Shown here: positions 1 to 64,000 of the stretch, piece by piece
How positions within the stretch are numbered: the stretch's first letter is position 1
Layout of the letters: each line of letters opens with the position of its first letter
Source of the DNA: Ornithinibacillus caprae
GTDB lineage: Bacteria > Bacillota > Bacilli > Bacillales > Amphibacillaceae
Direction: 5' to 3'
NCBI RefSeq assembly: GCF_009728145.1
Contig: NZ_WOCA01000004.1
Span: 124,001 to 188,000, forward strand
Length of the DNA stretch: 64,000 nt
Notes under the pieces: generated by a model
Databases searched by the model: none
Told to the model about the DNA's origin: nothing
The model's input: the letters and a program-made list of their open reading frames with translations, nothing else
Program-made: the position numbers and the translations under genes

Positions 1-530
1 TGATGATTTCAGAGGATAAAAGGAGTATGGAGTATACGAACCCTCAAGAAACTAGTTATGACATCATAAGTCCAATAGAATTGCTTGATAATAGTATTAC
101 TAATATTAATGAATATAAAGGCTGGATTAATAATTATCGGTTGCAATCAATTAATACGGCAGAAAATATTATTCGATATCAAATGTATGTGGATGCTTAT
201 CCAGTCTTTGATCATAACAGCGTGCTAAATATTATTGAACAGCAATGGCGTAATAATGGGCTTTATCAATATAGTAGTCCATTAATTTCTCTTAATAATT
301 CATACCCGTCTCTAGAAGAAGTTACGCTGCCTTCAGGTAGAGAGATTAGTCATGCAATAAAAAGCAACGATAAATACAATTTAGATGATATAAGAGATAT
401 ACAAATCGGTTACCGTATCTATGTTACAGAGAAAACGATCGTAAAATTAGAACCCGCTTGGTTCATAGATATTAATGGGCGCTGGGAAGAAGTTAGTATA
501 GACGATACACACAGTAAAGGGGTGAGCTGA
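1..530 (+). CDS. yycH: YycH, WalK regulatory protein (C-terminal part, cut by window edge)
   Basis: This is the C-terminal part of a gene that begins before the window; about 175 residues are visible out of the roughly 450 usual for YycH. YycH is an extracytoplasmic, membrane-anchored protein that with YycI controls the WalK histidine kinase of cell-wall homeostasis. The identification rests mainly on context: it sits 2 bases before a yycI-like gene, which overlaps walJ, the conserved order of the Bacillus wal operon. The visible part has no membrane segment, as expected for the external domain. The ATG at position 3 is probably internal. Confidence 0.8.
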   Translation, partial: MISEDKRSMEYTNPQETSYDIISPIELLDNSITNINEYKGWINNYRLQSINTAENIIRYQMYVDAYPVFDHNSVLNIIEQQWRNNGLYQYSSPLISLNNSYPSLEEVTLPSGREISHAIKSNDKYNLDDIRDIQIGYRIYVTEKTIVKLEPAWFIDINGRWEEVSIDDTHSKGVS

Positions 531-532
531 GG

Positions 533-1465
533 ATGCAATGGGGTCAAATAAAAACATTATTTATCCTCTGCTTTCTACTTCTAGATATCTATTTACTTTT
601 TCTATTTATTGAAAAGGAGAAAGTGGATAATTTATCGACTTTAGATTCACCTGAATTGTCCATTGAAGAGACACTTGAGTCAGAAAATATAACGATATCA
701 GATGATTTACCAGAAGACCAGCCAGATGAAGCATATTTATCTGTTAGACAAAAGCAATTTTCAGATGAAGAAACAGAAATGTTAATGGACTTAGACAATC
801 AAGTTAGTGAGATTATAAGTAGAAATTTTATCGTTTCACAATTTGAAGATCCAATACCAATCCCTGAAGATTCTACAAATGAAGAAGTAAGTCAAATTGT
901 ACAGAGTAACGTTTTATTCGCTGGAGAATATGCGTTTGAAAGCTGGAACAAAGAATTGAATATAATAACTTTCTTTCAAAAGAAAAATGACCGAACCATT
1001 TATTTTAATCAAAATGGGTTACTTCTAGTCTATTTGAATGATGATAATGAAATGATTGCTTATTCACAGTCATTGTTGGATGAGCAAGAATCTAATAATG
1101 AAAAAAGATCCCTTATTGAACCTCTTTACGCAATAGGAGCATTATATAATGATAATCTATTATATCCAGGTGAAGAGGTAACAGAAGTAGAAATCGGCTA
1201 TCATACAATGTTGCCGCTAGATAATGGAATTCAAGTATTTGTTCCAACATGGAAGGTTACGGTTAATGAAAATCGAAATCATTATGTAAATGCATCGGAA
1301 AGTATTATATTCTCCAATAACGAAGATGAGTTCATTGAAGAAGCGATTAATAGAAGTTTAGAAAAAGTCCGGACAATAGAAGGTAAGACAGAGTTAAAAG
1401 AGAGTATGGTACGTATACTCCTCGAAAAGTATGAAGAGATAAATAATCGGAGTGAAGAGGAATGA
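533..1465 (+). CDS. yycI: YycI, membrane-anchored regulator of WalK
   Basis: The 310-residue protein begins with a short cytoplasmic stretch ([10 protein letters not shown]) and one membrane helix at about residues 8-27, followed by a large acidic extracytoplasmic domain. This is the architecture of YycI, which forms a complex with YycH and WalK outside the membrane. The start follows an AGCTGAGG ribosome site and the yycH stop at 2 bases spacing. Its own stop overlaps the walJ start (ATGA), so the three genes are translated as one operon. It is slightly longer than the B. subtilis protein, with an acidic insertion near residues 40-70. Confidence 0.88.
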
Positions 1466-2247
1466 CATTACGTTTTAGTGTATTAGCATCCGGGAGTTCA
1501 GGTAATGCTTTTTATATCGAATCGGAACAAGAAAGATTCCTAGTTGATGCAGGACTGAGTGGGAAACAGATGGATCGATTGTTTAGTGAGGTGAATGTCG
1601 ATCCATCTAACCTCTCAGGTATTTTAGTTACACATGAACATAGTGACCATATTAAAGGGTTAGGAATAGTTGCTAGAAAATATAACCTTCCTATATATGC
1701 AAATGAAAAAACATGGCAAGCAATGAATGGATCGCTAGGAAAGCTAACACTGGATCAAAAGTTTACGTTTGCAACAGAAGAAGTAAAAACGTTTGGAGAT
1801 ATAGATATTGAATCGTTTGGAGTTTCCCATGATGCAGCTGAACCAATGTTTTATGTGTTTCATCATAATGGGAAGAAGGTAGCTCTAGTGACTGACTTAG
1901 GGTATGTATCTGAACGGATTAAAAAGACGGTAGAAGATGCAGATGCCTATATTTTTGAGTCGAATTACGATGTAGAAATGCTACGAATGGGCAGATACCC
2001 TTGGAATGTCAAACGACGGATTTTAGGAGACTCTGGCCATGTTTCCAATGAGGATTGTGGCTTAGCATTAGCAGATGTCATTGGAAACCGTACGAAACGA
2101 ATTTACTTGGCACATTTAAGTAAAGATAATAATATGAAAGACCTTGCACGTATGTCAGTAGATCATGTTTTGCAAGAGCGTGGAATAAACCTGGACTTAT
2201 ACGATACAGATCCTAACAGACCAACTGCGATGTATGAAGTAAGTTAA
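1462..2247 (+). CDS. walJ: WalJ/YycJ metallo-beta-lactamase fold hydrolase
   Basis: The 261-residue protein is a metallo-beta-lactamase-fold hydrolase of the WalJ (YycJ) family. It shows the metal motif THEHSDH near residues 53-59, an N-terminal SGSSGNAF segment typical of the family, a later HDAAEP histidine and a C-terminal LAHLS motif. Family members are thought to be nucleases or phosphodiesterases that link cell-wall control with DNA replication or division. The start codon overlaps the yycI stop by four bases. A perfect 12-bp hairpin with a T-run follows and closes the operon. Confidence 0.93.
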
Positions 2248-2333
2248 TCTTTTTCAAAAATAAAAGCGAAGAATTCTAAGTTTAATATAGGGAAGTTAGC
2301 GGAATACTATCTCATATAGAAAGCATATGTAAT

Positions 2334-2363
2334 AAAGTACGTAATAGAAATTACGTACTTTTT
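2334..2363 (+). terminator. Intrinsic terminator of the yycHI-walJ operon
   Basis: A perfect 12-bp stem (AAAGTACGTAAT pairing with ATTACGTACTTT) encloses a four-base loop and runs into a T-stretch, 87 bases after walJ. Confidence 0.85.
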
Positions 2364-2378
2364 ACATAGTAAAAGGGG

Positions 2379-3602
2379 ATGGTTGAGATAGGCTATTATA
2401 ATAATCACTACCCTCCTAATCCACACCGTAATAAAGGAAATCGTTGGTTAGTACCATTATTATTAGGTGTAGTGATTGGGATTTTGCTAGTATCTGTCGC
2501 ACTTCCTGCTGTATTAGATTCTAATCTTGTATCCAACCAGCAAGGGAACCAAGTTGCAGATAATAGTAGTAATAATGGGGAGAGTAATCCTAGTTATATG
2601 TCTGTGGACATTACGACACAAATAACGGATATTGTTCAGCAAGTTGCTCCAACCGTAGTAGGAGTAACAAACATTCAAAGACAAAATAGTTTATGGCAAC
2701 AACAAGAAGGAACAGAAGCGACAGAAGCTGGGACGGGGTCTGGAGTCATATATAAACATGATGGGGAGCATGCATACATTGTTTCTAATTACCATGTGGT
2801 AGAAGGTGCAGACGAGCTTGAAATTGTATTATATGATGATACCCATGTGGAAGCGGAGCTGCTTGGCGGAGATTTGTTTTCTGACTTAGCTGTTTTACGT
2901 ATGGATGGGTCAGCAATCGACCAGACAATCGAAATGGGTACGTCAGCTACTATTAAAGTTGGAGAACCAGCAATTGCAATTGGAAATCCACTAGGTCATA
3001 TGTTTGCTGGTTCTGTGACACAAGGGATTATCAGTGGAACCCAGCGAACGATTCCCCAGGACTTTGATTACGATGGGCGAGCTGATTGGCAAGCTGAAGT
3101 CATTCAAACAGATGCAGCCATAAATCCAGGCAATAGTGGTGGCGCATTAATTAATATGGAAGGACAACTAATTGGAATTAATTCCATGAAAATTAATCAA
3201 GAAGCAGTAGAAGGGATTGGTTTTTCCATTCCAATTGATGTTGCCCGACCAATTATTGATGAGCTTGAAAAAGATGGAAGTGTCACTCGTCCGTTTATCG
3301 GTGTAGAAATTTATTCCTTAGACGAAGTACCACAAGCCGAGTGGAAAGAGACATTGAATCTACCCAGTGAAGTAGAGGGTGGGGTTTATGTTTGGAGTAT
3401 TGATCCTGTATCACCAGCTGATCAAGCAGGTTTAGAACGATTAGATGTGATCACCCATTTAGATGATGTTGCGGTTTTAAATATGATTGACTTAAGAAAA
3501 ATCCTTTATCAAGAAAAAGAAGTTGGCGATGAAGTGAAAATTACGTATTATCGTGATGGAGAAAAACAAGAAACAACACTGAAATTAGGAGTTCAACGAT
3601 AA
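2379..3602 (+). CDS. HtrA-family membrane-anchored serine protease (YyxA/HtrC type)
   Basis: The 407-residue protein has a short cytoplasmic tail, one membrane helix at about residues 24-44, a trypsin-like domain and a C-terminal PDZ domain (about 300-407). The catalytic triad is readable: His in SNYHVVEG, Asp in DLAVLRMDG and Ser in NPGNSGGALIN. HtrA proteases degrade misfolded secreted proteins outside the membrane. The position after walJ and before rlmH matches YyxA of B. subtilis. The start is uncertain: AAAAGGGG directly abuts the ATG at 2379, whereas the in-frame ATA at 2388, which would give an N-terminus of MGYYNNHY, lies 9 bases from the ribosome site. Confidence 0.92.
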   Translation: MVEIGYYNNHYPPNPHRNKGNRWLVPLLLGVVIGILLVSVALPAVLDSNLVSNQQGNQVADNSSNNGESNPSYMSVDITTQITDIVQQVAPTVVGVTNIQRQNSLWQQQEGTEATEAGTGSGVIYKHDGEHAYIVSNYHVVEGADELEIVLYDDTHVEAELLGGDLFSDLAVLRMDGSAIDQTIEMGTSATIKVGEPAIAIGNPLGHMFAGSVTQGIISGTQRTIPQDFDYDGRADWQAEVIQTDAAINPGNSGGALINMEGQLIGINSMKINQEAVEGIGFSIPIDVARPIIDELEKDGSVTRPFIGVEIYSLDEVPQAEWKETLNLPSEVEGGVYVWSIDPVSPADQAGLERLDVITHLDDVAVLNMIDLRKILYQEKEVGDEVKITYYRDGEKQETTLKLGVQR

Positions 3603-3607
3603 TAGCA

Positions 3608-3642
3608 AAAGGCTATCTCTGTGGATGGAGATAGCCTTTTTG
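3608..3642 (+). terminator. Intrinsic terminator after the HtrA gene
   Basis: A strong stem (AAAAGGCTATCTC pairing with GAGATAGCCTTTT) directly follows the protease stop codon. Confidence 0.85.
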
Positions 3643-3660
3643 GTGCATTTGGAGGTAGAT

Positions 3661-3794
3661 TTATCCACAATTTTAGAAAGTTATTCACAATATGTGAATA
3701 AAAAAGAATTAAAAACTATATTTTGTGGCGTATATTTGTTCGGACACAAAATAAATACGAACATTTGTGCATATGTGGATAATATTGTGGATAA
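3661..3794. promoter_or_regulatory. Cluster of DnaA-box-like 9-mers
   Basis: Three perfect DnaA boxes are visible: TTATCCACA at 3661-3669 and its reverse complement TGTGGATAA at 3774-3782 and 3786-3794. Two one-mismatch boxes are TTATTCACA at 3681-3689 and TGTGAATAA at 3693-3701. The cluster fills the AT-rich gap between the HtrA terminator and the doxX gene end. B. subtilis is known to carry DnaA-box clusters outside oriC that titrate DnaA. A role in titration here is inferred. Confidence 0.7.
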
Positions 3795-3835
3795 GGAATG
3801 AAAAAAGAATTTTTTTACCGTTAGCTATGCACAGC

Positions 3836-4201
3836 TCAAAATGTCTTTCCACGAATATTTTTCCATATGACAAGCAATAAGATTAACATTACAATATCCA
3901 ACCGAGCATTAAAAGCAAAGGCTAGAATCCCTTGGTTGATTAGGATTGGTAGTTTAGTTAAAAAGAGCGCACCACATATAATAACCGTTAAAGTAATAGC
4001 CGCTTGCTTAACATACATGCCACCAATCAGAAGTGTTCCACATGCAATTTCTACAATGGCAACGAAAAATAAGGTTGTTTCTGGAAAGGGTAATCCCAAG
4101 TCATAGAATGTTGCTTTAAAGTCTGGAATAAGCAACTTCATTACCCCTGAAGTAATAAATACATAACCAACCGCATAACAAATCCACCTAGACATGTTCA
4201 T
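3836..4201 (-). CDS. DoxX-family small membrane protein
   Basis: The 121-residue protein has four predicted membrane helices and the DoxX-like pattern: GYVFITSGVMKL near the start, an IVEIACG segment in the second or third helix and a short basic C-terminus. DoxX proteins are small integral membrane proteins whose reaction is poorly defined; some take part in thiol or redox balance. It is transcribed alone, against the HtrA gene. No clear ribosome site precedes the ATG at 4201, and an alternative start is two codons inside at 4195. Confidence 0.75.
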   Translation of the reverse strand: MNMSRWICYAVGYVFITSGVMKLLIPDFKATFYDLGLPFPETTLFFVAIVEIACGTLLIGGMYVKQAAITLTVIICGALFLTKLPILINQGILAFAFNARLDIVMLILLLVIWKNIRGKTF

Positions 4202-4387
4202 CGAAAATGGAATAAAAATCGCCCCCTATAAAGTAAGAATGAGTTCTATAAATCTTATGCTTTAAATAGGACAATCTTGCCAAGCCATGTAAAGAAACTT
4301 ATAATTTTCTTTATAGTTTGCAAAGATGTATAGTATATAAGGGTGTATATATAATAATTGATTTGTTACATAAAGGAAGTGCAGGAC

Positions 4388-6103
4388 ATGTTAAAACGTT
4401 TTTTCTCCTATTACAAACCACATAAGCGGCTATTTATCATCGATTTTACGTGTGCCGTTTTTGTTGCAATCCTAGAGCTAGTTTTTCCAATCGCTGTTCA
4501 ACGGTTTGTGGATGATTTACTTCCAGCGGGTGATTGGAATCTAATCATTTCCGTAAGTGTATTACTACTATTTGTTTATTTACTCAGTACCTTTTTACAA
4601 TATATTGTTACGTACTGGGGACATAAGCTTGGTGTGAATATAGAAACAGATATGCGACAAGATTTATTTAATCATGTACAAAAACAATCCTTTCGCTTTT
4701 TTGATAATACGAAAACAGGTCATGTCATGAGTCGTATTACTAATGACTTATTTGATATTGGTGAATTAGCTCACCATGGGCCAGAGGACTTTTTTATTGC
4801 CATCATGACATTCGTTGGCGCGTTTTTCTTTATGTTTAATATTAATTTTCATTTGGCAGTGACATTGCTAATTATTGTACCGATCTTAATATGGTTAATT
4901 GCCTACAGTAATATTAAGATGAACAAAGCATGGAAGTCGATGTATGAAGAAATTGCTGAAGTAAATGCACGGGTGGAAGATGCTGTTTCAGGTGTACGGG
5001 TAGTGCAGTCATTCACCAATGAAGATTATGAAATGAAACGTTTTACAAAAGATAATTATAATTTCCGTAAAGCAAAGATTGCAGCCTACCGAGTAATGGC
5101 ATTTGTCCATTCCAATATTTATATGATGATGAGATTAATGGTGCTTATTGTACTGGTCGTTGGTTCGTGGTTAGTATTTGATGGTCAGTTATCCATGGGT
5201 GAACTCGTGCTATTTGTATTGTTTACCAATGTATTAACAAGTCCAATTCAAAAGATCAGTGCATTGTTAGAGTTGTATCCGAAGGGAATGGCAGGATTTA
5301 AACGCTTTACAGAGATTTTGGATGTCTCTCCAGATGTGGTAGACCGAAAAAATGCCAAGCATGTAAAAGGGTTAAAAGGCTTTATATCCTTCCATAAAGT
5401 TACGTTTGGCTATGAAAAAACACAAGGACCTATTCTAAAGGCAATGAGTTTTAATATCAATGCTGGAGAAACTGTTGCTTTAGTTGGACCATCAGGTGCT
5501 GGAAAGACTACAATATCCGCACTAATTCCAAGGTTTTATGATGTAGACAGTGGCGAGATAACGATTGATGGAATGGATATACGTGACATGACGAAGAAGT
5601 CGTTGCGAGAGCATATCGGTATTGTGCAACAGGATGTTTTTCTATTTACAGGAACACTCCGGGAGAATATTGCATATGGGAACCTAAATGCATCAGAAAG
5701 AGAGATCCGAGAAGCGGCTCGTCGTGCCCATCTAGAAGAGTTTATCAATGAATTACCAGATGGATATGACACCCAAGTTGGTGAACGCGGATTGAAGTTG
5801 TCTGGAGGGCAAAAACAGCGTATTGCAATTGCTCGTATGTTTTTAAAAAATCCACCGATCTTAATTCTTGATGAAGCTACATCAGCATTAGATACCGAGA
5901 CGGAAACAATTATCCAACAAGCATTAACCGAACTTGCAAAGGATCGGACGACTATCGTAATTGCACATAGACTGGCAACAATTAAAAATGCGGATCGCAT
6001 CATGGTAGTTACCAAGAATGGAATTGAAGAAGAAGGAACCCATGATGATCTATTGAAACGTGATGGATTATTTGCACATTTACATGGTGTACAGATGCGG
6101 TAA
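4388..6103 (+). CDS. ABC exporter, fused permease and ATPase
   Basis: The 571-residue half-transporter has a six-helix exporter domain (about 1-300) followed by an ATPase domain (about 330-571). Walker A (VGPSGAGKTT), the signature LSGGQKQR, Walker B (ILILDEATSALD) and the switch histidine (IAHRLATI) are all intact. Such proteins work as dimers that export lipids, drugs or peptides; the substrate cannot be read from the sequence. The ATG at 4388 is chosen because AGGAAGTG lies 7 bases upstream, rather than the upstream in-frame ATG at 4358. It is a single-gene unit with its own terminator. Confidence 0.9.
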   Translation: MLKRFFSYYKPHKRLFIIDFTCAVFVAILELVFPIAVQRFVDDLLPAGDWNLIISVSVLLLFVYLLSTFLQYIVTYWGHKLGVNIETDMRQDLFNHVQKQSFRFFDNTKTGHVMSRITNDLFDIGELAHHGPEDFFIAIMTFVGAFFFMFNINFHLAVTLLIIVPILIWLIAYSNIKMNKAWKSMYEEIAEVNARVEDAVSGVRVVQSFTNEDYEMKRFTKDNYNFRKAKIAAYRVMAFVHSNIYMMMRLMVLIVLVVGSWLVFDGQLSMGELVLFVLFTNVLTSPIQKISALLELYPKGMAGFKRFTEILDVSPDVVDRKNAKHVKGLKGFISFHKVTFGYEKTQGPILKAMSFNINAGETVALVGPSGAGKTTISALIPRFYDVDSGEITIDGMDIRDMTKKSLREHIGIVQQDVFLFTGTLRENIAYGNLNASEREIREAARRAHLEEFINELPDGYDTQVGERGLKLSGGQKQRIAIARMFLKNPPILILDEATSALDTETETIIQQALTELAKDRTTIVIAHRLATIKNADRIMVVTKNGIEEEGTHDDLLKRDGLFAHLHGVQMR

Positions 6104-6111
6104 GGATGAAC

Positions 6112-6150
6112 AGGCTGTGTTGCTACTTTAGTAACACAGCCTTTATTTTT
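6112..6150 (+). terminator. Intrinsic terminator after the ABC exporter gene
   Basis: The stem AGGCTGTGTT...AACACAGCCT closes a short loop and runs into a T-rich stretch shortly after the exporter stop codon. Confidence 0.8.
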
Positions 6151-6231
6151 TAATAGATAAGAAAGCTATTTTAAATAGATACATGATAATTTAAGTATCT
6201 GTCCTTAAAGGCTTGGCATACGCAAAATCTA

Positions 6232-6696
6232 CTAAGATGAAAACAATCCCCGACCAATTAAATTTGCCGATACCGGATTTAAACCTAATTCTCTCGCCCA
6301 AATAGAAAGCTGACCGATATGATGTATTTCATGGGCAATAACATGTTGTAGAACTTCTTCTTTAGTAAATGTATCATCAATCCAAGCTGCTTTAACTGAA
6401 TGATCTTGTTCGAATGGGTGATTGTTGAAAAATTCCTTGATATCTTCTCGATACTTATGTGAAAGTGACACAACATCTTCTAAGGTGGTAAAGTCATTAA
6501 AGTCATGCAATATGTCATCTTTTCCTTGAATCGCCTGGATCCAGCTGTGCTCCACATCAACAATATGAAGTAACGTATGTAAGATACTACCAATTCCACC
6601 TACTCGTTGCTTGAGTAGCTCCGATTGATCCAGCTGCTGACACCATTCAAACCACTGATCCCTTACTTGCCAATTATAAAGAAAAAAGGTATACAA
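6232..6696 (-). CDS. DinB-family protein
   Basis: The 154-residue protein has the DinB four-helix pattern with three spaced histidines that bind a metal: LLHIVDVEHSW in the first half and AHEIHHIGQLS in the second. Members of the family include thiol-transferases and proteins of unknown role. The start is a TTG at 6696 behind a GAGGAGG ribosome site. It is monocistronic and not linked functionally to its neighbours by sequence. Confidence 0.85.
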   Translation of the reverse strand: MYTFFLYNWQVRDQWFEWCQQLDQSELLKQRVGGIGSILHTLLHIVDVEHSWIQAIQGKDDILHDFNDFTTLEDVVSLSHKYREDIKEFFNNHPFEQDHSVKAAWIDDTFTKEEVLQHVIAHEIHHIGQLSIWARELGLNPVSANLIGRGLFSS

Positions 6697-6871
6697 GTTT
6701 ATTCCTCCTCACATAATACTTCTCATATCCATAATAGAACAAATGTTCCTTATAATCAATGCTAAACGGAGGATTTTTTTGAATATATTAAAAAATCAGC
6801 GCTTGGTAAAGTAAATAATGGTAGTAGGCACATCAGTGCGGGATCTTGGGACATCTGCTGATCAACAAGAT

Positions 6872-7693
6872 TTACGCACTTTTTTTCGTATTTCCTAATG
6901 AAATAGGACGCTTTTGTTTTGTTACAATGTGTAAAACGAAACCAGTTAATATAAAACCACTTAAGAAATTTCCAACAGTGACAGGTATTTGATTCCATAG
7001 CCACCAGTCTCCAAAGCTAATATCTGCCCCGATCATCATTGCAGTTGGTATAACAAACATATTTACGACAGCATGCTCAAATCCTTGTGCAAAAAAGATA
7101 AAAACAGGAATCCACATGGCAGCAATTTTCCCTATAGTAGATTGGGAAGTAAAGGCCATTACAGCACCTAGGGTAACCATCCAATTACAAAGCAATGCCT
7201 TGATAAATAATACGATCATTCCGTCTGACCCATATCCTTTATACTCAATCGTTTTGCTTTCAGCCACAGCTATAATTTTATCAATCATTAATGATTCCTC
7301 TACATGCCCAAATTTCGTAATGTAAATCGAAAACAATACACCATAAAAAATACTTCCAATTAAATTTCCTATAAATGCCCAGGAAAAGTTTCGAAGGATG
7401 AGAGGAGTAGTAGTTTTACCTCGTAACCTTGCAATTGGTAGCATGGCAAAAGAACCAGTTACTAATTCCAGGTTAAGTAAGAGAATGAGAACAAATCCTG
7501 TAGGAAATATAAGTGCTCCAATAATATCTAATCCTGTTTGTGTAGAAGCAGTAAAAGCAAGTGTTGTTGCATACCCAAGAAAGGCACCAGATAATGCTCC
7601 TTTAAGTAAGATGTGACTAACTGGTAGTTTAGCCTTTTTTCTACCGGCAATCGCAATAGACTCAACTACCTCATGTGGCTTTACATAGTCCAA
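6872..7693 (-). CDS. Formate/nitrite transporter (FNT) family channel
   Basis: The 273-residue membrane protein fits the FNT family, pentameric channels for formate, nitrite or hydrosulfide. It begins with the cytoplasmic motif KPHEVVESIAIAGRKKA, has six hydrophobic segments, and shows the family loop signatures LLNLELVTGSF and GFEHAVVNMFVIP. Which anion is carried cannot be told. An in-frame ATG at 7693 is preceded by a GGAGTTG ribosome site. No metabolic partner gene is adjacent. Confidence 0.9.
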   Translation of the reverse strand: MDYVKPHEVVESIAIAGRKKAKLPVSHILLKGALSGAFLGYATTLAFTASTQTGLDIIGALIFPTGFVLILLLNLELVTGSFAMLPIARLRGKTTTPLILRNFSWAFIGNLIGSIFYGVLFSIYITKFGHVEESLMIDKIIAVAESKTIEYKGYGSDGMIVLFIKALLCNWMVTLGAVMAFTSQSTIGKIAAMWIPVFIFFAQGFEHAVVNMFVIPTAMMIGADISFGDWWLWNQIPVTVGNFLSGFILTGFVLHIVTKQKRPISLGNTKKSA

Positions 7694-7970
7694 AAAAGAT
7701 CAACTCCTTCAATTAAACGTTTCCATTAGTTTACGTGAAGGAAGGATCCTAACCTATGATGACCATCACTTAATCAAAAAAAATAAAAGATAATTATGTC
7801 AACATTGTGTATGCCCCCTATTATCACCATGATAATGAAGAAAAGCACCCTTGTTAGATAACCCATAGATTCGACAAAATCCACGAAGGAAATGTCGATA
7901 TTTCCCGGGAAATGGAGTGAAAATAAAAAGAGCACCTTTTTATGGTTGCTCTTCAACTAAAATTATAAAC

Positions 7971-8960
7971 TTAATGATGTTCCAGGATCTCGTGCAAGTA
8001 TGGCAAGTGATCAGCTAGCCAAACCATTTCTTCTTTAAAGCGCTTTGGTGGCCCAGTTTTATACTCTAGTCTTGGATCAATCCACCACGTACTTTCCATA
8101 TACCATAATAACCTTAAGGCATTTGTTAAGTACATAGACGGAATTGGTTGATAATATCGATATCCCTCTATGAATGAAATGGCAACAGATGTATTCAAGT
8201 CATTTCCATCTAAAGCTCCTGATAGGACAGCTCTCCCAACATCAAGCTGAGGGTAATCGTATTTCATTCGGTCAAAATCTAAGATCGCAGAAACATCATT
8301 TCTATCAAATAAAACATTATCTACCCATAAATCACGATGAGCCCAACCTGTATCATGTAAATGAAGCTCATGAAGCGGAAGAGATCTGGTTGCGTTATAT
8401 TGTTTTTCAGCTAAAGATTGAAGCTCCAGATTTCCTATTGAATCGGCATCCTTACAAACAGATTCCCAATACGCTAAACGGTTGTTTATAGTTGGTGCTT
8501 GGAACTCAGGGTGCGTTTTTCGTACTAACCTGCCATCATTTAATAGCTTATGCATGAGTGCTGTTTCTTTTCCGAAATCATACATTTGCTGTTCGGTTAA
8601 TTTACCAGGTTTAACTAAAGATCCATCACAAAATTCCATCAAAATAAATCGTTCACCCTGATCAGATTCTAGAAATAACTGCTCCTGAAAGGATTGTATT
8701 TTGGGGCAACGAACCCCTTCGGCATGCAACTGATTTTGATAGGAAAAAACTTTGGAAAGCTCCTCTATAGAATATTTTTTTAATCGATTCCGATTATACT
8801 GCTTTAATAAGAAAACACCTTCATCAGTTATTACTTTCCATTTTAAATTTAGCCAACCTCTATGAATGGGTTCAATATCTATTAGTTGAAAGTTAAACAG
8901 TTTATTGCAGGCTAATAAAAGATCATCTAAAATAGCCTTTTCTAGTAATTGATTTGTCAT
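7971..8960 (-). CDS. Phosphotransferase of the aminoglycoside/CotS kinase superfamily
   Basis: The 329-residue protein belongs to the APH/CotS-like kinase superfamily. The catalytic loop reads AHRDLWVDNVLFD (HxDxxxxN), followed by the metal-binding ILDFDRMKYD. An N-terminal ATP-binding lobe includes a lysine in FLLKQYNRNR. In Bacillus such proteins include spore-coat kinases and small-molecule kinases; the substrate is unknown. It lies 9 bases after the histidine phosphatase gene on the same strand, in a probable four-gene operon with that gene, a deoxyribosyltransferase-like gene and a GNAT gene. Confidence 0.85.
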   Translation of the reverse strand: MTNQLLEKAILDDLLLACNKLFNFQLIDIEPIHRGWLNLKWKVITDEGVFLLKQYNRNRLKKYSIEELSKVFSYQNQLHAEGVRCPKIQSFQEQLFLESDQGERFILMEFCDGSLVKPGKLTEQQMYDFGKETALMHKLLNDGRLVRKTHPEFQAPTINNRLAYWESVCKDADSIGNLELQSLAEKQYNATRSLPLHELHLHDTGWAHRDLWVDNVLFDRNDVSAILDFDRMKYDYPQLDVGRAVLSGALDGNDLNTSVAISFIEGYRYYQPIPSMYLTNALRLLWYMESTWWIDPRLEYKTGPPKRFKEEMVWLADHLPYLHEILEHH

Positions 8961-8969
8961 GGAATATCC

Positions 8970-9548
8970 CTACACTTTTTTAGTAAGATGATCGATTTGA
9001 TTATAATTTTTAATGATCCACTTTTCCTCTTGGTAATGAATATTACTAATACATGTATTTAGGAGCTTGGTTTTACCAGAGCCAATTTCTCCGTTAGACA
9101 GTGTATGTAGGATCTGGTTGATAACCGCACCATGAGCTACGACTAATACACGTTTGCCTGGATACATGCTTGATACCCTGTTCACTGCTCCCATAACCCG
9201 TTGGTTAAAAGAATGCCGGTCCTCTTTGTTCGGATAGTTACCATCTGGAAATAAGCGTGTTCTTTCTTCAAACGTTAGGCCCTCTCCATCACCAAATGAA
9301 CGTTCAGCAAAGTCTTCCATCTCAATCATTGGTAACTCTAGATAGTTGTTCATTATTTCTGCGGTAAGCTTTGCTCGTTGTAATGGACTGGTAACCAGTA
9401 CATCATAATCATTTGGATTTAACGATTCACCGCAAAGCTCTGCTTGTTCCCTGCCTTTTTGATTCAGCGGAATATCTGTCTTTCCTTGCACTCTTCCTTC
9501 TGCATTCCAGTCTGTCTCCCCGTGTCTTACTAAACAGATTAATGTCAT
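8970..9548 (-). CDS. Histidine phosphatase family protein (phosphoglycerate mutase-like)
   Basis: The 192-residue protein has the phosphatase motif LVRHGETDWN at residues 6-15, where the histidine accepts the phosphate, and the second catalytic histidine in VVAHGAVINQ. The length matches small cofactor-independent phosphatases acting on sugar phosphates or nucleotide derivatives. It is followed by the kinase-like gene and preceded by the deoxyribosyltransferase-like gene at 19 bases. The substrate is not readable. Confidence 0.9.
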   Translation of the reverse strand: MTLICLVRHGETDWNAEGRVQGKTDIPLNQKGREQAELCGESLNPNDYDVLVTSPLQRAKLTAEIMNNYLELPMIEMEDFAERSFGDGEGLTFEERTRLFPDGNYPNKEDRHSFNQRVMGAVNRVSSMYPGKRVLVVAHGAVINQILHTLSNGEIGSGKTKLLNTCISNIHYQEEKWIIKNYNQIDHLTKKV

Positions 9549-9567
9549 ACACGTTCTCCCCCTATTA

Positions 9568-9951
9568 CTATTTATTGGTTGTAATTATTTTAGTAATAAA
9601 ATCATCAATCTCTCCAACAAACCTTTCTACACCATCAACGTAATAAAATGTAGTCATCTCAGACAGGTTCATGGTGGTTGGTGAGAAAAGATATACAGGC
9701 TTTCCTAATGCGAGAGCCATACCGAATTCGGTGTGCGTTCCCTTTCCTCCAGGAAGTAGAAGAATGAGAAAATCACTTTCGATGACGGCTTGTTTTTCTT
9801 GCTCTCCGATCTTACGTAGACCTTCTTCATCGGTCGCACGTTCATTTTTCGTCCAATCATATGTATGCGAAAAACCCACTTCCATTAGTTTTTGGCGTAC
9901 ATAGCGGACTTGCTCCTTGTTTTGTAATCCTGACGCTATATAAATTTTCAT
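9568..9951 (-). CDS. Nucleoside 2-deoxyribosyltransferase-like protein
   Basis: The 127-residue protein starts MKIYIASG, keeps a mid-protein LLLPGGKGTHTEFGMALA segment and a YLFSPT strand, which fits the nucleoside 2-deoxyribosyltransferase/YtoQ-like Rossmann fold. The glutamate in THTEFG corresponds to the usual catalytic glutamate. The start at 9951 is chosen over an upstream in-frame ATG because GGAAGGA lies just before it. Its start lies just before the GNAT stop codon (9953), so translation of the two genes is probably linked. Confidence 0.78.
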   Translation of the reverse strand: MKIYIASGLQNKEQVRYVRQKLMEVGFSHTYDWTKNERATDEEGLRKIGEQEKQAVIESDFLILLLPGGKGTHTEFGMALALGKPVYLFSPTTMNLSEMTTFYYVDGVERFVGEIDDFITKIITTNK

Positions 9952-9952
9952 T

Positions 9953-10507
9953 CTAAAAATTCCTTCCAGTATACCAATCATTTGCTAGCATTCCGTAGAC
10001 AACATGGTCGACAAAATGATCATATAGCCATTCTGCTTGGCGTATCTGTCCTTCTATTTGATATCCTAATCTCTCTGGTATAGCTCTGCTTTTTTTATTT
10101 TCATAGGCTGCACGAATATCCATCCGATTTAGTTGAAGTTGCTCGAATCCATAATCGGTTATAGCACTAACTGCTCGTGTCATAATCCCATGCCCTTGGA
10201 ATTCCATATCTAACCAATAGCCAACAAAACCAATTCGATTTCTCCAATCAAAGCTATTGAATCCTACAATACCTGCAAGCATGCCTTTATAAAAAATCCC
10301 AGCATTCAGACCTAAGCGTTGCTCGTATAATTGCTGCGAATGGCGTATAAATTCCCTTGAATTAGCAACCGTTTTATTTTCATCAACCCATGGCAACCAC
10401 TCACGTAAATAGTAACGAGATTTATCGATAATATGAAATAAGGCAACAGCATCTTGATCAACCAGTGATCGTAAAGAAACTTCCTCATCAACGTGGTAAA
10501 CAAACAT
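9953..10507 (-). CDS. GNAT N-acetyltransferase (RimJ/RimL type)
   Basis: The 184-residue protein has the RimL-type N-terminal region and the acetyl-CoA loop EFQGHGIMTRAV, then NRMDIRAAYENKKSRA, typical of acetyltransferases acting on ribosomal protein N-termini or related amines. The start at 10507 is chosen because GGAGGGG lies 4 bases before the ATG; the longer open frame upstream adds a hydrophobic stretch without a ribosome site. It is probably the first gene of the operon running to 7971. Confidence 0.87.
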   Translation of the reverse strand: MFVYHVDEEVSLRSLVDQDAVALFHIIDKSRYYLREWLPWVDENKTVANSREFIRHSQQLYEQRLGLNAGIFYKGMLAGIVGFNSFDWRNRIGFVGYWLDMEFQGHGIMTRAVSAITDYGFEQLQLNRMDIRAAYENKKSRAIPERLGYQIEGQIRQAEWLYDHFVDHVVYGMLANDWYTGRNF

Positions 10508-10688
10508 GGAACCCCTCCAGAATGATATCAAATTAGTTAGATAATATGATATCATACATTTAAGTGAAAAGAGTAAGAAAATTAAGAAGACAAGCATTAA
10601 AGGTTCAATAAGTAAAAAATAAATGAAATACTTCAAATAGAGCCAGTGACAAAAATTAATACCTTAAAAGAAAGGGGGACTATATTTC

Positions 10689-11243
10689 GTGTCAACGAAA
10701 CCATTTAAAAACAATAGATTAAGAGTAATGTATTTTTGGTTTTTGACTTTAATTATTATACTAATCTCAGTGTTGTACATTGCTGAGAAATTTAAGTATG
10801 CCAATGAAAAAGAGAAATTAGATAAGGTAAACATGCACCTATATGATATAGAGGTTGAAGATCCATTAAAAGAAATATTACTTTTTTTAGGGACACGGCC
10901 AATTGAAACAGTTGACTGGGAGGAACAACAGTTTCGAGAAGAGCTTTCATCTATTTTTAATAATATAGAAGACGGAATAACTAATATAAACAATTCAGAG
11001 GTTGAAGCAATACCTGAAAAAATACACGAACTACTTCAAACTTTACAAAAAGAGATTACATCTATTCAAGATAACACCCACATTGAAAAACCTTTAGAAC
11101 AGCAAACGAAAGAAAAAATCATGGATTTTTCAACATCTATCTCGTCCTGTAAAGTGGATGAATTAAACAGGAATTGGGAGCAAGCTGAATCAGAGGTTGA
11201 GTGTTTGAATGAGCAGCTATTATTTAATAACGAAACATCATAA
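10689..11243 (+). CDS. Hypothetical membrane-anchored coiled-coil protein
   Basis: I do not recognise this 184-residue protein. It has a basic N-terminus, one membrane helix at about residues 15-35 and a long, acidic, helical remainder rich in E, K, Q and N that probably forms a coiled coil outside the membrane. The start is GTG at 10689, with AAAGGGGG about 10 bases upstream. It is convergent with the bactofilin gene and shares a two-way terminator with it. Confidence 0.6.
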   Translation: MSTKPFKNNRLRVMYFWFLTLIIILISVLYIAEKFKYANEKEKLDKVNMHLYDIEVEDPLKEILLFLGTRPIETVDWEEQQFREELSSIFNNIEDGITNINNSEVEAIPEKIHELLQTLQKEITSIQDNTHIEKPLEQQTKEKIMDFSTSISSCKVDELNRNWEQAESEVECLNEQLLFNNETS

Positions 11244-11321
11244 AACAATTTCGTGTAATACGCTGCCAGTAAATTGGAAGATACTTGAAAACTCATAAGT
11301 TAGTGACAATGAAAAGAACGT

Positions 11322-11354
11322 GAAAACCCCCTAGCTCCATGTCTAGGGGGTTTC
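11322..11354. terminator. Bidirectional intrinsic terminator
   Basis: The stem AAACCCCCTAG pairs with CTAGGGGGTTT around an 8-base loop between two convergent genes. It is flanked by A-rich DNA on one side and T-rich on the other, so it can serve the hypothetical gene at 10689 and the bactofilin gene. Confidence 0.85.
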
Positions 11355-11360
11355 ATTCTC

Positions 11361-11771
11361 TTATCCGTTAGCAACCTCTTGCTTCGGTTCTTTTGCTTGC
11401 TTTTTCTTTTTCTTCGAAGATGTGGCATCACTTTCTTCAATCGTACTGTTACCGTTAAATACGCCACCATCTTCAATAATTATACCTTTTGAAATGGCGC
11501 TACCTGATAGCTTGCCACTTGGCTGTATATGTATTTTTTCAGAAGTAACCACGTCGCCGTTTACTTCACCGGAAATAACGATATTCTTTGCTTTAATCGA
11601 AGGTTCAGCGTAACCATCTTTTCCAATGAATACATCACCACTACATTCAACTTCACCATAAATCTTACCGTCAATTCGTAGGCTTGTAGGAAGACTTATT
11701 TTCCCCTCAATGACGGTTTCCGTCCCAATTATCGTATCAATAACAGTTTCATCCTTCTTTCCCTTTAACAT
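11361..11771 (-). CDS. Bactofilin (polymer-forming cytoskeletal protein)
   Basis: The 136-residue protein has the bactofilin core, a right-handed beta-helix of repeated short strands with conserved glycines (for example GTETVIEGKISLP, LRIDGKIYGEVECSG, GEVNGDVVTSEKIHI), flanked by a short N-terminal tail and a lysine-rich C-terminal tail. Bactofilins polymerise without nucleotide and position cell-envelope enzymes. The neighbouring M23 peptidase gene, 29 bases upstream in the same direction, is a pairing seen in many bacteria. Confidence 0.92.
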   Translation of the reverse strand: MLKGKKDETVIDTIIGTETVIEGKISLPTSLRIDGKIYGEVECSGDVFIGKDGYAEPSIKAKNIVISGEVNGDVVTSEKIHIQPSGKLSGSAISKGIIIEDGGVFNGNSTIEESDATSSKKKKKQAKEPKQEVANG

Positions 11772-11800
11772 AAAAAAAATTCCTTTCTAAAATTAGCTAG

Positions 11801-12697
11801 CTATTCATAAATATTGATATATGTTTTTGGATCAACAGGTTCATTATCCTTAATAATCTCATAATGCAGATGGGGTCCAGTACTGCGCCCTGTGCTTCCG
11901 ATAGATCCAATGGTTTCCCCTTTTTTGACCGTTTCTCCTTGATCAACGTTTATTTCTGATAGGTGCGCGTATATGGTTTGATACGTATCGGAGTGACGGA
12001 TCATAATGGTATTCCCGTATCCCCCATAGTATTCTGCCTTTGTAACCGTACCATCTGCTGCCGCATATACCGGTGTTCCTATGCTTCCACGTACATCAAT
12101 CCCACTATGTATGGCATCATTCAAATGAAATGGATCACTACGGACACCAAAATCAGAAGTAATCGTATCAGGAACGGTCGGCCAAGCCGTTGGAATATAT
12201 CTTAATGCTTCATTTACTTCTTCGACTTCTTTAATGGTTTCTTTATACCGTTCAATTAAGTCAGATGACTGAGAAAATGAAAAACCTTCCCCTTCATCTA
12301 TATCCATTTCCGGTACTGGAATATGAAGTCCTCCACTTGGTTCAACACTTACTGGTAATTCCGTTATGTAATCTAGCATTTGTGTTTCCAATTGGTTCAG
12401 TTCTTCCATTTTTTGTTCTACTTCGCTTGTTTTTTCTTCAATATGTTCAACCTGTGCTAGTAAATCCTCTGATTTACTAGTTTGATGACGTAGCTCCGTA
12501 GCCAGTCTATGATTTTCCTGTTGCTGTTGTGAACTAAGTGTCATAAAGTACACTAATAGAATAATAGGAATAACAGCTAAGAAAAACATAAAAAATATAC
12601 CAAGCTTTGGTAATCGAAACTGTGTGACAGCCTTTTTTGCATCATTTGATAGGATGGTAAAGGTTAGCACACTAAATCTTTGTTTCTTCCTCCTCAC
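11801..12697 (-). CDS. M23-family peptidoglycan endopeptidase, membrane anchored
   Basis: The 298-residue protein has a cytoplasmic start, one membrane helix (about 28-50), a coiled coil (about 55-105) and a C-terminal M23 domain (about 170-298). The zinc ligands are in HSGIDVRG and GPHLHYEI. Such enzymes cleave peptide cross-links in peptidoglycan. Its gene precedes bactofilin in the same direction, so bactofilin may guide it to a site in the envelope; that link is inferred from other bacteria. Confidence 0.9.
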   Translation of the reverse strand: MRRKKQRFSVLTFTILSNDAKKAVTQFRLPKLGIFFMFFLAVIPIILLVYFMTLSSQQQQENHRLATELRHQTSKSEDLLAQVEHIEEKTSEVEQKMEELNQLETQMLDYITELPVSVEPSGGLHIPVPEMDIDEGEGFSFSQSSDLIERYKETIKEVEEVNEALRYIPTAWPTVPDTITSDFGVRSDPFHLNDAIHSGIDVRGSIGTPVYAAADGTVTKAEYYGGYGNTIMIRHSDTYQTIYAHLSEINVDQGETVKKGETIGSIGSTGRSTGPHLHYEIIKDNEPVDPKTYINIYE

Positions 12698-12732
12698 CTT
12701 CTATAGTACTCCTCTCTCCATGAAAAGGTTGA

Positions 12733-13980
12733 TTAGAGCAAGTTAACAATTTCTAAATCTAATTCTTGTAAATATTCGATAATCTTAGGCAATGCTTGTA
12801 TTACCGCTGGAGATTCATGCAAAAGGATGATATCACCTGATACGTCGGTACTGCGAATGCTTTCTACTATTTTATCTGGTTGTTGAGATTCCCAATCTTT
12901 GGGATCATTATTCCATAGAACCATCTTATGATGATGATCATGGATTAGATTCTCTGTATGTACATTGGTTGCACCATATGGCGGCCGAAATAAAGTTATC
13001 GCTTCACCGATGATTGATTCAATTCGTTGACTAGATTCTATTAGTTCATTTTCTTGCTTTTCGTACGACAACGTTGCAACATTCACATGATTCATGGAAT
13101 GAGTACCGATCGAATATCCATCTGAGTAGATTTGTTGAACATAATCAGGGTGTTTTTCAACATTATGACCAATAAAGAAAAATGTACCACCAACGTTATA
13201 TTCCTTTAAAATCGTTAATATCTCTATGGAATACTTGGATGGTCCATCGTCAAACGTGAGTGCCACAGTCCCTTCTGGAAGCTTATAGGTGATCTCGTCT
13301 TCTAGTTCAACATAAGGAAGATTTGTCTGATTGTCACTTGATCTATCTTCTATCATAACAGATTCTTTGACAAAATGTGACTTCTCTTCTGGTTCATTTA
13401 TTTCTTTTACCAATGTGGTGTGTTTTATAGGTGTTGCTTCTTCAATGACCGTTTTATCTAAATAAGCATGACTGGAATAACCGAATAGGATAGCTGATAT
13501 CAAACAAACGGCTGCAATGGCCATCCAAGTCATTTGATTATTCATCTTTTTTGGTCGTTTTTTTTCTTCTGGTACGGCTTCATCTTCTTGATCATGAGAG
13601 GTTGGTAGATTCATAGAAAGGAAGTTTAGCTTGTCCAAATCAGTTATGGCTTGAATCGATTTCATTTCTTGCAGTTGCTCTATGTAATCTTCTGAACAAG
13701 AAAATGGGGTCCGTTCACTTTGATTACGTTGTGTTCTTGTCAGTATGCTGGTATGTACCTGTTGATCAGAAACGTTGGTGTTGGGATGAAAGGATATCCG
13801 ATATTTCGCTAGTCCGGAAAAATTCGTCATATCCTTTATACTAGATACAGTAAAATCATCTACCTTCCAATAGGCTTCGATCGAATCTTGCTCGATTGTA
13901 AATCTAATATGTAAAAACGAACCTTCATCTTTTTCAATAATTGCTAGTAGTTCAATTAATTTCCTCTGATAAACTGACAT
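12733..13980 (-). CDS. Membrane polysaccharide deacetylase with cytoplasmic N-terminal domain
   Basis: The 415-residue protein has a 150-residue N-terminal region with no recognised domain, a membrane helix at about 152-172, a linker and a NodB-type deacetylase domain (about 235-410). Catalytic motifs are intact: ALTFDDGPS, GTHSMNHVN with the two metal histidines, and RPPYGATN. It probably removes acetyl groups from peptidoglycan or another envelope glycan. The cytoplasmic N-terminal part is unusual for the family and could receive an internal signal. It lies 36 bases upstream of the M23 gene. Confidence 0.88.
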   Translation of the reverse strand: MSVYQRKLIELLAIIEKDEGSFLHIRFTIEQDSIEAYWKVDDFTVSSIKDMTNFSGLAKYRISFHPNTNVSDQQVHTSILTRTQRNQSERTPFSCSEDYIEQLQEMKSIQAITDLDKLNFLSMNLPTSHDQEDEAVPEEKKRPKKMNNQMTWMAIAAVCLISAILFGYSSHAYLDKTVIEEATPIKHTTLVKEINEPEEKSHFVKESVMIEDRSSDNQTNLPYVELEDEITYKLPEGTVALTFDDGPSKYSIEILTILKEYNVGGTFFFIGHNVEKHPDYVQQIYSDGYSIGTHSMNHVNVATLSYEKQENELIESSQRIESIIGEAITLFRPPYGATNVHTENLIHDHHHKMVLWNNDPKDWESQQPDKIVESIRSTDVSGDIILLHESPAVIQALPKIIEYLQELDLEIVNLL

Positions 13981-14018
13981 GTTTGCCCCCTTTCTCTCCA
14001 GTAGTAAGCAGTTACATT

Positions 14019-14759
14019 TTATGATTCAGAAGAATTGGATGCAGATGCTTTTGGTGAAAATGAAATAGACATTCTCTCTGTGAAGTCATTAATGGTTTGC
14101 ATTAATTGTGCTTTTTCATCCAAAATTTGTTGATGTTGATCTGCATATTTTTGATTTTCAATTTCTAACTCACGAATGCGTTCTTCTAGTTCATTAATCT
14201 TTAACATGCTTTGATATTGTGCGTTTTTAGACTCTTCATGTAGTTTATTGTATTTACTAGTTTCTGTTTCAAGCTGGTCAGAGATTTTTTCGTATTCGTT
14301 ATTGGAAGTGTTTTGATACTCATTATAATCTTCAAGAAGCTGATCATAGCTCATTTGCTTATTAGTAAGATTCGTTTCTAAAGCATTGATCTCATGATTT
14401 TTTTCTTGTATGAGTTGATCTTTTTTCAGATGTTCCTGCTTTAATCGATTAATGGTTTCATTTGCTGTATGTAATTGATCTTCAAGATCGTTGTTTTTAT
14501 ACTGGGTTAACTGACGATCCTTGAGCATGTTTTCTAAAGAAACGATTAAATCCAATGAAACCTTATCCTGGTTTTCTTTTGAAAATACGTCTTTACTAGG
14601 TGTTTGTTCATCTTCTTGCTCTTCTACCTTACTATTTTGTTCCTCTTTTTCAGCATAAGCGGTAATCGTTTGTTCAATCATATCCTCTTGCTCTACGGCA
14701 GCTTGGCTGCGAGAGTTTTTAAACCAACCGATCCCCTTTTTTTCTATATCCTTTGCCAT
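14019..14759 (-). CDS. Long coiled-coil protein, cytoplasmic
   Basis: The 246-residue protein has no membrane segment. After an acidic N-terminal 70 residues it is a nearly continuous coiled coil with heptads of L, I and charged residues (about 75-230). I do not recognise a family. It is the first gene of the run leading into the deacetylase, M23 peptidase and bactofilin genes, with about 38 bases to the next gene, so a scaffold role in the same envelope machine is a reasonable inference. Confidence 0.65.
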   Translation of the reverse strand: MAKDIEKKGIGWFKNSRSQAAVEQEDMIEQTITAYAEKEEQNSKVEEQEDEQTPSKDVFSKENQDKVSLDLIVSLENMLKDRQLTQYKNNDLEDQLHTANETINRLKQEHLKKDQLIQEKNHEINALETNLTNKQMSYDQLLEDYNEYQNTSNNEYEKISDQLETETSKYNKLHEESKNAQYQSMLKINELEERIRELEIENQKYADQHQQILDEKAQLMQTINDFTERMSISFSPKASASNSSES

Positions 14760-14861
14760 ATTATCATCTCCTATAAACCGTTTAGATAATCTTCTACTAT
14801 ATTACATATCGGTTCATGTCGAAGAATATCAATAAAAGTCGGCGAATTCTTTTGGATATAA

Positions 14862-14888
14862 GAAAAAGAGAGGGAAAATCCCCTCTCT
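14862..14888 (-). terminator. Intrinsic terminator of the DUF2935 gene
   Basis: Read on the minus strand, AGAGAGGG pairs with CCCTCTCT and runs into TTTTTCTT, 10 bases after the DUF2935 stop. Confidence 0.85.
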
Positions 14889-14898
14889 ACGTACGATA

Positions 14899-15702
14899 TT
14901 ATTCCGTTGTCCTTGGCTTAGTGGGATCACAATCAGGTGGTGTTACGTTCGTGGATTCAGCAAGCTTCATTAAGTAGTAACATTCCTCACGGTACATATG
15001 GTCAGCCATGAGGGCTGAAAAGGTGCTTAGCACGGTGTCTGAGAGTTCCATTTCTTCCACTTCATGGAGAAAGGTTTGAAATAATTTTATTTCTACTTCA
15101 ACATCATTATTAAAGCGATTCAATGATGGGAAGGATTGAATGTTTGCCCGTAAATAACCAGTCAGTTCCACAGCCTTTATATAAAAGTCGTCAAAATGCT
15201 TGGCAAACTCATTACTCTTTTCCTTTAGACGTTGTTCTACTTTGTCTAACTCATCATTAATTGCCCCTGCATGACCAGCTGCATCTGCTAGCCAAACCAA
15301 ATGATGGTGTAATTCGTGGAATATAGGTGGAGCCTTCCCTTCTTTTAAGTAGCTCATCACCAGCTGATATTCTTCCAGCTCATTAACCATATGATTAATA
15401 AATGTTGGTGATAAATGAATTCCAATATCCCCATTCAATTGCCGTTTGATGATGGAGAATTTAAATTTCTTTAACTGTTCAGCAGCGGTCTCTGCATTCT
15501 TGGTAAATGCAATCACATTATTATTGGTTAATGACTTCGATTGTTCTAATAACATATCAAAGTGTTCTACAAAGTCTTTTGCTATGTCAACATCATTTTC
15601 CTCCGTAGGATAAAGAGAATCACGGATAAATCGGGAGTGGTCCCCCAAAACCTGTAACCAAAATTGATGTTCAAACGAAGCACTTTCTAACAAATCTGCC
15701 AA
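14899..15702 (-). CDS. DUF2935 domain protein
   Basis: The 267-residue protein consists of two similar helical halves. Each has a His/Glu-rich four-helix pattern, such as ESASFEHQFWLQVLGDHSRF at the N-terminus and ADHMYREECYYL near the C-terminus, as in DUF2935 proteins that resemble ferritin-like or hemerythrin-like metal proteins. The function is not established. It is a single gene on the strand opposite rlmH, with its own terminator. Confidence 0.85.
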   Translation of the reverse strand: MADLLESASFEHQFWLQVLGDHSRFIRDSLYPTEENDVDIAKDFVEHFDMLLEQSKSLTNNNVIAFTKNAETAAEQLKKFKFSIIKRQLNGDIGIHLSPTFINHMVNELEEYQLVMSYLKEGKAPPIFHELHHHLVWLADAAGHAGAINDELDKVEQRLKEKSNEFAKHFDDFYIKAVELTGYLRANIQSFPSLNRFNNDVEVEIKLFQTFLHEVEEMELSDTVLSTFSALMADHMYREECYYLMKLAESTNVTPPDCDPTKPRTTE

Positions 15703-15844
15703 TAGACATCATCCCCCTTAGATCGTCATCATAGTAAATATATTCATGGCATGCGTGAAATATTAATCGTTGAGTGATTTACATTCCAAATATGAAAATG
15801 TATTTGGTAAAATAAGATAAAAAGATGGATAAAGGACGGAAACC

Positions 15845-16324
15845 ATGAATTTAACGATTATTGCAGTTGGAAAATTAAAAGAAAAATATTTAAAACAAGG
15901 TATTCAAGAATATTTAAAACGACTAAGCGCATATGCAAAAGTAACTATTATCGAGGTTGCAGATGAAAAAGCCCCAGAAAATATGAGCGAGGCAGAAATG
16001 CTGGAAGTCAAGGAGAAGGAAGGAGAACGAATCCTTTCTAACATTGGACAAGATACCTATGTGATCACATTGGAAATAAACGGTAAGATGCTAAGCTCGG
16101 AGCAGCTTGCGAAAAAGATGGACGAGCTAGCTACATACGGAAAGAGCAAGGTTGCGTTTGTAATTGGTGGATCCCTTGGTATAAGTGAAGCAGTACAGAA
16201 GCGGAGTGATTTGGCATTGTCGTTTTCGAAAATGACATTTCCTCATCAGGTCATGCGGTTAATTTTGTTGGAGCAGGTTTATCGGGGGTTTAGGATAAAT
16301 CGGGGGGAACCGTACCATAAATAG
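15845..16324 (+). CDS. rlmH: 23S rRNA (pseudouridine1915-N3)-methyltransferase RlmH
   Basis: The 159-residue protein is full length for RlmH, the SPOUT-class enzyme that methylates pseudouridine 1915 of 23S rRNA. It shows the start [15 protein letters not shown], the knot region [10 protein letters not shown] and the C-terminal RGEPYHK. The ATG follows a GGACGG ribosome site. The last codons form the attachment site used by SCC-type elements, and integration has kept the coding sequence intact. The gene is overlapped on the other strand by the end of the large serine recombinase gene. Confidence 0.97.
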
Positions 16325-17980
16325 AGGCAAAAATTGTTGTAGATATGGTGGTAATTTATCATTAGAAACTGTTGTTTGAGGAAGGATTATCCCTTCTTCA
16401 TCCGTTTCTAAATATAATAAGTGAATTAACGCAAAAGTTTTTGAGATGTTAACCTCTGAGAAATCAAAATCGAGTTCTATTTTATCCACTACTCGTGTTT
16501 TATCTTTAGTTAGAGTAATGTTAATGTTTTCTATTAAAAGTTGTAGTAATTGTTTTTGTTTATTTCTAGATGATCGTTTATATGTTTCAATAAATTTTGT
16601 TAAAAGTATATCAAGAAGCTCAGGCTGTATAACCTTAGTATCGGTTGAACTGAGTTTAGTACTGAGTTCGCTTTTCCTTTGCTCTAGCATTGACTTTTCA
16701 TCTGAGACATCCTTTAGTCGTTCTTGTAAAATATCCACAGGAAAGAGGTTTTGTTCATATGCTTCAAAATATTTATCCTGAAGTTCTTTCAATTCCATAA
16801 TTCTTTTATCAATATTCTCTAATTCTAATTGAATTTCCTTCGTTGAATTAACGGAGTCTTTATTAAGTGAATTGACTTTTAAGGCGAAATCCTCTTTATT
16901 ATTAATCACTTCCTGAATCTTTTCTATAGTGGTATTTTCCGCAAAATAAGCTTTAATTGAATTAGCCCGACAAGCGGAAGAACCTTTGTTATGAAAATCA
17001 CTACAAACATAATATCGATGCTTCCTTTTTGTACCGTCTTTACGGGTGTAGGTTGTAATTGATGGAACCATACCTTGTCCACAATCTGGACATCTTAGTA
17101 CGCTGCTTAACAAAAATGGTTCATTTGATTGTCTTTGTTTAAAGGATTTACTTTTTCTTCTAGTTTGAACAATGTTCCATAATTCATCATTGATAATCGG
17201 TTCGTGTTTCCCTTCTACCAGTATAGGGTTTGGATTTTTCCCTTTTCTACGCTTTGTATCCCAATTTTCTACTTTAAGCCAACTAATCTTTCCATTATAT
17301 ACTGGATTGTCTAAAATGGTTGCTATGCCGTTAATTGAGAAGTAACGATCTTTCTTTGTTCGATATCCTTGTTTGTTTACATAGTTGGCAATTGCCTTTA
17401 GTCCTTTTCCTTTTGCATACTGATCAAAGATAAGTTGAATAACCTTTGCTTCCTGTTGATTAATAATAAGTTCCTTTTCAATAGAATCGTAGCCAAATAC
17501 AATTCCACCGTTCCATTCACCTTGTAGTGCGCGTTGTTTCATACCTAGTTTTACGTTTTCTGAGAGTGTGTTTCTTTCCATTTCAGCTATTGAAGCCATA
17601 AGCTGTAGAACTAGTCTTCCAATAGGGCTACCAGTATCAAAGTTTTCCGAGTAGGAAATGAATTTCACATTGTATTTTTCAAATTTATCTAGAAGTACAA
17701 GTGTATCAAGCATGTTACGTGAAAGACGAGAAATTTTCCACACTAATACAGCTTGAAATTCCTCATTTTCAATGTCGGAAACAAGTCGTTGCATTGCGGG
17801 GCGGCCTTTAATCGATTTACCACTGATTCCTTCATCAATATATTCGTGACCTACTTTCCAACCATATAATTTTGCATATTGACGCAGTAAATCAAGTTGA
17901 GCATCAATACTATAGCCCTCACTCGCCTGTTCTTCGGTACTTACACGACAGTAGATAGCAACCTTTTTTATTTCTGTCAT
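16259..17980 (-). CDS. Large serine recombinase (SCC integrase/excisionase type), overlapping rlmH
   Basis: The 573-residue recombinase has a resolvase-type catalytic domain with nucleophile Ser14 in YCRVSTEEQ and arginines in KISRLSRN, a recombinase domain (about 165-260), a zinc ribbon (CPDCGQG ... [12 protein letters not shown], about 295-340) and a coiled coil (about 360-430). It probably catalyses integration at rlmH. The ATG has AAGGGGG seven bases upstream. Its last 20 or so residues are read from the antisense strand of rlmH, because the open frame crosses the attachment site. In the excised circle the same frame would end at a different stop in the element's other end. Confidence 0.92.
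16304..16324 (+). other. SCC-type attachment site (attL) in the 3' end of rlmH
   Basis: The last 21 bases of rlmH include GAACCGTACCATAAATAG, equivalent to the SCC attachment site of staphylococci, which also lies in the last codons of rlmH. Three similar direct copies occur downstream at 49088-49108, 53808-53828 and 61086-61106, marking this as the left junction of the island. Confidence 0.85.
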
Positions 17981-18465
17981 TTTTGTCCCCCTTTCATCCT
18001 TATATTACTATGAAAATTAAAGGAGGACAAAAGTGACTTTTCTATAGTTTAAGTTATGGTGTTAGCATAGAAAATGTAATTAACTACAATGAAGACCAAC
18101 TTAATTGAGTAAGTAGTTCCGTTTCTGTGGAGAAACATATGAAATAACATACTAATTAGAATACTCAATCGCATAGTGCTTGGTCTCTTATTTTTTCCAT
18201 ATATTAACGATTGCAGGATATTAGCACTTGAATCATACAAAAACGAAACCGGAATATCATAGTGACATTAGCCGTTGTCAAAGCGATTTTCACTCTGTAT
18301 AAATGATATGATATTTTCTATGTTAACTCTTATAAAACCAAGCAGGTAATTGTAATTTCATGTTAAAATATTGGTATAAGATTTAGAATTTTTTGGTCTT
18401 CAACAAACGAAGCAGGTTAATGGAACAAGAAGTGAGTTTTGAAATAACTTTCGGTATTATGAATT

Positions 18466-19014
18466 TTGAGGGGAGATTGCTTTAATGGAGAGGTTAAACA
18501 CGATACTAATATATTATCAATTCTCCAAGTAGTTGAGAATTTAAACTTAAACGATGCTTGGGTATGTGCAGGACTTATTCGAAATAAAGTTTGGGATATT
18601 TTACATAATACAACTACACCTATAAATGATATTGATGTTATATATTATGATACTTCGGAAACCTCTTTGGAAAAAGAAAAGCGATTAGAAACAAAATTAG
18701 GGGGTTTACTTCCAAATCAACCTTGGTCAGTGAAAAATCAAGCCCGTATGCATTTAAAAAGTGGGTTTGATTCTTTTAATTCATCATATGATGGTGTTGC
18801 TCATTTTCCAGAAACTCCAACTGCAATAGCTGTAAAATTGTGTAATGAAAAGCTTGAAATAATGGCTCCTTATGGATTAAAGGATTTGTTTGAATTGAAG
18901 GTGAAGCCCACACCATTTTATCAAAAGAATAGTGAATTTTATTCAATATATCTTGAACGTATTAAAAGGAAAAAATGGGATGATATATGGAGTAGTTTAT
19001 CTATAGAACTTTAG
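18466..19014 (+). CDS. Nucleotidyltransferase family protein (NTP_transf_6-like)
   Basis: The protein of about 180 residues shows the pattern of small nucleotidyltransferase-fold proteins of the DUF925/NTP_transf_6 family: WVCAGLIRNKVWDIL, then NDIDVIYYD with the paired aspartates and a C-terminal lysine-rich tail. The substrate is unknown. The start is unclear. GAGGGGAG lies before an ATG at 18485 that is out of frame by one base, so either a small frameshift or an alternative TTG start at 18466 applies. It is probably element cargo. Confidence 0.7.
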   Translation: MRGDCFNGEVKHDTNILSILQVVENLNLNDAWVCAGLIRNKVWDILHNTTTPINDIDVIYYDTSETSLEKEKRLETKLGGLLPNQPWSVKNQARMHLKSGFDSFNSSYDGVAHFPETPTAIAVKLCNEKLEIMAPYGLKDLFELKVKPTPFYQKNSEFYSIYLERIKRKKWDDIWSSLSIEL

Positions 19015-19082
19015 AGTTGAAATATCCAAGTGCTATTTCAACTAAAGGGGGCTTATTTGGAATAAGGTAAGGTGATGTGTTC

Positions 19083-19400
19083 ATGAATGAACCTAATATG
19101 AAAGAAGTCATTGCAAAGCTAGAAAAGGTGCTTTCAGGTGAATTAAATAGAGAAGAAGTATCAGAATGGGCTGAATTTTATGTTATGGCTGATAAACCAA
19201 ACGTTGATGATGAAAATGTTTGGGAAATGTTGCAGACTATTAGTGGAATAGATATTTTAGACTCACCCACAACCTATCTTTATAACCAAGAAGACATAAA
19301 GCAATGGATAGAAAAAGCGAAAGGGTGCGTTAGCACAAGAGGAATAGTGATGAAATATTTATCTTATTATATTAGGAATTTCCCATATCGGGCCAGATAA
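19083..19400 (+). CDS. Hypothetical protein
   Basis: The 105-residue, acidic, helical protein is not recognised by name. A segment reading YLYNQEDIKQWIEK after a conserved-looking SGIDILDSPT suggests a compact domain found in cytoplasmic Bacillus proteins. AAGGTGA lies about 7 bases before the ATG at 19083. It sits between the nucleotidyltransferase gene and a small zinc-ribbon gene, all in the same direction. Confidence 0.55.
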   Translation: MNEPNMKEVIAKLEKVLSGELNREEVSEWAEFYVMADKPNVDDENVWEMLQTISGIDILDSPTTYLYNQEDIKQWIEKAKGCVSTRGIVMKYLSYYIRNFPYRAR

Positions 19401-19424
19401 TTGAAAAGCGAAGGAGGTATTTAA

Positions 19425-19640
19425 TTGGATAAATGTAAAAAATGCAAAAAAACAATTGACAATTCACTCCATAAAGAAAATCGTTTCCTTCCGAAAAGAG
19501 AATACTGTTCAGAGTGTGAGGAAAACATTGCTAAGTTGTTTATGGAAAGGGAAGAAGAAGGTCGAGAGTCCCAGCGAGGAATGGATAGATACAGGTCGAA
19601 AAATACGAAAATGTACTTTAATAAAGTAAAAAGAAGATAA
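19425..19640 (+). CDS. Small zinc-ribbon-like protein
   Basis: The 71-residue protein has two cysteine pairs (CKKC near residue 4, CSEC near residue 28) spaced like a small zinc ribbon, followed by a basic, arginine- and lysine-rich tail. This suggests nucleic-acid or protein binding. The start is TTG at 19425 behind AGGAGG. No family is recognised. Confidence 0.5.
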   Translation: MDKCKKCKKTIDNSLHKENRFLPKREYCSECEENIAKLFMEREEEGRESQRGMDRYRSKNTKMYFNKVKRR

Positions 19641-19987
19641 AGTAAACTAATTTTGTCAAACAAATCACATTTGTGTTAGCAGTTCTTTCATAATAGGGAG
19701 CTTTACTTGAACAAGGCGAATGCAACCTTGTTACACTAACGAAGCATTTAGTATAAGAAGGCAATAGGATTTAAATAGAAAACGTATATCAAACCTGTTA
19801 TTTATTTTAATGGACCTATAGTTATCGCAGTAAGTTTAGAATTAATGCCAAAGATCTTTGAGTTTACATCTGTTATTCAGAACCCAGATAATCTTTTAGA
19901 ATGCATATCCTTATAAACTTTCAGCAGTTTCTTTTGTTTCGAAAATATAAATTCCACGGCTCCGATTGTTCAATATCATACATCACT

Positions 19988-20299
19988 TCAATTTCTTTTG
20001 AGAATAAGAACTTTTCTTCTATGTTTCACCAATGTTCTTATTGAACACAAACAGAGCTTCTCTAGCACAACGTAGTTATTTAAATGCTTTTCCCACCATG
20101 GTATTTTTGAGATCATTTTAAAAACACGAGATGGTGGGTAAGAGGACTGAACTGGATTGTCAATCATAAGGGAACCATCAATAGGCATGCGATAATGTTC
20201 ACTTACTTCTCTCCTGTGACCTGCCACATCAGCAGGTCCGTTGATACCGTTAGCAGGGTCAACAGGTCCCCAATGCCATTTTTCTAATAGTCCACCCAT
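19988..20299 (-). pseudogene. Possible gene remnant in an otherwise empty stretch (19641-20420)
   Basis: The only long frame in this 780-base stretch encodes 103 residues beginning MGGLLEKWHWGPVDPANG. The first 75 residues look protein-like in composition, but there is no ribosome site and no family I recognise. It may be the end of a decayed gene. I see nothing else supported between 19641 and 20420. Confidence 0.25.
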
Positions 20300-20420
20300 G
20301 GCAGTTTAGTTTGGAAGTTGAAATAGTGTTCATATTGCTTCATAAAACGACGAAGTTTTGGTTCTATTGCTCAGCAATGAGAACAAATAGTATCAGTCAC
20401 ATATCATGTTATTTGCCCTA

Positions 20421-21902
20421 CTACGCCGAATGGCTGATATCCTCATAATCAAAGAGGTAAATAACATCCTTAATTTCACGCTCTTTTGGTCTAGCCCCTT
20501 GAGAGACATGAACTTCTTTAATAATAAAATGAAATAAAAACTTCTTTTCCTCATCGGAAATAATATTTATAAAATCTTTCAAATGATTCGTAACATATTC
20601 AACATTGCTTTTAACATTAAAGTTGTTTTGTAGATTAATTTGCTTATTCAATCTATCTAATTTAGTTAATGTCTCTTCTTCTTCATCTTCTAGTTCACCA
20701 ATAAGGTAAGAAAAAGTTTTATCCTTAATTTGCTTTGAATCCTCGGCTTCTTCAAGATATAGATATGCTATTTTTTTTATTTTTTTCTGTATAGATTTTA
20801 ATGAATTATTTAATGAATTAACTTCATCATTTAAGGATTTAAGATTATTTCCTAGGTTTGAATTTATTATTGTAGACAATATAGCAGATACATTTAGCTT
20901 ATTAAGATGGGGAATTAAAATATCCAGTACAGCTTCTTCTGCGTATTCCTTAATTATAAGGTTTGAAGAACAAGCCTTACTACCACTACTTTTATTTTTA
21001 TTACACTGGTAGTATTTATACTTTTCGCTGCTGTTTCCTTGTACCATTGGTGATCCACATTGGGGACACTTTAGTAATCCTGAAAGTGGAAAAGTTCCCG
21101 GATGTATTTTAGTCGGTGTATATGATTTTTTTGCTTTAAGATTCTGTGCTTTATTCCAAAGATCTTCAGAAATAATAGGTTCATGTTGTCCTTTCGTATA
21201 TTCACCTTTCCACTTTGTAAATCCAATATAAATTTTATTTTCTAATATAGTCTTAACAGCATTAATTGTCCAATCGTTATTTTTTTTCGTTTTAAATCCT
21301 TGAAGATTTAAATTGTTAGCTATTTTTTTGTAGCCCCACTGATTATAGACGTACTTATTGTAAATATACTGTATAACTGCAGCTTCCTCTGGTATAATTC
21401 TGAGGCGTTTACTAACGGATTCATAACCAAATACTATTCCACCTTGAAAATAACCAGCAGTAGCCTTTTTCACCATGCCGGAAACTGTATTTGTTGAGAT
21501 ATTTTCCCTTTCTTTTTCAGCCTGAAGAGCATTTAGTAAATATAACATTTTCGCATTTGGATCTTTTGTGTTTATATTGTCGGTAATACATATAATAACT
21601 TTTTTTGCCTCTTTTACCCTTTCTAAAAAAAAGATGGCATCTGAAAAATTCCTGAAGAGACGGTCTAATTTATAAGCGATAATAAACTTAATTTCTTCAT
21701 CTTCCATTAGGTGTTTATACATTTTTTTGAATTGTTCTCTACCCTCAATATTTTTTGCCGAAGCCTCTTCTTTATAAATGGAGACAGTTTTAATATCGTT
21801 TGCTTTACAATATTCTTGCGCACTTTCAACCTGCTTTGAAATAGAGGTATTATCAGCTTGTTTATCTGTACTCACCCTTGCATATACAAGTGCTTTTGTC
21901 AT
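20421..21902 (-). CDS. Second large serine recombinase
   Basis: The 493-residue recombinase has nucleophile Ser in VYARVSTDKQ (residue 10), catalytic arginines in YKLDRLFRN, a recombinase domain (about 150-235), a zinc ribbon (CPQCGSP ... CNKNKSSGSKAC) and a coiled coil (about 345-420). It resembles the SCC Ccr and phage integrase group but differs strongly from the recombinase next to rlmH. Its start overlaps the stop of a small upstream gene (ATGA), so the two are translated together. It may act with the first recombinase or belong to an older element nested in segment A. Confidence 0.9.
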   Translation of the reverse strand: MTKALVYARVSTDKQADNTSISKQVESAQEYCKANDIKTVSIYKEEASAKNIEGREQFKKMYKHLMEDEEIKFIIAYKLDRLFRNFSDAIFFLERVKEAKKVIICITDNINTKDPNAKMLYLLNALQAEKERENISTNTVSGMVKKATAGYFQGGIVFGYESVSKRLRIIPEEAAVIQYIYNKYVYNQWGYKKIANNLNLQGFKTKKNNDWTINAVKTILENKIYIGFTKWKGEYTKGQHEPIISEDLWNKAQNLKAKKSYTPTKIHPGTFPLSGLLKCPQCGSPMVQGNSSEKYKYYQCNKNKSSGSKACSSNLIIKEYAEEAVLDILIPHLNKLNVSAILSTIINSNLGNNLKSLNDEVNSLNNSLKSIQKKIKKIAYLYLEEAEDSKQIKDKTFSYLIGELEDEEEETLTKLDRLNKQINLQNNFNVKSNVEYVTNHLKDFINIISDEEKKFLFHFIIKEVHVSQGARPKEREIKDVIYLFDYEDISHSA

Positions 21903-22075
21903 TTCGATGCCCCCTCTAAGTTTTTGATTCTATCATTAATACTATCGCTATATTTAAGTGTTAAATCAGATAGATAATTTAAAAATTCTGCTGCTATTAC
22001 TTTTCCCATTTCATCCTTGGTTTTCAAAATTGAATCATAATGGCTTTTGTGATCAAAATTTATATTTTCATTCAT
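21899..22075 (-). CDS. Small protein translationally coupled to the serine recombinase
   Basis: A 58-residue frame starts at 22075 behind GAGGG and ends in a TGA that overlaps the recombinase ATG. The protein (MNENINFDHKSHYDSILKT...) is charged and probably helical, with no recognised family. The overlap suggests fixed stoichiometry with the recombinase, for example as a directionality or accessory factor; that role is inference from position only. Confidence 0.6.
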   Translation of the reverse strand: MNENINFDHKSHYDSILKTKDEMGKVIAAEFLNYLSDLTLKYSDSINDRIKNLEGASK

Positions 22076-22624
22076 TTATTAACCCTCTTTTATTCGTTAA
22101 AATTGACCAAAAGTTTGCCGGCAACTTATTTGGTTGCAATACATAGTACCTTGAAATTTTAATATTTTAAGAGGAAATAGAAAAAAATAAAAATTTATAT
22201 TTAGATATTGTTTTGAAGATCAAAAGTAAAAAGTCGCAATATGGGTTTTGGGTTATTTTGGAGAATTGGGGTTGAGAGAAGAATTAATAGGCTTTTTAAA
22301 TTAAAAGGTATTAAAGAAATTAAATAATAGTTCTACTTATTTAACACCGTTAGCTTAAAGTTGAATGATATAAAGTCTATATTTATGAATAGGAGAGTGA
22401 AAGAAAAAAGAGGATATCATCAATATAATCGACTGATCCATCTGTTTTAATGTAGCAACATATGGTACAAAATCAAAGGTTCAATTAAGCATTTAAAATC
22501 ACTTAATTTAATAATCTTGGCTTTTGACCTTAAATGAAAGTGTGATATTTAGTGGCTGTTTCATATTTATTTAGCAGAAGTAGGAGTGCGAATAATTAAA
22601 TATCCGCACCCAGATTAACAGTTA
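22076..22624. other. Intergenic stretch without supported genes
   Basis: This 550-base AT-rich stretch lies between the second recombinase unit and the Septu-like pair. I see no frame with a ribosome site and no clear hairpin. It may hold the promoter of the small gene at 22075, whose ribosome site lies at its left edge. Confidence 0.4.
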
Positions 22625-23530
22625 CTAGCTATCCATTTCATGATAAATATCACTTATCAGTTTGGAGAGGGGCCTTTTATGTAAGTCACTTTCATTTAAA
22701 TAACTTCCAAAGATGGTTCTTTTCATTTCATCTTCATCATTAAAGAGTCCTTCAAAATCTCTGTGAATTTCATTTAGTTTGGATTCCGTATAAAGTAGCT
22801 TTTTTTTAAAAAGTTCCTGAACGACATCATTATGAATTTCGTATTGTGAATCTAACTTGAAAATATTGATGTTGCTCTTAATTCGTTTATGCAGAGGTGT
22901 CGTTACGACTTCCAAGTAGCTTGAATCATGGATAAAGTCTATTGATTTAAGTTTAAAATTAAAACGAAGTAAATCACTAGAATTAAACCGTCTATCATAA
23001 GGAGAATAGTATATTGTTTTATTACTCTTGATATGATTGCAACTTGAACATGAAGGAATAAGGTTGTAAAATGACATCGCTAAGAATGGGTATTTCTCTT
23101 TAGGATAATAGTGATCCATTTGACTAGTCCGTTTAAGACCGCGATTTGCATAAGTTACATTATTTATAAAGTTTCTATTGCAGTAAGGGCATACTACTAT
23201 TTTAAGTTTTTGTACTAATTTAGCAGCGTTATATTCTGTATCAATTAAATATTTGGAAGACTTCGCAAAGTATGAACTATATAGATTATCCCTAATATAT
23301 TTAATTTCATCAGAGACAATACTACCGTAATAGGCATTTTTTATACGTGGTAATTCCGACATATCTGCAAGGATAACGTCTTCAAATGCTAAACGAGAAC
23401 CATTTCCCCTGAACCAGTTGTTAATATCATCGTAATTATATTTTGTCAGCGGATTGTTTAAGTGACTTAAAATTGCTTCTAGATGTTCTTGGGCATAGGT
23501 AGTCAATTTATTGTTTTTTATAGGGATCAT
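22625..23530 (-). CDS. ptuB: HNH endonuclease of a Septu-like defence pair (PtuB-like)
   Basis: The 301-residue protein has an HNH nuclease centre with zinc pairs CPYC (114-117) and CSSC (161-164), the catalytic segment SQMDHYYPK around residues 137-143 and NHIKSNK after the second pair. This is the arrangement of PtuB and related retron-associated nucleases. The start lies 23 bases inside the upstream ATPase gene, with GGAG about 10 bases before it, so the two genes are coupled. In Septu systems the ATPase holds and licenses this nuclease against phage. Confidence 0.8.
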   Translation of the reverse strand: MIPIKNNKLTTYAQEHLEAILSHLNNPLTKYNYDDINNWFRGNGSRLAFEDVILADMSELPRIKNAYYGSIVSDEIKYIRDNLYSSYFAKSSKYLIDTEYNAAKLVQKLKIVVCPYCNRNFINNVTYANRGLKRTSQMDHYYPKEKYPFLAMSFYNLIPSCSSCNHIKSNKTIYYSPYDRRFNSSDLLRFNFKLKSIDFIHDSSYLEVVTTPLHKRIKSNINIFKLDSQYEIHNDVVQELFKKKLLYTESKLNEIHRDFEGLFNDEDEMKRTIFGSYLNESDLHKRPLSKLISDIYHEMDS

Positions 23531-25394
23531 CTTTTTCTAACTCCATTATTCTGGCCTTTAACTTTCTAATTGTATCATCTTTATGTACTACTTTTTCTGT
23601 CATTAGCTCTAATCTGCTTTTTATAAGTGGTTCACCAATAATACTTATAACATAATCAATTTCCTCCTTATTTTTCGTTGAAAGATCCTTAGAAGCGTTT
23701 AGTAAATTTATAATTTTATTAATTTTATTCCGAGCAAATTCTCCTGTAGTACTTGTCATAAAAAAATCATTAGCAAGTAAGCTATGAATATTCGCTGCAA
23801 AAGGATCTGTAGTAATTGGTACTTGTTTGCATTTGCCTGTTGCAACATCCTTTTCAAGTGCAATGACATTATCCTTAGAAAGATCAGATATTATAAAAGG
23901 AGAGTGTGTGGTAACAATTATTTGATATGAACTGTAACCATTTTCTAACCTATTTAAATAGGAACATAGCTCGTTTATTAATAACCGACTCCATTCAGGA
24001 TGCATAAAGTTGTCAGGTTCATCTAATAGTATAATTGCTTTATCTTTTGTTCCGTTGTAATTTAAACTTAAAGAATAGTGAAGAGCAGAAAAAAGTGATA
24101 AAAGAGCTTCCTCACCAGCACTAAATGGATAAAATTCTAATGAAAATATTTTAGTCAGTGTTTGTAACTCTTCATCAACAAAATTTAAATCGTCAAATAA
24201 AAAGAGAAAATTAGTAATTGCTCGGTATGACTTAGTGTCTTCACTTAATGGGATTGTTATATTTTCTCTATTAAACCAATCTTTACTGAATCCTGAAATC
24301 TCGTTGATAAATCTCTCTAATTTTTCGATTATTTGCTCTTTATATTGAAAATACTTGTCTTTTTCTTCTTGATAGTTTAAAAGTGTAGAGATAATTTCAA
24401 TGTAATAAGAATAAAAGTTATCTCCTTTCACATTAATGTCCTTAATATTAGTTATAAATTCTGATAGTTCGGATTCCATTTTAGGCAATAAGAAAAACTG
24501 TGAGGCCAAGCAGTGACAAAAATCATATAAAATTTTATTAATAAAATCTTGTTTTTCATTAAATTTAGTTTGGTTTTTATGACTACCAAGATTCAATAAA
24601 TCAATTTTTTTTTCAAAACCCTTTTCAATTTCCAAATTTATTTCGTCATTGATGTACATATTGGGTGTGATCTTGAGATACATTTCATTTTTAAAAGTGA
24701 ACATAAAGTTGTTATCATTATTAGAACTTGTTTTATTATTAAGATCATTAATCATCTGGAAAATAGCTGAGTAACCAGTATTTTGTGGACTTATATTAAT
24801 TCTGTTAAATAAATGCGAAGGTTCATTTTCAATTTTCATACTTTGATGATGACGGTATGTCTTTTTTGAATATCGATATCGAAAGCTAAAATAGTTTATA
24901 TCTTCCTTGTAATCCCTTCCCTGAGATGATTGTAAAAAACCCCTATAAAAAAATTTATCGCCTATTTTTTCAATGACAATACTATATGGTTCAGAGATGT
25001 GACTTCGGCTATTATTAGTAGAATAGTTTTCAATGCTGTTTTTAATATAATCAAAGTTACTCCCTTCAAGAGCGAAAAGGTTATCCTCTAAGTGATAGAT
25101 TAGAAAGTATTTTTGTGTTTCATAGTTACCAAAACTAGAACGATCATAGCGTTTTGCACCAAGAAGATCTAATATATTTGTTTTGCCACTCCCGTTTTTA
25201 CCAATAATACCTGTTATATTATTTACTTTTTTTTCATATAGTTTTAAATGAAAACTATTCTTATTAATTATTAAGTTTGGGTGACTAGATTCATCATTTT
25301 GTCTTTTAAAATCAACATTGAATTTTGATGATAAGTTAAAACCCATATTTTCTATATTACGGAAATTATCGACCCATAAATATATAAGTTCCAT
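23508..25394 (-). CDS. ptuA: ATPase of a Septu-like defence pair (PtuA-like)
   Basis: The 628-residue SMC/ABC-class ATPase has Walker A GKNGSGKT at residues 65-72, Walker B AIILLDEPD with Asp458-Glu459, and the switch histidine in VTTHSPFII. The order and the overlapping HNH partner fit PtuA of Septu, a phage defence pair also seen in type I retrons. No reverse transcriptase or retron RNA is visible nearby, so this looks like stand-alone Septu. A coiled-coil or insertion region of about 350 residues separates the Walker motifs. Confidence 0.8.
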   Translation of the reverse strand: MELIYLWVDNFRNIENMGFNLSSKFNVDFKRQNDESSHPNLIINKNSFHLKLYEKKVNNITGIIGKNGSGKTNILDLLGAKRYDRSSFGNYETQKYFLIYHLEDNLFALEGSNFDYIKNSIENYSTNNSRSHISEPYSIVIEKIGDKFFYRGFLQSSQGRDYKEDINYFSFRYRYSKKTYRHHQSMKIENEPSHLFNRINISPQNTGYSAIFQMINDLNNKTSSNNDNNFMFTFKNEMYLKITPNMYINDEINLEIEKGFEKKIDLLNLGSHKNQTKFNEKQDFINKILYDFCHCLASQFFLLPKMESELSEFITNIKDINVKGDNFYSYYIEIISTLLNYQEEKDKYFQYKEQIIEKLERFINEISGFSKDWFNRENITIPLSEDTKSYRAITNFLFLFDDLNFVDEELQTLTKIFSLEFYPFSAGEEALLSLFSALHYSLSLNYNGTKDKAIILLDEPDNFMHPEWSRLLINELCSYLNRLENGYSSYQIIVTTHSPFIISDLSKDNVIALEKDVATGKCKQVPITTDPFAANIHSLLANDFFMTSTTGEFARNKINKIINLLNASKDLSTKNKEEIDYVISIIGEPLIKSRLELMTEKVVHKDDTIRKLKARIMELEKDDPYKKQ

Positions 25395-25613
25395 TCAAGT
25401 TCCTCCAATTTGGCGATGTGAAAATTGCTTGTAGAAAGACTTATCTATCTTAATATTAGCATCTAGAAATGGTTAAGTCACAAAGGATAAATATTAACAG
25501 AAGTCAATTACGTTATTAAAGATTGAAAATCAATATAAGGATAGTGGGAAATTTGCCTTATCGCACACTTTTTTTATTGAATAATAATAAGTTAATTACT
25601 TAGTAATGGAGTT

Positions 25614-25880
25614 TTATAACAGCAATTTCTTTAATACCAACCTGATTTTATCAAAATCTTCTTCTAACTTTTGGGTTGAATAGGCATTGAGTTCATAAGC
25701 TTTTCCGTATATTTCGATGCTTTTATGAATAGAATTAACTTCATTTTGATACTCCTCTGATGTCATATCCTTATAAGCTTTACCCTTGTTAATATATTCT
25801 TCTATGCCTCTAATAGCTTTTTCATATAGATGATTAATATTACCAAGAGAATTATAGTTAGGTTTATTATTTGTACTCAA
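25614..25880 (-). CDS. Small helical protein upstream of the Septu-like pair
   Basis: The 88-residue, probably all-helical protein starts at a TTG (25880) behind a strong GGAGGTG. It has no recognised family. It lies 220 bases before the ATPase gene in the same direction and may belong to the same transcript. A role in the defence system is only a positional inference. Confidence 0.6.
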   Translation of the reverse strand: MSTNNKPNYNSLGNINHLYEKAIRGIEEYINKGKAYKDMTSEEYQNEVNSIHKSIEIYGKAYELNAYSTQKLEEDFDKIRLVLKKLLL

Positions 25881-26164
25881 ATTAACACCTCCCTGTTTTA
25901 TTAAAGAAGGAAATTGAAAACAGTCCGCTGTTGTGGGCTTGTTTTATTAAATAGATTGGATTTTTAAGTAGATATCCCACCTAAGTATATCAAAAAATAA
26001 TTACAGCTTTAGATGATAAAAAATCCAATAGCGCCTCTACTGGAAAAAATGTTGCTTAATTTATAAAGATAGAAGAAAAGCCCGTCTATTTTTCATACTT
26101 AGAATCTGAAAAAGGAAAATCTAACTCATATTTTATAACACGTTAAGGGTTAGTAAAAATTTAC

Positions 26165-26203
26165 AAGCATCTATTGGAAGCTTCTACGTTCTAATAGATG
26201 CTT
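26165..26203. terminator. Hairpin, probable terminator of a lost gene
   Basis: The perfect 11-bp stem AAGCATCTATT / AATAGATGCTT encloses a 17-base loop. On the plus strand it follows a short coding-like remnant (about 26060-26145, ending in a TAA), so it may terminate a gene whose start has been lost. Confidence 0.5.
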
Positions 26204-26268
26204 ATACTTTATTTCCAATGGCTATCGTATCCGCACTAACCAGCCCATTCATTCTGCAATACTTATGT

Positions 26269-26526
26269 TTACACTAATTCAGGAAATAGTAATGTCCCTT
26301 CTTCCGTAAAATATAGGTAGGGTTCTTTGTACCCAAGATAACGAACATAAAGTGATTTTCCTTTATATAGATTGGCTGTTTCGGATAGCAAATTACAATA
26401 CGAAACAAAACCTAAGCAATCATCTTTGGAACGTGTGTACACTTCTATTCCTTTATTAGTGAAATTACATACTCTAACCTTTGTTGTTTGATAGATAAAA
26501 AAATCGGTTTTATCTAAATAATTCAT
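26269..26526 (-). CDS. Hypothetical small protein
   Basis: The 85-residue protein (MNYLDKTDFFIYQTTKVRV...) is mixed alpha/beta in appearance with two cysteines and many aromatic residues. The ATG at 26526 follows AAGGAG at a good distance, so it is probably translated. No family is recognised. Confidence 0.55.
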   Translation of the reverse strand: MNYLDKTDFFIYQTTKVRVCNFTNKGIEVYTRSKDDCLGFVSYCNLLSETANLYKGKSLYVRYLGYKEPYLYFTEEGTLLFPELV

Positions 26527-26881
26527 TAAGCAAATCTCCTTTTTGTATTATTAGTACACAATTATTAACGTTAACCCTTGTAATTACTTTATAGGGATGT
26601 AATCCATCTTCTCGAATATTTCAACATAACCCATAGCCAATAATAAAACTAACAATCTGAACGGGATATATAGGCTGATTAAAATGAAGATTTACTATAA
26701 CTAACTAAATATGTTCCCGCAACATTAAGACTGATTGCCATTGCATTGATTGATGAAAAAAGAAGGTTTAAAGAAATACAAATAGCTTCCTGCTTTGAAT
26801 AAAATTATTTCCGAAACTATTCATTTTCTTGGTGCCTACAACTATGTATTGGTTAAAAAATACAGTGATGAGTGTTTTACT

Positions 26882-27025
26882 CTATAAACTAAGAACACCA
26901 CTCATAACACAATCGGTAAGTGGAGTCGAGTCTCTCATTAAGTATTGTTCCTTATGGGTTTGAACAAGTGAGCTAGTGGAATTTGTTTCTAATGTATTTA
27001 CAAAACCAAAAATATAGAATGTCAC
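26882..27025 (-). CDS. Possible small protein with GTG start
   Basis: A 47-residue frame begins at GTG (27025) behind GGGAGGG and reads VTFYIFGFVNTLETNST. The NTLETNST stretch is faintly like spore-germination GerP proteins, but I cannot assign it. It is the only frame with a good ribosome site between 26527 and 27357; otherwise that stretch shows only three GTCATAA-like short repeats near 27166-27212. Confidence 0.35.
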   Translation of the reverse strand: MTFYIFGFVNTLETNSTSSLVQTHKEQYLMRDSTPLTDCVMSGVLSL

Positions 27026-27357
27026 ATTTATATCCCTCCCTAGACTATTCTTTGCTGCGTTCATACTCTGGGTTTTATACCGTTTTTAATTTATTTATTA
27101 ATTTATGCTATTATAACTGCTATCTTATGAGATTTATATGCTTTATCCTTATCAAGTCGATTTACAGTCATAAAAGGTCAGTTAGTGGTCATAAATGATC
27201 ATTTTATAGACATAAGAAGTAATTTTTCTAGGTGTAGTCATTTGAATGTATTGTTAAAACGTGTTAATAAATAATTAACTACCATCCGGATTATAAGTTT
27301 TGAATACTGACTAAAGGATAATTGAAACAAGTAATGTCGATCTAGGAGGAGATTACA

Positions 27358-27930
27358 TTGGGTGTAAGTATTGGGGACACTTGTATGCTCTATAAAAAAT
27401 GCAAAATATGTAAAGAGACTAAGTATTTAAAAGAGTTCCAAAGTACAGGGGGAAGAAGGAGTAATCCTTCTAAGCGAAAATCATTTTGCAGAGATTGCAA
27501 AGATCGTAGGCATGAAAGATTACTAAGCCCACGACAAGATTATAAATTTGATACGTCTTTGTTAGATCCTTTAAAAGAAATCGTTATACGTGGCCGCAGT
27601 ATAAGTGGTTATAGATATGAAAATATAATAAGTTATGATAGAGCTAAGAAGCTAGTGGAAGAAGGAGCTGCAGGCATAGTACATAGTACATTGATTCACA
27701 ATTTCTTCAATTGGAAATCACTAAGAAAATTTGTCTTGGAACGAGATAGTTATACATGCCATTACTGTGGGTTTTACGGCGATACAATTGATCATAAAGT
27801 TCCTAAATCAAAAGAAGGAGCAAGCACACCGAGTAACTGTGTTTGTGCTTGTATCGAATGTAATAGAAATAAGGATGATATTTGGTATGAGGAATTTATA
27901 AATAAAGTGGAATTGATTGAACAAGGTTAA
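27358..27930 (+). CDS. HNH endonuclease
   Basis: The 190-residue protein has an N-terminal zinc-binding region (CKICKETKYLKEF ... CRDCKDRRH) and a C-terminal HNH domain: CHYCGF, the catalytic TIDHKVPKSKEG and NCVCACIECNRNKDD. This matches stand-alone HNH nucleases common in mobile elements. The start is TTG at 27358 behind AGGAGGAG. It is not adjacent to a recognised partner gene; it could be a homing-type, restriction-type or defence nuclease. Confidence 0.85.
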   Translation: MGVSIGDTCMLYKKCKICKETKYLKEFQSTGGRRSNPSKRKSFCRDCKDRRHERLLSPRQDYKFDTSLLDPLKEIVIRGRSISGYRYENIISYDRAKKLVEEGAAGIVHSTLIHNFFNWKSLRKFVLERDSYTCHYCGFYGDTIDHKVPKSKEGASTPSNCVCACIECNRNKDDIWYEEFINKVELIEQG

Positions 27931-28097
27931 ACGGATAATGATGTACTGATACTAAATTACAAAAGAAATTATAATACCATGAATGTATGGACGTAAAAAC
28001 CATTTACACCTTCTAATACGTTTTGTAATCTCAGATTTTATTGTTAATTATATTGACCAGTCGAACGCACCTAATAGTTGAAAAGGAATGATATTTA

Positions 28098-28460
28098 GTG
28101 AAAAGAGTATTAATAAACAGGGTTCGTTGTAAAAAGTGTGACGATATTATCGAATCAAAACACTGTTATGACTTTAAAAGGTGTAAATGTAGGGCTATTT
28201 TTTTAGATGGAGGGAAGGATTACCAGCGATATGGTTGGGGGAATCAGACTGAAAATGCAAGGCTTGAGGTTTTTATTGATTTTAGTTATACAGTATCAAA
28301 ATACATTTGGTTATATTCCATCTCTGTCACTAGGAACTCGATGGCTTGTCAATTCAATTCCTCTTCGGATGCCCGTTCACTCTCAGCTAGAAATCTATCT
28401 TCAATCGTCTTCATTGAAATATATTATACAAGTTTCTATTTCGTATTCAAAGAGTGGTAA
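28098..28460 (+). CDS. DUF7695-like small zinc protein, C-terminus probably altered
   Basis: The first 50 or so residues (MKRVLINRVRCKKCDDIIES ... DGGKDY) match a small-protein family with CxxC zinc pairs and a FxDGG motif. Family members are normally about 60-90 residues. Here the frame continues to 120 residues with an unrelated, low-quality tail, so the gene may be fused or disrupted near 28270. The reverse strand at 28349-28414 also has a short coding-like fragment, suggesting a recombination scar. Confidence 0.5.
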   Translation: MKRVLINRVRCKKCDDIIESKHCYDFKRCKCRAIFLDGGKDYQRYGWGNQTENARLEVFIDFSYTVSKYIWLYSISVTRNSMACQFNSSSDARSLSARNLSSIVFIEIYYTSFYFVFKEW

Positions 28461-28702
28461 GAAAAAGTTAGTAAACTCCTTGTTGTTATCAATAACTGGG
28501 GATGTGTATAATTCTATTTTTTCCCGTAGTAGTTACGTTAAGTTCTAATCAAACTGCAGATAGTTATTAAAAATCTTAACTAAAGGGTTAAAATGAGTTT
28601 GAGCGTAAGATAGAATAATAGTGTAACGTTATTTTTTATTTACTTTTATTCAACAAACAACAAAATAAGAGACCTTTTGGGTCGAGGAATCGGTTAAAAA
28701 AT

Positions 28703-28756
28703 CATCGGTAGGATGCTTGGCGATAACAATCGTTAGTAATCCATCGATGTTTTTTT
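28703..28756 (+). promoter_or_regulatory. Structured leader hairpin before the 28791 gene
   Basis: Three nested stems (CATCG/CGATG, GGAT/ATCC and CGAT/ATCG) end in a run of seven T, only 35 bases before the start of the next gene. A terminator in this position suggests attenuation of that gene. Two longer structures sit in the same position before the genes at 31148 and 33073. Confidence 0.5.
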
Positions 28757-28790
28757 ATATATAAATCAAGGAAGGGGGGGAATAAACTAA

Positions 28791-29036
28791 ATGGAAAAAT
28801 TTTATGTAATAAAAAGAACAATAGGAAAAGATGAACAATTTATAGTGATTGATGCAATGTCACTTGATGAAGCAGATGCAATTTTTCTAGTTCGGCATAA
28901 GGGAGATAAAGATGCTATGAAAAAAGGAGAGGAATTCCTCGTTTTTGAAGCGAATGGAGAACTGAAATTTGATGAAAACAATCGAGTAGAATTACCGATA
29001 AAAGGAGAAATGATGATTCATAAAAAGTTATCGTAA
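28791..29036 (+). CDS. Hypothetical small acidic protein
   Basis: The 81-residue protein (MEKFYVIKRTIGKDEQFIV...) is mixed alpha/beta and acidic, with no recognised family. AAGGAAGGGGGGG before the ATG is a strong ribosome site. It is followed by a strong terminator and preceded by a terminator-like leader, so its expression looks tightly controlled. Confidence 0.6.
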   Translation: MEKFYVIKRTIGKDEQFIVIDAMSLDEADAIFLVRHKGDKDAMKKGEEFLVFEANGELKFDENNRVELPIKGEMMIHKKLS

Positions 29037-29055
29037 AAAGAAAAAATGATAAAAA

Positions 29056-29098
29056 GATGGCTTCTGTTAATTCTAACAGGAGTCATCTTTTTCTTTTC
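29056..29098 (+). terminator. Intrinsic terminator after the 28791 gene
   Basis: A 14-bp stem beginning GATGGCTTCTGTTA, with two G-U pairs and a four-base loop, runs into TTTTTCTTTT. Confidence 0.85.
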
Positions 29099-29105
29099 CA
29101 TTCTA

Positions 29106-29184
29106 ATAACAGAGTTGGACTAAGCGTTGATTGTGATGATTATGTCTAGGAAGTTTTATCCTAGACATCCAGCGGCTCTGTTAT
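29106..29184. repeat. Two-tier inverted repeat
   Basis: An outer 9-bp inverted repeat (ATAACAGAG at 29106-29114, CTCTGTTAT at 29176-29184) encloses a perfect inner one (TGTCTAGGA at 29143-29151, TCCTAGACA at 29159-29167). There is no T-run, so it is not a standard terminator. The following 29185-29581 holds no supported gene, only a 23-codon frame at 29441-29512. Confidence 0.55.
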
Positions 29185-29581
29185 GCTTTTTAATTCTTCA
29201 GTGTCTTGTCTAAATAAAATATGGTAACGATTAAAAGTAACTAATACTAGGTACTATACAGAGAATAGAACAAACAAGTCAATGAAATACAGTGCCTACC
29301 TATGTTTGTCATGGTATCTATTATTGGTTACCGTCATCTGATAATGGCTATTTTTGGTGCGATTAATTATTGTATAAGCGCATTACTTTGTATAAGGTTA
29401 CTATTAATCGTAACGAATAGTAAAAAGGCGTAGAGATTTAATGAAGGTTAAGGTCGAGAAAGAGAAGATCTTAAAGAGATTTATCGTGGTATCTTTTAAT
29501 GGTGACGAATAAAGTATTCTAACCAATATATTTGTAGTTTAGTATGTATGCAGTCATTCGAAATGAATGACTTAGTAGAGT

Positions 29582-30568
29582 TTAAAACCTTGTTAGTACG
29601 TTATAAATTGTCTTCTCATTATCTCTTAAAGGGTGAATAATGAGTTTCAATCCGGATTCATTTAATCTTTTCTTTATTGCGGGATCTGCGGCAAATCTAT
29701 TAACAATGTTATGCGCTCTTTTTACACCGTCCGTAAATTTAGAGCGGTTAGAGAAGCTATTATCTGCAATAACAAGGTCCATGATATGAAGTTCTTCTTT
29801 ATTTCTCTCAGCTAAAATTGCATATTTAAAGACTTTTTCTATCAATGTTTCGATGGGTTCAGTTCCCATATCCAATTCTATGTTAATATAGGCTTTTTTA
29901 GCCTTTTTTGATTGTAATTCAATGATCCAATCGGGTTTTACAAAGGTCATAGTTTTACCAAATGTACTAGAATTTCCATTCATATTTTTTGCTATATTAG
30001 AATGATAAGCCCCTTTATTTTGACGATGCAAATTTTTCTCCTTTCGTATCCATTCTGTGTATTGAAAGACGGAAGGTGAATGGGAAAATAAAGTTAGATC
30101 ATAAAAGTTAGGATATTTAGTTTCATTTGAAACTTCATCCTTAATGACTTTGGTGTGAAGACTATTCAATATGTTAATGGCTGCCTGCTGAGTAGCTAAA
30201 AAGTGCATCAAATTCTTCTTTTGGTTAAACTTGTAGATTTTTGATTTGTTATATTCTGAATCCAATAAGTTATATTTAATAAGCAAACTAATGCCCCTAC
30301 TCCCTATTACTAGATATTTGAGCCGTTCTCCATCAAAACCTTCACTATATTTATAACCACGAATCAAGAAGTAATCTTCGAATTTACGAAGACGGTTTTT
30401 AAAACTGTATTCCTTTGTTCTAATTTCAAATATTTCTGTAGCAACTTGATATAATTGCTGAAGTGTTAACATTCTTTGTTGTTCAAGAAAAGCTAAAAGT
30501 TGTAAGTCCGTTTTAGATAATTCTAATCGTTGTTTTGCATTTTTCTTTAATATTATCCTATCAGGCAT
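29582..30568 (-). CDS. Replication-relaxation family protein
   Basis: The 328-residue protein has an N-terminal winged-helix region (LSKTDLQLLAFLEQQRMLT) and a C-terminal half with PDWIIELQ ... YINIELDMGTEPIETLIEK, the pattern of the replication-relaxation family found on plasmids and integrative elements. Family members take part in element replication or mobilisation, probably through DNA binding and a nuclease-like fold. It is transcribed away from the replication module at 31148. Confidence 0.7.
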   Translation of the reverse strand: MPDRIILKKNAKQRLELSKTDLQLLAFLEQQRMLTLQQLYQVATEIFEIRTKEYSFKNRLRKFEDYFLIRGYKYSEGFDGERLKYLVIGSRGISLLIKYNLLDSEYNKSKIYKFNQKKNLMHFLATQQAAINILNSLHTKVIKDEVSNETKYPNFYDLTLFSHSPSVFQYTEWIRKEKNLHRQNKGAYHSNIAKNMNGNSSTFGKTMTFVKPDWIIELQSKKAKKAYINIELDMGTEPIETLIEKVFKYAILAERNKEELHIMDLVIADNSFSNRSKFTDGVKRAHNIVNRFAADPAIKKRLNESGLKLIIHPLRDNEKTIYNVLTRF

Positions 30569-30888
30569 AATCTTTCTCCTTTCAAATTTAGGGGTAAAGT
30601 TTTTTTCTATTGTAGAGTCCTTTTTAGTCCTCCTATCTACCTACTATTGTTAGACCTCAAAATGTCAGCTTAGGCCATGATAAATCCACAAGTAATCCAC
30701 TTCCTGCAAGTAATGAGGTTGGAATGCTATATTGAAAAGATAAAACTACATTACTTGAGTAGTTGATCGTAAAGAGGAAGTGTTCTTTAAATAGTGTACT
30801 TTCAAATTTTGATATTTCTAGTGCTATGAAAGAAAACAAATAAAATCAAAACATAGTGGTTGCTAATAAAAGAAATGTAAAAATAGAC

Positions 30889-30916
30889 TTGCAAAATAAA
30901 ATGATAGTTGTATAAT
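30889..30916 (+). promoter_or_regulatory. Promoter of the replication initiator leader
   Basis: TTGCAA, a 16-base spacer and TATAAT form a strong SigA-type promoter. Transcription would start near 30923, just before the structured leader at 30960-31047. Confidence 0.65.
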
Positions 30917-30959
30917 GATATTCAAATAAATATTTTGATCGACTTTCTCAACAACAAGG

Positions 30960-31047
30960 GAAAAACCCACGAGGAAGTAGTGAAATATGCACATACATTT
31001 GTGTATAGATTTTACTACGTCTGTCTTGGGTTTTTCTCTTTTTTATT
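30960..31047 (+). promoter_or_regulatory. Structured, terminator-like leader before the replication initiator
   Basis: An outer stem (GAAAAACCCA / TGGGTTTTTC) encloses a second one (GTAGTGAAAT at 30977-30986, ATTTTACTAC at 31009-31018) and a small inner hairpin (ACATACA / TGTGTAT), and is followed by a long T-run. It lies between a strong promoter and the initiator gene, so transcripts would often stop here. This suggests copy-control by attenuation. Confidence 0.6.
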
Positions 31048-31147
31048 TTAAAAATTCAAATGGCAGACATAGATAGGGAGATGATGATTGGAAAAAATGT
31101 TCGAGTTATATTCGGAGAGTAAACTATATTAAGAGGAGAGTATTAAA

Positions 31148-32098
31148 TTGCGGAAAATAAAAAAGGCTGTCATCAGAGAAGATCTGGTGGAATTAACAGG
31201 TAGTATGGAAGAAGCTGTAATCTTAGGGCAGCTAATTTACTGGATAGATCGTATGAGAGATGCCAATCTATATAAGATTGAAGAAAGAGAGCGCATAGAT
31301 AATGACTCAGCATATAAAGGTTCTTTTAAACACGGTTGGATTTACAAGAAAGCTGATGAGTTAGCTGATGAAGTGATGCTTGGTGTATCAGCAAATACGA
31401 TTCGAAAGTATCTAAGTAAAATAGTAGAAAAAGGTTATGTTAAAAGACAAAATAACCCTCGATATAAGTGGGATAAGACATTGCAGTATCGTGTGAACTT
31501 AGTAAAAGTAATCCTAGATTTAAGCAATTTGGGATACCCGATAAATGATTACAAGCTTTTATTACGAATTGAAGAAAATGATGCTTCGAGTAAACAAACG
31601 GTTTCTCCGAATGAAGAAAAAGATGAATCGAAGTTCAATGATTGCGCTGCAATATCAGAGACTACTACAGAGACTACTCCAAAAATTAATTCAGAGACTT
31701 CTTCATCAAATGAATGGATTGAAGATGAAATTGATAATTATGATACAAATCAATTTGAATTAATTAGTAACACCTACTTGAGTCTTAGCAAAAACAAGCA
31801 GTTATCACCTAATGACCAGAAAGCGATTAAGGCCGTTGTTGGGGAAAACTGGGAGACTCATCGTGTTATTGGTTGGATAAAGGATTGTTTTAATAATTTT
31901 AAATCAAAACACAAGCTAGATAATATCCGGTCATTTCGGTATGTTGCAAATTTTATATTTGATCAAGCTTATAAAAATGAACAGGAGGTATTAGAGAATG
32001 AACAAGCTTCAGGATATATTGCCCAAGATGAATATTTCCAACGATTCGGATCGTCCATTATACAAGATGCCGGGGAGATTAACGAAGGCGACAGATGA
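31148..32098 (+). CDS. Replication initiator (DnaD-like, winged helix)
   Basis: The 316-residue protein has an N-terminal winged-helix domain (about 1-120) with the pattern seen in phage and plasmid initiators: GWIYKKADELADE, SANTIRKYLSKIVEKGY and the ending KWDKTLQYRVNL. A glutamine/serine-rich linker and a C-terminal DnaD-like helical part (about 200-316) follow. It probably binds the element's origin and recruits the loader encoded by the next gene, which overlaps it by 101 bases. The start is TTG at 31148 behind GAGGAGAG. It lies after a terminator-like leader. Confidence 0.75.
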   Translation: MRKIKKAVIREDLVELTGSMEEAVILGQLIYWIDRMRDANLYKIEERERIDNDSAYKGSFKHGWIYKKADELADEVMLGVSANTIRKYLSKIVEKGYVKRQNNPRYKWDKTLQYRVNLVKVILDLSNLGYPINDYKLLLRIEENDASSKQTVSPNEEKDESKFNDCAAISETTTETTPKINSETSSSNEWIEDEIDNYDTNQFELISNTYLSLSKNKQLSPNDQKAIKAVVGENWETHRVIGWIKDCFNNFKSKHKLDNIRSFRYVANFIFDQAYKNEQEVLENEQASGYIAQDEYFQRFGSSIIQDAGEINEGDR

Positions 32099-32849
32099 TT
32101 GTATGTACAGAGAATGTGACGGTTCTGGACTAATTCATGTCATCAAAGAGAACGGATATGAGGTTATGATGGTATGTAAATGCAAAGAATATAAAGAACT
32201 ATTAGAACAAATAAAAACAGCTAGAATACCAGCTGACTATTTGGATAAGAGAATTAATGATTTCGATATAAAAATGTATCAGGAAAAAGACAGTGTAAGA
32301 GTAGCACAATATGCTAAAAAAATTGCTACAAGTTATGTTACACAATATCCAGAGATGGAAGACATGGGTAAGGAGTTATACTTTTACAGTAATACAAAAG
32401 GATCTGGAAAAACACTTTTATCTATTGCTATTACCAACGAACTCATCATTAAGTATCAAATCAAGCCGATATATATTTCGGTAGTAAATATGCTAAATGA
32501 GATGAAGCATTCGTTTACTAATAAAGACTCTAACAGAAATTTTTATAATTTAATGGAGTCCTTTAAGCAAGCCCCAGTACTGGTAATGGATGATTTAGGC
32601 GTTGAAAAAACAACAGATTGGTCAGAGGAAGTGTTGACACAAATTTTAGATGAGAGAATGAGTTATAAAAGGCCAACTATTATAACATCTAATAAGCCAA
32701 TACAGTTACTTCACAAGATGTATCCTGCTGGTAGGATAAAAAGTCGAATTGAAAAGATGACCTTTCCAGCTCTTATGCCTGAAGAAAGTGTAAGAGAAAT
32801 AATAGCAAGACAGGAAAACGAACAGATTGCAAAATTATTTTTAAATTAA
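31998..32849 (+). CDS. DnaC-like helicase loader (AAA+ ATPase)
   Basis: The 283-residue protein has cysteine pairs near the N-terminus (C35, C40, C60, C62) that could bind zinc, Walker A NTKGSGKT at 132-139, Walker B VLVMDDLGVEK and a sensor segment TIITSNKP. This is the DnaC/DnaI-type loader family that places the replicative helicase at an origin. AGGAGG precedes the ATG. With the initiator upstream it forms an autonomous replication module, which SCC elements are known to have in a different form (Cch helicases). Confidence 0.85.
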   Translation: MNKLQDILPKMNISNDSDRPLYKMPGRLTKATDDCMYRECDGSGLIHVIKENGYEVMMVCKCKEYKELLEQIKTARIPADYLDKRINDFDIKMYQEKDSVRVAQYAKKIATSYVTQYPEMEDMGKELYFYSNTKGSGKTLLSIAITNELIIKYQIKPIYISVVNMLNEMKHSFTNKDSNRNFYNLMESFKQAPVLVMDDLGVEKTTDWSEEVLTQILDERMSYKRPTIITSNKPIQLLHKMYPAGRIKSRIEKMTFPALMPEESVREIIARQENEQIAKLFLN

Positions 32850-32944
32850 GTGGAATAATGTGTTTAAACTCTTAAAATATAGAAAAAGATTGTTAGAATA
32901 TAATTGTGACAATCAAAAGATAGAATTTAATATAGTACTGAAGA

Positions 32945-33024
32945 GGGAGAACCCCATTTTTATAGAGCGACAGCGATATGTGTGAATGCTGCAGTCTTTT
33001 AAAGGTGGTTTTCTCTTTTTTTAT
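32945..33024 (+). promoter_or_regulatory. Structured, terminator-like leader before the XRE regulator gene
   Basis: GGGAGAACC pairs with GGTTTTCTC across about 55 bases of internal structure and is followed by a long T-run. It is laid out like the leader at 30960. A weak promoter (TTGTGA near 32904, TAATAT near 32928) lies upstream, and the XRE gene starts about 50 bases after the T-run. Confidence 0.5.
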
Positions 33025-33072
33025 TTATCTTGAAGAACAAGCATTTAATCAAAAGGAGGGAAAAGTTAAAAC

Positions 33073-33285
33073 GTGAAAATCATTGTTAAAAATTCCGATA
33101 AACTACGGTCCATGTTAATTGAAAAAGGGTTTTCTCAACGTGAGTTTTCGAGACATACTGGATTAAGCGAAAATTACTTTAACCAAATTGTTAATCATAA
33201 GAAAAATCCTAGCCCAGAGGTTGCAAAGAAAATATCACACCAGTTAGGTCTAGAGTTTCATGATGTTTTTCAAATTACTAAATAA
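33073..33285 (+). CDS. XRE-family helix-turn-helix regulator
   Basis: The 70-residue protein is a single helix-turn-helix domain of the Xre/Cro type (FSQREFSRHTGLSENYFNQIV). Such small regulators control their own operon in phages and integrative elements. The start is GTG at 33073 behind AGGAGGG. It follows the replication genes and may regulate copy number or the recombinases. Confidence 0.8.
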   Translation: MKIIVKNSDKLRSMLIEKGFSQREFSRHTGLSENYFNQIVNHKKNPSPEVAKKISHQLGLEFHDVFQITK

Positions 33286-33537
33286 ACAATTGGAAAGAGG
33301 ACATGGTTCAATTATATTAAATATCTATAGTTACACAGTGTGGATGTTGTGGAATGGGTGTTTTTAAGGAAATTTTATTTCTAAATAGATGTATTTAAGT
33401 TAGAGTCAAAAACTCTTATAAATTCTTCTAATATCCCCTTCAAATATAAAAATCGAGGATACAATGCGTCACACAAGTAGATTAAATACTTTATTAATAA
33501 CAATTAATAAAAAAATAAAATGAAGTGAAACAATAAT

Positions 33538-33874
33538 ATGAATTGTTTTGCTTACGTTCGAACTGCTAATGGAAAAAATAAGGATGCGTCTTTACTAAAA
33601 CAAACTGAAATGAAAAACGCTTTTATTGCACAAAATAATTGGCAATTAGAATCTGTTTATACCGATATTGATTCTGGAAATGATATGAATGAGAGTCTTC
33701 TTAAAATGATTGAAGATGCTCAACAAGGAAAAATCGATGTTATTATTACAAGTGATCCAACACGAATTTCAAGAAATCGTGATTATCTATTTAAAACTAC
33801 GTGAACAAAATAATGTTCATATTATTACAGTAGATAATCAAATTAATACTGTTTTAAACGGTAGCAGACATTAA
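33538..33874 (+). pseudogene. Truncated, frameshifted serine-resolvase catalytic domain
   Basis: The first 88 residues match the start of a resolvase domain (SLLKQTEM, SDPTRISRNRDYL), but the position of the catalytic serine holds alanine (YVRTAN). A frameshift near 33795 in a run of A then moves the frame; the rest (LREQNNVHIITVDNQINT) continues to a TAA ending at 33874. It lacks any DNA-binding domain and is probably inactive or has another role, such as binding the active recombinases. Confidence 0.65.
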
Positions 33875-33917
33875 TAGTAATTAAATAAACCATAATGTAT
33901 GTGCAGTTTTATATAAA

Positions 33918-33956
33918 GAGAAGGCAATTCGTATTTTGATAGTTGTCTTCTCCTTT
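33918..33956 (+). terminator. Intrinsic terminator
   Basis: GAGAAGGCAA pairs with TTGTCTTCTC (one G-U) and is followed by a short T-rich stretch, downstream of the resolvase remnant. Confidence 0.7.
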
Positions 33957-34031
33957 ACTACTTTAACGCAGGAATAGCTAAGTTTTCAAAGTAGAAATCG
34001 TAAGTGTTTTTAAAAGGAATTTTAAATACCC

Positions 34032-34061
34032 TTTACAAGTATTGGTGATTTATGGTATAAC
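34032..34061 (+). promoter_or_regulatory. Promoter of the 34118 operon
   Basis: TTTACA, an 18-base spacer and TATAAC lie 57 bases before the 34118 gene, after the terminator that closes the previous unit. Confidence 0.5.
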
Positions 34062-34117
34062 TGTTTTAGAGGAAAGATGAAATTAAAACTTTATAACTTA
34101 TTAGGAGGGTTTCTACT

Positions 34118-34576
34118 ATGGATAGAACAATCACAGAAAGAAGTAGAAAGACAACAAATAATCAAAGAATGTTTCAGCGTGATTTATTTTTGCGGGATCA
34201 AAAAAAGAATTTAGAATACCTTTCGGAAGTATTTGAAGAAATTGGGTTTATTACTGAAACTATAGAAATAGATTCTAGATCGATTTTTTCGCCGATTGTA
34301 AAATTCGTTAACCATGAAAAGAAAGCAGTAAAGTTCAATACCCTGTTAACCGTAATGGGATTAAGTAACTTTAGAATAACACCTAGAGGGAAATTAGTTA
34401 AATTCGAGGCAGTCCTGAAAAAGCATGTTAACAGAGAAGGTAGTAGAAGAAAACAACACATTAGTAGAATAGCAAAGGTAACAACTTCAGATGTTAAGTT
34501 ATTAGCAGACTTATTAAGTAGTAAACGTTCACAGATTACTACATATTTAAATGTTACTAGGGAATTGGAAATCTAA
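34118..34576 (+). CDS. Hypothetical basic protein
   Basis: The 152-residue, strongly basic protein is not recognised. It has an N-terminal helical region and a KLVKFEAVLKKH segment, with arginines and lysines spread throughout, which suggests nucleic-acid binding. AGGAGGG precedes the ATG at 34118. It is the first gene of an apparent unit with the DUF2325 and methylase genes (gaps of 18 and 72 bases). Confidence 0.6.
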   Translation: MDRTITERSRKTTNNQRMFQRDLFLRDQKKNLEYLSEVFEEIGFITETIEIDSRSIFSPIVKFVNHEKKAVKFNTLLTVMGLSNFRITPRGKLVKFEAVLKKHVNREGSRRKQHISRIAKVTTSDVKLLADLLSSKRSQITTYLNVTRELEI

Positions 34577-34594
34577 GAAATGGAGTGAGTAAAT

Positions 34595-34897
34595 ATGAAA
34601 AGGGTTGCCATTATTGGTGGTGATAATAAAAAAGGATACGAGGACAAGTTAAAGACATTAAATTTTGAGTTAAAATATCATGATGGAAGAATGAAAAGAA
34701 AAGGAACCAAAAATTATTTCACCAACTTATTAAAGGATGTTGAATGTGTTATAGTTATACTATCAGCAGTATCTCATGGTACAATGTATGCAGTTAAAGG
34801 TGCTGCAGAGAAATTTGGAATTAAAGTGATTTATCACCGTAGTAAAGGAATTTCTAGTGTAATAAACGCTGTCCACGAAAATGTGGCTTTTTATTAA
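34595..34897 (+). CDS. DUF2325 domain protein
   Basis: The 100-residue protein matches DUF2325: it begins KRVAIIGGDNKKG, has a Rossmann-like strand pattern and ends near VNAVHENVAFY. The family is small and of unknown function; some members occur in mobile elements. GGAGTGAG precedes the ATG. Its place just before a methylase fused to a specificity domain may mean a role in DNA modification, but this is only positional. Confidence 0.8.
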   Translation: MKRVAIIGGDNKKGYEDKLKTLNFELKYHDGRMKRKGTKNYFTNLLKDVECVIVILSAVSHGTMYAVKGAAEKFGIKVIYHRSKGISSVINAVHENVAFY

Positions 34898-34969
34898 AAC
34901 ATAAATAAAAGGAATTAAGAATACCTTATTAAAATAAATTCAATACATTGATGAGGAGTTATTACTTAT

Positions 34970-36907
34970 ATGGAGAACATTGAGTTAAGAGCAAATAAAG
35001 CAGGTAAGGCACTTGGCGAAAGACTTAGAGGTGAGGTGCAGCCTTTTCAATATCATGAAGTAGCGAGTAGAATTTTTACAGCAAAATTCTTATTAGTAAA
35101 TAAAAGTCATTCAATAACTATACCAGATGATATATCTTGGGAAAGAATCAGTTCTTCTCACTATGATATTGGAAATCTTATTGATGAGTTATTTTATAAG
35201 ACCGTGCATAATAATGGGTTTAACATGGAGTCATTAAGTAATTTTTCTCTTTCAAAGATAGGAGATCATATTCTGTATGACTGCTTAATGATTATTGATC
35301 AAAGTTCTTTAACAATAGAAGAGTTTCAAGATACAAATTTAACTGGTCGATATTTCTTACAGCTCATACAACGATTTATGGAGAGTGAAGGAAAAGAATT
35401 AGGAACATCTGTAACACCAGAAGGATTAAATCGACTTATGATAGAAATACTAAATCCTTCTAATGGTTGTGTGTTCGATGGAGCAGCAGGAATTGGAGGA
35501 TCGTTAATTGAAGCTTATCGTTTCAATAATGACATTTCAATGTTTGGGCAAGAGATAAATGAATCTAATGTTGCTCTAGCTTATATGAACGCAATTATAA
35601 ATGGTATAGATTTATCACGATTTCAAATTGCAAAAGGTGATACATTATTCTCTCCTGCATTTATAAAAAATGATAGTAACTTAATGCAGTTTGATTATAT
35701 TGCGATGAATCAACCCTTTGGATTGAAATTAAACAATATACAAATGATGGACTATGATCCCTATGGTCGTTTTAGCGGTAGAATGGGAAAAACTAGTAAA
35801 ATGCATGGTGACCTAGCGTTTTTACAACACACTGTCTCATCATTGAATGAAACAGGAAGAGCCGCAGTAATAGTTCCTTTAGGAGTGTTATCAAGAAGCT
35901 CTCATGCTGAGAGGGCATTTAGAGAATATATTGTCAATAATGATATGATCGAGACTATTGTATTATTACCAAATAAACTCTTTTCGTACACAGCGATTCA
36001 AACTGTGTTGCTAGTATTAAATAAAAATAAGCAATCAAGTAGAATGCAACAAGTTTTGTTTATAAATGCTGAAGAGCAGTTTACAAGTAGAGGACGATCA
36101 CAAAATTATTTAACACAAGATAATATTGATTCGATTATTGCTATGAATGAACAATCTTCAACAGATACAGAAGATGTGAAAATCGCTACCCTGCCGGAGA
36201 TTATAGAGAGTGAATTTAATCTAAATCCTAATCATTATTTTACAAGCCAAACTGTGGATACCCAATTTGGAGAGGTCATAATAAATAAAGCTGTATATGA
36301 TGATAAGGTTAAAAATAAGAGGACTTTAAAAGAGGTTGCAGAATTATCACGGGGAGTTAACTTACCTTCTAAGAATACAATTAAAGAAGGTCAAAAAGGA
36401 TATAAGGTTATCCAATTAAAAGATGTAGAAAATGGTAAAATAGACTTAGAAAGTGTTGAAGTAATCCCAGTTAAAAATGCTGACCGTTATTTGGTTGAAA
36501 GTGGTGACATTATTATTGCTAGTCGTGGAACGGCTTATAAAGTAGCAATAGTTCCCGACCATAACGAAACTTTAGTTCTATCTAATATGTTTATAAGAAT
36601 TAGAATTAAGGATAAGGCATATAAGCCGGAGTACATTAAAGTTTTCCTTGATAGTCCAGTTGGTGTGGCTCTCATTGAGGGAATGAAAAAGGGTGGAACG
36701 GTAAAAGCATTAACTACACAGGATATTGAGGATATTGAGTTTCCTGATATTGAATTAAATGAACAAGAGGAAATAATACGGACAGTAAAAGACGCTGAAC
36801 TCAAATATATGGAATTGCTCCAACAGGCACATGATGTATTAAAGGAAAGTAAGTTAAATGCTTATACTAAAATGGGGCTAAGAGATGTTATTAAGGGACT
36901 AGATTAA
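34970..36907 (+). CDS. N6-adenine DNA methylase fused to a type I-like specificity domain
   Basis: The 645-residue protein joins a methylase of the HsdM class (about 100-420) to a type I S-like target recognition domain (about 440-640, with LKEVAELSRGVNLPS and EQEEIIRTVKDAELKY). AdoMet motif I reads FDGAAGIGG at residue 169. Motif IV reads NQPF at residue 247, where NPPF or DPPY is normal. It probably recognises its own target without a separate S subunit. GAGGAG precedes the ATG. No restriction gene is directly attached, and a separate complete HsdMSR set follows, so the two need not work together. Confidence 0.82.
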   Translation: MENIELRANKAGKALGERLRGEVQPFQYHEVASRIFTAKFLLVNKSHSITIPDDISWERISSSHYDIGNLIDELFYKTVHNNGFNMESLSNFSLSKIGDHILYDCLMIIDQSSLTIEEFQDTNLTGRYFLQLIQRFMESEGKELGTSVTPEGLNRLMIEILNPSNGCVFDGAAGIGGSLIEAYRFNNDISMFGQEINESNVALAYMNAIINGIDLSRFQIAKGDTLFSPAFIKNDSNLMQFDYIAMNQPFGLKLNNIQMMDYDPYGRFSGRMGKTSKMHGDLAFLQHTVSSLNETGRAAVIVPLGVLSRSSHAERAFREYIVNNDMIETIVLLPNKLFSYTAIQTVLLVLNKNKQSSRMQQVLFINAEEQFTSRGRSQNYLTQDNIDSIIAMNEQSSTDTEDVKIATLPEIIESEFNLNPNHYFTSQTVDTQFGEVIINKAVYDDKVKNKRTLKEVAELSRGVNLPSKNTIKEGQKGYKVIQLKDVENGKIDLESVEVIPVKNADRYLVESGDIIIASRGTAYKVAIVPDHNETLVLSNMFIRIRIKDKAYKPEYIKVFLDSPVGVALIEGMKKGGTVKALTTQDIEDIEFPDIELNEQEEIIRTVKDAELKYMELLQQAHDVLKESKLNAYTKMGLRDVIKGLD

Positions 36908-37082
36908 TATAATTTCCAGCCTGACATCTTTCTATAGGTTGCTATTTAAAAAATATATAAAGTTAAAGTCCACCATTGTATAAGGTGTTCAAGAAATGGG
37001 GGCAATATAAGGTAACCTTTTAGCCTATTAATTTAAAATATTAGGTAAATAATTTCATGAGCCAAGAAAGGAAAGAACTATA

Positions 37083-38867
37083 ATGACAGAAAATCAACGT
37101 AATACCCAAACAACGATAAACGTACAAAAACAAGCAAATTTAATTTGGAACGTTGCAGATATATTAAGAGGACTATACAAACCACATGAATATGGAAAAG
37201 TTATTTTACCTATGACCGTAATTAAGCGTCTACACGACACATTATTGCCAACGCGAGAAAAGGTTTTAAAAGCATCAGAGCAACATAAAGACTTGAATGA
37301 GGCTTTTCGCCATCGTTTTTTAACACAAGAGTCAGGCTATTCATTTTATAATACGAGCGTTTATACATTTGATACATTATTAGCGGATCCAGCAAATATG
37401 GAGACAAATTTCAGAGCTTATCTAAATAGCTTCTCAGGGAATATGCTGGATATTTTAGAGAGCTTTAAATTCGATGTTGAAATATCGACGTTGGCTGATA
37501 ATGATGCACTATTTCATGTTATTCAGGAATTTAATAAAAAGGAATCATATCTAGGTCCAGATAAAGTAACGAGTACAGATATGGGATATGTTTTCGAGGA
37601 ATTAGTGCGTAAGTTTTCAGAGAGTTATAACGAAGAAGCGGGTGAACACTTCACTAGTCGAGATATTATTTATTTAATGACAGATTTACTATTGATTGAA
37701 GATAGAGATACGTTAACAGGTGAGGATGTCGTAAAAACGGTGTACGACCAAACGATGGGAACATCACAAATGTTATCAGCAATGCAAGAGCGTATCCATG
37801 ATTTTAACGAGAATGCAGAAGTAAGAACATATGGACAAGAATTAAACCCAGAAACCTATGCAATTGCCAAAGCTGATACGATGATTCGTGGCGGAAACCC
37901 AGATAATATGGCATTAGGAAGTACACTATCAAATGACCAATTTGAAGGATATGAATTTGATTATAGTATTTCCAATCCACCTTTTGGTAGCGATTGGAAA
38001 AGGGATCAAAAAGCAGTAAAAGATGAGCATGCATTAGGTGAGAATGGACGTTTCAGTATCGGGCTTCCCAAAATAAGTGATGGTCAACTACTCTTTCAAT
38101 TAAATGGGATATCTAAATTAAAAGAGACAGGAAGAATGGCAATTATCCATAATGGTTCTGCACTATTTTCGGGCAATGCAGGTGGTGGAGAGAGTAATAT
38201 TCGTCAATATGTCATTGAGAATGATTGGTTAGAAGCGATTGTCCAATTACCGAATGACTTGTTTTACAACACAGGGATTTCAACGTATATATGGGTCATA
38301 ACAAAAACTAAATCACCTGAACGAGAAGGAAAAGTCCAATTAATTGATGCCTCAAAAATGTATGAAAAACGAAGAAAAAACATTGGTGAAAAACGCGTCG
38401 ATATTTCTGAAGAATGTAGAAATATGATCGTCCAAGCATATGGTGAATTTGATAATAAGGAATATAGATTGGATGAAAAAGTAGTAGAGTCTAAGATTTT
38501 TGATAATGAGGACTTTGGCTATACACGTGTTACGGTTGAAAGTCCACAACGTGATGAGGAAGGAAATATCGTCTTAAAGAAAAATAAACCGGTAGCAGAT
38601 CCGAAATTACGTGATACAGAAGAAATTCCACTAAAAGAAGATATTAATAATTACTTTAAACGAGAAGTTTTACCTTTTAATCCAGACGCATGGATGGACC
38701 GTAAGAAAGATAAAATTGGTTATGAAATTCCATATACTCGTTTGTTCTATAAATATAGTCCACCGGAACATTCTGAAGTAATTGCAGAACGAATAAAAAA
38801 GCTAGAAGAATCGATTGTTGCAAACTTCCAAGCGTTATCAGGTAAGGATGTGAGTAATGTTGACTAG
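37083..38867 (+). CDS. hsdM: Type I restriction-modification methylase subunit HsdM
   Basis: The 594-residue protein has the HsdM layout: an N-terminal helical domain (ILRGLYKPHEYGKVILPMT), AdoMet motif I in VYDQTMGTSQMLSAM, and motif IV NPPFG at residue 298. It methylates adenine in the sequence chosen by HsdS and is needed for both protection and cleavage. AGGAAAG precedes the ATG. The hsdS start overlaps its last 11 bases. Confidence 0.95.
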   Translation: MTENQRNTQTTINVQKQANLIWNVADILRGLYKPHEYGKVILPMTVIKRLHDTLLPTREKVLKASEQHKDLNEAFRHRFLTQESGYSFYNTSVYTFDTLLADPANMETNFRAYLNSFSGNMLDILESFKFDVEISTLADNDALFHVIQEFNKKESYLGPDKVTSTDMGYVFEELVRKFSESYNEEAGEHFTSRDIIYLMTDLLLIEDRDTLTGEDVVKTVYDQTMGTSQMLSAMQERIHDFNENAEVRTYGQELNPETYAIAKADTMIRGGNPDNMALGSTLSNDQFEGYEFDYSISNPPFGSDWKRDQKAVKDEHALGENGRFSIGLPKISDGQLLFQLNGISKLKETGRMAIIHNGSALFSGNAGGGESNIRQYVIENDWLEAIVQLPNDLFYNTGISTYIWVITKTKSPEREGKVQLIDASKMYEKRRKNIGEKRVDISEECRNMIVQAYGEFDNKEYRLDEKVVESKIFDNEDFGYTRVTVESPQRDEEGNIVLKKNKPVADPKLRDTEEIPLKEDINNYFKREVLPFNPDAWMDRKKDKIGYEIPYTRLFYKYSPPEHSEVIAERIKKLEESIVANFQALSGKDVSNVD

Positions 38868-40188
38868 AGAAATGAAAGACTCAGGTGTTGAATGGATTGG
38901 AGAGATACCTAAGTATTGGGATTTAAAAAGGATGAAATACATTCTTACCGAACGTAAAATGAAGAATGATCCAATTATTACAGAAGAAATTCTATCGTTA
39001 TCAGTTGAAAGAGGTGTATTCCCGTATTCTGAAAAAACAGGTGGCGGAAATAAGGCCAAGACAGATTTAACAGCATATAAAGTGGCTTTTCCCAATGATA
39101 TTGTTATTAATAGTATGAATGTATTAGCAGGTGCTGTTGGTCTGTCTAGATACAAAGGAGCGGTTAGCCCGGTATATTACACGCTTTATGATGATACTGG
39201 TAAAATTGATATAAATTATTATTATTATCTATTTCAGACTGAAGCATTTCAACGTAGCTTATTAGGGCTGGGGAATGGAATAATGATGAAAGAATCTTCT
39301 ACTGGTAAATTGAACACAATTAGAATGAGGATTCCAATGGAAAAACTATTTGCACTAAGATTACCTTTACCACCTAAAGATATACAAAATAAAATAGTAG
39401 AATTCATTGGTACAAAGGTAGAAGCTATAGATAAGATAATTACTAATACGAAACAATCCATTGGAGAATTAAAAAAATATAGGAAAACCATTATTACAGA
39501 AACAGTAACAAAAGGGATAGATGCGACTGTTCAAGTGAAAGATAGTGGGATTGAAGTATTAGGGAAAATAAATGTAAACTACAATGTAATTCCATTAGGG
39601 TATTTAGGAACGCTTCAAAACGGAATTAGTAAATCAGGAGAATATTTTGGAGAAGGGTATCCTTTTGTTAGTTATGGTGATGTTTATAATAATAGAGTTC
39701 TTCCTTTTTTAGTTAAAGGACTAGTTAGATCAACTAAGGAAGAGCAAAATCTATACTCAGTTAAAAAAGGAGACATATTTTTTACTCGTACTTCAGAGAT
39801 TATTGAAGAAGTCGGAATGGCTTCAGTCTGTCTAAGCAGCATTGAGCAAGCAACTTTTGCTGGTTTTTTAATCCGATTCAGACCAAATTATGATAACCAG
39901 TTAATATCAGAATATGCACGATATTATTTAGAGTCCACATTTATAAGAGACTTTTTTGCAAAAGAAATGAATTTAGTTACTAGAGCATCTTTAAGTCAAC
40001 CGTTGCTAAAAAGGCTTCCAATTATCTTACCTAATTTAAAAGAGCAAAAAAGAATAGTTTCCTATTTGGATATTCAAACAAAAAGAATTGATACTTTAAT
40101 TCAAGATAAAGAAAAGGTAATCATAGAACTGCAAAAATATAAAAAATCTCTCACCTATGAATATGTAACAGGTAAAAAAGAAGTATGA
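38857..40188 (+). CDS. hsdS: Type I specificity subunit HsdS
   Basis: The 443-residue protein has two target recognition domains (about 15-195 and 225-415), each followed by a conserved coiled-coil spacer: SIGELKKYRKTIITETVTKG in the middle and a similar one ending LIQDKEKVIIELQKYKKSL. It reads MKDSGVEWIGEIPKYW at the start, typical of HsdS. It sets the bipartite DNA sequence recognised by the system. Its start overlaps hsdM by 11 bases, and hsdR begins 14 bases after it. Confidence 0.93.
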   Translation: MLTREMKDSGVEWIGEIPKYWDLKRMKYILTERKMKNDPIITEEILSLSVERGVFPYSEKTGGGNKAKTDLTAYKVAFPNDIVINSMNVLAGAVGLSRYKGAVSPVYYTLYDDTGKIDINYYYYLFQTEAFQRSLLGLGNGIMMKESSTGKLNTIRMRIPMEKLFALRLPLPPKDIQNKIVEFIGTKVEAIDKIITNTKQSIGELKKYRKTIITETVTKGIDATVQVKDSGIEVLGKINVNYNVIPLGYLGTLQNGISKSGEYFGEGYPFVSYGDVYNNRVLPFLVKGLVRSTKEEQNLYSVKKGDIFFTRTSEIIEEVGMASVCLSSIEQATFAGFLIRFRPNYDNQLISEYARYYLESTFIRDFFAKEMNLVTRASLSQPLLKRLPIILPNLKEQKRIVSYLDIQTKRIDTLIQDKEKVIIELQKYKKSLTYEYVTGKKEV

Positions 40189-40202
40189 GAGGGGTATGAG
40201 AT

Positions 40203-43200
40203 GTGCTTGAAAACAAAGAAAAGCGATTCGAAAGTGATATTGAAACTATCTTAACTAATGTAGGCGGTTGGGAGTCTGTAGCCTTCAAAAATACAAACTA
40301 TGATTCGCAACAAGGGTTGGATGTTTCTATATTATTATCTTTTATCCGTGAAACACAACCAAAAGCATGGAAACGTTACGAAAAGATTTACCGTGAAGAT
40401 GCAAAAACAAGGTTTTTAAAACGATTTAATGAAGAAGTTAATACACATGGTCTTTTGCATGTCCTTCGAAAAGGGATTAAAGATCGTGGTGTGTCTTTTA
40501 AAGTTGTTTATTTTCGACCAGTTTCTTCTTTAAGCTATGAGAATATTAAACAATTTGAAGCAAACCGTTTTCAATGTATTCGTCAGTTTGCATACAGTAG
40601 CAAAAGCCGAAACACAATTGATATGGTATTGGCCGTAAATGGTATTCCTCTTGTCGCTTTAGAATTAAAAAATCAATATACAGGACAAAATGTTGAACAT
40701 GCAAAAGTACAATTTGAAACTAATCGTGATCCAAGTGAAATTGTTTTTCAATTTAATAAACGCTTTTTAGTTTATTTTGCTGTTGATCACTTTGAAGTAT
40801 ATATGACAACCAAACTAGAAAAAAACCAAACATACTTCTTACCATTTAATCAAGGGTCAAATGGTGCTGGAGAAGTTGGTGGAAAAGGAAATCCACATAA
40901 TGCAGCTGGATACCCTACTGCATATTTATGGGAACAAGTTCTACATCGTAATCAATTGATGGATATTATTGAACGATTTATGAATTTTGAAGTAAAAAAG
41001 AATATATTAATATTCCCACGCTACCATCAATTGGATGTCGTAAATAAGCTTGTAGAAGATGTAGCAGAGCGGGGTTCAGGGAAGAATTATCTCATTCAAC
41101 ATTCTGCAGGTTCGGGAAAGTCGAATAGTATTGCATGGTTAGCGTATCATTTAGCTTCTTTACATGATAGAGGGAACAATCCAATTTATTCATCAATTAT
41201 AATCGTGACAGACCGGACAGTGTTAGATCGACAGTTACAAGACACGATTACAAGTTTTGAACATACAATAGGACAAGTAGAAACAATTGGTGACAATAAA
41301 TCGTCTCAAGACTTAAAGAATGCAATTAACGATAAAAAGAAAATCATTATTACAACACTACAAAAGTTCCCTGTCATTTATCAAGAAGTAGATGCGGTAG
41401 AAGGAAGAAGGTTTGCGGTAATAGTCGATGAAGCACATTCTTCGCAAACTGGAAGAAGCGCACAAAAGCTAAAAGAAGCACTTGCAGATAAAGAAGCATC
41501 TCTTAAAGAATTCCAAGAGATTGAAGAGGGTATTGAAAGTCAAACATTAGATGACCAAGACCAACTTGTTAAAACGTTATTATCACAAGGACAACATTAT
41601 AATTTAAGCTTCTTTGCTTTCACAGCTACTCCGAAAGAGAAAACAATTGAAATGTTTGGTACAAAACAAGCTGATGGAAGCTTTAGGCCATTCCATATTT
41701 ATAGTATGAGACAAGCGATTGAAGAAAGATTTATCTTAGATGTATTAAAAAACTATATGACGTATAAAACTTCTTATCGAATTGCAAAAGAAATTGAAGA
41801 AAATCCTGAGCTACCAAAAACTGAAGCGGTACGAGCTATTGCACGTTATCAATCGTTTCATCCTTGGGTATTAAGGCAAAAAGCCGAAGTTATGGTCGAA
41901 CAGTTTAGAGCGGTAACTAAAAAGGCTATTGGTGGTAGGGCTAAGGCAATGATTGTTACTCCGTCCCGATTACATGCTGTTCGATATATGAAAGAATTTA
42001 AAGATTACATTCAAGAGAAAGGCTATAAAGACCTTGATGTTCTTGTTGCTTTTTCAGGTTCCGTTACAGACGATGACAGAGAATATACAGAGTCGAATAT
42101 GAACGTAACAAAAGATGGCGAACGTGTTAAAGAGAATCAATTAAAAGAAACATTCCATGGGGATGATTTTAACTTATTGATAGTAGCAGAAAAATATCAA
42201 ACCGGTTTTGATGAGCCGCTACTTCACACGATGTTTGTCGATAAAAAATTACGTGGAGTAAAGGCAGTACAGACACTTTCCCGTTTAAACAGAACCATGC
42301 AAGGGAAGAAAGATACATTTGTTTTAGACTTTGTTAATACTGAGGAAGAAATATTAGACGCGTTCCAGCCTTTTTACGAAGCGACAACGCTAAAAGAAGA
42401 AGTAAATCTAAATTTAATTTACGATACGCAAAGTAAATTACGTAAATTTGCTCTTTACAATGATGATGATATAGCACAAGTAATGAAACTAGTGAAACAA
42501 GCTCAAAAGAAACAAGATGAACGTTTATTAGGTCGCTTGTCCAGTTTATTCAAACCTGTAATTCAGCGTTACGAAGACTTACCAGAAGATACACAATATG
42601 AATTCAGAGTAACATTACGAAACTTCGGTAAATGGTATAACTATGTCGCGCAGCTAGATCGTACATTTGATATGGAATTATTAGAAGAAAATATTTATAC
42701 GAGTTATTTATTGAAATTTATTCCTAAAGTAAAGCGTGAAAAAGTAGATATCGCAGATAAAGTGAAACTTGAATATTATAAGCTTCAAAAAGACTTCGAA
42801 GGCGATATTATGCTAGTTGCTGAAAATGAAGAAGGTGGCGAATTAAAGCATCCCGAAGAATTTAATGCAAATGTAAAACCGGTTGAAGAACGTGATTCGT
42901 TAGAAGAGATTATTCACCGAATTAACGAGCGGTTCCCAGATGATTTCTCACCACATGATAGAGTTATAGTAGAAACATTGCATAAGGCATTTACAGAAGA
43001 ACGAGATGCAAAAATAGTAAATATGGCTAAAAATAATAGCCAAGAAATGTTTGAAAATAGCTTATTTAAAGACGTATTCCTTGATCGAGTAATGGATGAG
43101 TACACGAAGAATACAGAAGCTTATCAACGATTAATTGGAGCTGACGATTCCTACTTTAAAACTGTCTATGCATTTATTGCTGCGGATGTTTATAAGACAT

Positions 43201-43217
43201 TGCGGTCAGAAGTGTAA
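40203..43217 (+). CDS. hsdR: Type I restriction subunit HsdR
   Basis: The 1004-residue protein is a full-length HsdR. It has an N-terminal nuclease with Asp140 and ELK at 154-156 (PD-(D/E)XK type), Walker A HSAGSGKS near 300-307, the DEAH box at 409-412, later helicase motifs (VAEKYQTGFDEP, QTLSRLNRTMQGK) and a C-terminal helical part. It translocates and cuts unmodified DNA with HsdM and HsdS. The start is GTG at 40203, 14 bases after hsdS. All key residues are present, so the system looks functional. Confidence 0.95.
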   Translation: MLENKEKRFESDIETILTNVGGWESVAFKNTNYDSQQGLDVSILLSFIRETQPKAWKRYEKIYREDAKTRFLKRFNEEVNTHGLLHVLRKGIKDRGVSFKVVYFRPVSSLSYENIKQFEANRFQCIRQFAYSSKSRNTIDMVLAVNGIPLVALELKNQYTGQNVEHAKVQFETNRDPSEIVFQFNKRFLVYFAVDHFEVYMTTKLEKNQTYFLPFNQGSNGAGEVGGKGNPHNAAGYPTAYLWEQVLHRNQLMDIIERFMNFEVKKNILIFPRYHQLDVVNKLVEDVAERGSGKNYLIQHSAGSGKSNSIAWLAYHLASLHDRGNNPIYSSIIIVTDRTVLDRQLQDTITSFEHTIGQVETIGDNKSSQDLKNAINDKKKIIITTLQKFPVIYQEVDAVEGRRFAVIVDEAHSSQTGRSAQKLKEALADKEASLKEFQEIEEGIESQTLDDQDQLVKTLLSQGQHYNLSFFAFTATPKEKTIEMFGTKQADGSFRPFHIYSMRQAIEERFILDVLKNYMTYKTSYRIAKEIEENPELPKTEAVRAIARYQSFHPWVLRQKAEVMVEQFRAVTKKAIGGRAKAMIVTPSRLHAVRYMKEFKDYIQEKGYKDLDVLVAFSGSVTDDDREYTESNMNVTKDGERVKENQLKETFHGDDFNLLIVAEKYQTGFDEPLLHTMFVDKKLRGVKAVQTLSRLNRTMQGKKDTFVLDFVNTEEEILDAFQPFYEATTLKEEVNLNLIYDTQSKLRKFALYNDDDIAQVMKLVKQAQKKQDERLLGRLSSLFKPVIQRYEDLPEDTQYEFRVTLRNFGKWYNYVAQLDRTFDMELLEENIYTSYLLKFIPKVKREKVDIADKVKLEYYKLQKDFEGDIMLVAENEEGGELKHPEEFNANVKPVEERDSLEEIIHRINERFPDDFSPHDRVIVETLHKAFTEERDAKIVNMAKNNSQEMFENSLFKDVFLDRVMDEYTKNTEAYQRLIGADDSYFKTVYAFIAADVYKTLRSEV

Positions 43218-43371
43218 TTTGAATGGGTTAACACAAATTTAATTAGAAAGAATTAATAATCTATGACAGAATTTCTACCACTGCCATTTATAAACCTCAT
43301 GAATGAAATTAAAATATTTATTTATTACATTACTTTATAAAAACTTTTGAAATAAGAAGGAGGGACTCTGT

Positions 43372-46300
43372 TTGTCTAGACTAAATAGAATTCAAAATGA
43401 AATTAAACAATTAGAAGGTGGCCGATTTCAGAAATTGTGTGATATGTACCTTTATCGTAAATATAATTGGGAAAATATCATGTCTTTAGGTTCTATGGAA
43501 GGAACAGATAAAACAACAATAGGAGTCCCTGACACTTATTATTACGATGAAAATTCAAACAAATATATTTTGGTGATGTTTGGCACGAGAAAGGATTCAA
43601 CCCAAAAACTAGAATCAGATATAAAAGAAGCAATTGAAAAGTCACTTTTGGACGAAAAAGAAATTAAAGAAATCATTTGTTGCCATACTTCTTCAAATAT
43701 TAAAGTTGAAACGGATAAAAAGTTACGTTCATTGGCCTCCCCGATTAAACTGACACTGATAGGAATTGATTCATTATCCCAAGAACTATTAAAATTTGAA
43801 TATCAAGATATAGTAAAAGAATTTTTAGGAATTGAACAAACTACTGAACAAGTGTGGAAGGTAAATGAATTTGTTTCTATACATGATAAGAGCAAGACTA
43901 ATGCTAAGTTATCAACTCCGTTTATTGGAAACCACATTGAAATATATAGCATAATAGATAAGTTAAAAGACTATCAAATCTTTGTAATTAAGGGTGAACC
44001 CGGAACAGGAAAGACTAGACTCGCTGTAGAAATTTGTAACAAATTACAAGATGATTCTAATGTCATATCTGTTAAAAGCAATAATTTATCTGCATATCAA
44101 GATATTAAAGATGCATTAGATATCAATCGATTAAATTATTTATTTTTAGATGATGCCAATACAATAACTTCATTGAAAGCAGTTTTAGATTTATTATTGT
44201 TACCAGAGTTTGAAAATAACTTAAAAATAATAATGACGATTAGAGATTATGCTTTTAGTTATATTAAAGATCAATTAAAATCTTTTAAAGTGCAGATTTA
44301 TGAGCAAAAAACTATGGACGATACCCACATTGAAAAACTTATAAAAAAGCTTTATATAGATATACCAAGTCATATGTTAACAAGGATTAAGAAAATGTCT
44401 CGATATAATCCTCGATTAGCAGTATTAGCTGTAGAGATGATTAAAGAGCAGGGTTATGAAAGTATTAATAATGGAAAAGAAATACTTGTAAATTATTATG
44501 GTCATATTATCAGTGAGAATGGGATTAGTGATAATGAAATATTAACTTTATTTGTTTTAAGTTTTTTTCAAAAGATAAAATTGGATAGAGAAGAAACCCT
44601 AATTGACTTATTAAATTTCTTTGAAATGAATTACAATAGCTTCTTAAAAAGTTTATATATTCTACATGATAAAGAGCTGTGTGATATTTTTCAGGATAGA
44701 GCTACAAAAATAAGTGACCAAAGTTTAGCAGACTATATCATAGTAGATTTTATCTCAAATACAAGAAGGATAACAATGCGTAATCTTTTTGCTATTTTTT
44801 ATCCAAAGTATGAAGGTGAACTAATTAATTTAATCAATGTTATCAATCAATTCGATACTACTGAAACATGGGATGACTATCTTAAATCGGAAATTAAATA
44901 TGTGTATTATGAAATACTTGAAAAAATTAATCGAGAAAAGTTTTTGAATAGTTTTGCGGTGTTATTGCCTGTAGAATCATTAGATTTTGTCTATAATAAA
45001 ATTCGCTATACAGACAATGTATTGTATTCTATTTCAGATGAGGAATTTACTAAGAAAGTTAATGACTCAAATATAAATGATCCTATAATATTAATATTAT
45101 GTAGGTTATCAAATAGTAATAAAATGAATGCAGCAGTTCAATTATTATTACAATATCTCAATAAAAGGCAAGATAAGGTGTTAGAAGTATTTCAAGCAAT
45201 TAAGGAATTTTTCAATATTGAAAGTGAATGGAATCATTATCTATTTAAAAGAGATACCGTAATTGAATCTTTCAAGGATTTAAAGGGCAAATCAAAGATT
45301 GCATCATTTTTATTTATTAAAGTCTCTGAGGAATATTTAAAGTATTCAGGTGAGAAAACTTCTTGGGATGGTAAGAACTTTTCAATTCAAAGATACAGTC
45401 TGGTTGATGGAGAGTACCTAATTAATCACCATAGACAAGTTTTAGATTTACTTTTACAAATCTACCGAGAAAATGATGAAGACATAAAGAATATGATTGA
45501 GACGTTAATTATGAATTATCCAATATATGAAGCGGAAAATGATTATATCCAAACAGTAACAACTGATTTGAAGTTTATAGAAAAAAACTTTTTTCCTAAT
45601 TTAGAAAAACTAACTATGAGGCAAGAAAATATTGTTTCAAAGCTCAAATTGGAGGGGGTAAATTTAAAATTAAGTTACATACCATTTTCAAATTATGTTC
45701 AATCATCTAGACAAATGTTATATAATGCTTTAATCGCTAGAGAAGCAAAATTCACTCTACTACAGTTAGGATATGATGAATATGAAGAGATTAGATTGAA
45801 CAAATTGATAGAAACAATGGAAAGATATAAAGGAAATTATATAAAGATGTTTAACCAAATTGGTGACTTTATTAATGATTCAATAATGAAGAATAAGGAA
45901 AGGGAGATAGAAGAATCTTTATTTCTAGTGTTTTCAAATTTAAATAAAGATAAAAGAGTAGACCTTTTAAGAGGCTTGTTTCAAAGTAACTATTCAATAA
46001 AATTATATCACCCAAAATATTTCATGGAAAAATTAGATTATAATGATGGTGTCAAACTATTAGAATATACAAATGAAGATTCAAAAGAGAAATGGAAATT
46101 AGCTAATTTGTTGACAAATAAATATATAGATGATGATCAACTTTATGAGATTCATCATTTCATTAATGATAATGAGAAGAGCAAGTTGTTATCTGATTAC
46201 TCTATTCTAGAGTTTGGAAACTTCATAAATAGAGATGAAAATATTATAAATAAATTATATGGATACTATGAAAGCGGAATCCTTCCAAATAACTTTTTTA

Positions 46301-47016
46301 TACCTTATTTTATTAATGAAGAAAAGGCAAAAATGATTGTAGATTTGGTCGGAGAAACAATTATTAGAAAGATATATTTAAACGGTTTATCTGAGCAAAT
46401 AGACCGAAGAGGAATTTTATTTAAGATGGTAATAGATGATACATTTGTTTATAATTTTTTAGTTAGATTACATTCGAATGTTTCTATTTTTCTTATTGAT
46501 AAATACGGATATCATTTAGATTTTATTTGGAGAAATGAGAATAGCGAAGAAGCAATTAAATTATATATCAATCATTTAATTGATGAGAATAAGCTTATAT
46601 ATGTAGGGGTTGATCCAACTCTAAAGAAGTTATTTGAAAAAAATATTAATAAGTCAAAGTTGTTCATTGAAAATGAAATTATGAATTCCAATAGTGAAAA
46701 ATATATTGTAAATGTTATGAACTTAGCAACAGAAATATTCAGTGAAAAAGTACTTCTTGAATTTTATAATATACTTAGGGATAAACGAATTGGCAAAGAG
46801 GCCTTTGAAAGTATGAATTTTATAAAATTGTCTAAAAGTTGGTCGGGCAGTCTTGTACCTCTTCTTGATCAGGAAATTGAATTTTTGGATAGTCTCTTAG
46901 AAATATTTAATGGTATAACATTTATACCGCATAGTTCAATCCTTATGAAGAGGCGAGATTACAAACAAAAAGCAAAAGAAAAGGAATTGCTTAATGATTA
47001 TTTAGATGAGATGTAA
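43372..47016 (+). CDS. Large STAND-like ATPase with nuclease-like N-terminus (candidate defence protein)
   Basis: The 1214-residue protein has three parts. Residues 1-160 resemble a PD-(D/E)XK domain (GVPDTYYYD with Asp54, strand YILVMF), but the usual glutamate after the strand is not evident, so cleavage is doubtful. Residues 180-500 are a P-loop NTPase with Walker A GEPGTGKT (208-215), Walker B YLFLDDAN (256-263) and a sensor arginine in TIRDYAF. Residues 500-1214 are long, AT-coded and helical, like the sensor repeats of antiviral STAND (Avs) proteins. The start is TTG at 43372 behind AGGAGGG. A HEPN protein gene follows 78 bases later. Confidence 0.7.
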   Translation: MSRLNRIQNEIKQLEGGRFQKLCDMYLYRKYNWENIMSLGSMEGTDKTTIGVPDTYYYDENSNKYILVMFGTRKDSTQKLESDIKEAIEKSLLDEKEIKEIICCHTSSNIKVETDKKLRSLASPIKLTLIGIDSLSQELLKFEYQDIVKEFLGIEQTTEQVWKVNEFVSIHDKSKTNAKLSTPFIGNHIEIYSIIDKLKDYQIFVIKGEPGTGKTRLAVEICNKLQDDSNVISVKSNNLSAYQDIKDALDINRLNYLFLDDANTITSLKAVLDLLLLPEFENNLKIIMTIRDYAFSYIKDQLKSFKVQIYEQKTMDDTHIEKLIKKLYIDIPSHMLTRIKKMSRYNPRLAVLAVEMIKEQGYESINNGKEILVNYYGHIISENGISDNEILTLFVLSFFQKIKLDREETLIDLLNFFEMNYNSFLKSLYILHDKELCDIFQDRATKISDQSLADYIIVDFISNTRRITMRNLFAIFYPKYEGELINLINVINQFDTTETWDDYLKSEIKYVYYEILEKINREKFLNSFAVLLPVESLDFVYNKIRYTDNVLYSISDEEFTKKVNDSNINDPIILILCRLSNSNKMNAAVQLLLQYLNKRQDKVLEVFQAIKEFFNIESEWNHYLFKRDTVIESFKDLKGKSKIASFLFIKVSEEYLKYSGEKTSWDGKNFSIQRYSLVDGEYLINHHRQVLDLLLQIYRENDEDIKNMIETLIMNYPIYEAENDYIQTVTTDLKFIEKNFFPNLEKLTMRQENIVSKLKLEGVNLKLSYIPFSNYVQSSRQMLYNALIAREAKFTLLQLGYDEYEEIRLNKLIETMERYKGNYIKMFNQIGDFINDSIMKNKEREIEESLFLVFSNLNKDKRVDLLRGLFQSNYSIKLYHPKYFMEKLDYNDGVKLLEYTNEDSKEKWKLANLLTNKYIDDDQLYEIHHFINDNEKSKLLSDYSILEFGNFINRDENIINKLYGYYESGILPNNFFIPYFINEEKAKMIVDLVGETIIRKIYLNGLSEQIDRRGILFKMVIDDTFVYNFLVRLHSNVSIFLIDKYGYHLDFIWRNENSEEAIKLYINHLIDENKLIYVGVDPTLKKLFEKNINKSKLFIENEIMNSNSEKYIVNVMNLATEIFSEKVLLEFYNILRDKRIGKEAFESMNFIKLSKSWSGSLVPLLDQEIEFLDSLLEIFNGITFIPHSSILMKRRDYKQKAKEKELLNDYLDEM

Positions 47017-47094
47017 TTCGATGAAATAATTATGATACTTTACAGTCAATTTTTTGTAGCTTTAGCATAGTTAACAAAGTGGGGGTAAGTTGAT

Positions 47095-49050
47095 TTGAGT
47101 AGGAGGGTAAAATTTTTTGCGACTAATGACCTAGCGTGTGGACCTAATCTAAGAAAAAGTGAAAAGGTTATACAGGAATACGAAAAAGGAAAAGAAGTAA
47201 ACGATATTAACGATATTATTGAGCTTAACAATATTAAGAAGTATTTTGATAATAAAATATACCTTTTAGAATGGGAATCTGAAGAAATTGAACGGTATGA
47301 GTCTTTCATTAAATCATCTTATAGTGAAATTGCAATATATATAAAATCCATTAATGAAGATAATTTCCAAGATTATTATTGTACAGTAGATAAAGATTAT
47401 ATTGATGAATATTGGGAGTTAATTGATAGATTCAAAGCTTATGAAAGTATTACTAAGGAGTTCTTTAAGGAATTTATAATTAATTTTAAAATACCCGTTT
47501 ATAAATTATTAAAGCATAAAAACATTGTAAGATATTATGAAGAAATAATTAGAGAATGTTTGCTAATAAATCCTTCATCTGCAGAAATATTATTGGACCA
47601 TTTTGAAATGGAACACATTTCTGAAAGGGCCCCTATATATATTCCAAAGAAGTTAAGCACACTAGATAAAGAAAGAATTATTATTAATTATATTGAAGGT
47701 AATAATCCAAATTTGAATTATCTGCAGCTTATATCGAATATACAAAGCAGTAAAGATAAACTAGATATTTCGCCAAAAACTTTGCTGAAAGCAAAAAGAA
47801 AAGCAGAGGAATTAGAAGCAGAACTCTTTCAGAATAACTCTGGGGTTTTAATGGAAACATCTGTTTTATTTACTAGTTCACAGGAAGAAGAGTATAAAGT
47901 AAAGATAGAGAATTCATCAGTAACTGCTACATATAGCAAAGAATGGATTGAAGAAAATAAAGATTATCCCACTCTATTAAATAATTTCATTTATTTATTT
48001 GGATTTGTAGATTTCCAAATGAGAAGCACTCATGTTAGCAAACTGAGTAATATGGGCGTATTTGAAAGGTATCTTCTTACATCATCCAAGAATGCTTATA
48101 AAAAAGGTGTAGCATTTGAACAAATGAATTCATTATCATTACTCCAATTAATGGGTTATTACAATGTATTATTTAGCATCGGAATTAGATTAGAGGAAGT
48201 TATTGAATGGTTTTTTAAACATTACTTATCAAGTGAGTTTAATGCTCAGAATTTTAAAACCACTATGCCGTCATCAAGCTCTACAATACTTGAAAAATGT
48301 ACAAATATAATGCCAACAATGGAATCTGTATTAAAGCAATTTACATTATTTGTTGATGAAGGTTATATAGATTTTGAATTGCTTGAAATTCGTTCAGAAC
48401 ATCTAATATACAAAAATATTCCTTCGTTAGTAGAAAAAAAGTATGCCTATGGTTATGGGAAAGAGTATGGAACTGCAACATTTTTACTTTTTTCAGATCA
48501 AAGTGGATTAGGTTATTACGAAAGGTCTAAAAAATCTTACGGTAGTTTTTATGAGTTACTTAGCAACGAAAAGTTAAGGTGGAGCGAATACCCTGAGCAT
48601 GTGCATTCAAGAATAAATTGGCTGATTGAGCATAATTATTTGTCAGTAGATAAGGAAGAGTTTATTTCTATTAGTAATAAGCCATTAATTATAATCTTAA
48701 AGGAGTTATATTTTAATGAAGTCATCAGTTATTGGAAATACCCTATGAGTTTTAGAAAGATAATTGATGAATTAGAAAAGAAATATATAATTGAATTCGA
48801 AAACTCCCTTTTTTCGAGGCCAGAACAGGACTATATAGATTATTTTCTTAACAAATCAAAATTTAATAATGGATTAGATTTAAGAAATAAATATAGTCAT
48901 ACACAGCCTTTCATACAAGAAGATGAACAAATACACCACCAAAATTATATGACATTCTTACGTATCTTTGTTCTATTAGTAATAAAAATTAATGACGATT
49001 TTTGTATTTCTGAAGAGATAACAGAAAATAGGAAAAAGGCATTGGATTAA
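47095..49050 (+). CDS. HEPN-type protein paired with the STAND-like ATPase
   Basis: The 651-residue protein ends in a helical domain with LDLRNKYSHTQ, an R-x4-H motif (Arg597, His602) as in HEPN ribonucleases of toxin and defence systems. The first 550 residues are helical with no recognised family. The start is TTG at 47095 with GGGGGT upstream, 78 bases after the ATPase gene in the same direction, suggesting one operon. It is the last gene of segment A; the terminator and attachment site begin directly after it. Confidence 0.65.
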   Translation: MSRRVKFFATNDLACGPNLRKSEKVIQEYEKGKEVNDINDIIELNNIKKYFDNKIYLLEWESEEIERYESFIKSSYSEIAIYIKSINEDNFQDYYCTVDKDYIDEYWELIDRFKAYESITKEFFKEFIINFKIPVYKLLKHKNIVRYYEEIIRECLLINPSSAEILLDHFEMEHISERAPIYIPKKLSTLDKERIIINYIEGNNPNLNYLQLISNIQSSKDKLDISPKTLLKAKRKAEELEAELFQNNSGVLMETSVLFTSSQEEEYKVKIENSSVTATYSKEWIEENKDYPTLLNNFIYLFGFVDFQMRSTHVSKLSNMGVFERYLLTSSKNAYKKGVAFEQMNSLSLLQLMGYYNVLFSIGIRLEEVIEWFFKHYLSSEFNAQNFKTTMPSSSSTILEKCTNIMPTMESVLKQFTLFVDEGYIDFELLEIRSEHLIYKNIPSLVEKKYAYGYGKEYGTATFLLFSDQSGLGYYERSKKSYGSFYELLSNEKLRWSEYPEHVHSRINWLIEHNYLSVDKEEFISISNKPLIIILKELYFNEVISYWKYPMSFRKIIDELEKKYIIEFENSLFSRPEQDYIDYFLNKSKFNNGLDLRNKYSHTQPFIQEDEQIHHQNYMTFLRIFVLLVIKINDDFCISEEITENRKKALD

Positions 49051-49070
49051 TGATTCCAATGCCTTTTTTT
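49033..49070 (+). terminator. Terminator at the right end of segment A
   Basis: GGCATTGG pairs with CCAATGCC and runs into seven T, overlapping the end of the HEPN gene. The same module, with a few changes, occurs at 61034-61068 next to the last attachment copy. Confidence 0.85.
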
Positions 49071-49087
49071 GCCCCTTAAATCACCAC

Positions 49088-49108
49088 GGTGAACCGTATC
49101 ATAAGTAG
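49088..49108 (+). repeat. SCC-type attachment repeat, copy 2
   Basis: This copy contains GAACCGTATCATAAGTAG and differs from the 21-base rlmH site at three positions. It lies in the same orientation, 18 bases after the terminator of segment A. Confidence 0.8.
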
Positions 49109-49619
49109 ATGAGGTTTTTTAAAACAGCATATTGAATTAGTCCTATTTTTATTGTTATAAAAATAGATTCTTCTTTTCTAATAATCGATTTTTGTTTCAT
49201 TTATAAGCACTGTTTACCATATAACTGTCTCTTTCCATCTCCAAATACTAATTAAATAGGATACCAATGGAAGGTTTAACAACGTCATTTAAATTAATGG
49301 CATTATCTCATCATTTATTTTTTAAAATCTAGGTTAAACTCTAACTGGGTGATTATTAATTCCTCCTACTCTGTTATCCGTGGTTGAAAACATTGTATCA
49401 CAAAGAATTAATATGGCCTTTCTCTATGTTCCTTTTTACACAATTATATAGCTTAATATGGAACTAGGGTCTCCTTGCCCCACAAGCAGTTCTATCTATA
49501 TAATTAAATTATAGTAAATTTTTTAAAATTCTAAGCGCAATACACATTCTTTCTAAATAAAAAAAGAAAAATTGTACGGGACTAGGCCCCCTGAACTTCT
49601 CGTGGAGGTGATTTTTGGA

Positions 49620-50525
49620 TTGGATTATTTGGATAAGGTTCAAGAATTCAGTGATTATGTAGAAGCGCATGTTGAGGATGAAATGAATTTCGATCACGTA
49701 ATTAACCAACTGTATTTTTCAAAATATCACTTCTATCGTGTGTTTAAGGCAGTTGTTGGACTGCCAGTTCAAGAATATGTGAAGAGACGAAAATTAGCCA
49801 AGGCAGCGGAATGTCTCCTCCATTCAAAGGATAGTATTCTCACCATTGCCTTTCAGTTTGGTTTTCAATCCCAAGAAGTGTTCACCAGGAACTTCAAAAA
49901 AATCTATGGTATTCCTCCTGGGAAATATAGAAAAGCTCCGATTCCACTCAGAAGTATCGATCGAATAAACGTGGAATCTATTAGACTGAATATGAAGTTG
50001 GCTAAAGGCAAAGTGAAAGTAAATGAGAAACTTGAAATGATAAATCGATTAATGTTGGTTGGCGTTGTTAATCAAGTAAGCGATCCAGATCCATTTTCTA
50101 TTATCGATAGAATGACAAATTTTTTCACCGAGGCGCATCTAGTTCCAAACAATCTAAATGAAAACGTCTATCGCGTCTGCTTTGATATCGACAACACAAA
50201 AGAAGTGGCGACATTCCAAGAACTCATTGCGATTGAAGTCAGTGACCTGAGTCAAATTCCTGATGGGATGGTGGGGAAGGTGATCGACAATGTCCATGTT
50301 GTTACTTATACACATCAGGGAAAATTGTTTAAAGATGAGGATGGTAAAATAATAGATACATATCATTTCATCTATCAATATCGAATTCCGCTACTGAAGG
50401 CAACATTAACGAGTGACTATATCATCGAAAAGTATGGGAAGGACTTTAAAGGACCGTATGAGGATGATGCTCATATGGACATATCCTTGTCGATTATTCC
50501 TGAAAGTAGCAACCAGAATCAATAA
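49620..50525 (+). CDS. AraC-family regulator with GyrI-like effector domain
   Basis: The 301-residue protein has an AraC-type double helix-turn-helix (about 1-110, including FSKYHFYRVFKAVVGLPVQEY and AFQFGFQSQEVFTRNFKK) and a C-terminal GyrI-like effector-binding domain (about 140-300). Such regulators respond to small aromatic molecules, drugs or peptides. The start TTG at 49620 is chosen because GGAGGTG lies 9 bases upstream. The longer frame from 49572 reads through the ribosome site. The next gene, an Ntn hydrolase 74 bases on, may be its target. Confidence 0.88.
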   Translation: MDYLDKVQEFSDYVEAHVEDEMNFDHVINQLYFSKYHFYRVFKAVVGLPVQEYVKRRKLAKAAECLLHSKDSILTIAFQFGFQSQEVFTRNFKKIYGIPPGKYRKAPIPLRSIDRINVESIRLNMKLAKGKVKVNEKLEMINRLMLVGVVNQVSDPDPFSIIDRMTNFFTEAHLVPNNLNENVYRVCFDIDNTKEVATFQELIAIEVSDLSQIPDGMVGKVIDNVHVVTYTHQGKLFKDEDGKIIDTYHFIYQYRIPLLKATLTSDYIIEKYGKDFKGPYEDDAHMDISLSIIPESSNQNQ

Positions 50526-50599
50526 ATTCTACGCCTTGCAAAGTATAGTTAATGGAGAAAGTAACGTTAGCTTAAAAAACATGGTGGAGGGATGCGGGA

Positions 50600-51655
50600 A
50601 TGTGTACAACATTTACATTTCAGAAAGAGAAAGCATTTGTATTAGGACAGAATTATGATTTTTATTATGGTCACGGACTTATTGTTGTAAGTCCGAGGGG
50701 ATTGAAGAAATATTCAATAACGAGAGGAGGTTCCCCAAGAATCACGTGGATCTCGAATTATGGTAGTGTGACATTCACTCAATTTGGCAGAGAGCTTCCG
50801 ATGAGTGGCATGAATGAAAAAGGATTGACGATTGCCATGATGCATCAGGAAGATGGCAGGCTTCCTTCAGAGGATGACCGTCCTGGATTGAACGAACTAC
50901 AGTGGATTCAATATCAGTTGGATCAATACCAGTCAGTTGAAGAAGTGGTGGAGCATTTGGAAGAGTTCAGGTTGGAAAAATCAGTATATGAGCTACATTA
51001 CACGATAGCTGATGCAACAGGGAAAACGGTGCTAATCGACTTTATTGATGGTGCATGCCATGTGACAGGTGATGCTGAATACTATACGATGACCAATACT
51101 AGTTATGAAAAATCAGTTGCGTATGCGAACCAGTTTGAGGATTTTCCAATTGAGAATTTATCAAATAAAGCGACCTCTCTCGATCGTTTTACTTTAGTAT
51201 ATCGGTTAGTAAAAGATATTCATGCTCAATCTGCTATTGGTAGTCCGATTCAAAAAGCATTTGAACTACTAGATAAAGTAGCAGTGAAACCCACGGCGCA
51301 AACACAATGGGATTGGGTTGGAAACGGGGTTCCACCAACCTTTACGTACTGGAGTATCGTTTTCAATATCACTAATCAAACCATTTTCTATAGGGATTTG
51401 CAAAATCATGAAATTCGATCCATTCATCTCAAAGACTTTTCGTTTCATAGTAGTGGTGAAGTACTGGCATTGGCTTTAGATAATAAAGATTCTGGTAGGA
51501 TTTCAAATCAGTTTCAACCATATCAGACAGAAGATAATGAGCGGATTATCTTAAAAAGCTATGAGCCAATTAGTGATCTTTTTCCTCCTAATGAACAGAG
51601 GGAGCTGATAACCTATCCCGATTCATTCAAGAGAGTTTTTGTTGAGGAAAATTAA
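50600..51655 (+). CDS. Linear amide C-N hydrolase (choloylglycine/penicillin acylase family)
   Basis: The 351-residue protein starts MCTTFTF, and the cysteine after the initiator would be the N-terminal nucleophile of the Ntn-hydrolase fold. NYDFYYGH and MSGMNEKGLTIAMM are family motifs. Members cleave linear amide bonds such as those in penicillin V, bile salts or acyl-homoserine lactones; the substrate here is unknown. GGAGGG precedes the ATG. It lies directly after the AraC-type regulator in the same direction. Confidence 0.87.
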   Translation: MCTTFTFQKEKAFVLGQNYDFYYGHGLIVVSPRGLKKYSITRGGSPRITWISNYGSVTFTQFGRELPMSGMNEKGLTIAMMHQEDGRLPSEDDRPGLNELQWIQYQLDQYQSVEEVVEHLEEFRLEKSVYELHYTIADATGKTVLIDFIDGACHVTGDAEYYTMTNTSYEKSVAYANQFEDFPIENLSNKATSLDRFTLVYRLVKDIHAQSAIGSPIQKAFELLDKVAVKPTAQTQWDWVGNGVPPTFTYWSIVFNITNQTIFYRDLQNHEIRSIHLKDFSFHSSGEVLALALDNKDSGRISNQFQPYQTEDNERIILKSYEPISDLFPPNEQRELITYPDSFKRVFVEEN

Positions 51656-51684
51656 ATAGGTAGAAGGGGCAGTTCTTATGTTTT

Positions 51685-51879
51685 TTATCGACATAGAGGA
51701 TGCCTCTTCTCTTTTTCGCTTAACAGGTAAAATGGGTGGTTGCGCTCAGATGCTGCGGCTTTGATCTGTATGTTCATTGACATAATAGAAAACCACAGAT
51801 CACTAAACCATTTGCCCTGAATTCTGATCTGAGGTATAAGTTGATTATTCACGAATACACTAGACGGTTGAAGTTCCAC
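51685..51879 (-). pseudogene. SymE-like small protein, probably decayed
   Basis: A 64-residue frame with GTG start contains LIPQIRIQGKWFSDLWFS, close to the SymE-type segment (P-x-I-R-I-x-G-K-W-L). SymE toxins are small nucleic-acid-binding proteins. The region after it deviates from the usual fold, and there is no ribosome site, so it is probably inactive. Confidence 0.35.
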
Positions 51880-51899
51880 TAAATGTTGATTTCAGCATA

Positions 51900-52565
51900 T
51901 CATTTCCATTCCAAGATACCATTTAAATCCTGATAAATAGAACGTGGTTTCAGATTTAATTCCTCGATTGGTGAATTTTCCCGGTTTATCCAAGCTGTTT
52001 TAAATCCAAAACTTCTCGCACCTGAAATATCCCACCCATTTGATGACATGAATAGCACCTCTTCACGTTCTACACCTAGAACATTTAATGCATAGGTATA
52101 GGAGGCGGGTGTTGGTTTAAATTGTTTGATATCATCAACACTAATGATTTCATCAAAAAATGGTTCTAAGCCGGAATTTTGAATTAGGGGCTCTAACATA
52201 TCTCGTGATCCGTTTGATATTACAGCGAGTTTTTTGTGTTTCATTTGCTTTAGAACAGATTTCACTTCTTGATAAGGAGATAGATTTTTATATGCTTCTA
52301 ATAAAAGCTGGAGATTATCGTTATCATAATCATGATTAAGTTTTTTAAGAGTATATCTTAATGAGTCCAGTGTAATATTAATAAATGGTTCATATTGCCC
52401 CATCATCTGACGTAAAAAAGAATACTCAAGTTGTTTTTGATGCCACAGGATACTGATTTCCTTCCCTTTATCCTTAAAAAGTTCATTACACTTTTCCTCT
52501 ACGGAATGAACATCAACTAAAGTTCCATAAACGTCAAATAGCAGTGCTTTAATTGTAGAATTCAT
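51900..52565 (-). CDS. Haloacid dehalogenase type II family hydrolase
   Basis: The 221-residue protein belongs to the HAD superfamily, L-2-haloacid dehalogenase subfamily. The nucleophile aspartate is in LLFDVYGTLVD, the Ser/Thr in VISNGSRDM, and the later motif in MSSNGWDISGA matches the dehalogenase type rather than phosphatases. The ATG at 52565 is chosen because AAGGAG lies eight bases upstream; a longer frame begins at 52586. It is transcribed alone. Confidence 0.9.
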   Translation of the reverse strand: MNSTIKALLFDVYGTLVDVHSVEEKCNELFKDKGKEISILWHQKQLEYSFLRQMMGQYEPFINITLDSLRYTLKKLNHDYDNDNLQLLLEAYKNLSPYQEVKSVLKQMKHKKLAVISNGSRDMLEPLIQNSGLEPFFDEIISVDDIKQFKPTPASYTYALNVLGVEREEVLFMSSNGWDISGARSFGFKTAWINRENSPIEELNLKPRSIYQDLNGILEWK

Positions 52566-52910
52566 ATTTCCTATTCTCCTTCTCATTAAAGATCGATTAG
52601 TTATGAAGTATTTTTAATTCTCTGTCAACTATTATTCTATCTTATTATGATAATAATGCAATACTTGATTGGGATTTATATGTAAAAAAATATTTGTGTG
52701 CTGCTGATTCAAAAGCGTTTAAGGATAACATCGCATGAGCAGCCATCAAATCTATAGAGTTACTGTATAGGGTTGTTTCTTCACGCACGATGCTGTTAGC
52801 ATTCACTAGATGTGACACAGCTATGGCGGGATAGTCGTATAAATCAAACGCAGCCAACCGGCTAATAATGAAAATTCAGGATGCAAAGGTTTGAAAAAAA
52901 TGTAAAAGGC

Positions 52911-53138
52911 CTATGATACTAAAAGATCCTCGATCATAACAACTAGCCATCCTAGAATCTCTAGTTCAAACCAGGCGCCTGATTCTTGGATGTTTTTGAG
53001 TGTCTGCATTGCGTCTCCATTTACGAGTAATGTTCTGTGTGCATAACCATAAGTGAAGGCTGCTGCAATGGCCATGATGAACAAGTAAACTCCTGCTTTG
53101 TATCGTTTGAATCCAATGCCTTTACAGGAGATTGACAA
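52911..53138 (-). pseudogene. Fragment of a DUF4386-like membrane protein
   Basis: The 75-residue frame (FKRYKAGVYLFIMAIAAAFTYGY) looks like the N-terminal helices of DUF4386 membrane proteins, which are normally about 220 residues. It is cut after the second helix. The rest of 52566-53130 contains another doubtful fragment (52645-52857) and nothing else that I can support. Confidence 0.4.
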
Positions 53139-53214
53139 TTGGTTCGAGCCGTATAGACAATTTTGGTCGAATAAGCTGGATGATTTGGAGAGACATCCTG
53201 ACCAAGAGGAGTAA
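53124..53214 (+). pseudogene. C-terminal fragment of an ArsR-type regulator
   Basis: About 30 codons read IDNWFEPYRQFWSNKLDDLE, the typical C-terminus of ArsR regulators. They end in a TAA that overlaps the ATG of the SRPBCC frame (TAATG). ArsR and SRPBCC genes are a common pair; here the regulator has lost its DNA-binding part, so a deletion joins this fragment to the DUF4386-like remnant. Confidence 0.55.
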
Positions 53215-53243
53215 TGCCGAAAAGCACTATGAGGAGGAAAAGC

Positions 53244-53725
53244 ATGTTAGCCGTTCTGCAACAAACCAAGGATGGATATGTGGCTCGTTTTGAGCGTCAT
53301 CTAAAGCATTCAGTTGAGAAAGTGTGGTCATCACTTACAGAAAATGACAAGTTGAAGAAATGGTTTTCCGATTTGCAAGTAGATGACCTCCGCGAAGGCG
53401 GACTATTAAGTTTGACATGCAAAACGGTACATTCGAGGAACTGAAAATAATCGAACTCAAATTGTATTCGGTATTGGAATATACTTGGGGAGATGATCAA
53501 GTTCGATTTGAACTGTATCCTGAATCTGATGGGTGTCGATTGGTCCTGATTGTAAAGATCAACAAAATTACCAGTCACACACCAAAAGATCTTGCGGGCT
53601 GGCATGTATGTTTGAATTTAATCCAAGCGTTGTTAGATGAACAATCGTTTGGCTCACGTAAAAACGAATGGGAAAAATGGTACAAAGAGTACGCTCAAAG
53701 TATTGACAAATTGAATAAAAGTTAG
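53244..53725 (+). pseudogene. SRPBCC-domain (AHSA1-like) protein, frameshifted
   Basis: Two frames together give an SRPBCC protein of about 160 residues. The first (ARFERHLKHSVEKVWSSLTE ...) breaks near 53409 and the second (MQNGTFEELKIIELK ... WEKWYKEYAQ) continues to 53725. GAGGAGG precedes the ATG at 53244. With the truncated ArsR fragment before it, this is a decayed ArsR-SRPBCC pair. Confidence 0.7.
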
Positions 53726-53735
53726 ATATTCACAA

Positions 53736-53760
53736 AACCCCGTTGCATCGCAGCGGGGTT
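53736..53760 (+). terminator. Intrinsic terminator after the SRPBCC remnant
   Basis: AACCCCGTTGC pairs with GCAGCGGGGTT (one G-U) around a three-base loop. Confidence 0.8.
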
Positions 53761-53807
53761 GCTTGTTATAGTGGAGTATTAATTCTGCTGCTTTACCACT
53801 GAATTTC

Positions 53808-53828
53808 CCAGAGCCGTATCATAAATAG
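53808..53828 (+). repeat. SCC-type attachment repeat, copy 3
   Basis: This copy contains GAGCCGTATCATAAATAG, two mismatches from the 18-base rlmH core, in the same orientation. The three bases before it no longer match. Confidence 0.7.
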
Positions 53829-54062
53829 TGGTAATAGGATGAAGAATCATTCTATTACCTTTATGTCTATTATAATTATCTTCCTAACGTCTAGCCTCTC
53901 AAAAAATTAAATTGAGTTAATATTAAGACGTAAAATGGTATAGATTTTATTCTTTACAATAAAAAGGTAGATAACATCAATACACACGAAGTTGGGTTAT
54001 CTGCCAAAACAATGGTAAAATGCAGATGTATTACTAAAGGAAATTTCTTGATATTTTGACTC

Positions 54063-54212
54063 TTAATTCTTACAACCGTTTTTGTCACAAGTTATTTTAC
54101 TGCTAGTATTTACCCAATGACTAGAGTGTTCTGTGGTATTAAATCCGCAACCAGTTGTTCCACCTTTTGCGCCACTGTGTACAATTCCAGTTGGTAAATG
54201 TTTAACTGCCAT
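54063..54212 (-). CDS. Small zinc-ribbon-like protein
   Basis: The 49-residue protein starts at 54212 behind a perfect GGAGGTG; the longer frame from 54305 has no ribosome site. It shows TGCGFN near the middle, a tryptophan, and ITCDKNGC near the end, the spacing of a small zinc ribbon (C-G ... W ... T-C-x-x-x-x-C). Similar tiny proteins occur in mobile elements. The function is unknown. It is transcribed away from the helicase gene at 54513. Confidence 0.6.
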   Translation of the reverse strand: MAVKHLPTGIVHSGAKGGTTGCGFNTTEHSSHWVNTSSKITCDKNGCKN

Positions 54213-54512
54213 TTTATCACCTCCAAAAATTTCCAATATTATATATACTATTATTCTACATAAATCGTCATATCCCTTCTTTTTTATTAAAACTCTTCCA
54301 TTCACATTGGTAATATTTAATATACTAAAAGCATAGATGGTAGATGAATCTTTTTATAGTTATAGATTCTTCGCTCCTGGATAGTAAATTAATGCTTGGC
54401 TTCTGAAACCGAAATGAATGAAAAGGGCAACTATGATAATATATAAAGAAAAAATTAATTCATTCCTCAATATGTTATATACGGAATTATTATCAATAGG
54501 TGGGATCTAACC

Positions 54513-57229
54513 TTGAACATAGAAATGCATTTAATCCTAGTAAAAAACGAGGATAAAACAGAACAAATTGACTCCTATAAAATTAACAATGGTATATGGA
54601 AAATTAAGTACCATAATACAAACAAAGAATATCCATATAAAAAAGAAGACGTCCGATTTCTTAGTGAACCCAAATCTATTGACCCTAAAATAAATATAGT
54701 ATATGCGAATGACCAACCAATTTCAGGCATTAATAAAATACTGGATTTTGGTTCACATATTAGAATTATATTTAACAGTGGATTTAAAAAGATATATAAA
54801 AGTTCGGAAATTGCTATAGAAAAAACCTCTTTAAGTAATGCAAGAGAAGGAAACACCTTTGAATATTTAAAAACACTAGCAAACGCTGTTAGCATAAAAC
54901 TTGATGGAGATGTGTCCTTTTTAAGAAAACAGTATAATAACCTCACTCAGATCAGTCCACGAAGTGTTTTATCAGCCTATTTAGGAAAGAAAAATCTAAT
55001 AACCCATACCAAACAGCAACAGATTATTTTTCCATTTGGATTTAATGCTAGTCAAAAGGCAGCTACCGAAAAGACGATGACAAGTCAACTTAGTATGATT
55101 GAAGGGCCACCAGGTACAGGTAAGACTCAAACCATTCTCAATATCATAGCAAATGCAGTAATCAATAATAAGACGGTTGCCATTGTATCCAATAACAACT
55201 CTGCAACAGAAAATGTAATGGAGAAACTACGTAAATATGGAATTGATTTTATTGCTGCTTATTTAGGGAATAAGGATAACCAGAAAAAGTTCTTCTCTGA
55301 ACAGAATAGGACTTATCCTAATATGAGTGATTGGGTTATGGAGGAGGAAGAAATTCAATCCATTAAAACATATCTTCATGAAGAGCAGCTTAAGTTAAAC
55401 GATGTGCTGGAGAGCCAAAATAGACGAGCCATTCTAAAAAGGAACTATCTGCGCTTCAAACCGAGTATAGTTACTTTGAAGATTACTATTCTGAATCAGG
55501 TTATCCGGAGTTTGATATAAAAACACTGTTTCCATTAAATGCAGATAAACTATTACAGATGATAGTAAAGTATAAACAACAAATTAAACTAGGGAAAATT
55601 AAATTTAGTAACAAATTACAGAATCTATTTGTTTATGGAATATATAATTTTAAAATCTATAATTCTTTACCCGAATTAGTCATTACACACTTACAAAAGA
55701 AGTATTATGACTTAAAGTCAAAAGAATTAAAGGACGAAATCGCTTTTTTAGATAACAAGCTAGAAAATTATAATTTTGAAAGTGCGATGAAGGAATATAG
55801 AGACCAATCTATGCGATTGTTTAAGGCAAGTTTGGGTAAGCGTTTTGGACGGGGTGGTTCTAGAACCACATTTAATACTAATTCACTTTGGAAGGATTTT
55901 GATCGTTTTATCAAAGAATATCCTGTTATCCTAAGTACAACGCATTCATTGCGTAATTGCGCTGCTAATAATTATTTATTTGATTATGTATTAGTTGATG
56001 AGGCCTCCCAGGTAGATATTGTAACGGGAGCTTTAGCTCTATCATGTGCAAAAAATGCAGTGATTGTTGGCGATGAAAAACAGCTTCCAAATGTAGTACC
56101 AGACGAAGTTAGGGGGAAAACTACAAAAGTTTTTAACGCGTTTCAACTTGATGAGGCATAAAATTATTCAAACCATAGTTTACTATCCTCAATTGAAACG
56201 TTATTTAGTGAGTTGCCTAAGACATTGTTAAAAGAGCATTATCGTTGTCACCCTAAGATTATAAACTATTGCAATCAAAAATTTTATAATAATGAGCTAG
56301 TCATTTTAACTGATGCTGAGGACCGTGAATACCCCTTAACTTTAATCAAAACAGTAAAGGGAAATCATGCAAGAGGTACCATGAACCAAAGGCAAATTGA
56401 TGTAATTACGAAAGAAATAATCCCAGAGCTTGGTGAAAATGAATCCATTGGGATAATAGCGCCATTTCGGTTACAAGCGGATAAAATACAAAAGGTTACA
56501 AGTGATAGCAGTATTGAAGCGGATACCGTGCATAAGTTCCAAGGCAGGGAAAAAGATATTATCATTTTATCCACCGTTTCTAATCAAATAAACGCTAATG
56601 ATTTTGCGGATAACTCAAATCTGATAAATGTAGCGGTTTCGCGAGCGGTCAAAAAATTAATTGTAGTAGTTGCTGAGGGTAGTGAAGAATGGCATGGAAC
56701 TAATATTAGCGATTTAATAAGGTATATTAAATACAATAATTACGAGATAAAAGATAGCCAAATCCATTCCGTATTCGATCTTCTTTATAGTAGCTATTCA
56801 GATCAATTAATGAAGGTTATGAAAAATAGTAAAAAAGTTTCCGAGCATATATCGGAAGTATTAATAAATAATGTGATTGAAAAAGTATTGAGAGAAAAGC
56901 CGTTTCAGACACTTGACTATGTTCTACATCAACCGTTAAGAATGCTAGTGAAAAATACAGAAATACTGACGGAAGAGGAACGGAAATATGCTATGAATAT
57001 CTTAACGCATACGGACTTTGTTATCTTTAATAAAATGAATAAGATGCCAGTATTAGTAGTTGAAGTAGATGGACATGCGTTCCATGCAAATAATCCAAAA
57101 CAACTTAAGAGAGATGAGATGAAAGATAATATATTACGAAAGTATCATATTCCTATTGTGAGATTGAAGACGACTGGGAGTGGGGAAGAAGAGGTCATTC
57201 GTAATAAACTATTGGGCATTTTGAAATAA
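54513..57229 (+). pseudogene. SF1 helicase with C-terminal nuclease-like domain, broken
   Basis: The three frames at 54513-55520, 55559-56161 and 56213-57229 together give one protein of about 900 residues. It has an UPF1/DNA2-like SF1 helicase with Walker A GPPGTGKT (residue 198), VLVDEASQVD as motif II and later motifs (DTVHKFQGREKD, NVAVSRAVKK), then a PD-(D/E)XK/DUF2726-like domain (THTDFVIFNKMNKMPVLVVE). A frameshift lies near 55437 and an in-frame TAA at 56159-56161. The start is TTG at 54513 behind AGGTGGG. It was probably a defence helicase-nuclease and now looks inactive. Confidence 0.75.
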
Positions 57230-57339
57230 AATTAGAAAATAAGTTTATATATATATCGGACGAAATTTAAAAATCATTTTAATTTGTCGAATATTATGAT
57301 ATTATGTAGATGAAAAAATACAATAAATCATCTTTTTAG

Positions 57340-57377
57340 GGCATGACAACAAGGGTAAAACTTGTCATGCCTTTTTG
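57340..57377 (+). terminator. Intrinsic terminator after the broken helicase gene
   Basis: The perfect 10-bp stem GGCATGACAA / TTGTCATGCC is followed by five T. The Mrr-type gene starts about 40 bases later. Confidence 0.85.
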
Positions 57378-57415
57378 TTATTTTGTTTATTATTAATATG
57401 TTTGGAGGAGTTTCG

Positions 57416-59095
57416 ATGGGAAGACAAATGTATGAGATAGAGATCAGGCATGATGGGTTAAATAAATATAGGTTAATAAAAGGATCTGACCCTTATGTTG
57501 TAAGGCAAAAAGCAAGATACCAGGAATTGCAATGGGATGAAATGTGGAAGAAAAAACTAGAAACCCAATTAAAAAAAGAAGAAAGAGAGGCTACCACTAG
57601 AGAGAAGGAGGCTAAAAAGGCATTAGCATTACAGTTAACGAGTGAAGCGGAAGAGAAGATTGGAGAACTAGAAGGTATTTTAAGGCTTACCCTTGAAGTA
57701 GATGATGCAATAGACTGGGAGAATTTAAAGGATTATACGGAATTTGGTGAGCCTAAACCAATTGAAATAGAACTTATACCTCTACCAGATAAACCGGAAG
57801 AGGAGAGCGTAAAATATATCCCTAAATTAAATATTATAGATATTCTTTTTAAGGCTAGTAAAAATAAAAAAATATTAAATATGAAAAAGTTATATGAAGA
57901 GGACTTGAAAAAATGGGAAATTGAGGTTGAAGAGATTAACCGTGAAAACCAGGATATTACAGTTCAAAATGCAGCAAACTTAAAGGCTTGGTTAGAAAAA
58001 GAAGCAGAATTTAAAAGAGAACAAGAAGAGAAAAATAAGGCGATTGACAATCAGATACATAATTATGAAAAAGGTTTACCATCAGCAATTGTAGACTATT
58101 GTGATATGGTCTTATCTAATTCAAGATATCCAGATTATTTTCCTCAGGAATATGATGTTGATTATAATCCGAACAATAAAGTATTAATTGTTGATTATTC
58201 ATTGCCTGCTCCGGATAATTTACCAACTGTAAAAGATGTAAAATATATTCAATCAAGGGATGAATTTAAAGAGTCATATTTATCAGCAGCTGCTATTAAT
58301 AAGATATATGATCGTATGCTTTATCAAATAACACTACGTTCTATACACGAGTTGTTTGAAGCGGATGTGGCAAATTACATTAATTCAATTGTGTTTAATG
58401 GATGGGTTGAATCTATTGATAAGGCATTAGGTAATAAAGTGAACTCATGTATTTTATCTATACAAGTATCGAAAGAAGAGTTTATGAAAGTCAATTTATC
58501 ACAGGTTGATCCTAAGCTTTGCTTTAAGAACTTTAAGGGAATTGGAAGCAGCAAATTGAATAGTCTTATGCCGATAGCGCCAATTATTACAATAAACCGT
58601 GATGATCCACGCTTTGTTTCATCGTATGATGTGACAGACTCATTAGATGAGACTAACAATATTGCAGCCATGGATTGGCAAGAATTTGAGCACTTAATAA
58701 GAGAAATCTTTGAAAAGGAGTTCAATCAATCTGGTGGTGAAGTAAAGATTACTAGAGCTAGTAGAGACGGAGGAGTAGATGCGGTTGCATTCGATCCTGA
58801 TCCTATCAGAGGCGGGAAAATTGTGATTCAAGCAAAACGATATACTAACGTAGTGGGGGTTTCAGCTGTCAGAGACTTATATGGAACCGTAATGAATGAA
58901 GGTGCAACTAAGGGAATATTAGTTTCTACTGCAGATTATGGACCTGATGCATACAGTTTTGCTAAAGATAAGCCACTTACTTTGATTAATGGTAATAATT
59001 TATTGCACCTATTACAGAAGCATGGTCATAGGGCGAAGATAGATTTGAAGGAAGCGAAGAAAGTAATTAAAGAAAGAGAAAATAACATTGGGTAA
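57416..59095 (+). CDS. Mrr-type restriction endonuclease with long coiled-coil N-terminus
   Basis: The 559-residue protein has an N-terminal charged coiled-coil part (about 20-210), a middle domain of unknown type and a C-terminal Mrr-like nuclease (about 425-540). The catalytic residues are readable: Asp455 in GGVDAVAFDPD and the Q-x-K of IQAKRY at 472-474, followed by VRDLYGTVM. Mrr-like nucleases cut modified or foreign DNA. The ATG at 57416 has GGAGGAG at 57404-57410; the frame upstream adds a hydrophobic stretch that overlaps the terminator. Confidence 0.85.
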   Translation: MGRQMYEIEIRHDGLNKYRLIKGSDPYVVRQKARYQELQWDEMWKKKLETQLKKEEREATTREKEAKKALALQLTSEAEEKIGELEGILRLTLEVDDAIDWENLKDYTEFGEPKPIEIELIPLPDKPEEESVKYIPKLNIIDILFKASKNKKILNMKKLYEEDLKKWEIEVEEINRENQDITVQNAANLKAWLEKEAEFKREQEEKNKAIDNQIHNYEKGLPSAIVDYCDMVLSNSRYPDYFPQEYDVDYNPNNKVLIVDYSLPAPDNLPTVKDVKYIQSRDEFKESYLSAAAINKIYDRMLYQITLRSIHELFEADVANYINSIVFNGWVESIDKALGNKVNSCILSIQVSKEEFMKVNLSQVDPKLCFKNFKGIGSSKLNSLMPIAPIITINRDDPRFVSSYDVTDSLDETNNIAAMDWQEFEHLIREIFEKEFNQSGGEVKITRASRDGGVDAVAFDPDPIRGGKIVIQAKRYTNVVGVSAVRDLYGTVMNEGATKGILVSTADYGPDAYSFAKDKPLTLINGNNLLHLLQKHGHRAKIDLKEAKKVIKERENNIG

Positions 59096-59117
59096 TAAAT
59101 GAAAAGGGGGATTCTAT

Positions 59118-59552
59118 GTGTTGCAAAATAGAATCGATGAATTAGATAGTGCGATTTTAGATATAAAGGGAGAATTAGTATTTGTGACAGGATTCATGCG
59201 TGAGGAAATGGTGGAATTACATCTTATTAAAGGGAAAGATTGTTGGAGTTCAAAAGGCTTATATGACTATCAAGAGTTGGAATATCATAATATAAAAAAT
59301 AATGCACTAATAATAGTAAGAGAAAATGGAAAAGAGATTAATAGATATCAGTATAAACCGGTCTATAAAGATACCATTCAATATAAAAATAAAAATGGTA
59401 AAAATCTTTCTATCACTTTTACGATAAGAAAAAGTTCATTTAGTGAACATTACCATCTTCTATCTGATAGAACTTCAATAATTTTTGATAGAAAAGATGA
59501 ACTGGATAACTACCTATTAGATGAATATGGGATTCGCTGTACTTATAATTAG
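59118..59552 (+). CDS. Hypothetical protein between the nuclease genes
   Basis: The 144-residue protein appears mainly beta-stranded with many aromatic residues, and I do not recognise it. The start is GTG at 59118 behind AAGGGGG. It lies 22 bases after the Mrr-type gene and 28 before the exonuclease gene in the same direction, so the three form one operon and may function together. Confidence 0.6.
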   Translation: MLQNRIDELDSAILDIKGELVFVTGFMREEMVELHLIKGKDCWSSKGLYDYQELEYHNIKNNALIIVRENGKEINRYQYKPVYKDTIQYKNKNGKNLSITFTIRKSSFSEHYHLLSDRTSIIFDRKDELDNYLLDEYGIRCTYN

Positions 59553-59580
59553 GAGTTAAGGATTAAGAGGGGGGAAATGA

Positions 59581-60693
59581 TTGATAATGGATAATATGAT
59601 TTTATTGGACATTGAGACTGGTGATTTTGATGTGGACTCCGGAATATATGAATTAGCAGTATTGGTAATTAAGGATGGTAGAATAATTCAAAGTGAACAT
59701 ATTGCGGAAGTATATGATGAAAGGATTCGTCATCTAGGAATGGGGGAAGGGTACAAGAATATATCTGAAAACCAAGTAATGCAGGAGCGTTTCCAACATA
59801 TAATCAATACATATCAATTCCCCATAGTAGCTCATAATGTTTCTTTTGATAGAAAATTTCTCGTTCATTATGGTTGGTTGGAAGAGAATTACGAATGTTA
59901 CGATTCCGTGCGAGCTATCAAGTATGCTAATCCTAATTTGTTTTCTTATTCATTAGAATATCTACTAAATTATTATGATATTGATCTTCCTTTAACTCAT
60001 ATTGCAATAGATGATGTTTACGCGCTTTTTGAGGTGATTAAAAAGGTTGATCCTAAAAAGTGGATACCTTTATACAAAGTTCCTCCCAAAAAATTTAATA
60101 AATTTGTTGAAGCCACCGCTAATGTAGAAGGAGAAAGTTTAGTTTTTCAAGGAAGAAGATTAGTGTTTACGGGTGCAAGTCCCTTTCCTAGAATCCTAAT
60201 GAAAGAAATAGCAGCAAAGTGTGGTGCAATCGTAACGGGAAACGTATCGTCTAAAACAGATTTATTGATTTGTGGAGAAAAGCCAGGTAGTAAGTTAGAA
60301 AAAGCTAGGGAGTTAGATATTGAAATACAGACAGATGAATGGTTTATAGATGCTGTATCAAAGGATTTAAATTTAGAGACGGCTACTTTAACTCGGCAAA
60401 GTGTTGCTGCAACCAAGGAAACTAGATATGAAAAAATAACTTATACTAAGATTCCTGAATTAAGAGGGAAATTTGTTAATATAGCATTGCTACCATTTAG
60501 GATACAAAAGAAAGTGGAAGATATTCTTATTAATCATATGGAGGTAGCTGGTATAAATAGAGGAACTAATGGTTATAAGGTGGATTTTATTATTCATTCA
60601 GACGATAGAGAGTATGTTCTTTTAGGAAAGGCTAAGGAAATGCAAATAATTGCTATTCCATTGTCCAAGTTTAATAGAATGATTTTGAGTTAG
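59581..60693 (+). CDS. DnaQ-type 3'-5' exonuclease with BRCT domain
   Basis: The 370-residue protein has a DEDDh exonuclease domain (about 5-165): ILLDIETGDF with the first Asp-Glu pair, VAHNVSFDRKF, and HIAIDDVYALF near the end. A BRCT domain follows (about 195-275; RRLVFTGASPFPR ... KCGAIVTGNVSSKTDLLICG). The last 95 residues are not recognised. The combination recalls the exonuclease-BRCT proteins related to DNA polymerase III epsilon. AGAGGGGGG precedes TTG 59581 and ATG 59587; either may start translation. It ends the Mrr operon. Confidence 0.82.
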   Translation: MIMDNMILLDIETGDFDVDSGIYELAVLVIKDGRIIQSEHIAEVYDERIRHLGMGEGYKNISENQVMQERFQHIINTYQFPIVAHNVSFDRKFLVHYGWLEENYECYDSVRAIKYANPNLFSYSLEYLLNYYDIDLPLTHIAIDDVYALFEVIKKVDPKKWIPLYKVPPKKFNKFVEATANVEGESLVFQGRRLVFTGASPFPRILMKEIAAKCGAIVTGNVSSKTDLLICGEKPGSKLEKARELDIEIQTDEWFIDAVSKDLNLETATLTRQSVAATKETRYEKITYTKIPELRGKFVNIALLPFRIQKKVEDILINHMEVAGINRGTNGYKVDFIIHSDDREYVLLGKAKEMQIIAIPLSKFNRMILS

Positions 60694-60721
60694 TAATGAA
60701 TGAGGAAGTTACTTTTCCATT

Positions 60722-61051
60722 ATGTCATCGAAACGATGGAACAATTTAACATTAGGAGTTATACTAATTGTCGAAGATCAAGACATTTGCATGGGGGAAA
60801 ATAGGTGCTCGTATTGTATCTCTATCTCAGGTACCATTAATTCACCGATGGGAAGACAAGAAGCTTCTCAGCAAAATACCAAGAGTCAGACCCTTGGCAA
60901 TAAGATTCTTTTCTATAAGAACAGAAAGTTAAACTTACTAGTTCTTGGGAGTAATACAGAAATAAGTGATAATGACAATTTTTCTAGTGTTTATAAGTTC
61001 AAAAATAATGATCTTTCAGTAATTAATAATAAAGGCATTGGTCACAGTTAA
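60722..61051 (+). CDS. Doubtful 109-residue frame at the end of segment C
   Basis: The frame MSSKRWNNLTLGV... runs 109 residues to the terminator at the right end of segment C. There is no convincing ribosome site and no family I recognise. It occupies the place that the HEPN gene has in segment A, directly before the terminator, so it could be a decayed gene. Confidence 0.25.
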   Translation: MSSKRWNNLTLGVILIVEDQDICMGENRCSYCISISGTINSPMGRQEASQQNTKSQTLGNKILFYKNRKLNLLVLGSNTEISDNDNFSSVYKFKNNDLSVINNKGIGHS

Positions 61052-61068
61052 CCAATGTCTCATTTTTT
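61034..61068 (+). terminator. Terminator at the right end of segment C
   Basis: GGCATTGGT pairs with ACCAATGTC (one G-U) and is followed by a T-run. It matches the terminator at 49033-49070 in sequence and distance to the attachment site. Confidence 0.75.
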
Positions 61069-61085
61069 GCCTCTTAAATAACCAC

Positions 61086-61106
61086 GATGAACCGCATCAC
61101 AACTAG
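61086..61106 (+). repeat. SCC-type attachment repeat, copy 4 (likely right end of the island)
   Basis: This copy contains GAACCGCATCACAACTAG, four mismatches from the 18-base rlmH core. It is preceded by CTCTTAAATAACCACGAT, which matches the flank of copy 2 at most positions, and followed by a TAC-GTTTTTT stretch also similar to that after copy 2. Chromosome-like genes follow. Confidence 0.65.
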
Positions 61107-61335
61107 ATACGTTTTTTATAAATTCACCAAGCAAATCAAGTTAACGAATGTAAGAAAAAATTCTATTAACAAGAATATAACTTTAAATTGGCTATCCTAC
61201 TACAACCTTCACCACCTACCACTCCAGTACTAGCCCTTCATGTTTCATTAAACCCCATAATAATATGTTATAATCCACCTATAATATGGAGGGTAAGTTT
61301 GTTTTTTTTGAATGATTTTAAATAAAAAGGTGAGT

Positions 61336-62046
61336 ATGATGAGTACAAATATTTTAGTGGTAGACGATGAAAAGGAAATTGCAGACTTAGTGAAATTATA
61401 TCTTACTAATGAAGGATACACTGTTACGGTACTGCATTCAGGAAAAGAAGCACTTGAAAATATAACGGTTAAGCAATATGATCTCGCTATACTGGATATA
61501 ATGCTTCCAGATGTTAGTGGATTTACGATATGCCAAAAAATCCGCGAGACGCATCATTATCCAGTTATCATGCTAACCGCTAAGGTGGAGGACATGGACA
61601 AGATTAATGGTCTTACACTTGGTGCTGACGATTATATTACGAAGCCATTTAATCCACTAGAAATGGTGGCACGGACGAAAGCTCAGTTAAGGCGTTATAA
61701 ACGGTACAATGTGAATGGTTCCACGGAGGAAGAAGATTCAGGTCGTGTTAAAGAATATGATTTCGCTGGACTTACTATCAATAAAGATACTCGCAAATGT
61801 ACCCTGAATGGAAAACAGTTAACATTGACTCCTATCGAGTTTTCAATTTTATGGTATTTGTGTGAGAACAGAGGAAAGGTAGTATCGTCGGAAGCTCTAT
61901 TTGAAGCAGTGTGGGGAGAAAAATATATAGATAACAATAATACAGTAATGGCTCATATTGGAAGACTTCGAGAAAAAATGAACGAACCATCGAGAAAGCC
62001 GAGATATATTAAAACTGTGTGGGGGGTTGGCTACACGATTGAGTAA
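61336..62046 (+). CDS. VanR-like response regulator (OmpR family)
   Basis: The 236-residue protein has a receiver domain with the acidic pair in VVDDE, the phosphorylated Asp54 in LAILDIMLPD and the lysine in YITKPF, then an OmpR-type winged helix (EFSILWYLCENRGKVVS). It resembles the VanR group of Gram-positive regulators. The ATG at 61336 or 61339 is chosen because AAGGTGAG lies just before; a longer frame begins at 61312. The histidine kinase gene overlaps its end by 20 bases. Confidence 0.9.
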   Translation: MMSTNILVVDDEKEIADLVKLYLTNEGYTVTVLHSGKEALENITVKQYDLAILDIMLPDVSGFTICQKIRETHHYPVIMLTAKVEDMDKINGLTLGADDYITKPFNPLEMVARTKAQLRRYKRYNVNGSTEEEDSGRVKEYDFAGLTINKDTRKCTLNGKQLTLTPIEFSILWYLCENRGKVVSSEALFEAVWGEKYIDNNNTVMAHIGRLREKMNEPSRKPRYIKTVWGVGYTIE

Positions 62047-63139
62047 GGAAAAGAATAGTCTCTCAGGACAAGCACTAACAAAAACAATTTTTACTCGCTT
62101 GTTTATCACAGTAGTCTTGTTTACGGTAGTGTTAGGTATTGTTGTTTTAATATCTAGTTATATCATAACTAGATTTACCTGGTATGAAGGTGATTTTTTA
62201 TATGAATTCCTTCTTCAAATTTACAACATTAGATTCCCCATTCTAATAATATGTTGGCTAATTGGGTTTATTATTATCATCCTTATCAATTGGAAAAAGA
62301 CCCTTCGCTATATTGATACCATTGTTGATGCGAGTAATGAGCTAGTGGAACCGGATGATAACCTAATACATCTACCAGTAGAATTAAAACAGGTAGAAAA
62401 TCAAATGAATCAAGTAAAACAAGAAGCTATTCGAAACGCCCGATTAGCAAAAGAAGCGGAGCAACGAAAAAATGATTTAATTGTTTATCTTGCCCACGAT
62501 CTGAAGACGCCACTTACTTCTGTCATTGGTTACTTAACCTTGTTAAGGGATGAGAAGGAAATATCCGACAAGCTTCGTGAGAAATATTTGGCTATTTCTT
62601 TTGAAAAAGCGGAGCGTTTAGAGGATCTAATTAATGAGTTTTTTGAGATTACACGCTTTAACCTGAGTCAATTATCACTTGATAAATCCAGAGTCAATCT
62701 AACGAGAATGTTAGAACAAATCACATATGAATTTAAACCATTGCTTGATAGCAAAAATCTTCAACTTTTCTTGCAAATGGAAACAGATATTGAATTTACT
62801 TGTGATGTTAATAAAATGGAGCGGGTCTTCGATAATTTAATTCGCAATGCGATTAATTACAGCTTTGAAAATTGTTCCATTAAAATTGGTGCGGTTAAAA
62901 AGGATGACGGTGTCGAGGTTTATTTTGAAAATCAGGGAAACACTATTTCAAAAGAAAAACAAAGTCGCATATTTGAACAGTTCTACCGACTTGATGTCTC
63001 TCGTGGTACAAAAACTGGTGGAGCAGGGTTGGGTCTTGCCATTGCCAAAGAAATCGTCGAACAGCATCAAGGCTCTATTACGGTGTTTAGTGAAAATGAA
63101 ATCATCAGGTTTACGGTTTTTTTACCGGAAGTGTCGTAA
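62027..63139 (+). CDS. VanS-like sensor histidine kinase
   Basis: The kinase of about 370 residues has two membrane helices (about 25-48 and 70-90) with a short outer loop, a HisKA domain with His157 in YLAHDLKTPLTS, and a C-terminal ATPase domain (FDNLIRNAINYSF as the N box, GGAGLGLAI as the G box). A short outer loop suggests it senses a membrane or wall signal, as in VanS. It partners the response regulator encoded by the overlapping gene upstream. The start is TTG at 62027 or another TTG at 62039. Confidence 0.9.
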   Translation: MATRLSKEKNSLSGQALTKTIFTRLFITVVLFTVVLGIVVLISSYIITRFTWYEGDFLYEFLLQIYNIRFPILIICWLIGFIIIILINWKKTLRYIDTIVDASNELVEPDDNLIHLPVELKQVENQMNQVKQEAIRNARLAKEAEQRKNDLIVYLAHDLKTPLTSVIGYLTLLRDEKEISDKLREKYLAISFEKAERLEDLINEFFEITRFNLSQLSLDKSRVNLTRMLEQITYEFKPLLDSKNLQLFLQMETDIEFTCDVNKMERVFDNLIRNAINYSFENCSIKIGAVKKDDGVEVYFENQGNTISKEKQSRIFEQFYRLDVSRGTKTGGAGLGLAIAKEIVEQHQGSITVFSENEIIRFTVFLPEVS

Positions 63140-63200
63140 GAATTTTGTAGGAATTTTTATAGAAAAAGAGAGGAATTTATTTAAAATAAACGAAAGAACT

Positions 63201-63250
63201 ACACTTACTGAATTGGTACTATTTAACTACCGATTCAGTAAGTGTTTTTT
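63201..63250 (+). terminator. Intrinsic terminator after the two-component genes
   Basis: The perfect 13-bp stem ACACTTACTGAAT / ATTCAGTAAGTGT is followed by six T. Confidence 0.85.
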
Positions 63251-63309
63251 GTTTATTAAAAGCTATGAAACAAAACCTGAATCTATTAAAAAAGAGAGAA
63301 GGTTGAAAG

Positions 63310-63981
63310 ATGCAAAATAAATTATATAAAGTTGCAGTAATTTTTCTTATCATGCTGATATGTTCAGCTTGTAATAGCGCGGAAAATGATAATACGAATA
63401 ATAATGTCCCCGAGGACGACAGCAGTTTAGTAGATTCAACCTATAAAGTTGTGTTAGACCCAGGGCATGGAGGCAAAGACGTTGGAGCGACAGGTGTAAG
63501 TGGTCAATATGAAAAAAGCTTTACATTAAGCTTATCTATGAAGGTAAAGGAACTATTGGAACAAGAAACAGATATTGAAGTTTATATGACAAGATCAGAT
63601 GATAGTTATATATCTCAAGAAAGTCGGTATAGGCCAACGTTTGCAAATGATTTAAATGCAGATGTATTTATATCTATTCATGGGAACACGTTTACGGATA
63701 GTAATGTTTCTGGTACAGAGACATTTTATTATCACAAGAGCTCCCTTTCATTTGCTAAGATCGTGCATGAGCATGTGGCTGAAGCTACTGGTTTTAAAGA
63801 TCGAGGGGTTAAAAGGGAAGCGTATTTTGTTGTTAAAGATACAGAGATGCCAGCTGTTCTGTTAGAGATAGGATATTTAACTAATCCAATAGATGAGCAA
63901 GAAATGTTGACGGAATCATTTCAAAATCGCGTTGCTGCTGCAATAGTAGAAGGAATTATAAAATATAAATTGGAATCTTAG
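63310..63981 (+). CDS. Lipoprotein N-acetylmuramoyl-L-alanine amidase
   Basis: The 223-residue protein begins with a lipoprotein signal (AVIFLIMLICSAC, lipidated Cys near residue 21) and carries an Amidase_3 domain (about 48-220). The zinc ligands are in LDPGHGGKD, the Glu after QYEKSF and ISIHGN, with the catalytic Glu in LLEIGY. It cleaves the bond between muramic acid and the stem peptide, outside the membrane. Its position after the VanRS-like genes suggests that it is controlled by them, though a terminator separates the units. Confidence 0.9.
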   Translation: MQNKLYKVAVIFLIMLICSACNSAENDNTNNNVPEDDSSLVDSTYKVVLDPGHGGKDVGATGVSGQYEKSFTLSLSMKVKELLEQETDIEVYMTRSDDSYISQESRYRPTFANDLNADVFISIHGNTFTDSNVSGTETFYYHKSSLSFAKIVHEHVAEATGFKDRGVKREAYFVVKDTEMPAVLLEIGYLTNPIDEQEMLTESFQNRVAAAIVEGIIKYKLES

Positions 63982-64000
63982 CATTTTGTTAATTTTAGCT

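Follow-up and report, generated by a model that had tools for sequence, protein, structure and literature searches.

A probable composite island of SCC-like type behind rlmH, and small recombinase-free units in relatives

Genes and direct repeats downstream of rlmH

The 3′ end of rlmH recurs as direct copies on the + strand of the window (the whole stretch of 64,000 nucleotides that was analysed), starting at 16304, 49088, 53808 and 61086 and scoring 21, 18, 16 and 15 of 21, respectively. All four positions had been named in a preliminary description of this DNA, and its counts of 16, 16 and 14 of 18 core bases for copies 2, 3 and 4 agree with the sequence. The segments between and beyond the copies, numbered from rlmH, hold the following features.

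15845..16324, +, rlmH, the integration target, whose final codons (EPYHK-stop) are the site (PF02590, 201.6 bits)
16259..17980, −, large serine recombinase A, 573 aa, CcrB/CcrC-like (PF00239, PF07508, PF13408)
16307..16324, +, att site 1: rlmH end and left terminus of segment 1 (repeat scores)
16323..16333, +, left inverted-repeat arm, type A, AGAGGCAAAAA
20421..21902, −, second large serine recombinase, 493 aa (family searches)
22625..25394, −, Septu-like ATPase and HNH pair, PADLOC candidate PDC-M62A/B (PDC-M62A 219 bits, PDC-M62B 205 bits)
29582..30568, −, putative MobC-type relaxase (Replic_Relax; PF13814, 42.4 bits, cut-off 25.3)
31148..32849, +, replication-like pair: HTH-type protein (weak match only) and DnaC/DnaI-like ATPase (PF01695)
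33538..33804, +, resolvase fragment, 88 aa (PF00239)
34970..43217, +, N6-methylase carrying an S-like domain, followed by hsdM, hsdS and hsdR of a type I restriction system
43372..47016, +, large NTPase with nSTAND3 domain, candidate defence gene (PF20720, 36.5 bits)
47095..49050, +, candidate defence protein PDC-S56 (807 bits)
49066..49076, +, right inverted-repeat arm, type A, TTTTTGCCCCT
49091..49108, +, att site 2: junction of a right end A with a left end C (core scores, typed arms)
49572..51655, +, segment 2: AraC-type regulator and C45/choloylglycine-hydrolase-like acylase
51900..53725, segment 2: HAD hydrolase (−); two ORFs (+) that make up a split AHSA1/SRPBCC gene
53811..53828, +, att site 3: junction of a right end B with a left end B (core scores, typed arms)
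54513..57229, +, segment 3: helicase gene in three broken ORFs
57362..60693, +, segment 3: Mrr-type nuclease, intervening ORF, exonuclease-BRCT protein
61064..61074, +, right inverted-repeat arm, type A, TTTTTGCCTCT (arm match, matches in other genomes)
61089..61106, +, att site 4: junction of a right end A with a C-like left end (core scores)
61312..63981, +, segment 4: VanR-like regulator, VanS-like kinase, cell-wall amidase

PF02590 has no second match in the same genome, and an Rfam search over 16–64 kb gave nothing at the gathering threshold.

Judged by its sequence, segment 1 (16307–49090) looks complete: it combines inverted terminal arms, a Ccr-like large serine recombinase pair, a putative MobC-type relaxase, and replication-like and defence genes. 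Recombinase A, the 3′ end of which crosses the rlmH end in antisense, scores 394.6 bits against the NCBIfam CcrB model and 337.1 against CcrC, and its partner 186.3 against CcrB, all under the cut-off of 900; CcrB and CcrC are nonetheless the best family models for the segment 1 recombinases. Pfam detects both an integrase and a putative relaxase domain, the pair by which an integrative mobilizable element would be recognised, PF13814 being Rel_PF13814/MobC in the part of the literature cited here (PMC5357655). The replication-like pair reaches 131.6 bits with PRK08116, under the cut-off of 189, and a homologue of the large NTPase (29% identical) occupies a 3.9-kb unit of genome G108.

Two of the features by which SCC elements are recognised in the cited part of PMC7029136 are present here, a position behind rlmH and flanking direct repeats (16307 and 49091), to which terminal inverted repeats can be added, with 8-base arms at equal distance around a central GA. 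For the third, ccrAB and/or ccrC genes, segment 1 offers a homologous pair with the sub-cut-off scores given above, and a close pair occurs in 11 of 27 related stretches. In the predicted circle junction, the arms TTTTTGCC and GGCAAAAA lie equally far from this GA; the exact junction pattern had 0 matches in viral_contigs. Segment 1 is probably a complete element that is still mobile and that could possibly be mobilised by conjugation.

Attachment sites and the pairing of ends

How far the copies exceed chance depends on the pattern. Per 48 kb of simulated sequence, the plain 21-mer attained a score of 15 roughly 0.5 times and of 16 roughly 0.3 times, with nothing higher; by the 21-mer alone, copies 3 and 4 therefore lack significance. 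With the degenerate core GRRCCKTAYCAYAARTRG, the four copies score 18, 18, 18 and 16 of 18, and none of 10 simulated 48-kb sequences (first-order Markov) reached 16; designed after the copies were seen, this pattern is biased in their favour. Copy 3 combines its 18/18 core with B-type arms, and copy 4 is backed by the perfect A-type right arm at 61064–61074 and by the terminal bases of segment 3, which some two dozen further genomes match, several at att sites among the matches listed. A 15/21 match at 30774 in the window has no arms. Weak sites within segments 2 and 3, the best of which (15/18, at 53039) is armless, were rejected.

A fifth, decayed copy starts at 64054, 54 bases beyond the window. 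It has 17 of 18 matches to GARCCNTAYCAYAARTRR, with AA in place of GA, and a profile E-value of only 0.012 although the copy itself was part of the profile. If it counts, the segment 4 unit extends to this site, which puts the end of the island beyond 61106. The copies from which the preliminary description fixed its borders are present, but the outer border would shift; likewise, its three clean tandem segments become at least four with the fifth site, and of segments 1–3 only segment 1 has matching ends.

With four recombinases as queries, tblastn detected no such gene from 49091 to 64054, and segments 2–4 are att-bounded units without ccr, as in the definition of a pseudo-SCC. The ends of segments 2 and 3 are mismatched, with arm runs of 4 that fall under the shuffled mean and are no better than shuffled ends; lacking a recombinase as well, these segments have therefore probably lost junctions. 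Across segments, the left arm of segment 1 shares 11 bases with the right arm at 61064 and 8 with its own at 49066, while the left end at 49091 pairs over 10 T-rich bases with the decayed site at 64054. Alternative unit boundaries are therefore possible. The helicase region of segment 3 has one 2.7-kb DNA match (67–76%) in each of four genomes (G100, G021, G079 and G049). Segment 4 was rejected as a clean cassette: genome G008 has its genes (81%) without an adjoining att site.

Typed ends and small units in relatives

Relatives lacking the island should, according to the preliminary description, carry rlmH directly followed by DNA matching 61107 onwards. This arrangement occurs in 0 of 10 same-genus relatives, each searched over 38–120 kb downstream of rlmH; in G008, the part matching 61309–63974 is located 44 kb downstream. 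A typed element end stands directly behind rlmH in 9 of 11 rlmH ends, and G001 and G010 have a poor type match there, yet further sites downstream. Recombinase A occupies the same position in G008 (91%) and in G005 and G007 (68% each).

Among the matches listed, 59 of the 79 loci kept have rlmH within the fetched stretch. Sixty of the 79 were checked for a site and arm next to the recombinase, and all 27 loci of ≥57% identity among the matches listed have an 18/18 site and an AGAGGCA arm, although this arm doubles as coding sequence for the recombinase tail. The related stretches contain a second recombinase in 15 of 27 cases, within ~110 bases of the first in 11 of these 15. ‘LSR’ matches of ~80–110 aa at rlmH ends proved to be antisense rlmH and were discarded.

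Type-A right ends are found at sites across several genera and families; type-B right arms lie, by eye, 11–13 bases from GA in small cassettes and 16 in G131. Over 56 units, which are not independent since related elements recur, left arms match their own right arms with a mean run of 6.09 as compared to 4.86 for shuffled pairs (sd 0.22, maximum 5.54), and own-arm pairing beats all 200 shuffled pairings.

The relatives also hold recombinase-free units of 0.9–3.9 kb, each consisting of one gene or operon, with cargo such as a sulfite exporter, DJ-1/HxlR, glyoxalase/AraC or RhuM; the loci counted were partly chosen for close site spacing among the matches listed, so that no population-wide frequency of small units follows from them. 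Three of these units recur in other genera or families at 87–95% identity, two with both ends at att sites. These small units, which seem to have moved between genera, resemble the cassette arrays of integrons, here apparently served by serine recombinases, with mobilisation that would occur in trans.

Interpretation and comparison with known systems

The sites, arms and recombinases at this locus, together with the same arrangement and the cassette boundaries seen in relatives, very probably mark an SCC-like composite island built by tandem insertions at the rlmH 3′ end via a Ccr-like pair, with segment 1 complete and segments 2–4 as cassettes or remnants. The SCC-type character and the tandem integration proposed in the preliminary description are supported. 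The crossover point, activity, transfer and order of events that we infer would be these: the Ccr-like large serine recombinase pair would join an element circle to the 3′ terminus of rlmH, with GA as the 2-bp crossover; CcrAB is reported to require a central GA in the cited part of PMC10581047. The element's left end would supply its own copy of the final rlmH codons (ACCGTAYCATAAATAG), so rlmH would stay intact, and its right end would leave a new site for the following insertion. Repeated insertion would yield a tandem array that segments 2–4 may have entered, as recombinase-free cassettes or remnants, via the same kind of site, some of their junctions being lost later.

A single integration event from 16.3 to 61.1 or 64.1 kb, with the inner copies as chance matches or internal repeats, would account for the near-chance 21-mer scores of copies 3 and 4 and for the longer pairing of left end 1 with the right arm of 61089 (11 bases) than of 49091 (8). 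It is quite improbable given that the inner copies at 49091 and 53811 are 18/18 with arms of types known elsewhere, that a type-A right arm is present at 49066, and that same-type units of many sizes exist in relatives. The small units could also have spread by homologous recombination or as parts of larger elements rather than by unit-wise site-specific recombination: they carry no internal recombinase, some neighbours travel together (the RhuM end with TauE, and with DJ-1/HxlR), and G005 and G007 show 99.4% identity over 4.5 kb to the right of the array, compared to 69% for 2.6 kb around rlmH and the recombinase. Yet the glyoxalase/AraC unit (G010 versus G412) and the TauE unit (G010 versus G085 and G007) match site to site with different left neighbours, and unit matches run from ≤5 bp left of one site to 16–43 bp right of the next, the att core itself being 18 bp, which leaves this explanation unlikely.

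An integrative conjugative element or prophage is brought to mind by the putative relaxase and by related serine integrases in phages (31–34% identity for the best matches listed), but conjugation-pore or virion families number 0 among the 29 ORFs in the Pfam search and no family model fits the recombinases better than CcrB and CcrC, making it very improbable. Repeated partial duplication of the rlmH 3′ end, unconnected with mobile elements, would explain why every copy resembles that end; it is barely credible, as the 40 bases left of copies 2–4 are unlike rlmH but like element ends elsewhere, and the recurrent typed ends argue against it too. A phage or plasmid origin was rejected, all matches listed (5000 records; 1169 records) being <60% identical.

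SCC is known chiefly as a carrier of methicillin resistance; unlike in staphylococcal SCC, no mec gene was found among the island ORFs searched. With staphylococcal SCC and composite SCC, the tandem insertion island shares the rlmH 3′ target, Ccr-like recombinases, tandem units, terminal inverted repeats and 18-bp direct repeats of the same kind (repeat list in the cited part of PMC7029136). It differs in its Oceanobacillus-like host, in recombinases below the NCBIfam CcrA/B/C cut-offs, and in the first recombinase lying at the left terminus, antisense to rlmH.

The preliminary description had called such an island less familiar in Bacillaceae, but SCC-like islands at rlmH, some composite, have been published for Bacillus and relatives, going by the cited parts of PMC10061031 and PMC10581047. 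The Bacillus-type islands with Pol-SSB pairs share the rlmH target, large serine recombinases and conflict genes, and some are composites with more than one end repeat (PMC10061031, in part). Segment 1 differs from that account in having a DnaC/DnaI-like ATPase and a Replic_Relax protein; a Pol-SSB pair or Cch-type helicase is absent from its Pfam results. The Enterococcus cassette chromosome shares rlmH, a ccrAB-like pair and ~50-bp att sites with inverted repeats, and has multiple attR in 16/32; the cited part of PMC6222049 does not describe single-operon unit arrays. A pseudo-SCC likewise is a direct-repeat-bounded unit without ccr, yet the example in the cited part of PMC4723332 measures 8,884 bp and comes from one species, whereas the units here are 0.9–3.9 kb and some cross genera or families.

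The advance over published rlmH islands lies in tiny recombinase-free units, three of which recur in other genera or families. Integron gene cassettes are also tandem, recombinase-free and single-operon, and sit at one anchor, where the tyrosine integrase IntI serves them. The working is similar here, with serine recombinases and rlmH-derived sites instead; IntI was not found among the 29 ORFs of segments 1–3 given to Pfam, and the recombinases are of the serine type. The chances seem to us evenly balanced that the Bacillales rlmH 3′ end anchors an integron-like system of typed-end cassettes, with in-trans Ccr-type mobilisation, reshuffling and transfer between genera and families, of which segments 2–4 would be eroded members; its cassettes may serve stress, detoxification, efflux, regulation and defence, and its typed ends may include the rlmH tail. 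The window offers an apparently complete autonomous element for testing this, and the relatives offer cassettes with exact ends. If tiny transferable recombinase-free rlmH cassettes are widespread in Bacillales, typed ends may predict which recombinase moves which cassette, and SCC would belong, as a single branch, to a general platform for gene capture.

A composite island at the rlmH end

The SCC-type composite island that the preliminary description placed at 16304-61106 is real and SCC-like, and all four direct copies of the rlmH end are present. The 21-mer at that end (16304-16324) recurs at 49088, 53808 and 61086, with scores of 21, 18, 16 and 15 of 21 in order. Because scores of 15 and 16 are reached by chance about 0.5 and 0.3 times, respectively, per simulated 48 kb, copies 3 and 4 need support beyond the 21-mer. 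An 18-bp degenerate core with a central GA, devised only after the copies had been inspected, scores 18, 18, 18 and 16 of 18 for the four copies and reached 16 or more in 0 of 10 simulated sequences. Beside copy 4 lies a perfect type-A right arm (61064-61074; see the table below), and matches to the terminal bases of segment 3 are present in some two dozen further genomes, several of them at sites among the matches listed. A fifth copy, decayed and with AA in place of GA, begins beyond the window at 64054; its profile E-value of 0.012 comes from a profile that includes it.

Features of the island
16307-49090: segment 1
16259-17980, minus strand: recombinase A, CcrB/CcrC-like large serine recombinase
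20421-21902, minus strand: second recombinase, 493 aa
Within segment 1: Replic_Relax protein (PF13814, given as MobC relaxase superfamily; PMC5357655)
Within segment 1: DnaC/DnaI-like ATPase
Within segment 1: candidate defence genes (PDC-M62A/B, type I restriction, nSTAND NTPase, PDC-S56)
From 49091, 53811 and 61089: segments 2, 3 and 4

Segment 1 looks complete. In its predicted circle junction both arms are equidistant from the GA, a dinucleotide reported as a requirement of CcrAB (PMC10581047), and its G+C content is 30.9% vs 36.3% in the left flank. The recombinase A gene lies at the left terminus and reads antisense across the end of rlmH; because it ends inside rlmH its tail differs between the integrated form (573 aa) and the predicted circle (562 aa). 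This end of the reading frame lies at 16259-16306, on the strand opposite to rlmH, so that the C-terminus would change with circularisation. The best NCBIfam models are CcrB (394.6 bits) and CcrC (337.1 bits), both well below the cut-off of 900. A homologue of the second recombinase occurs in 15 of 27 type-A stretches, in 11 of these 15 at most about 110 bases from the first (both among the matches listed); of the 12 stretches without one, 5 end early at contig ends. As for the restriction module (within 34970-43217), hsdM and hsdR share 95% and 94% identity with their copies in a type-A element of the congener G005 vs only 35% for hsdS, i.e. the specificity subunit varies within otherwise near-identical modules.

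The other segments look eroded. As site-bounded units, segments 2-4 were not found in other genomes: segments 2 and 3 match elsewhere in pieces, and the relative G008 has part of segment 4 (61309-63974) at 81%, 44 kb downstream of rlmH and lacking an adjacent att site. Within segment 2, the stretch 49218-49457 had no Rfam match at the gathering threshold; many family genomes have ~68-89% matches to it, chiefly to its final 130 bases, frequently at two positions per genome and in some genomes at contig ends. A minus-strand ORF of 80 aa in segment 3 (54063-54305) has DNA matches of 75-86% in several genomes, one of them <30 kb from rlmH (G131). Segment 4 encodes (within 61312-63139) a VanR-like regulator (390 bits, exceeding the NCBIfam cut-off of 350) and a VanS-like kinase (394 bits vs a cut-off of 400), which adjoin a cell-wall amidase; no ligase gene was noticed in the segment.

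Attachment sites and end types

When sites are aligned on the GA, each one is a junction at which the right end of one unit gives way to the left end of its neighbour. Left ends include the coding sequence for the last rlmH residues; outside this part they sort into types whose inverted partners are present among the right ends.

End types (names coined in this analysis): left arm / right arm; genus genomes with this type directly behind rlmH (G000, own genome)
A: AGAGGCAAAAA / TTTTTGCCTCT; G000, G005, G007, G008
B: TGGTAAA / TTTACCA; G002
C: ATGAGGTTTTT / AAAACCTCAT; G009
D: GGGTAAAATA / TTTTACCC; G003, G004
E: TGGCAAAC / GTTTGCCA; G006

Across 56 units delimited by adjacent sites in 28 stretches, the left and right arms of one unit match over a longest run of 6.09 bases on average, vs a mean of 4.86 (sd 0.22, highest 5.54) for 200 shuffled pairings; since related elements recur in the set and weak sites (16 of 18) are included, the comparison is a guide rather than a probability. 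Within the window this run is 8 bases for segments 1 and 4 and 4 bases for segments 2 and 3, and the end types read A..A, C..B, B..A and C..C-like. Alternatively, the left end at 16307 pairs with the right arm at 61064 over 11 bases, and a pairing over 10 T-rich bases links 49091 (left end) to 64054 (right end); judged from these arms, unit boundaries other than those between neighbouring sites are possible. The right end of segment 1 lies partly within a terminator-like element, a hairpin with T's behind it (49038-49070, by eye). At two fetched loci (L083, 16280; L079, reverse strand, oriented position 14283), non-first sites are preceded by what by eye is rlmH-like sequence, hinting at extra rlmH copies or another array layout.

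All 11 genus genomes searched, own included, have rlmH with the site pattern at its end (15 to 21 of 21 matches), as expected from what it encodes. Directly behind rlmH, 9 of the 11 carry a typed element end (match >=0.9); G001 and G010 reach no more than 0.64 with any type there and carry additional sites farther downstream. Recombinase A homologues occupy the same place in G008 (91%) and in both G005 and G007 (68%); G003 and G004 have a more distant relative there (40-42%). The empty site anticipated in the preliminary description, with rlmH followed directly by DNA from 61107 on, was found in 0 of 10 relatives. A block at 110-121 kb (window coordinates) is common to G006, G008 and partly G010, and the region between rlmH and this block is therefore variable. 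Scanning genome contigs for relatives of recombinase A yielded at least 79 loci, 59 with rlmH in the fetched stretch; of 60 examined, all 27 at >=57% identity have an 18/18 site plus the AGAGGCA arm, and four of the less similar ones show no site (all among the matches listed). Being part of the recombinase gene, the left arm is not independent of protein conservation; right arms are.

Across the family, GARSCNTAYCAYAARTRR is present in 140 of 146 genomes (263 matches vs 9 for a reversed control), and across the order in 289 of 299. One copy per genome is expected because it codes for the rlmH end; at least two same-strand copies, anywhere in the genome, occur in 70 of the 146 and at least three in 22, vs no family genome with two copies of the control.

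Small recombinase-free cassettes

Between strong sites (>=17 of 18 with GA), 20 of 42 units are <4 kb (908-3855 bp), in loci partly picked for closely spaced sites. One of the 20 holds a recombinase remnant and the other 19 have no match of >=100 aa; 9 of the 22 larger units have a recombinase match. Pfam contents include a TauE exporter, DJ-1/PfpI with HxlR, glyoxalase (its AraC neighbour assigned by eye), RhuM, a short-chain dehydrogenase and an EamA exporter. In G139, type-A ends enclose an hxl-like operon (HUMPS-family and SIS proteins by Pfam, an HxlR-like regulator by eye), next to which the recombinase gene has a 91-bp match. In G108, a 3.9-kb unit is filled by one gene of 1232 aa, a relative of the nSTAND protein of the window (29% over 934 positions), and in G005 a type-C left end precedes an NO synthase, with no strong right end.

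Several units recur between genomes with site-bounded matches. The TauE unit of G010 matches that of G085, from another genus, at 91.7% (-5 to +43 around the sites) and that of G007 at 85.7%. The glyoxalase/AraC unit, third or fourth in the G010 array, lies directly at rlmH in G412, from another family, at 90.8% (-3 to +21); in G285, also from another family, it matches at 91.7% over 1187 bases, the right end not being reached. RhuM units are more diverged (74-88% in most pairs). Against independent mobility of the small units, neighbours at times travel together: the TauE match between G007 and G224, from another family (95.3%), takes in the adjoining RhuM end, and the DJ-1/HxlR match between G005 and G094, from another genus (92.8%), extends left into RhuM. 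Moreover, the right flanks of G005 and G007 are 99.4% identical over 4.5 kb vs 69% over the 2.6 kb surrounding rlmH and the recombinase, so the locus also undergoes homologous exchange. In G001, a group formed by the glyoxalase/AraC and dehydrogenase genes is >36 kb away from the closest site found, the glyoxalase unit lacking its outer 85 and 66 bases; this may represent either a source of cassettes or an array with a lost junction. We infer erosion by such junction loss for segments 2 and 3.

Relation to known islands

The open-access titles and abstract openings searched yielded no description of rlmH arrays in Bacillales made up of small cassettes without a recombinase, which is weak evidence of absence. 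SCC-like islands at rlmH outside staphylococci, composites included, have already been published (PMC10061031, PMC6222049, PMC10581047), as have staphylococcal composites and pseudo-SCC (PMC7029136, PMC4723332). The island itself is thus ordinary in kind; it opens on to the cassette arrays, a less ordinary and testable phenomenon.
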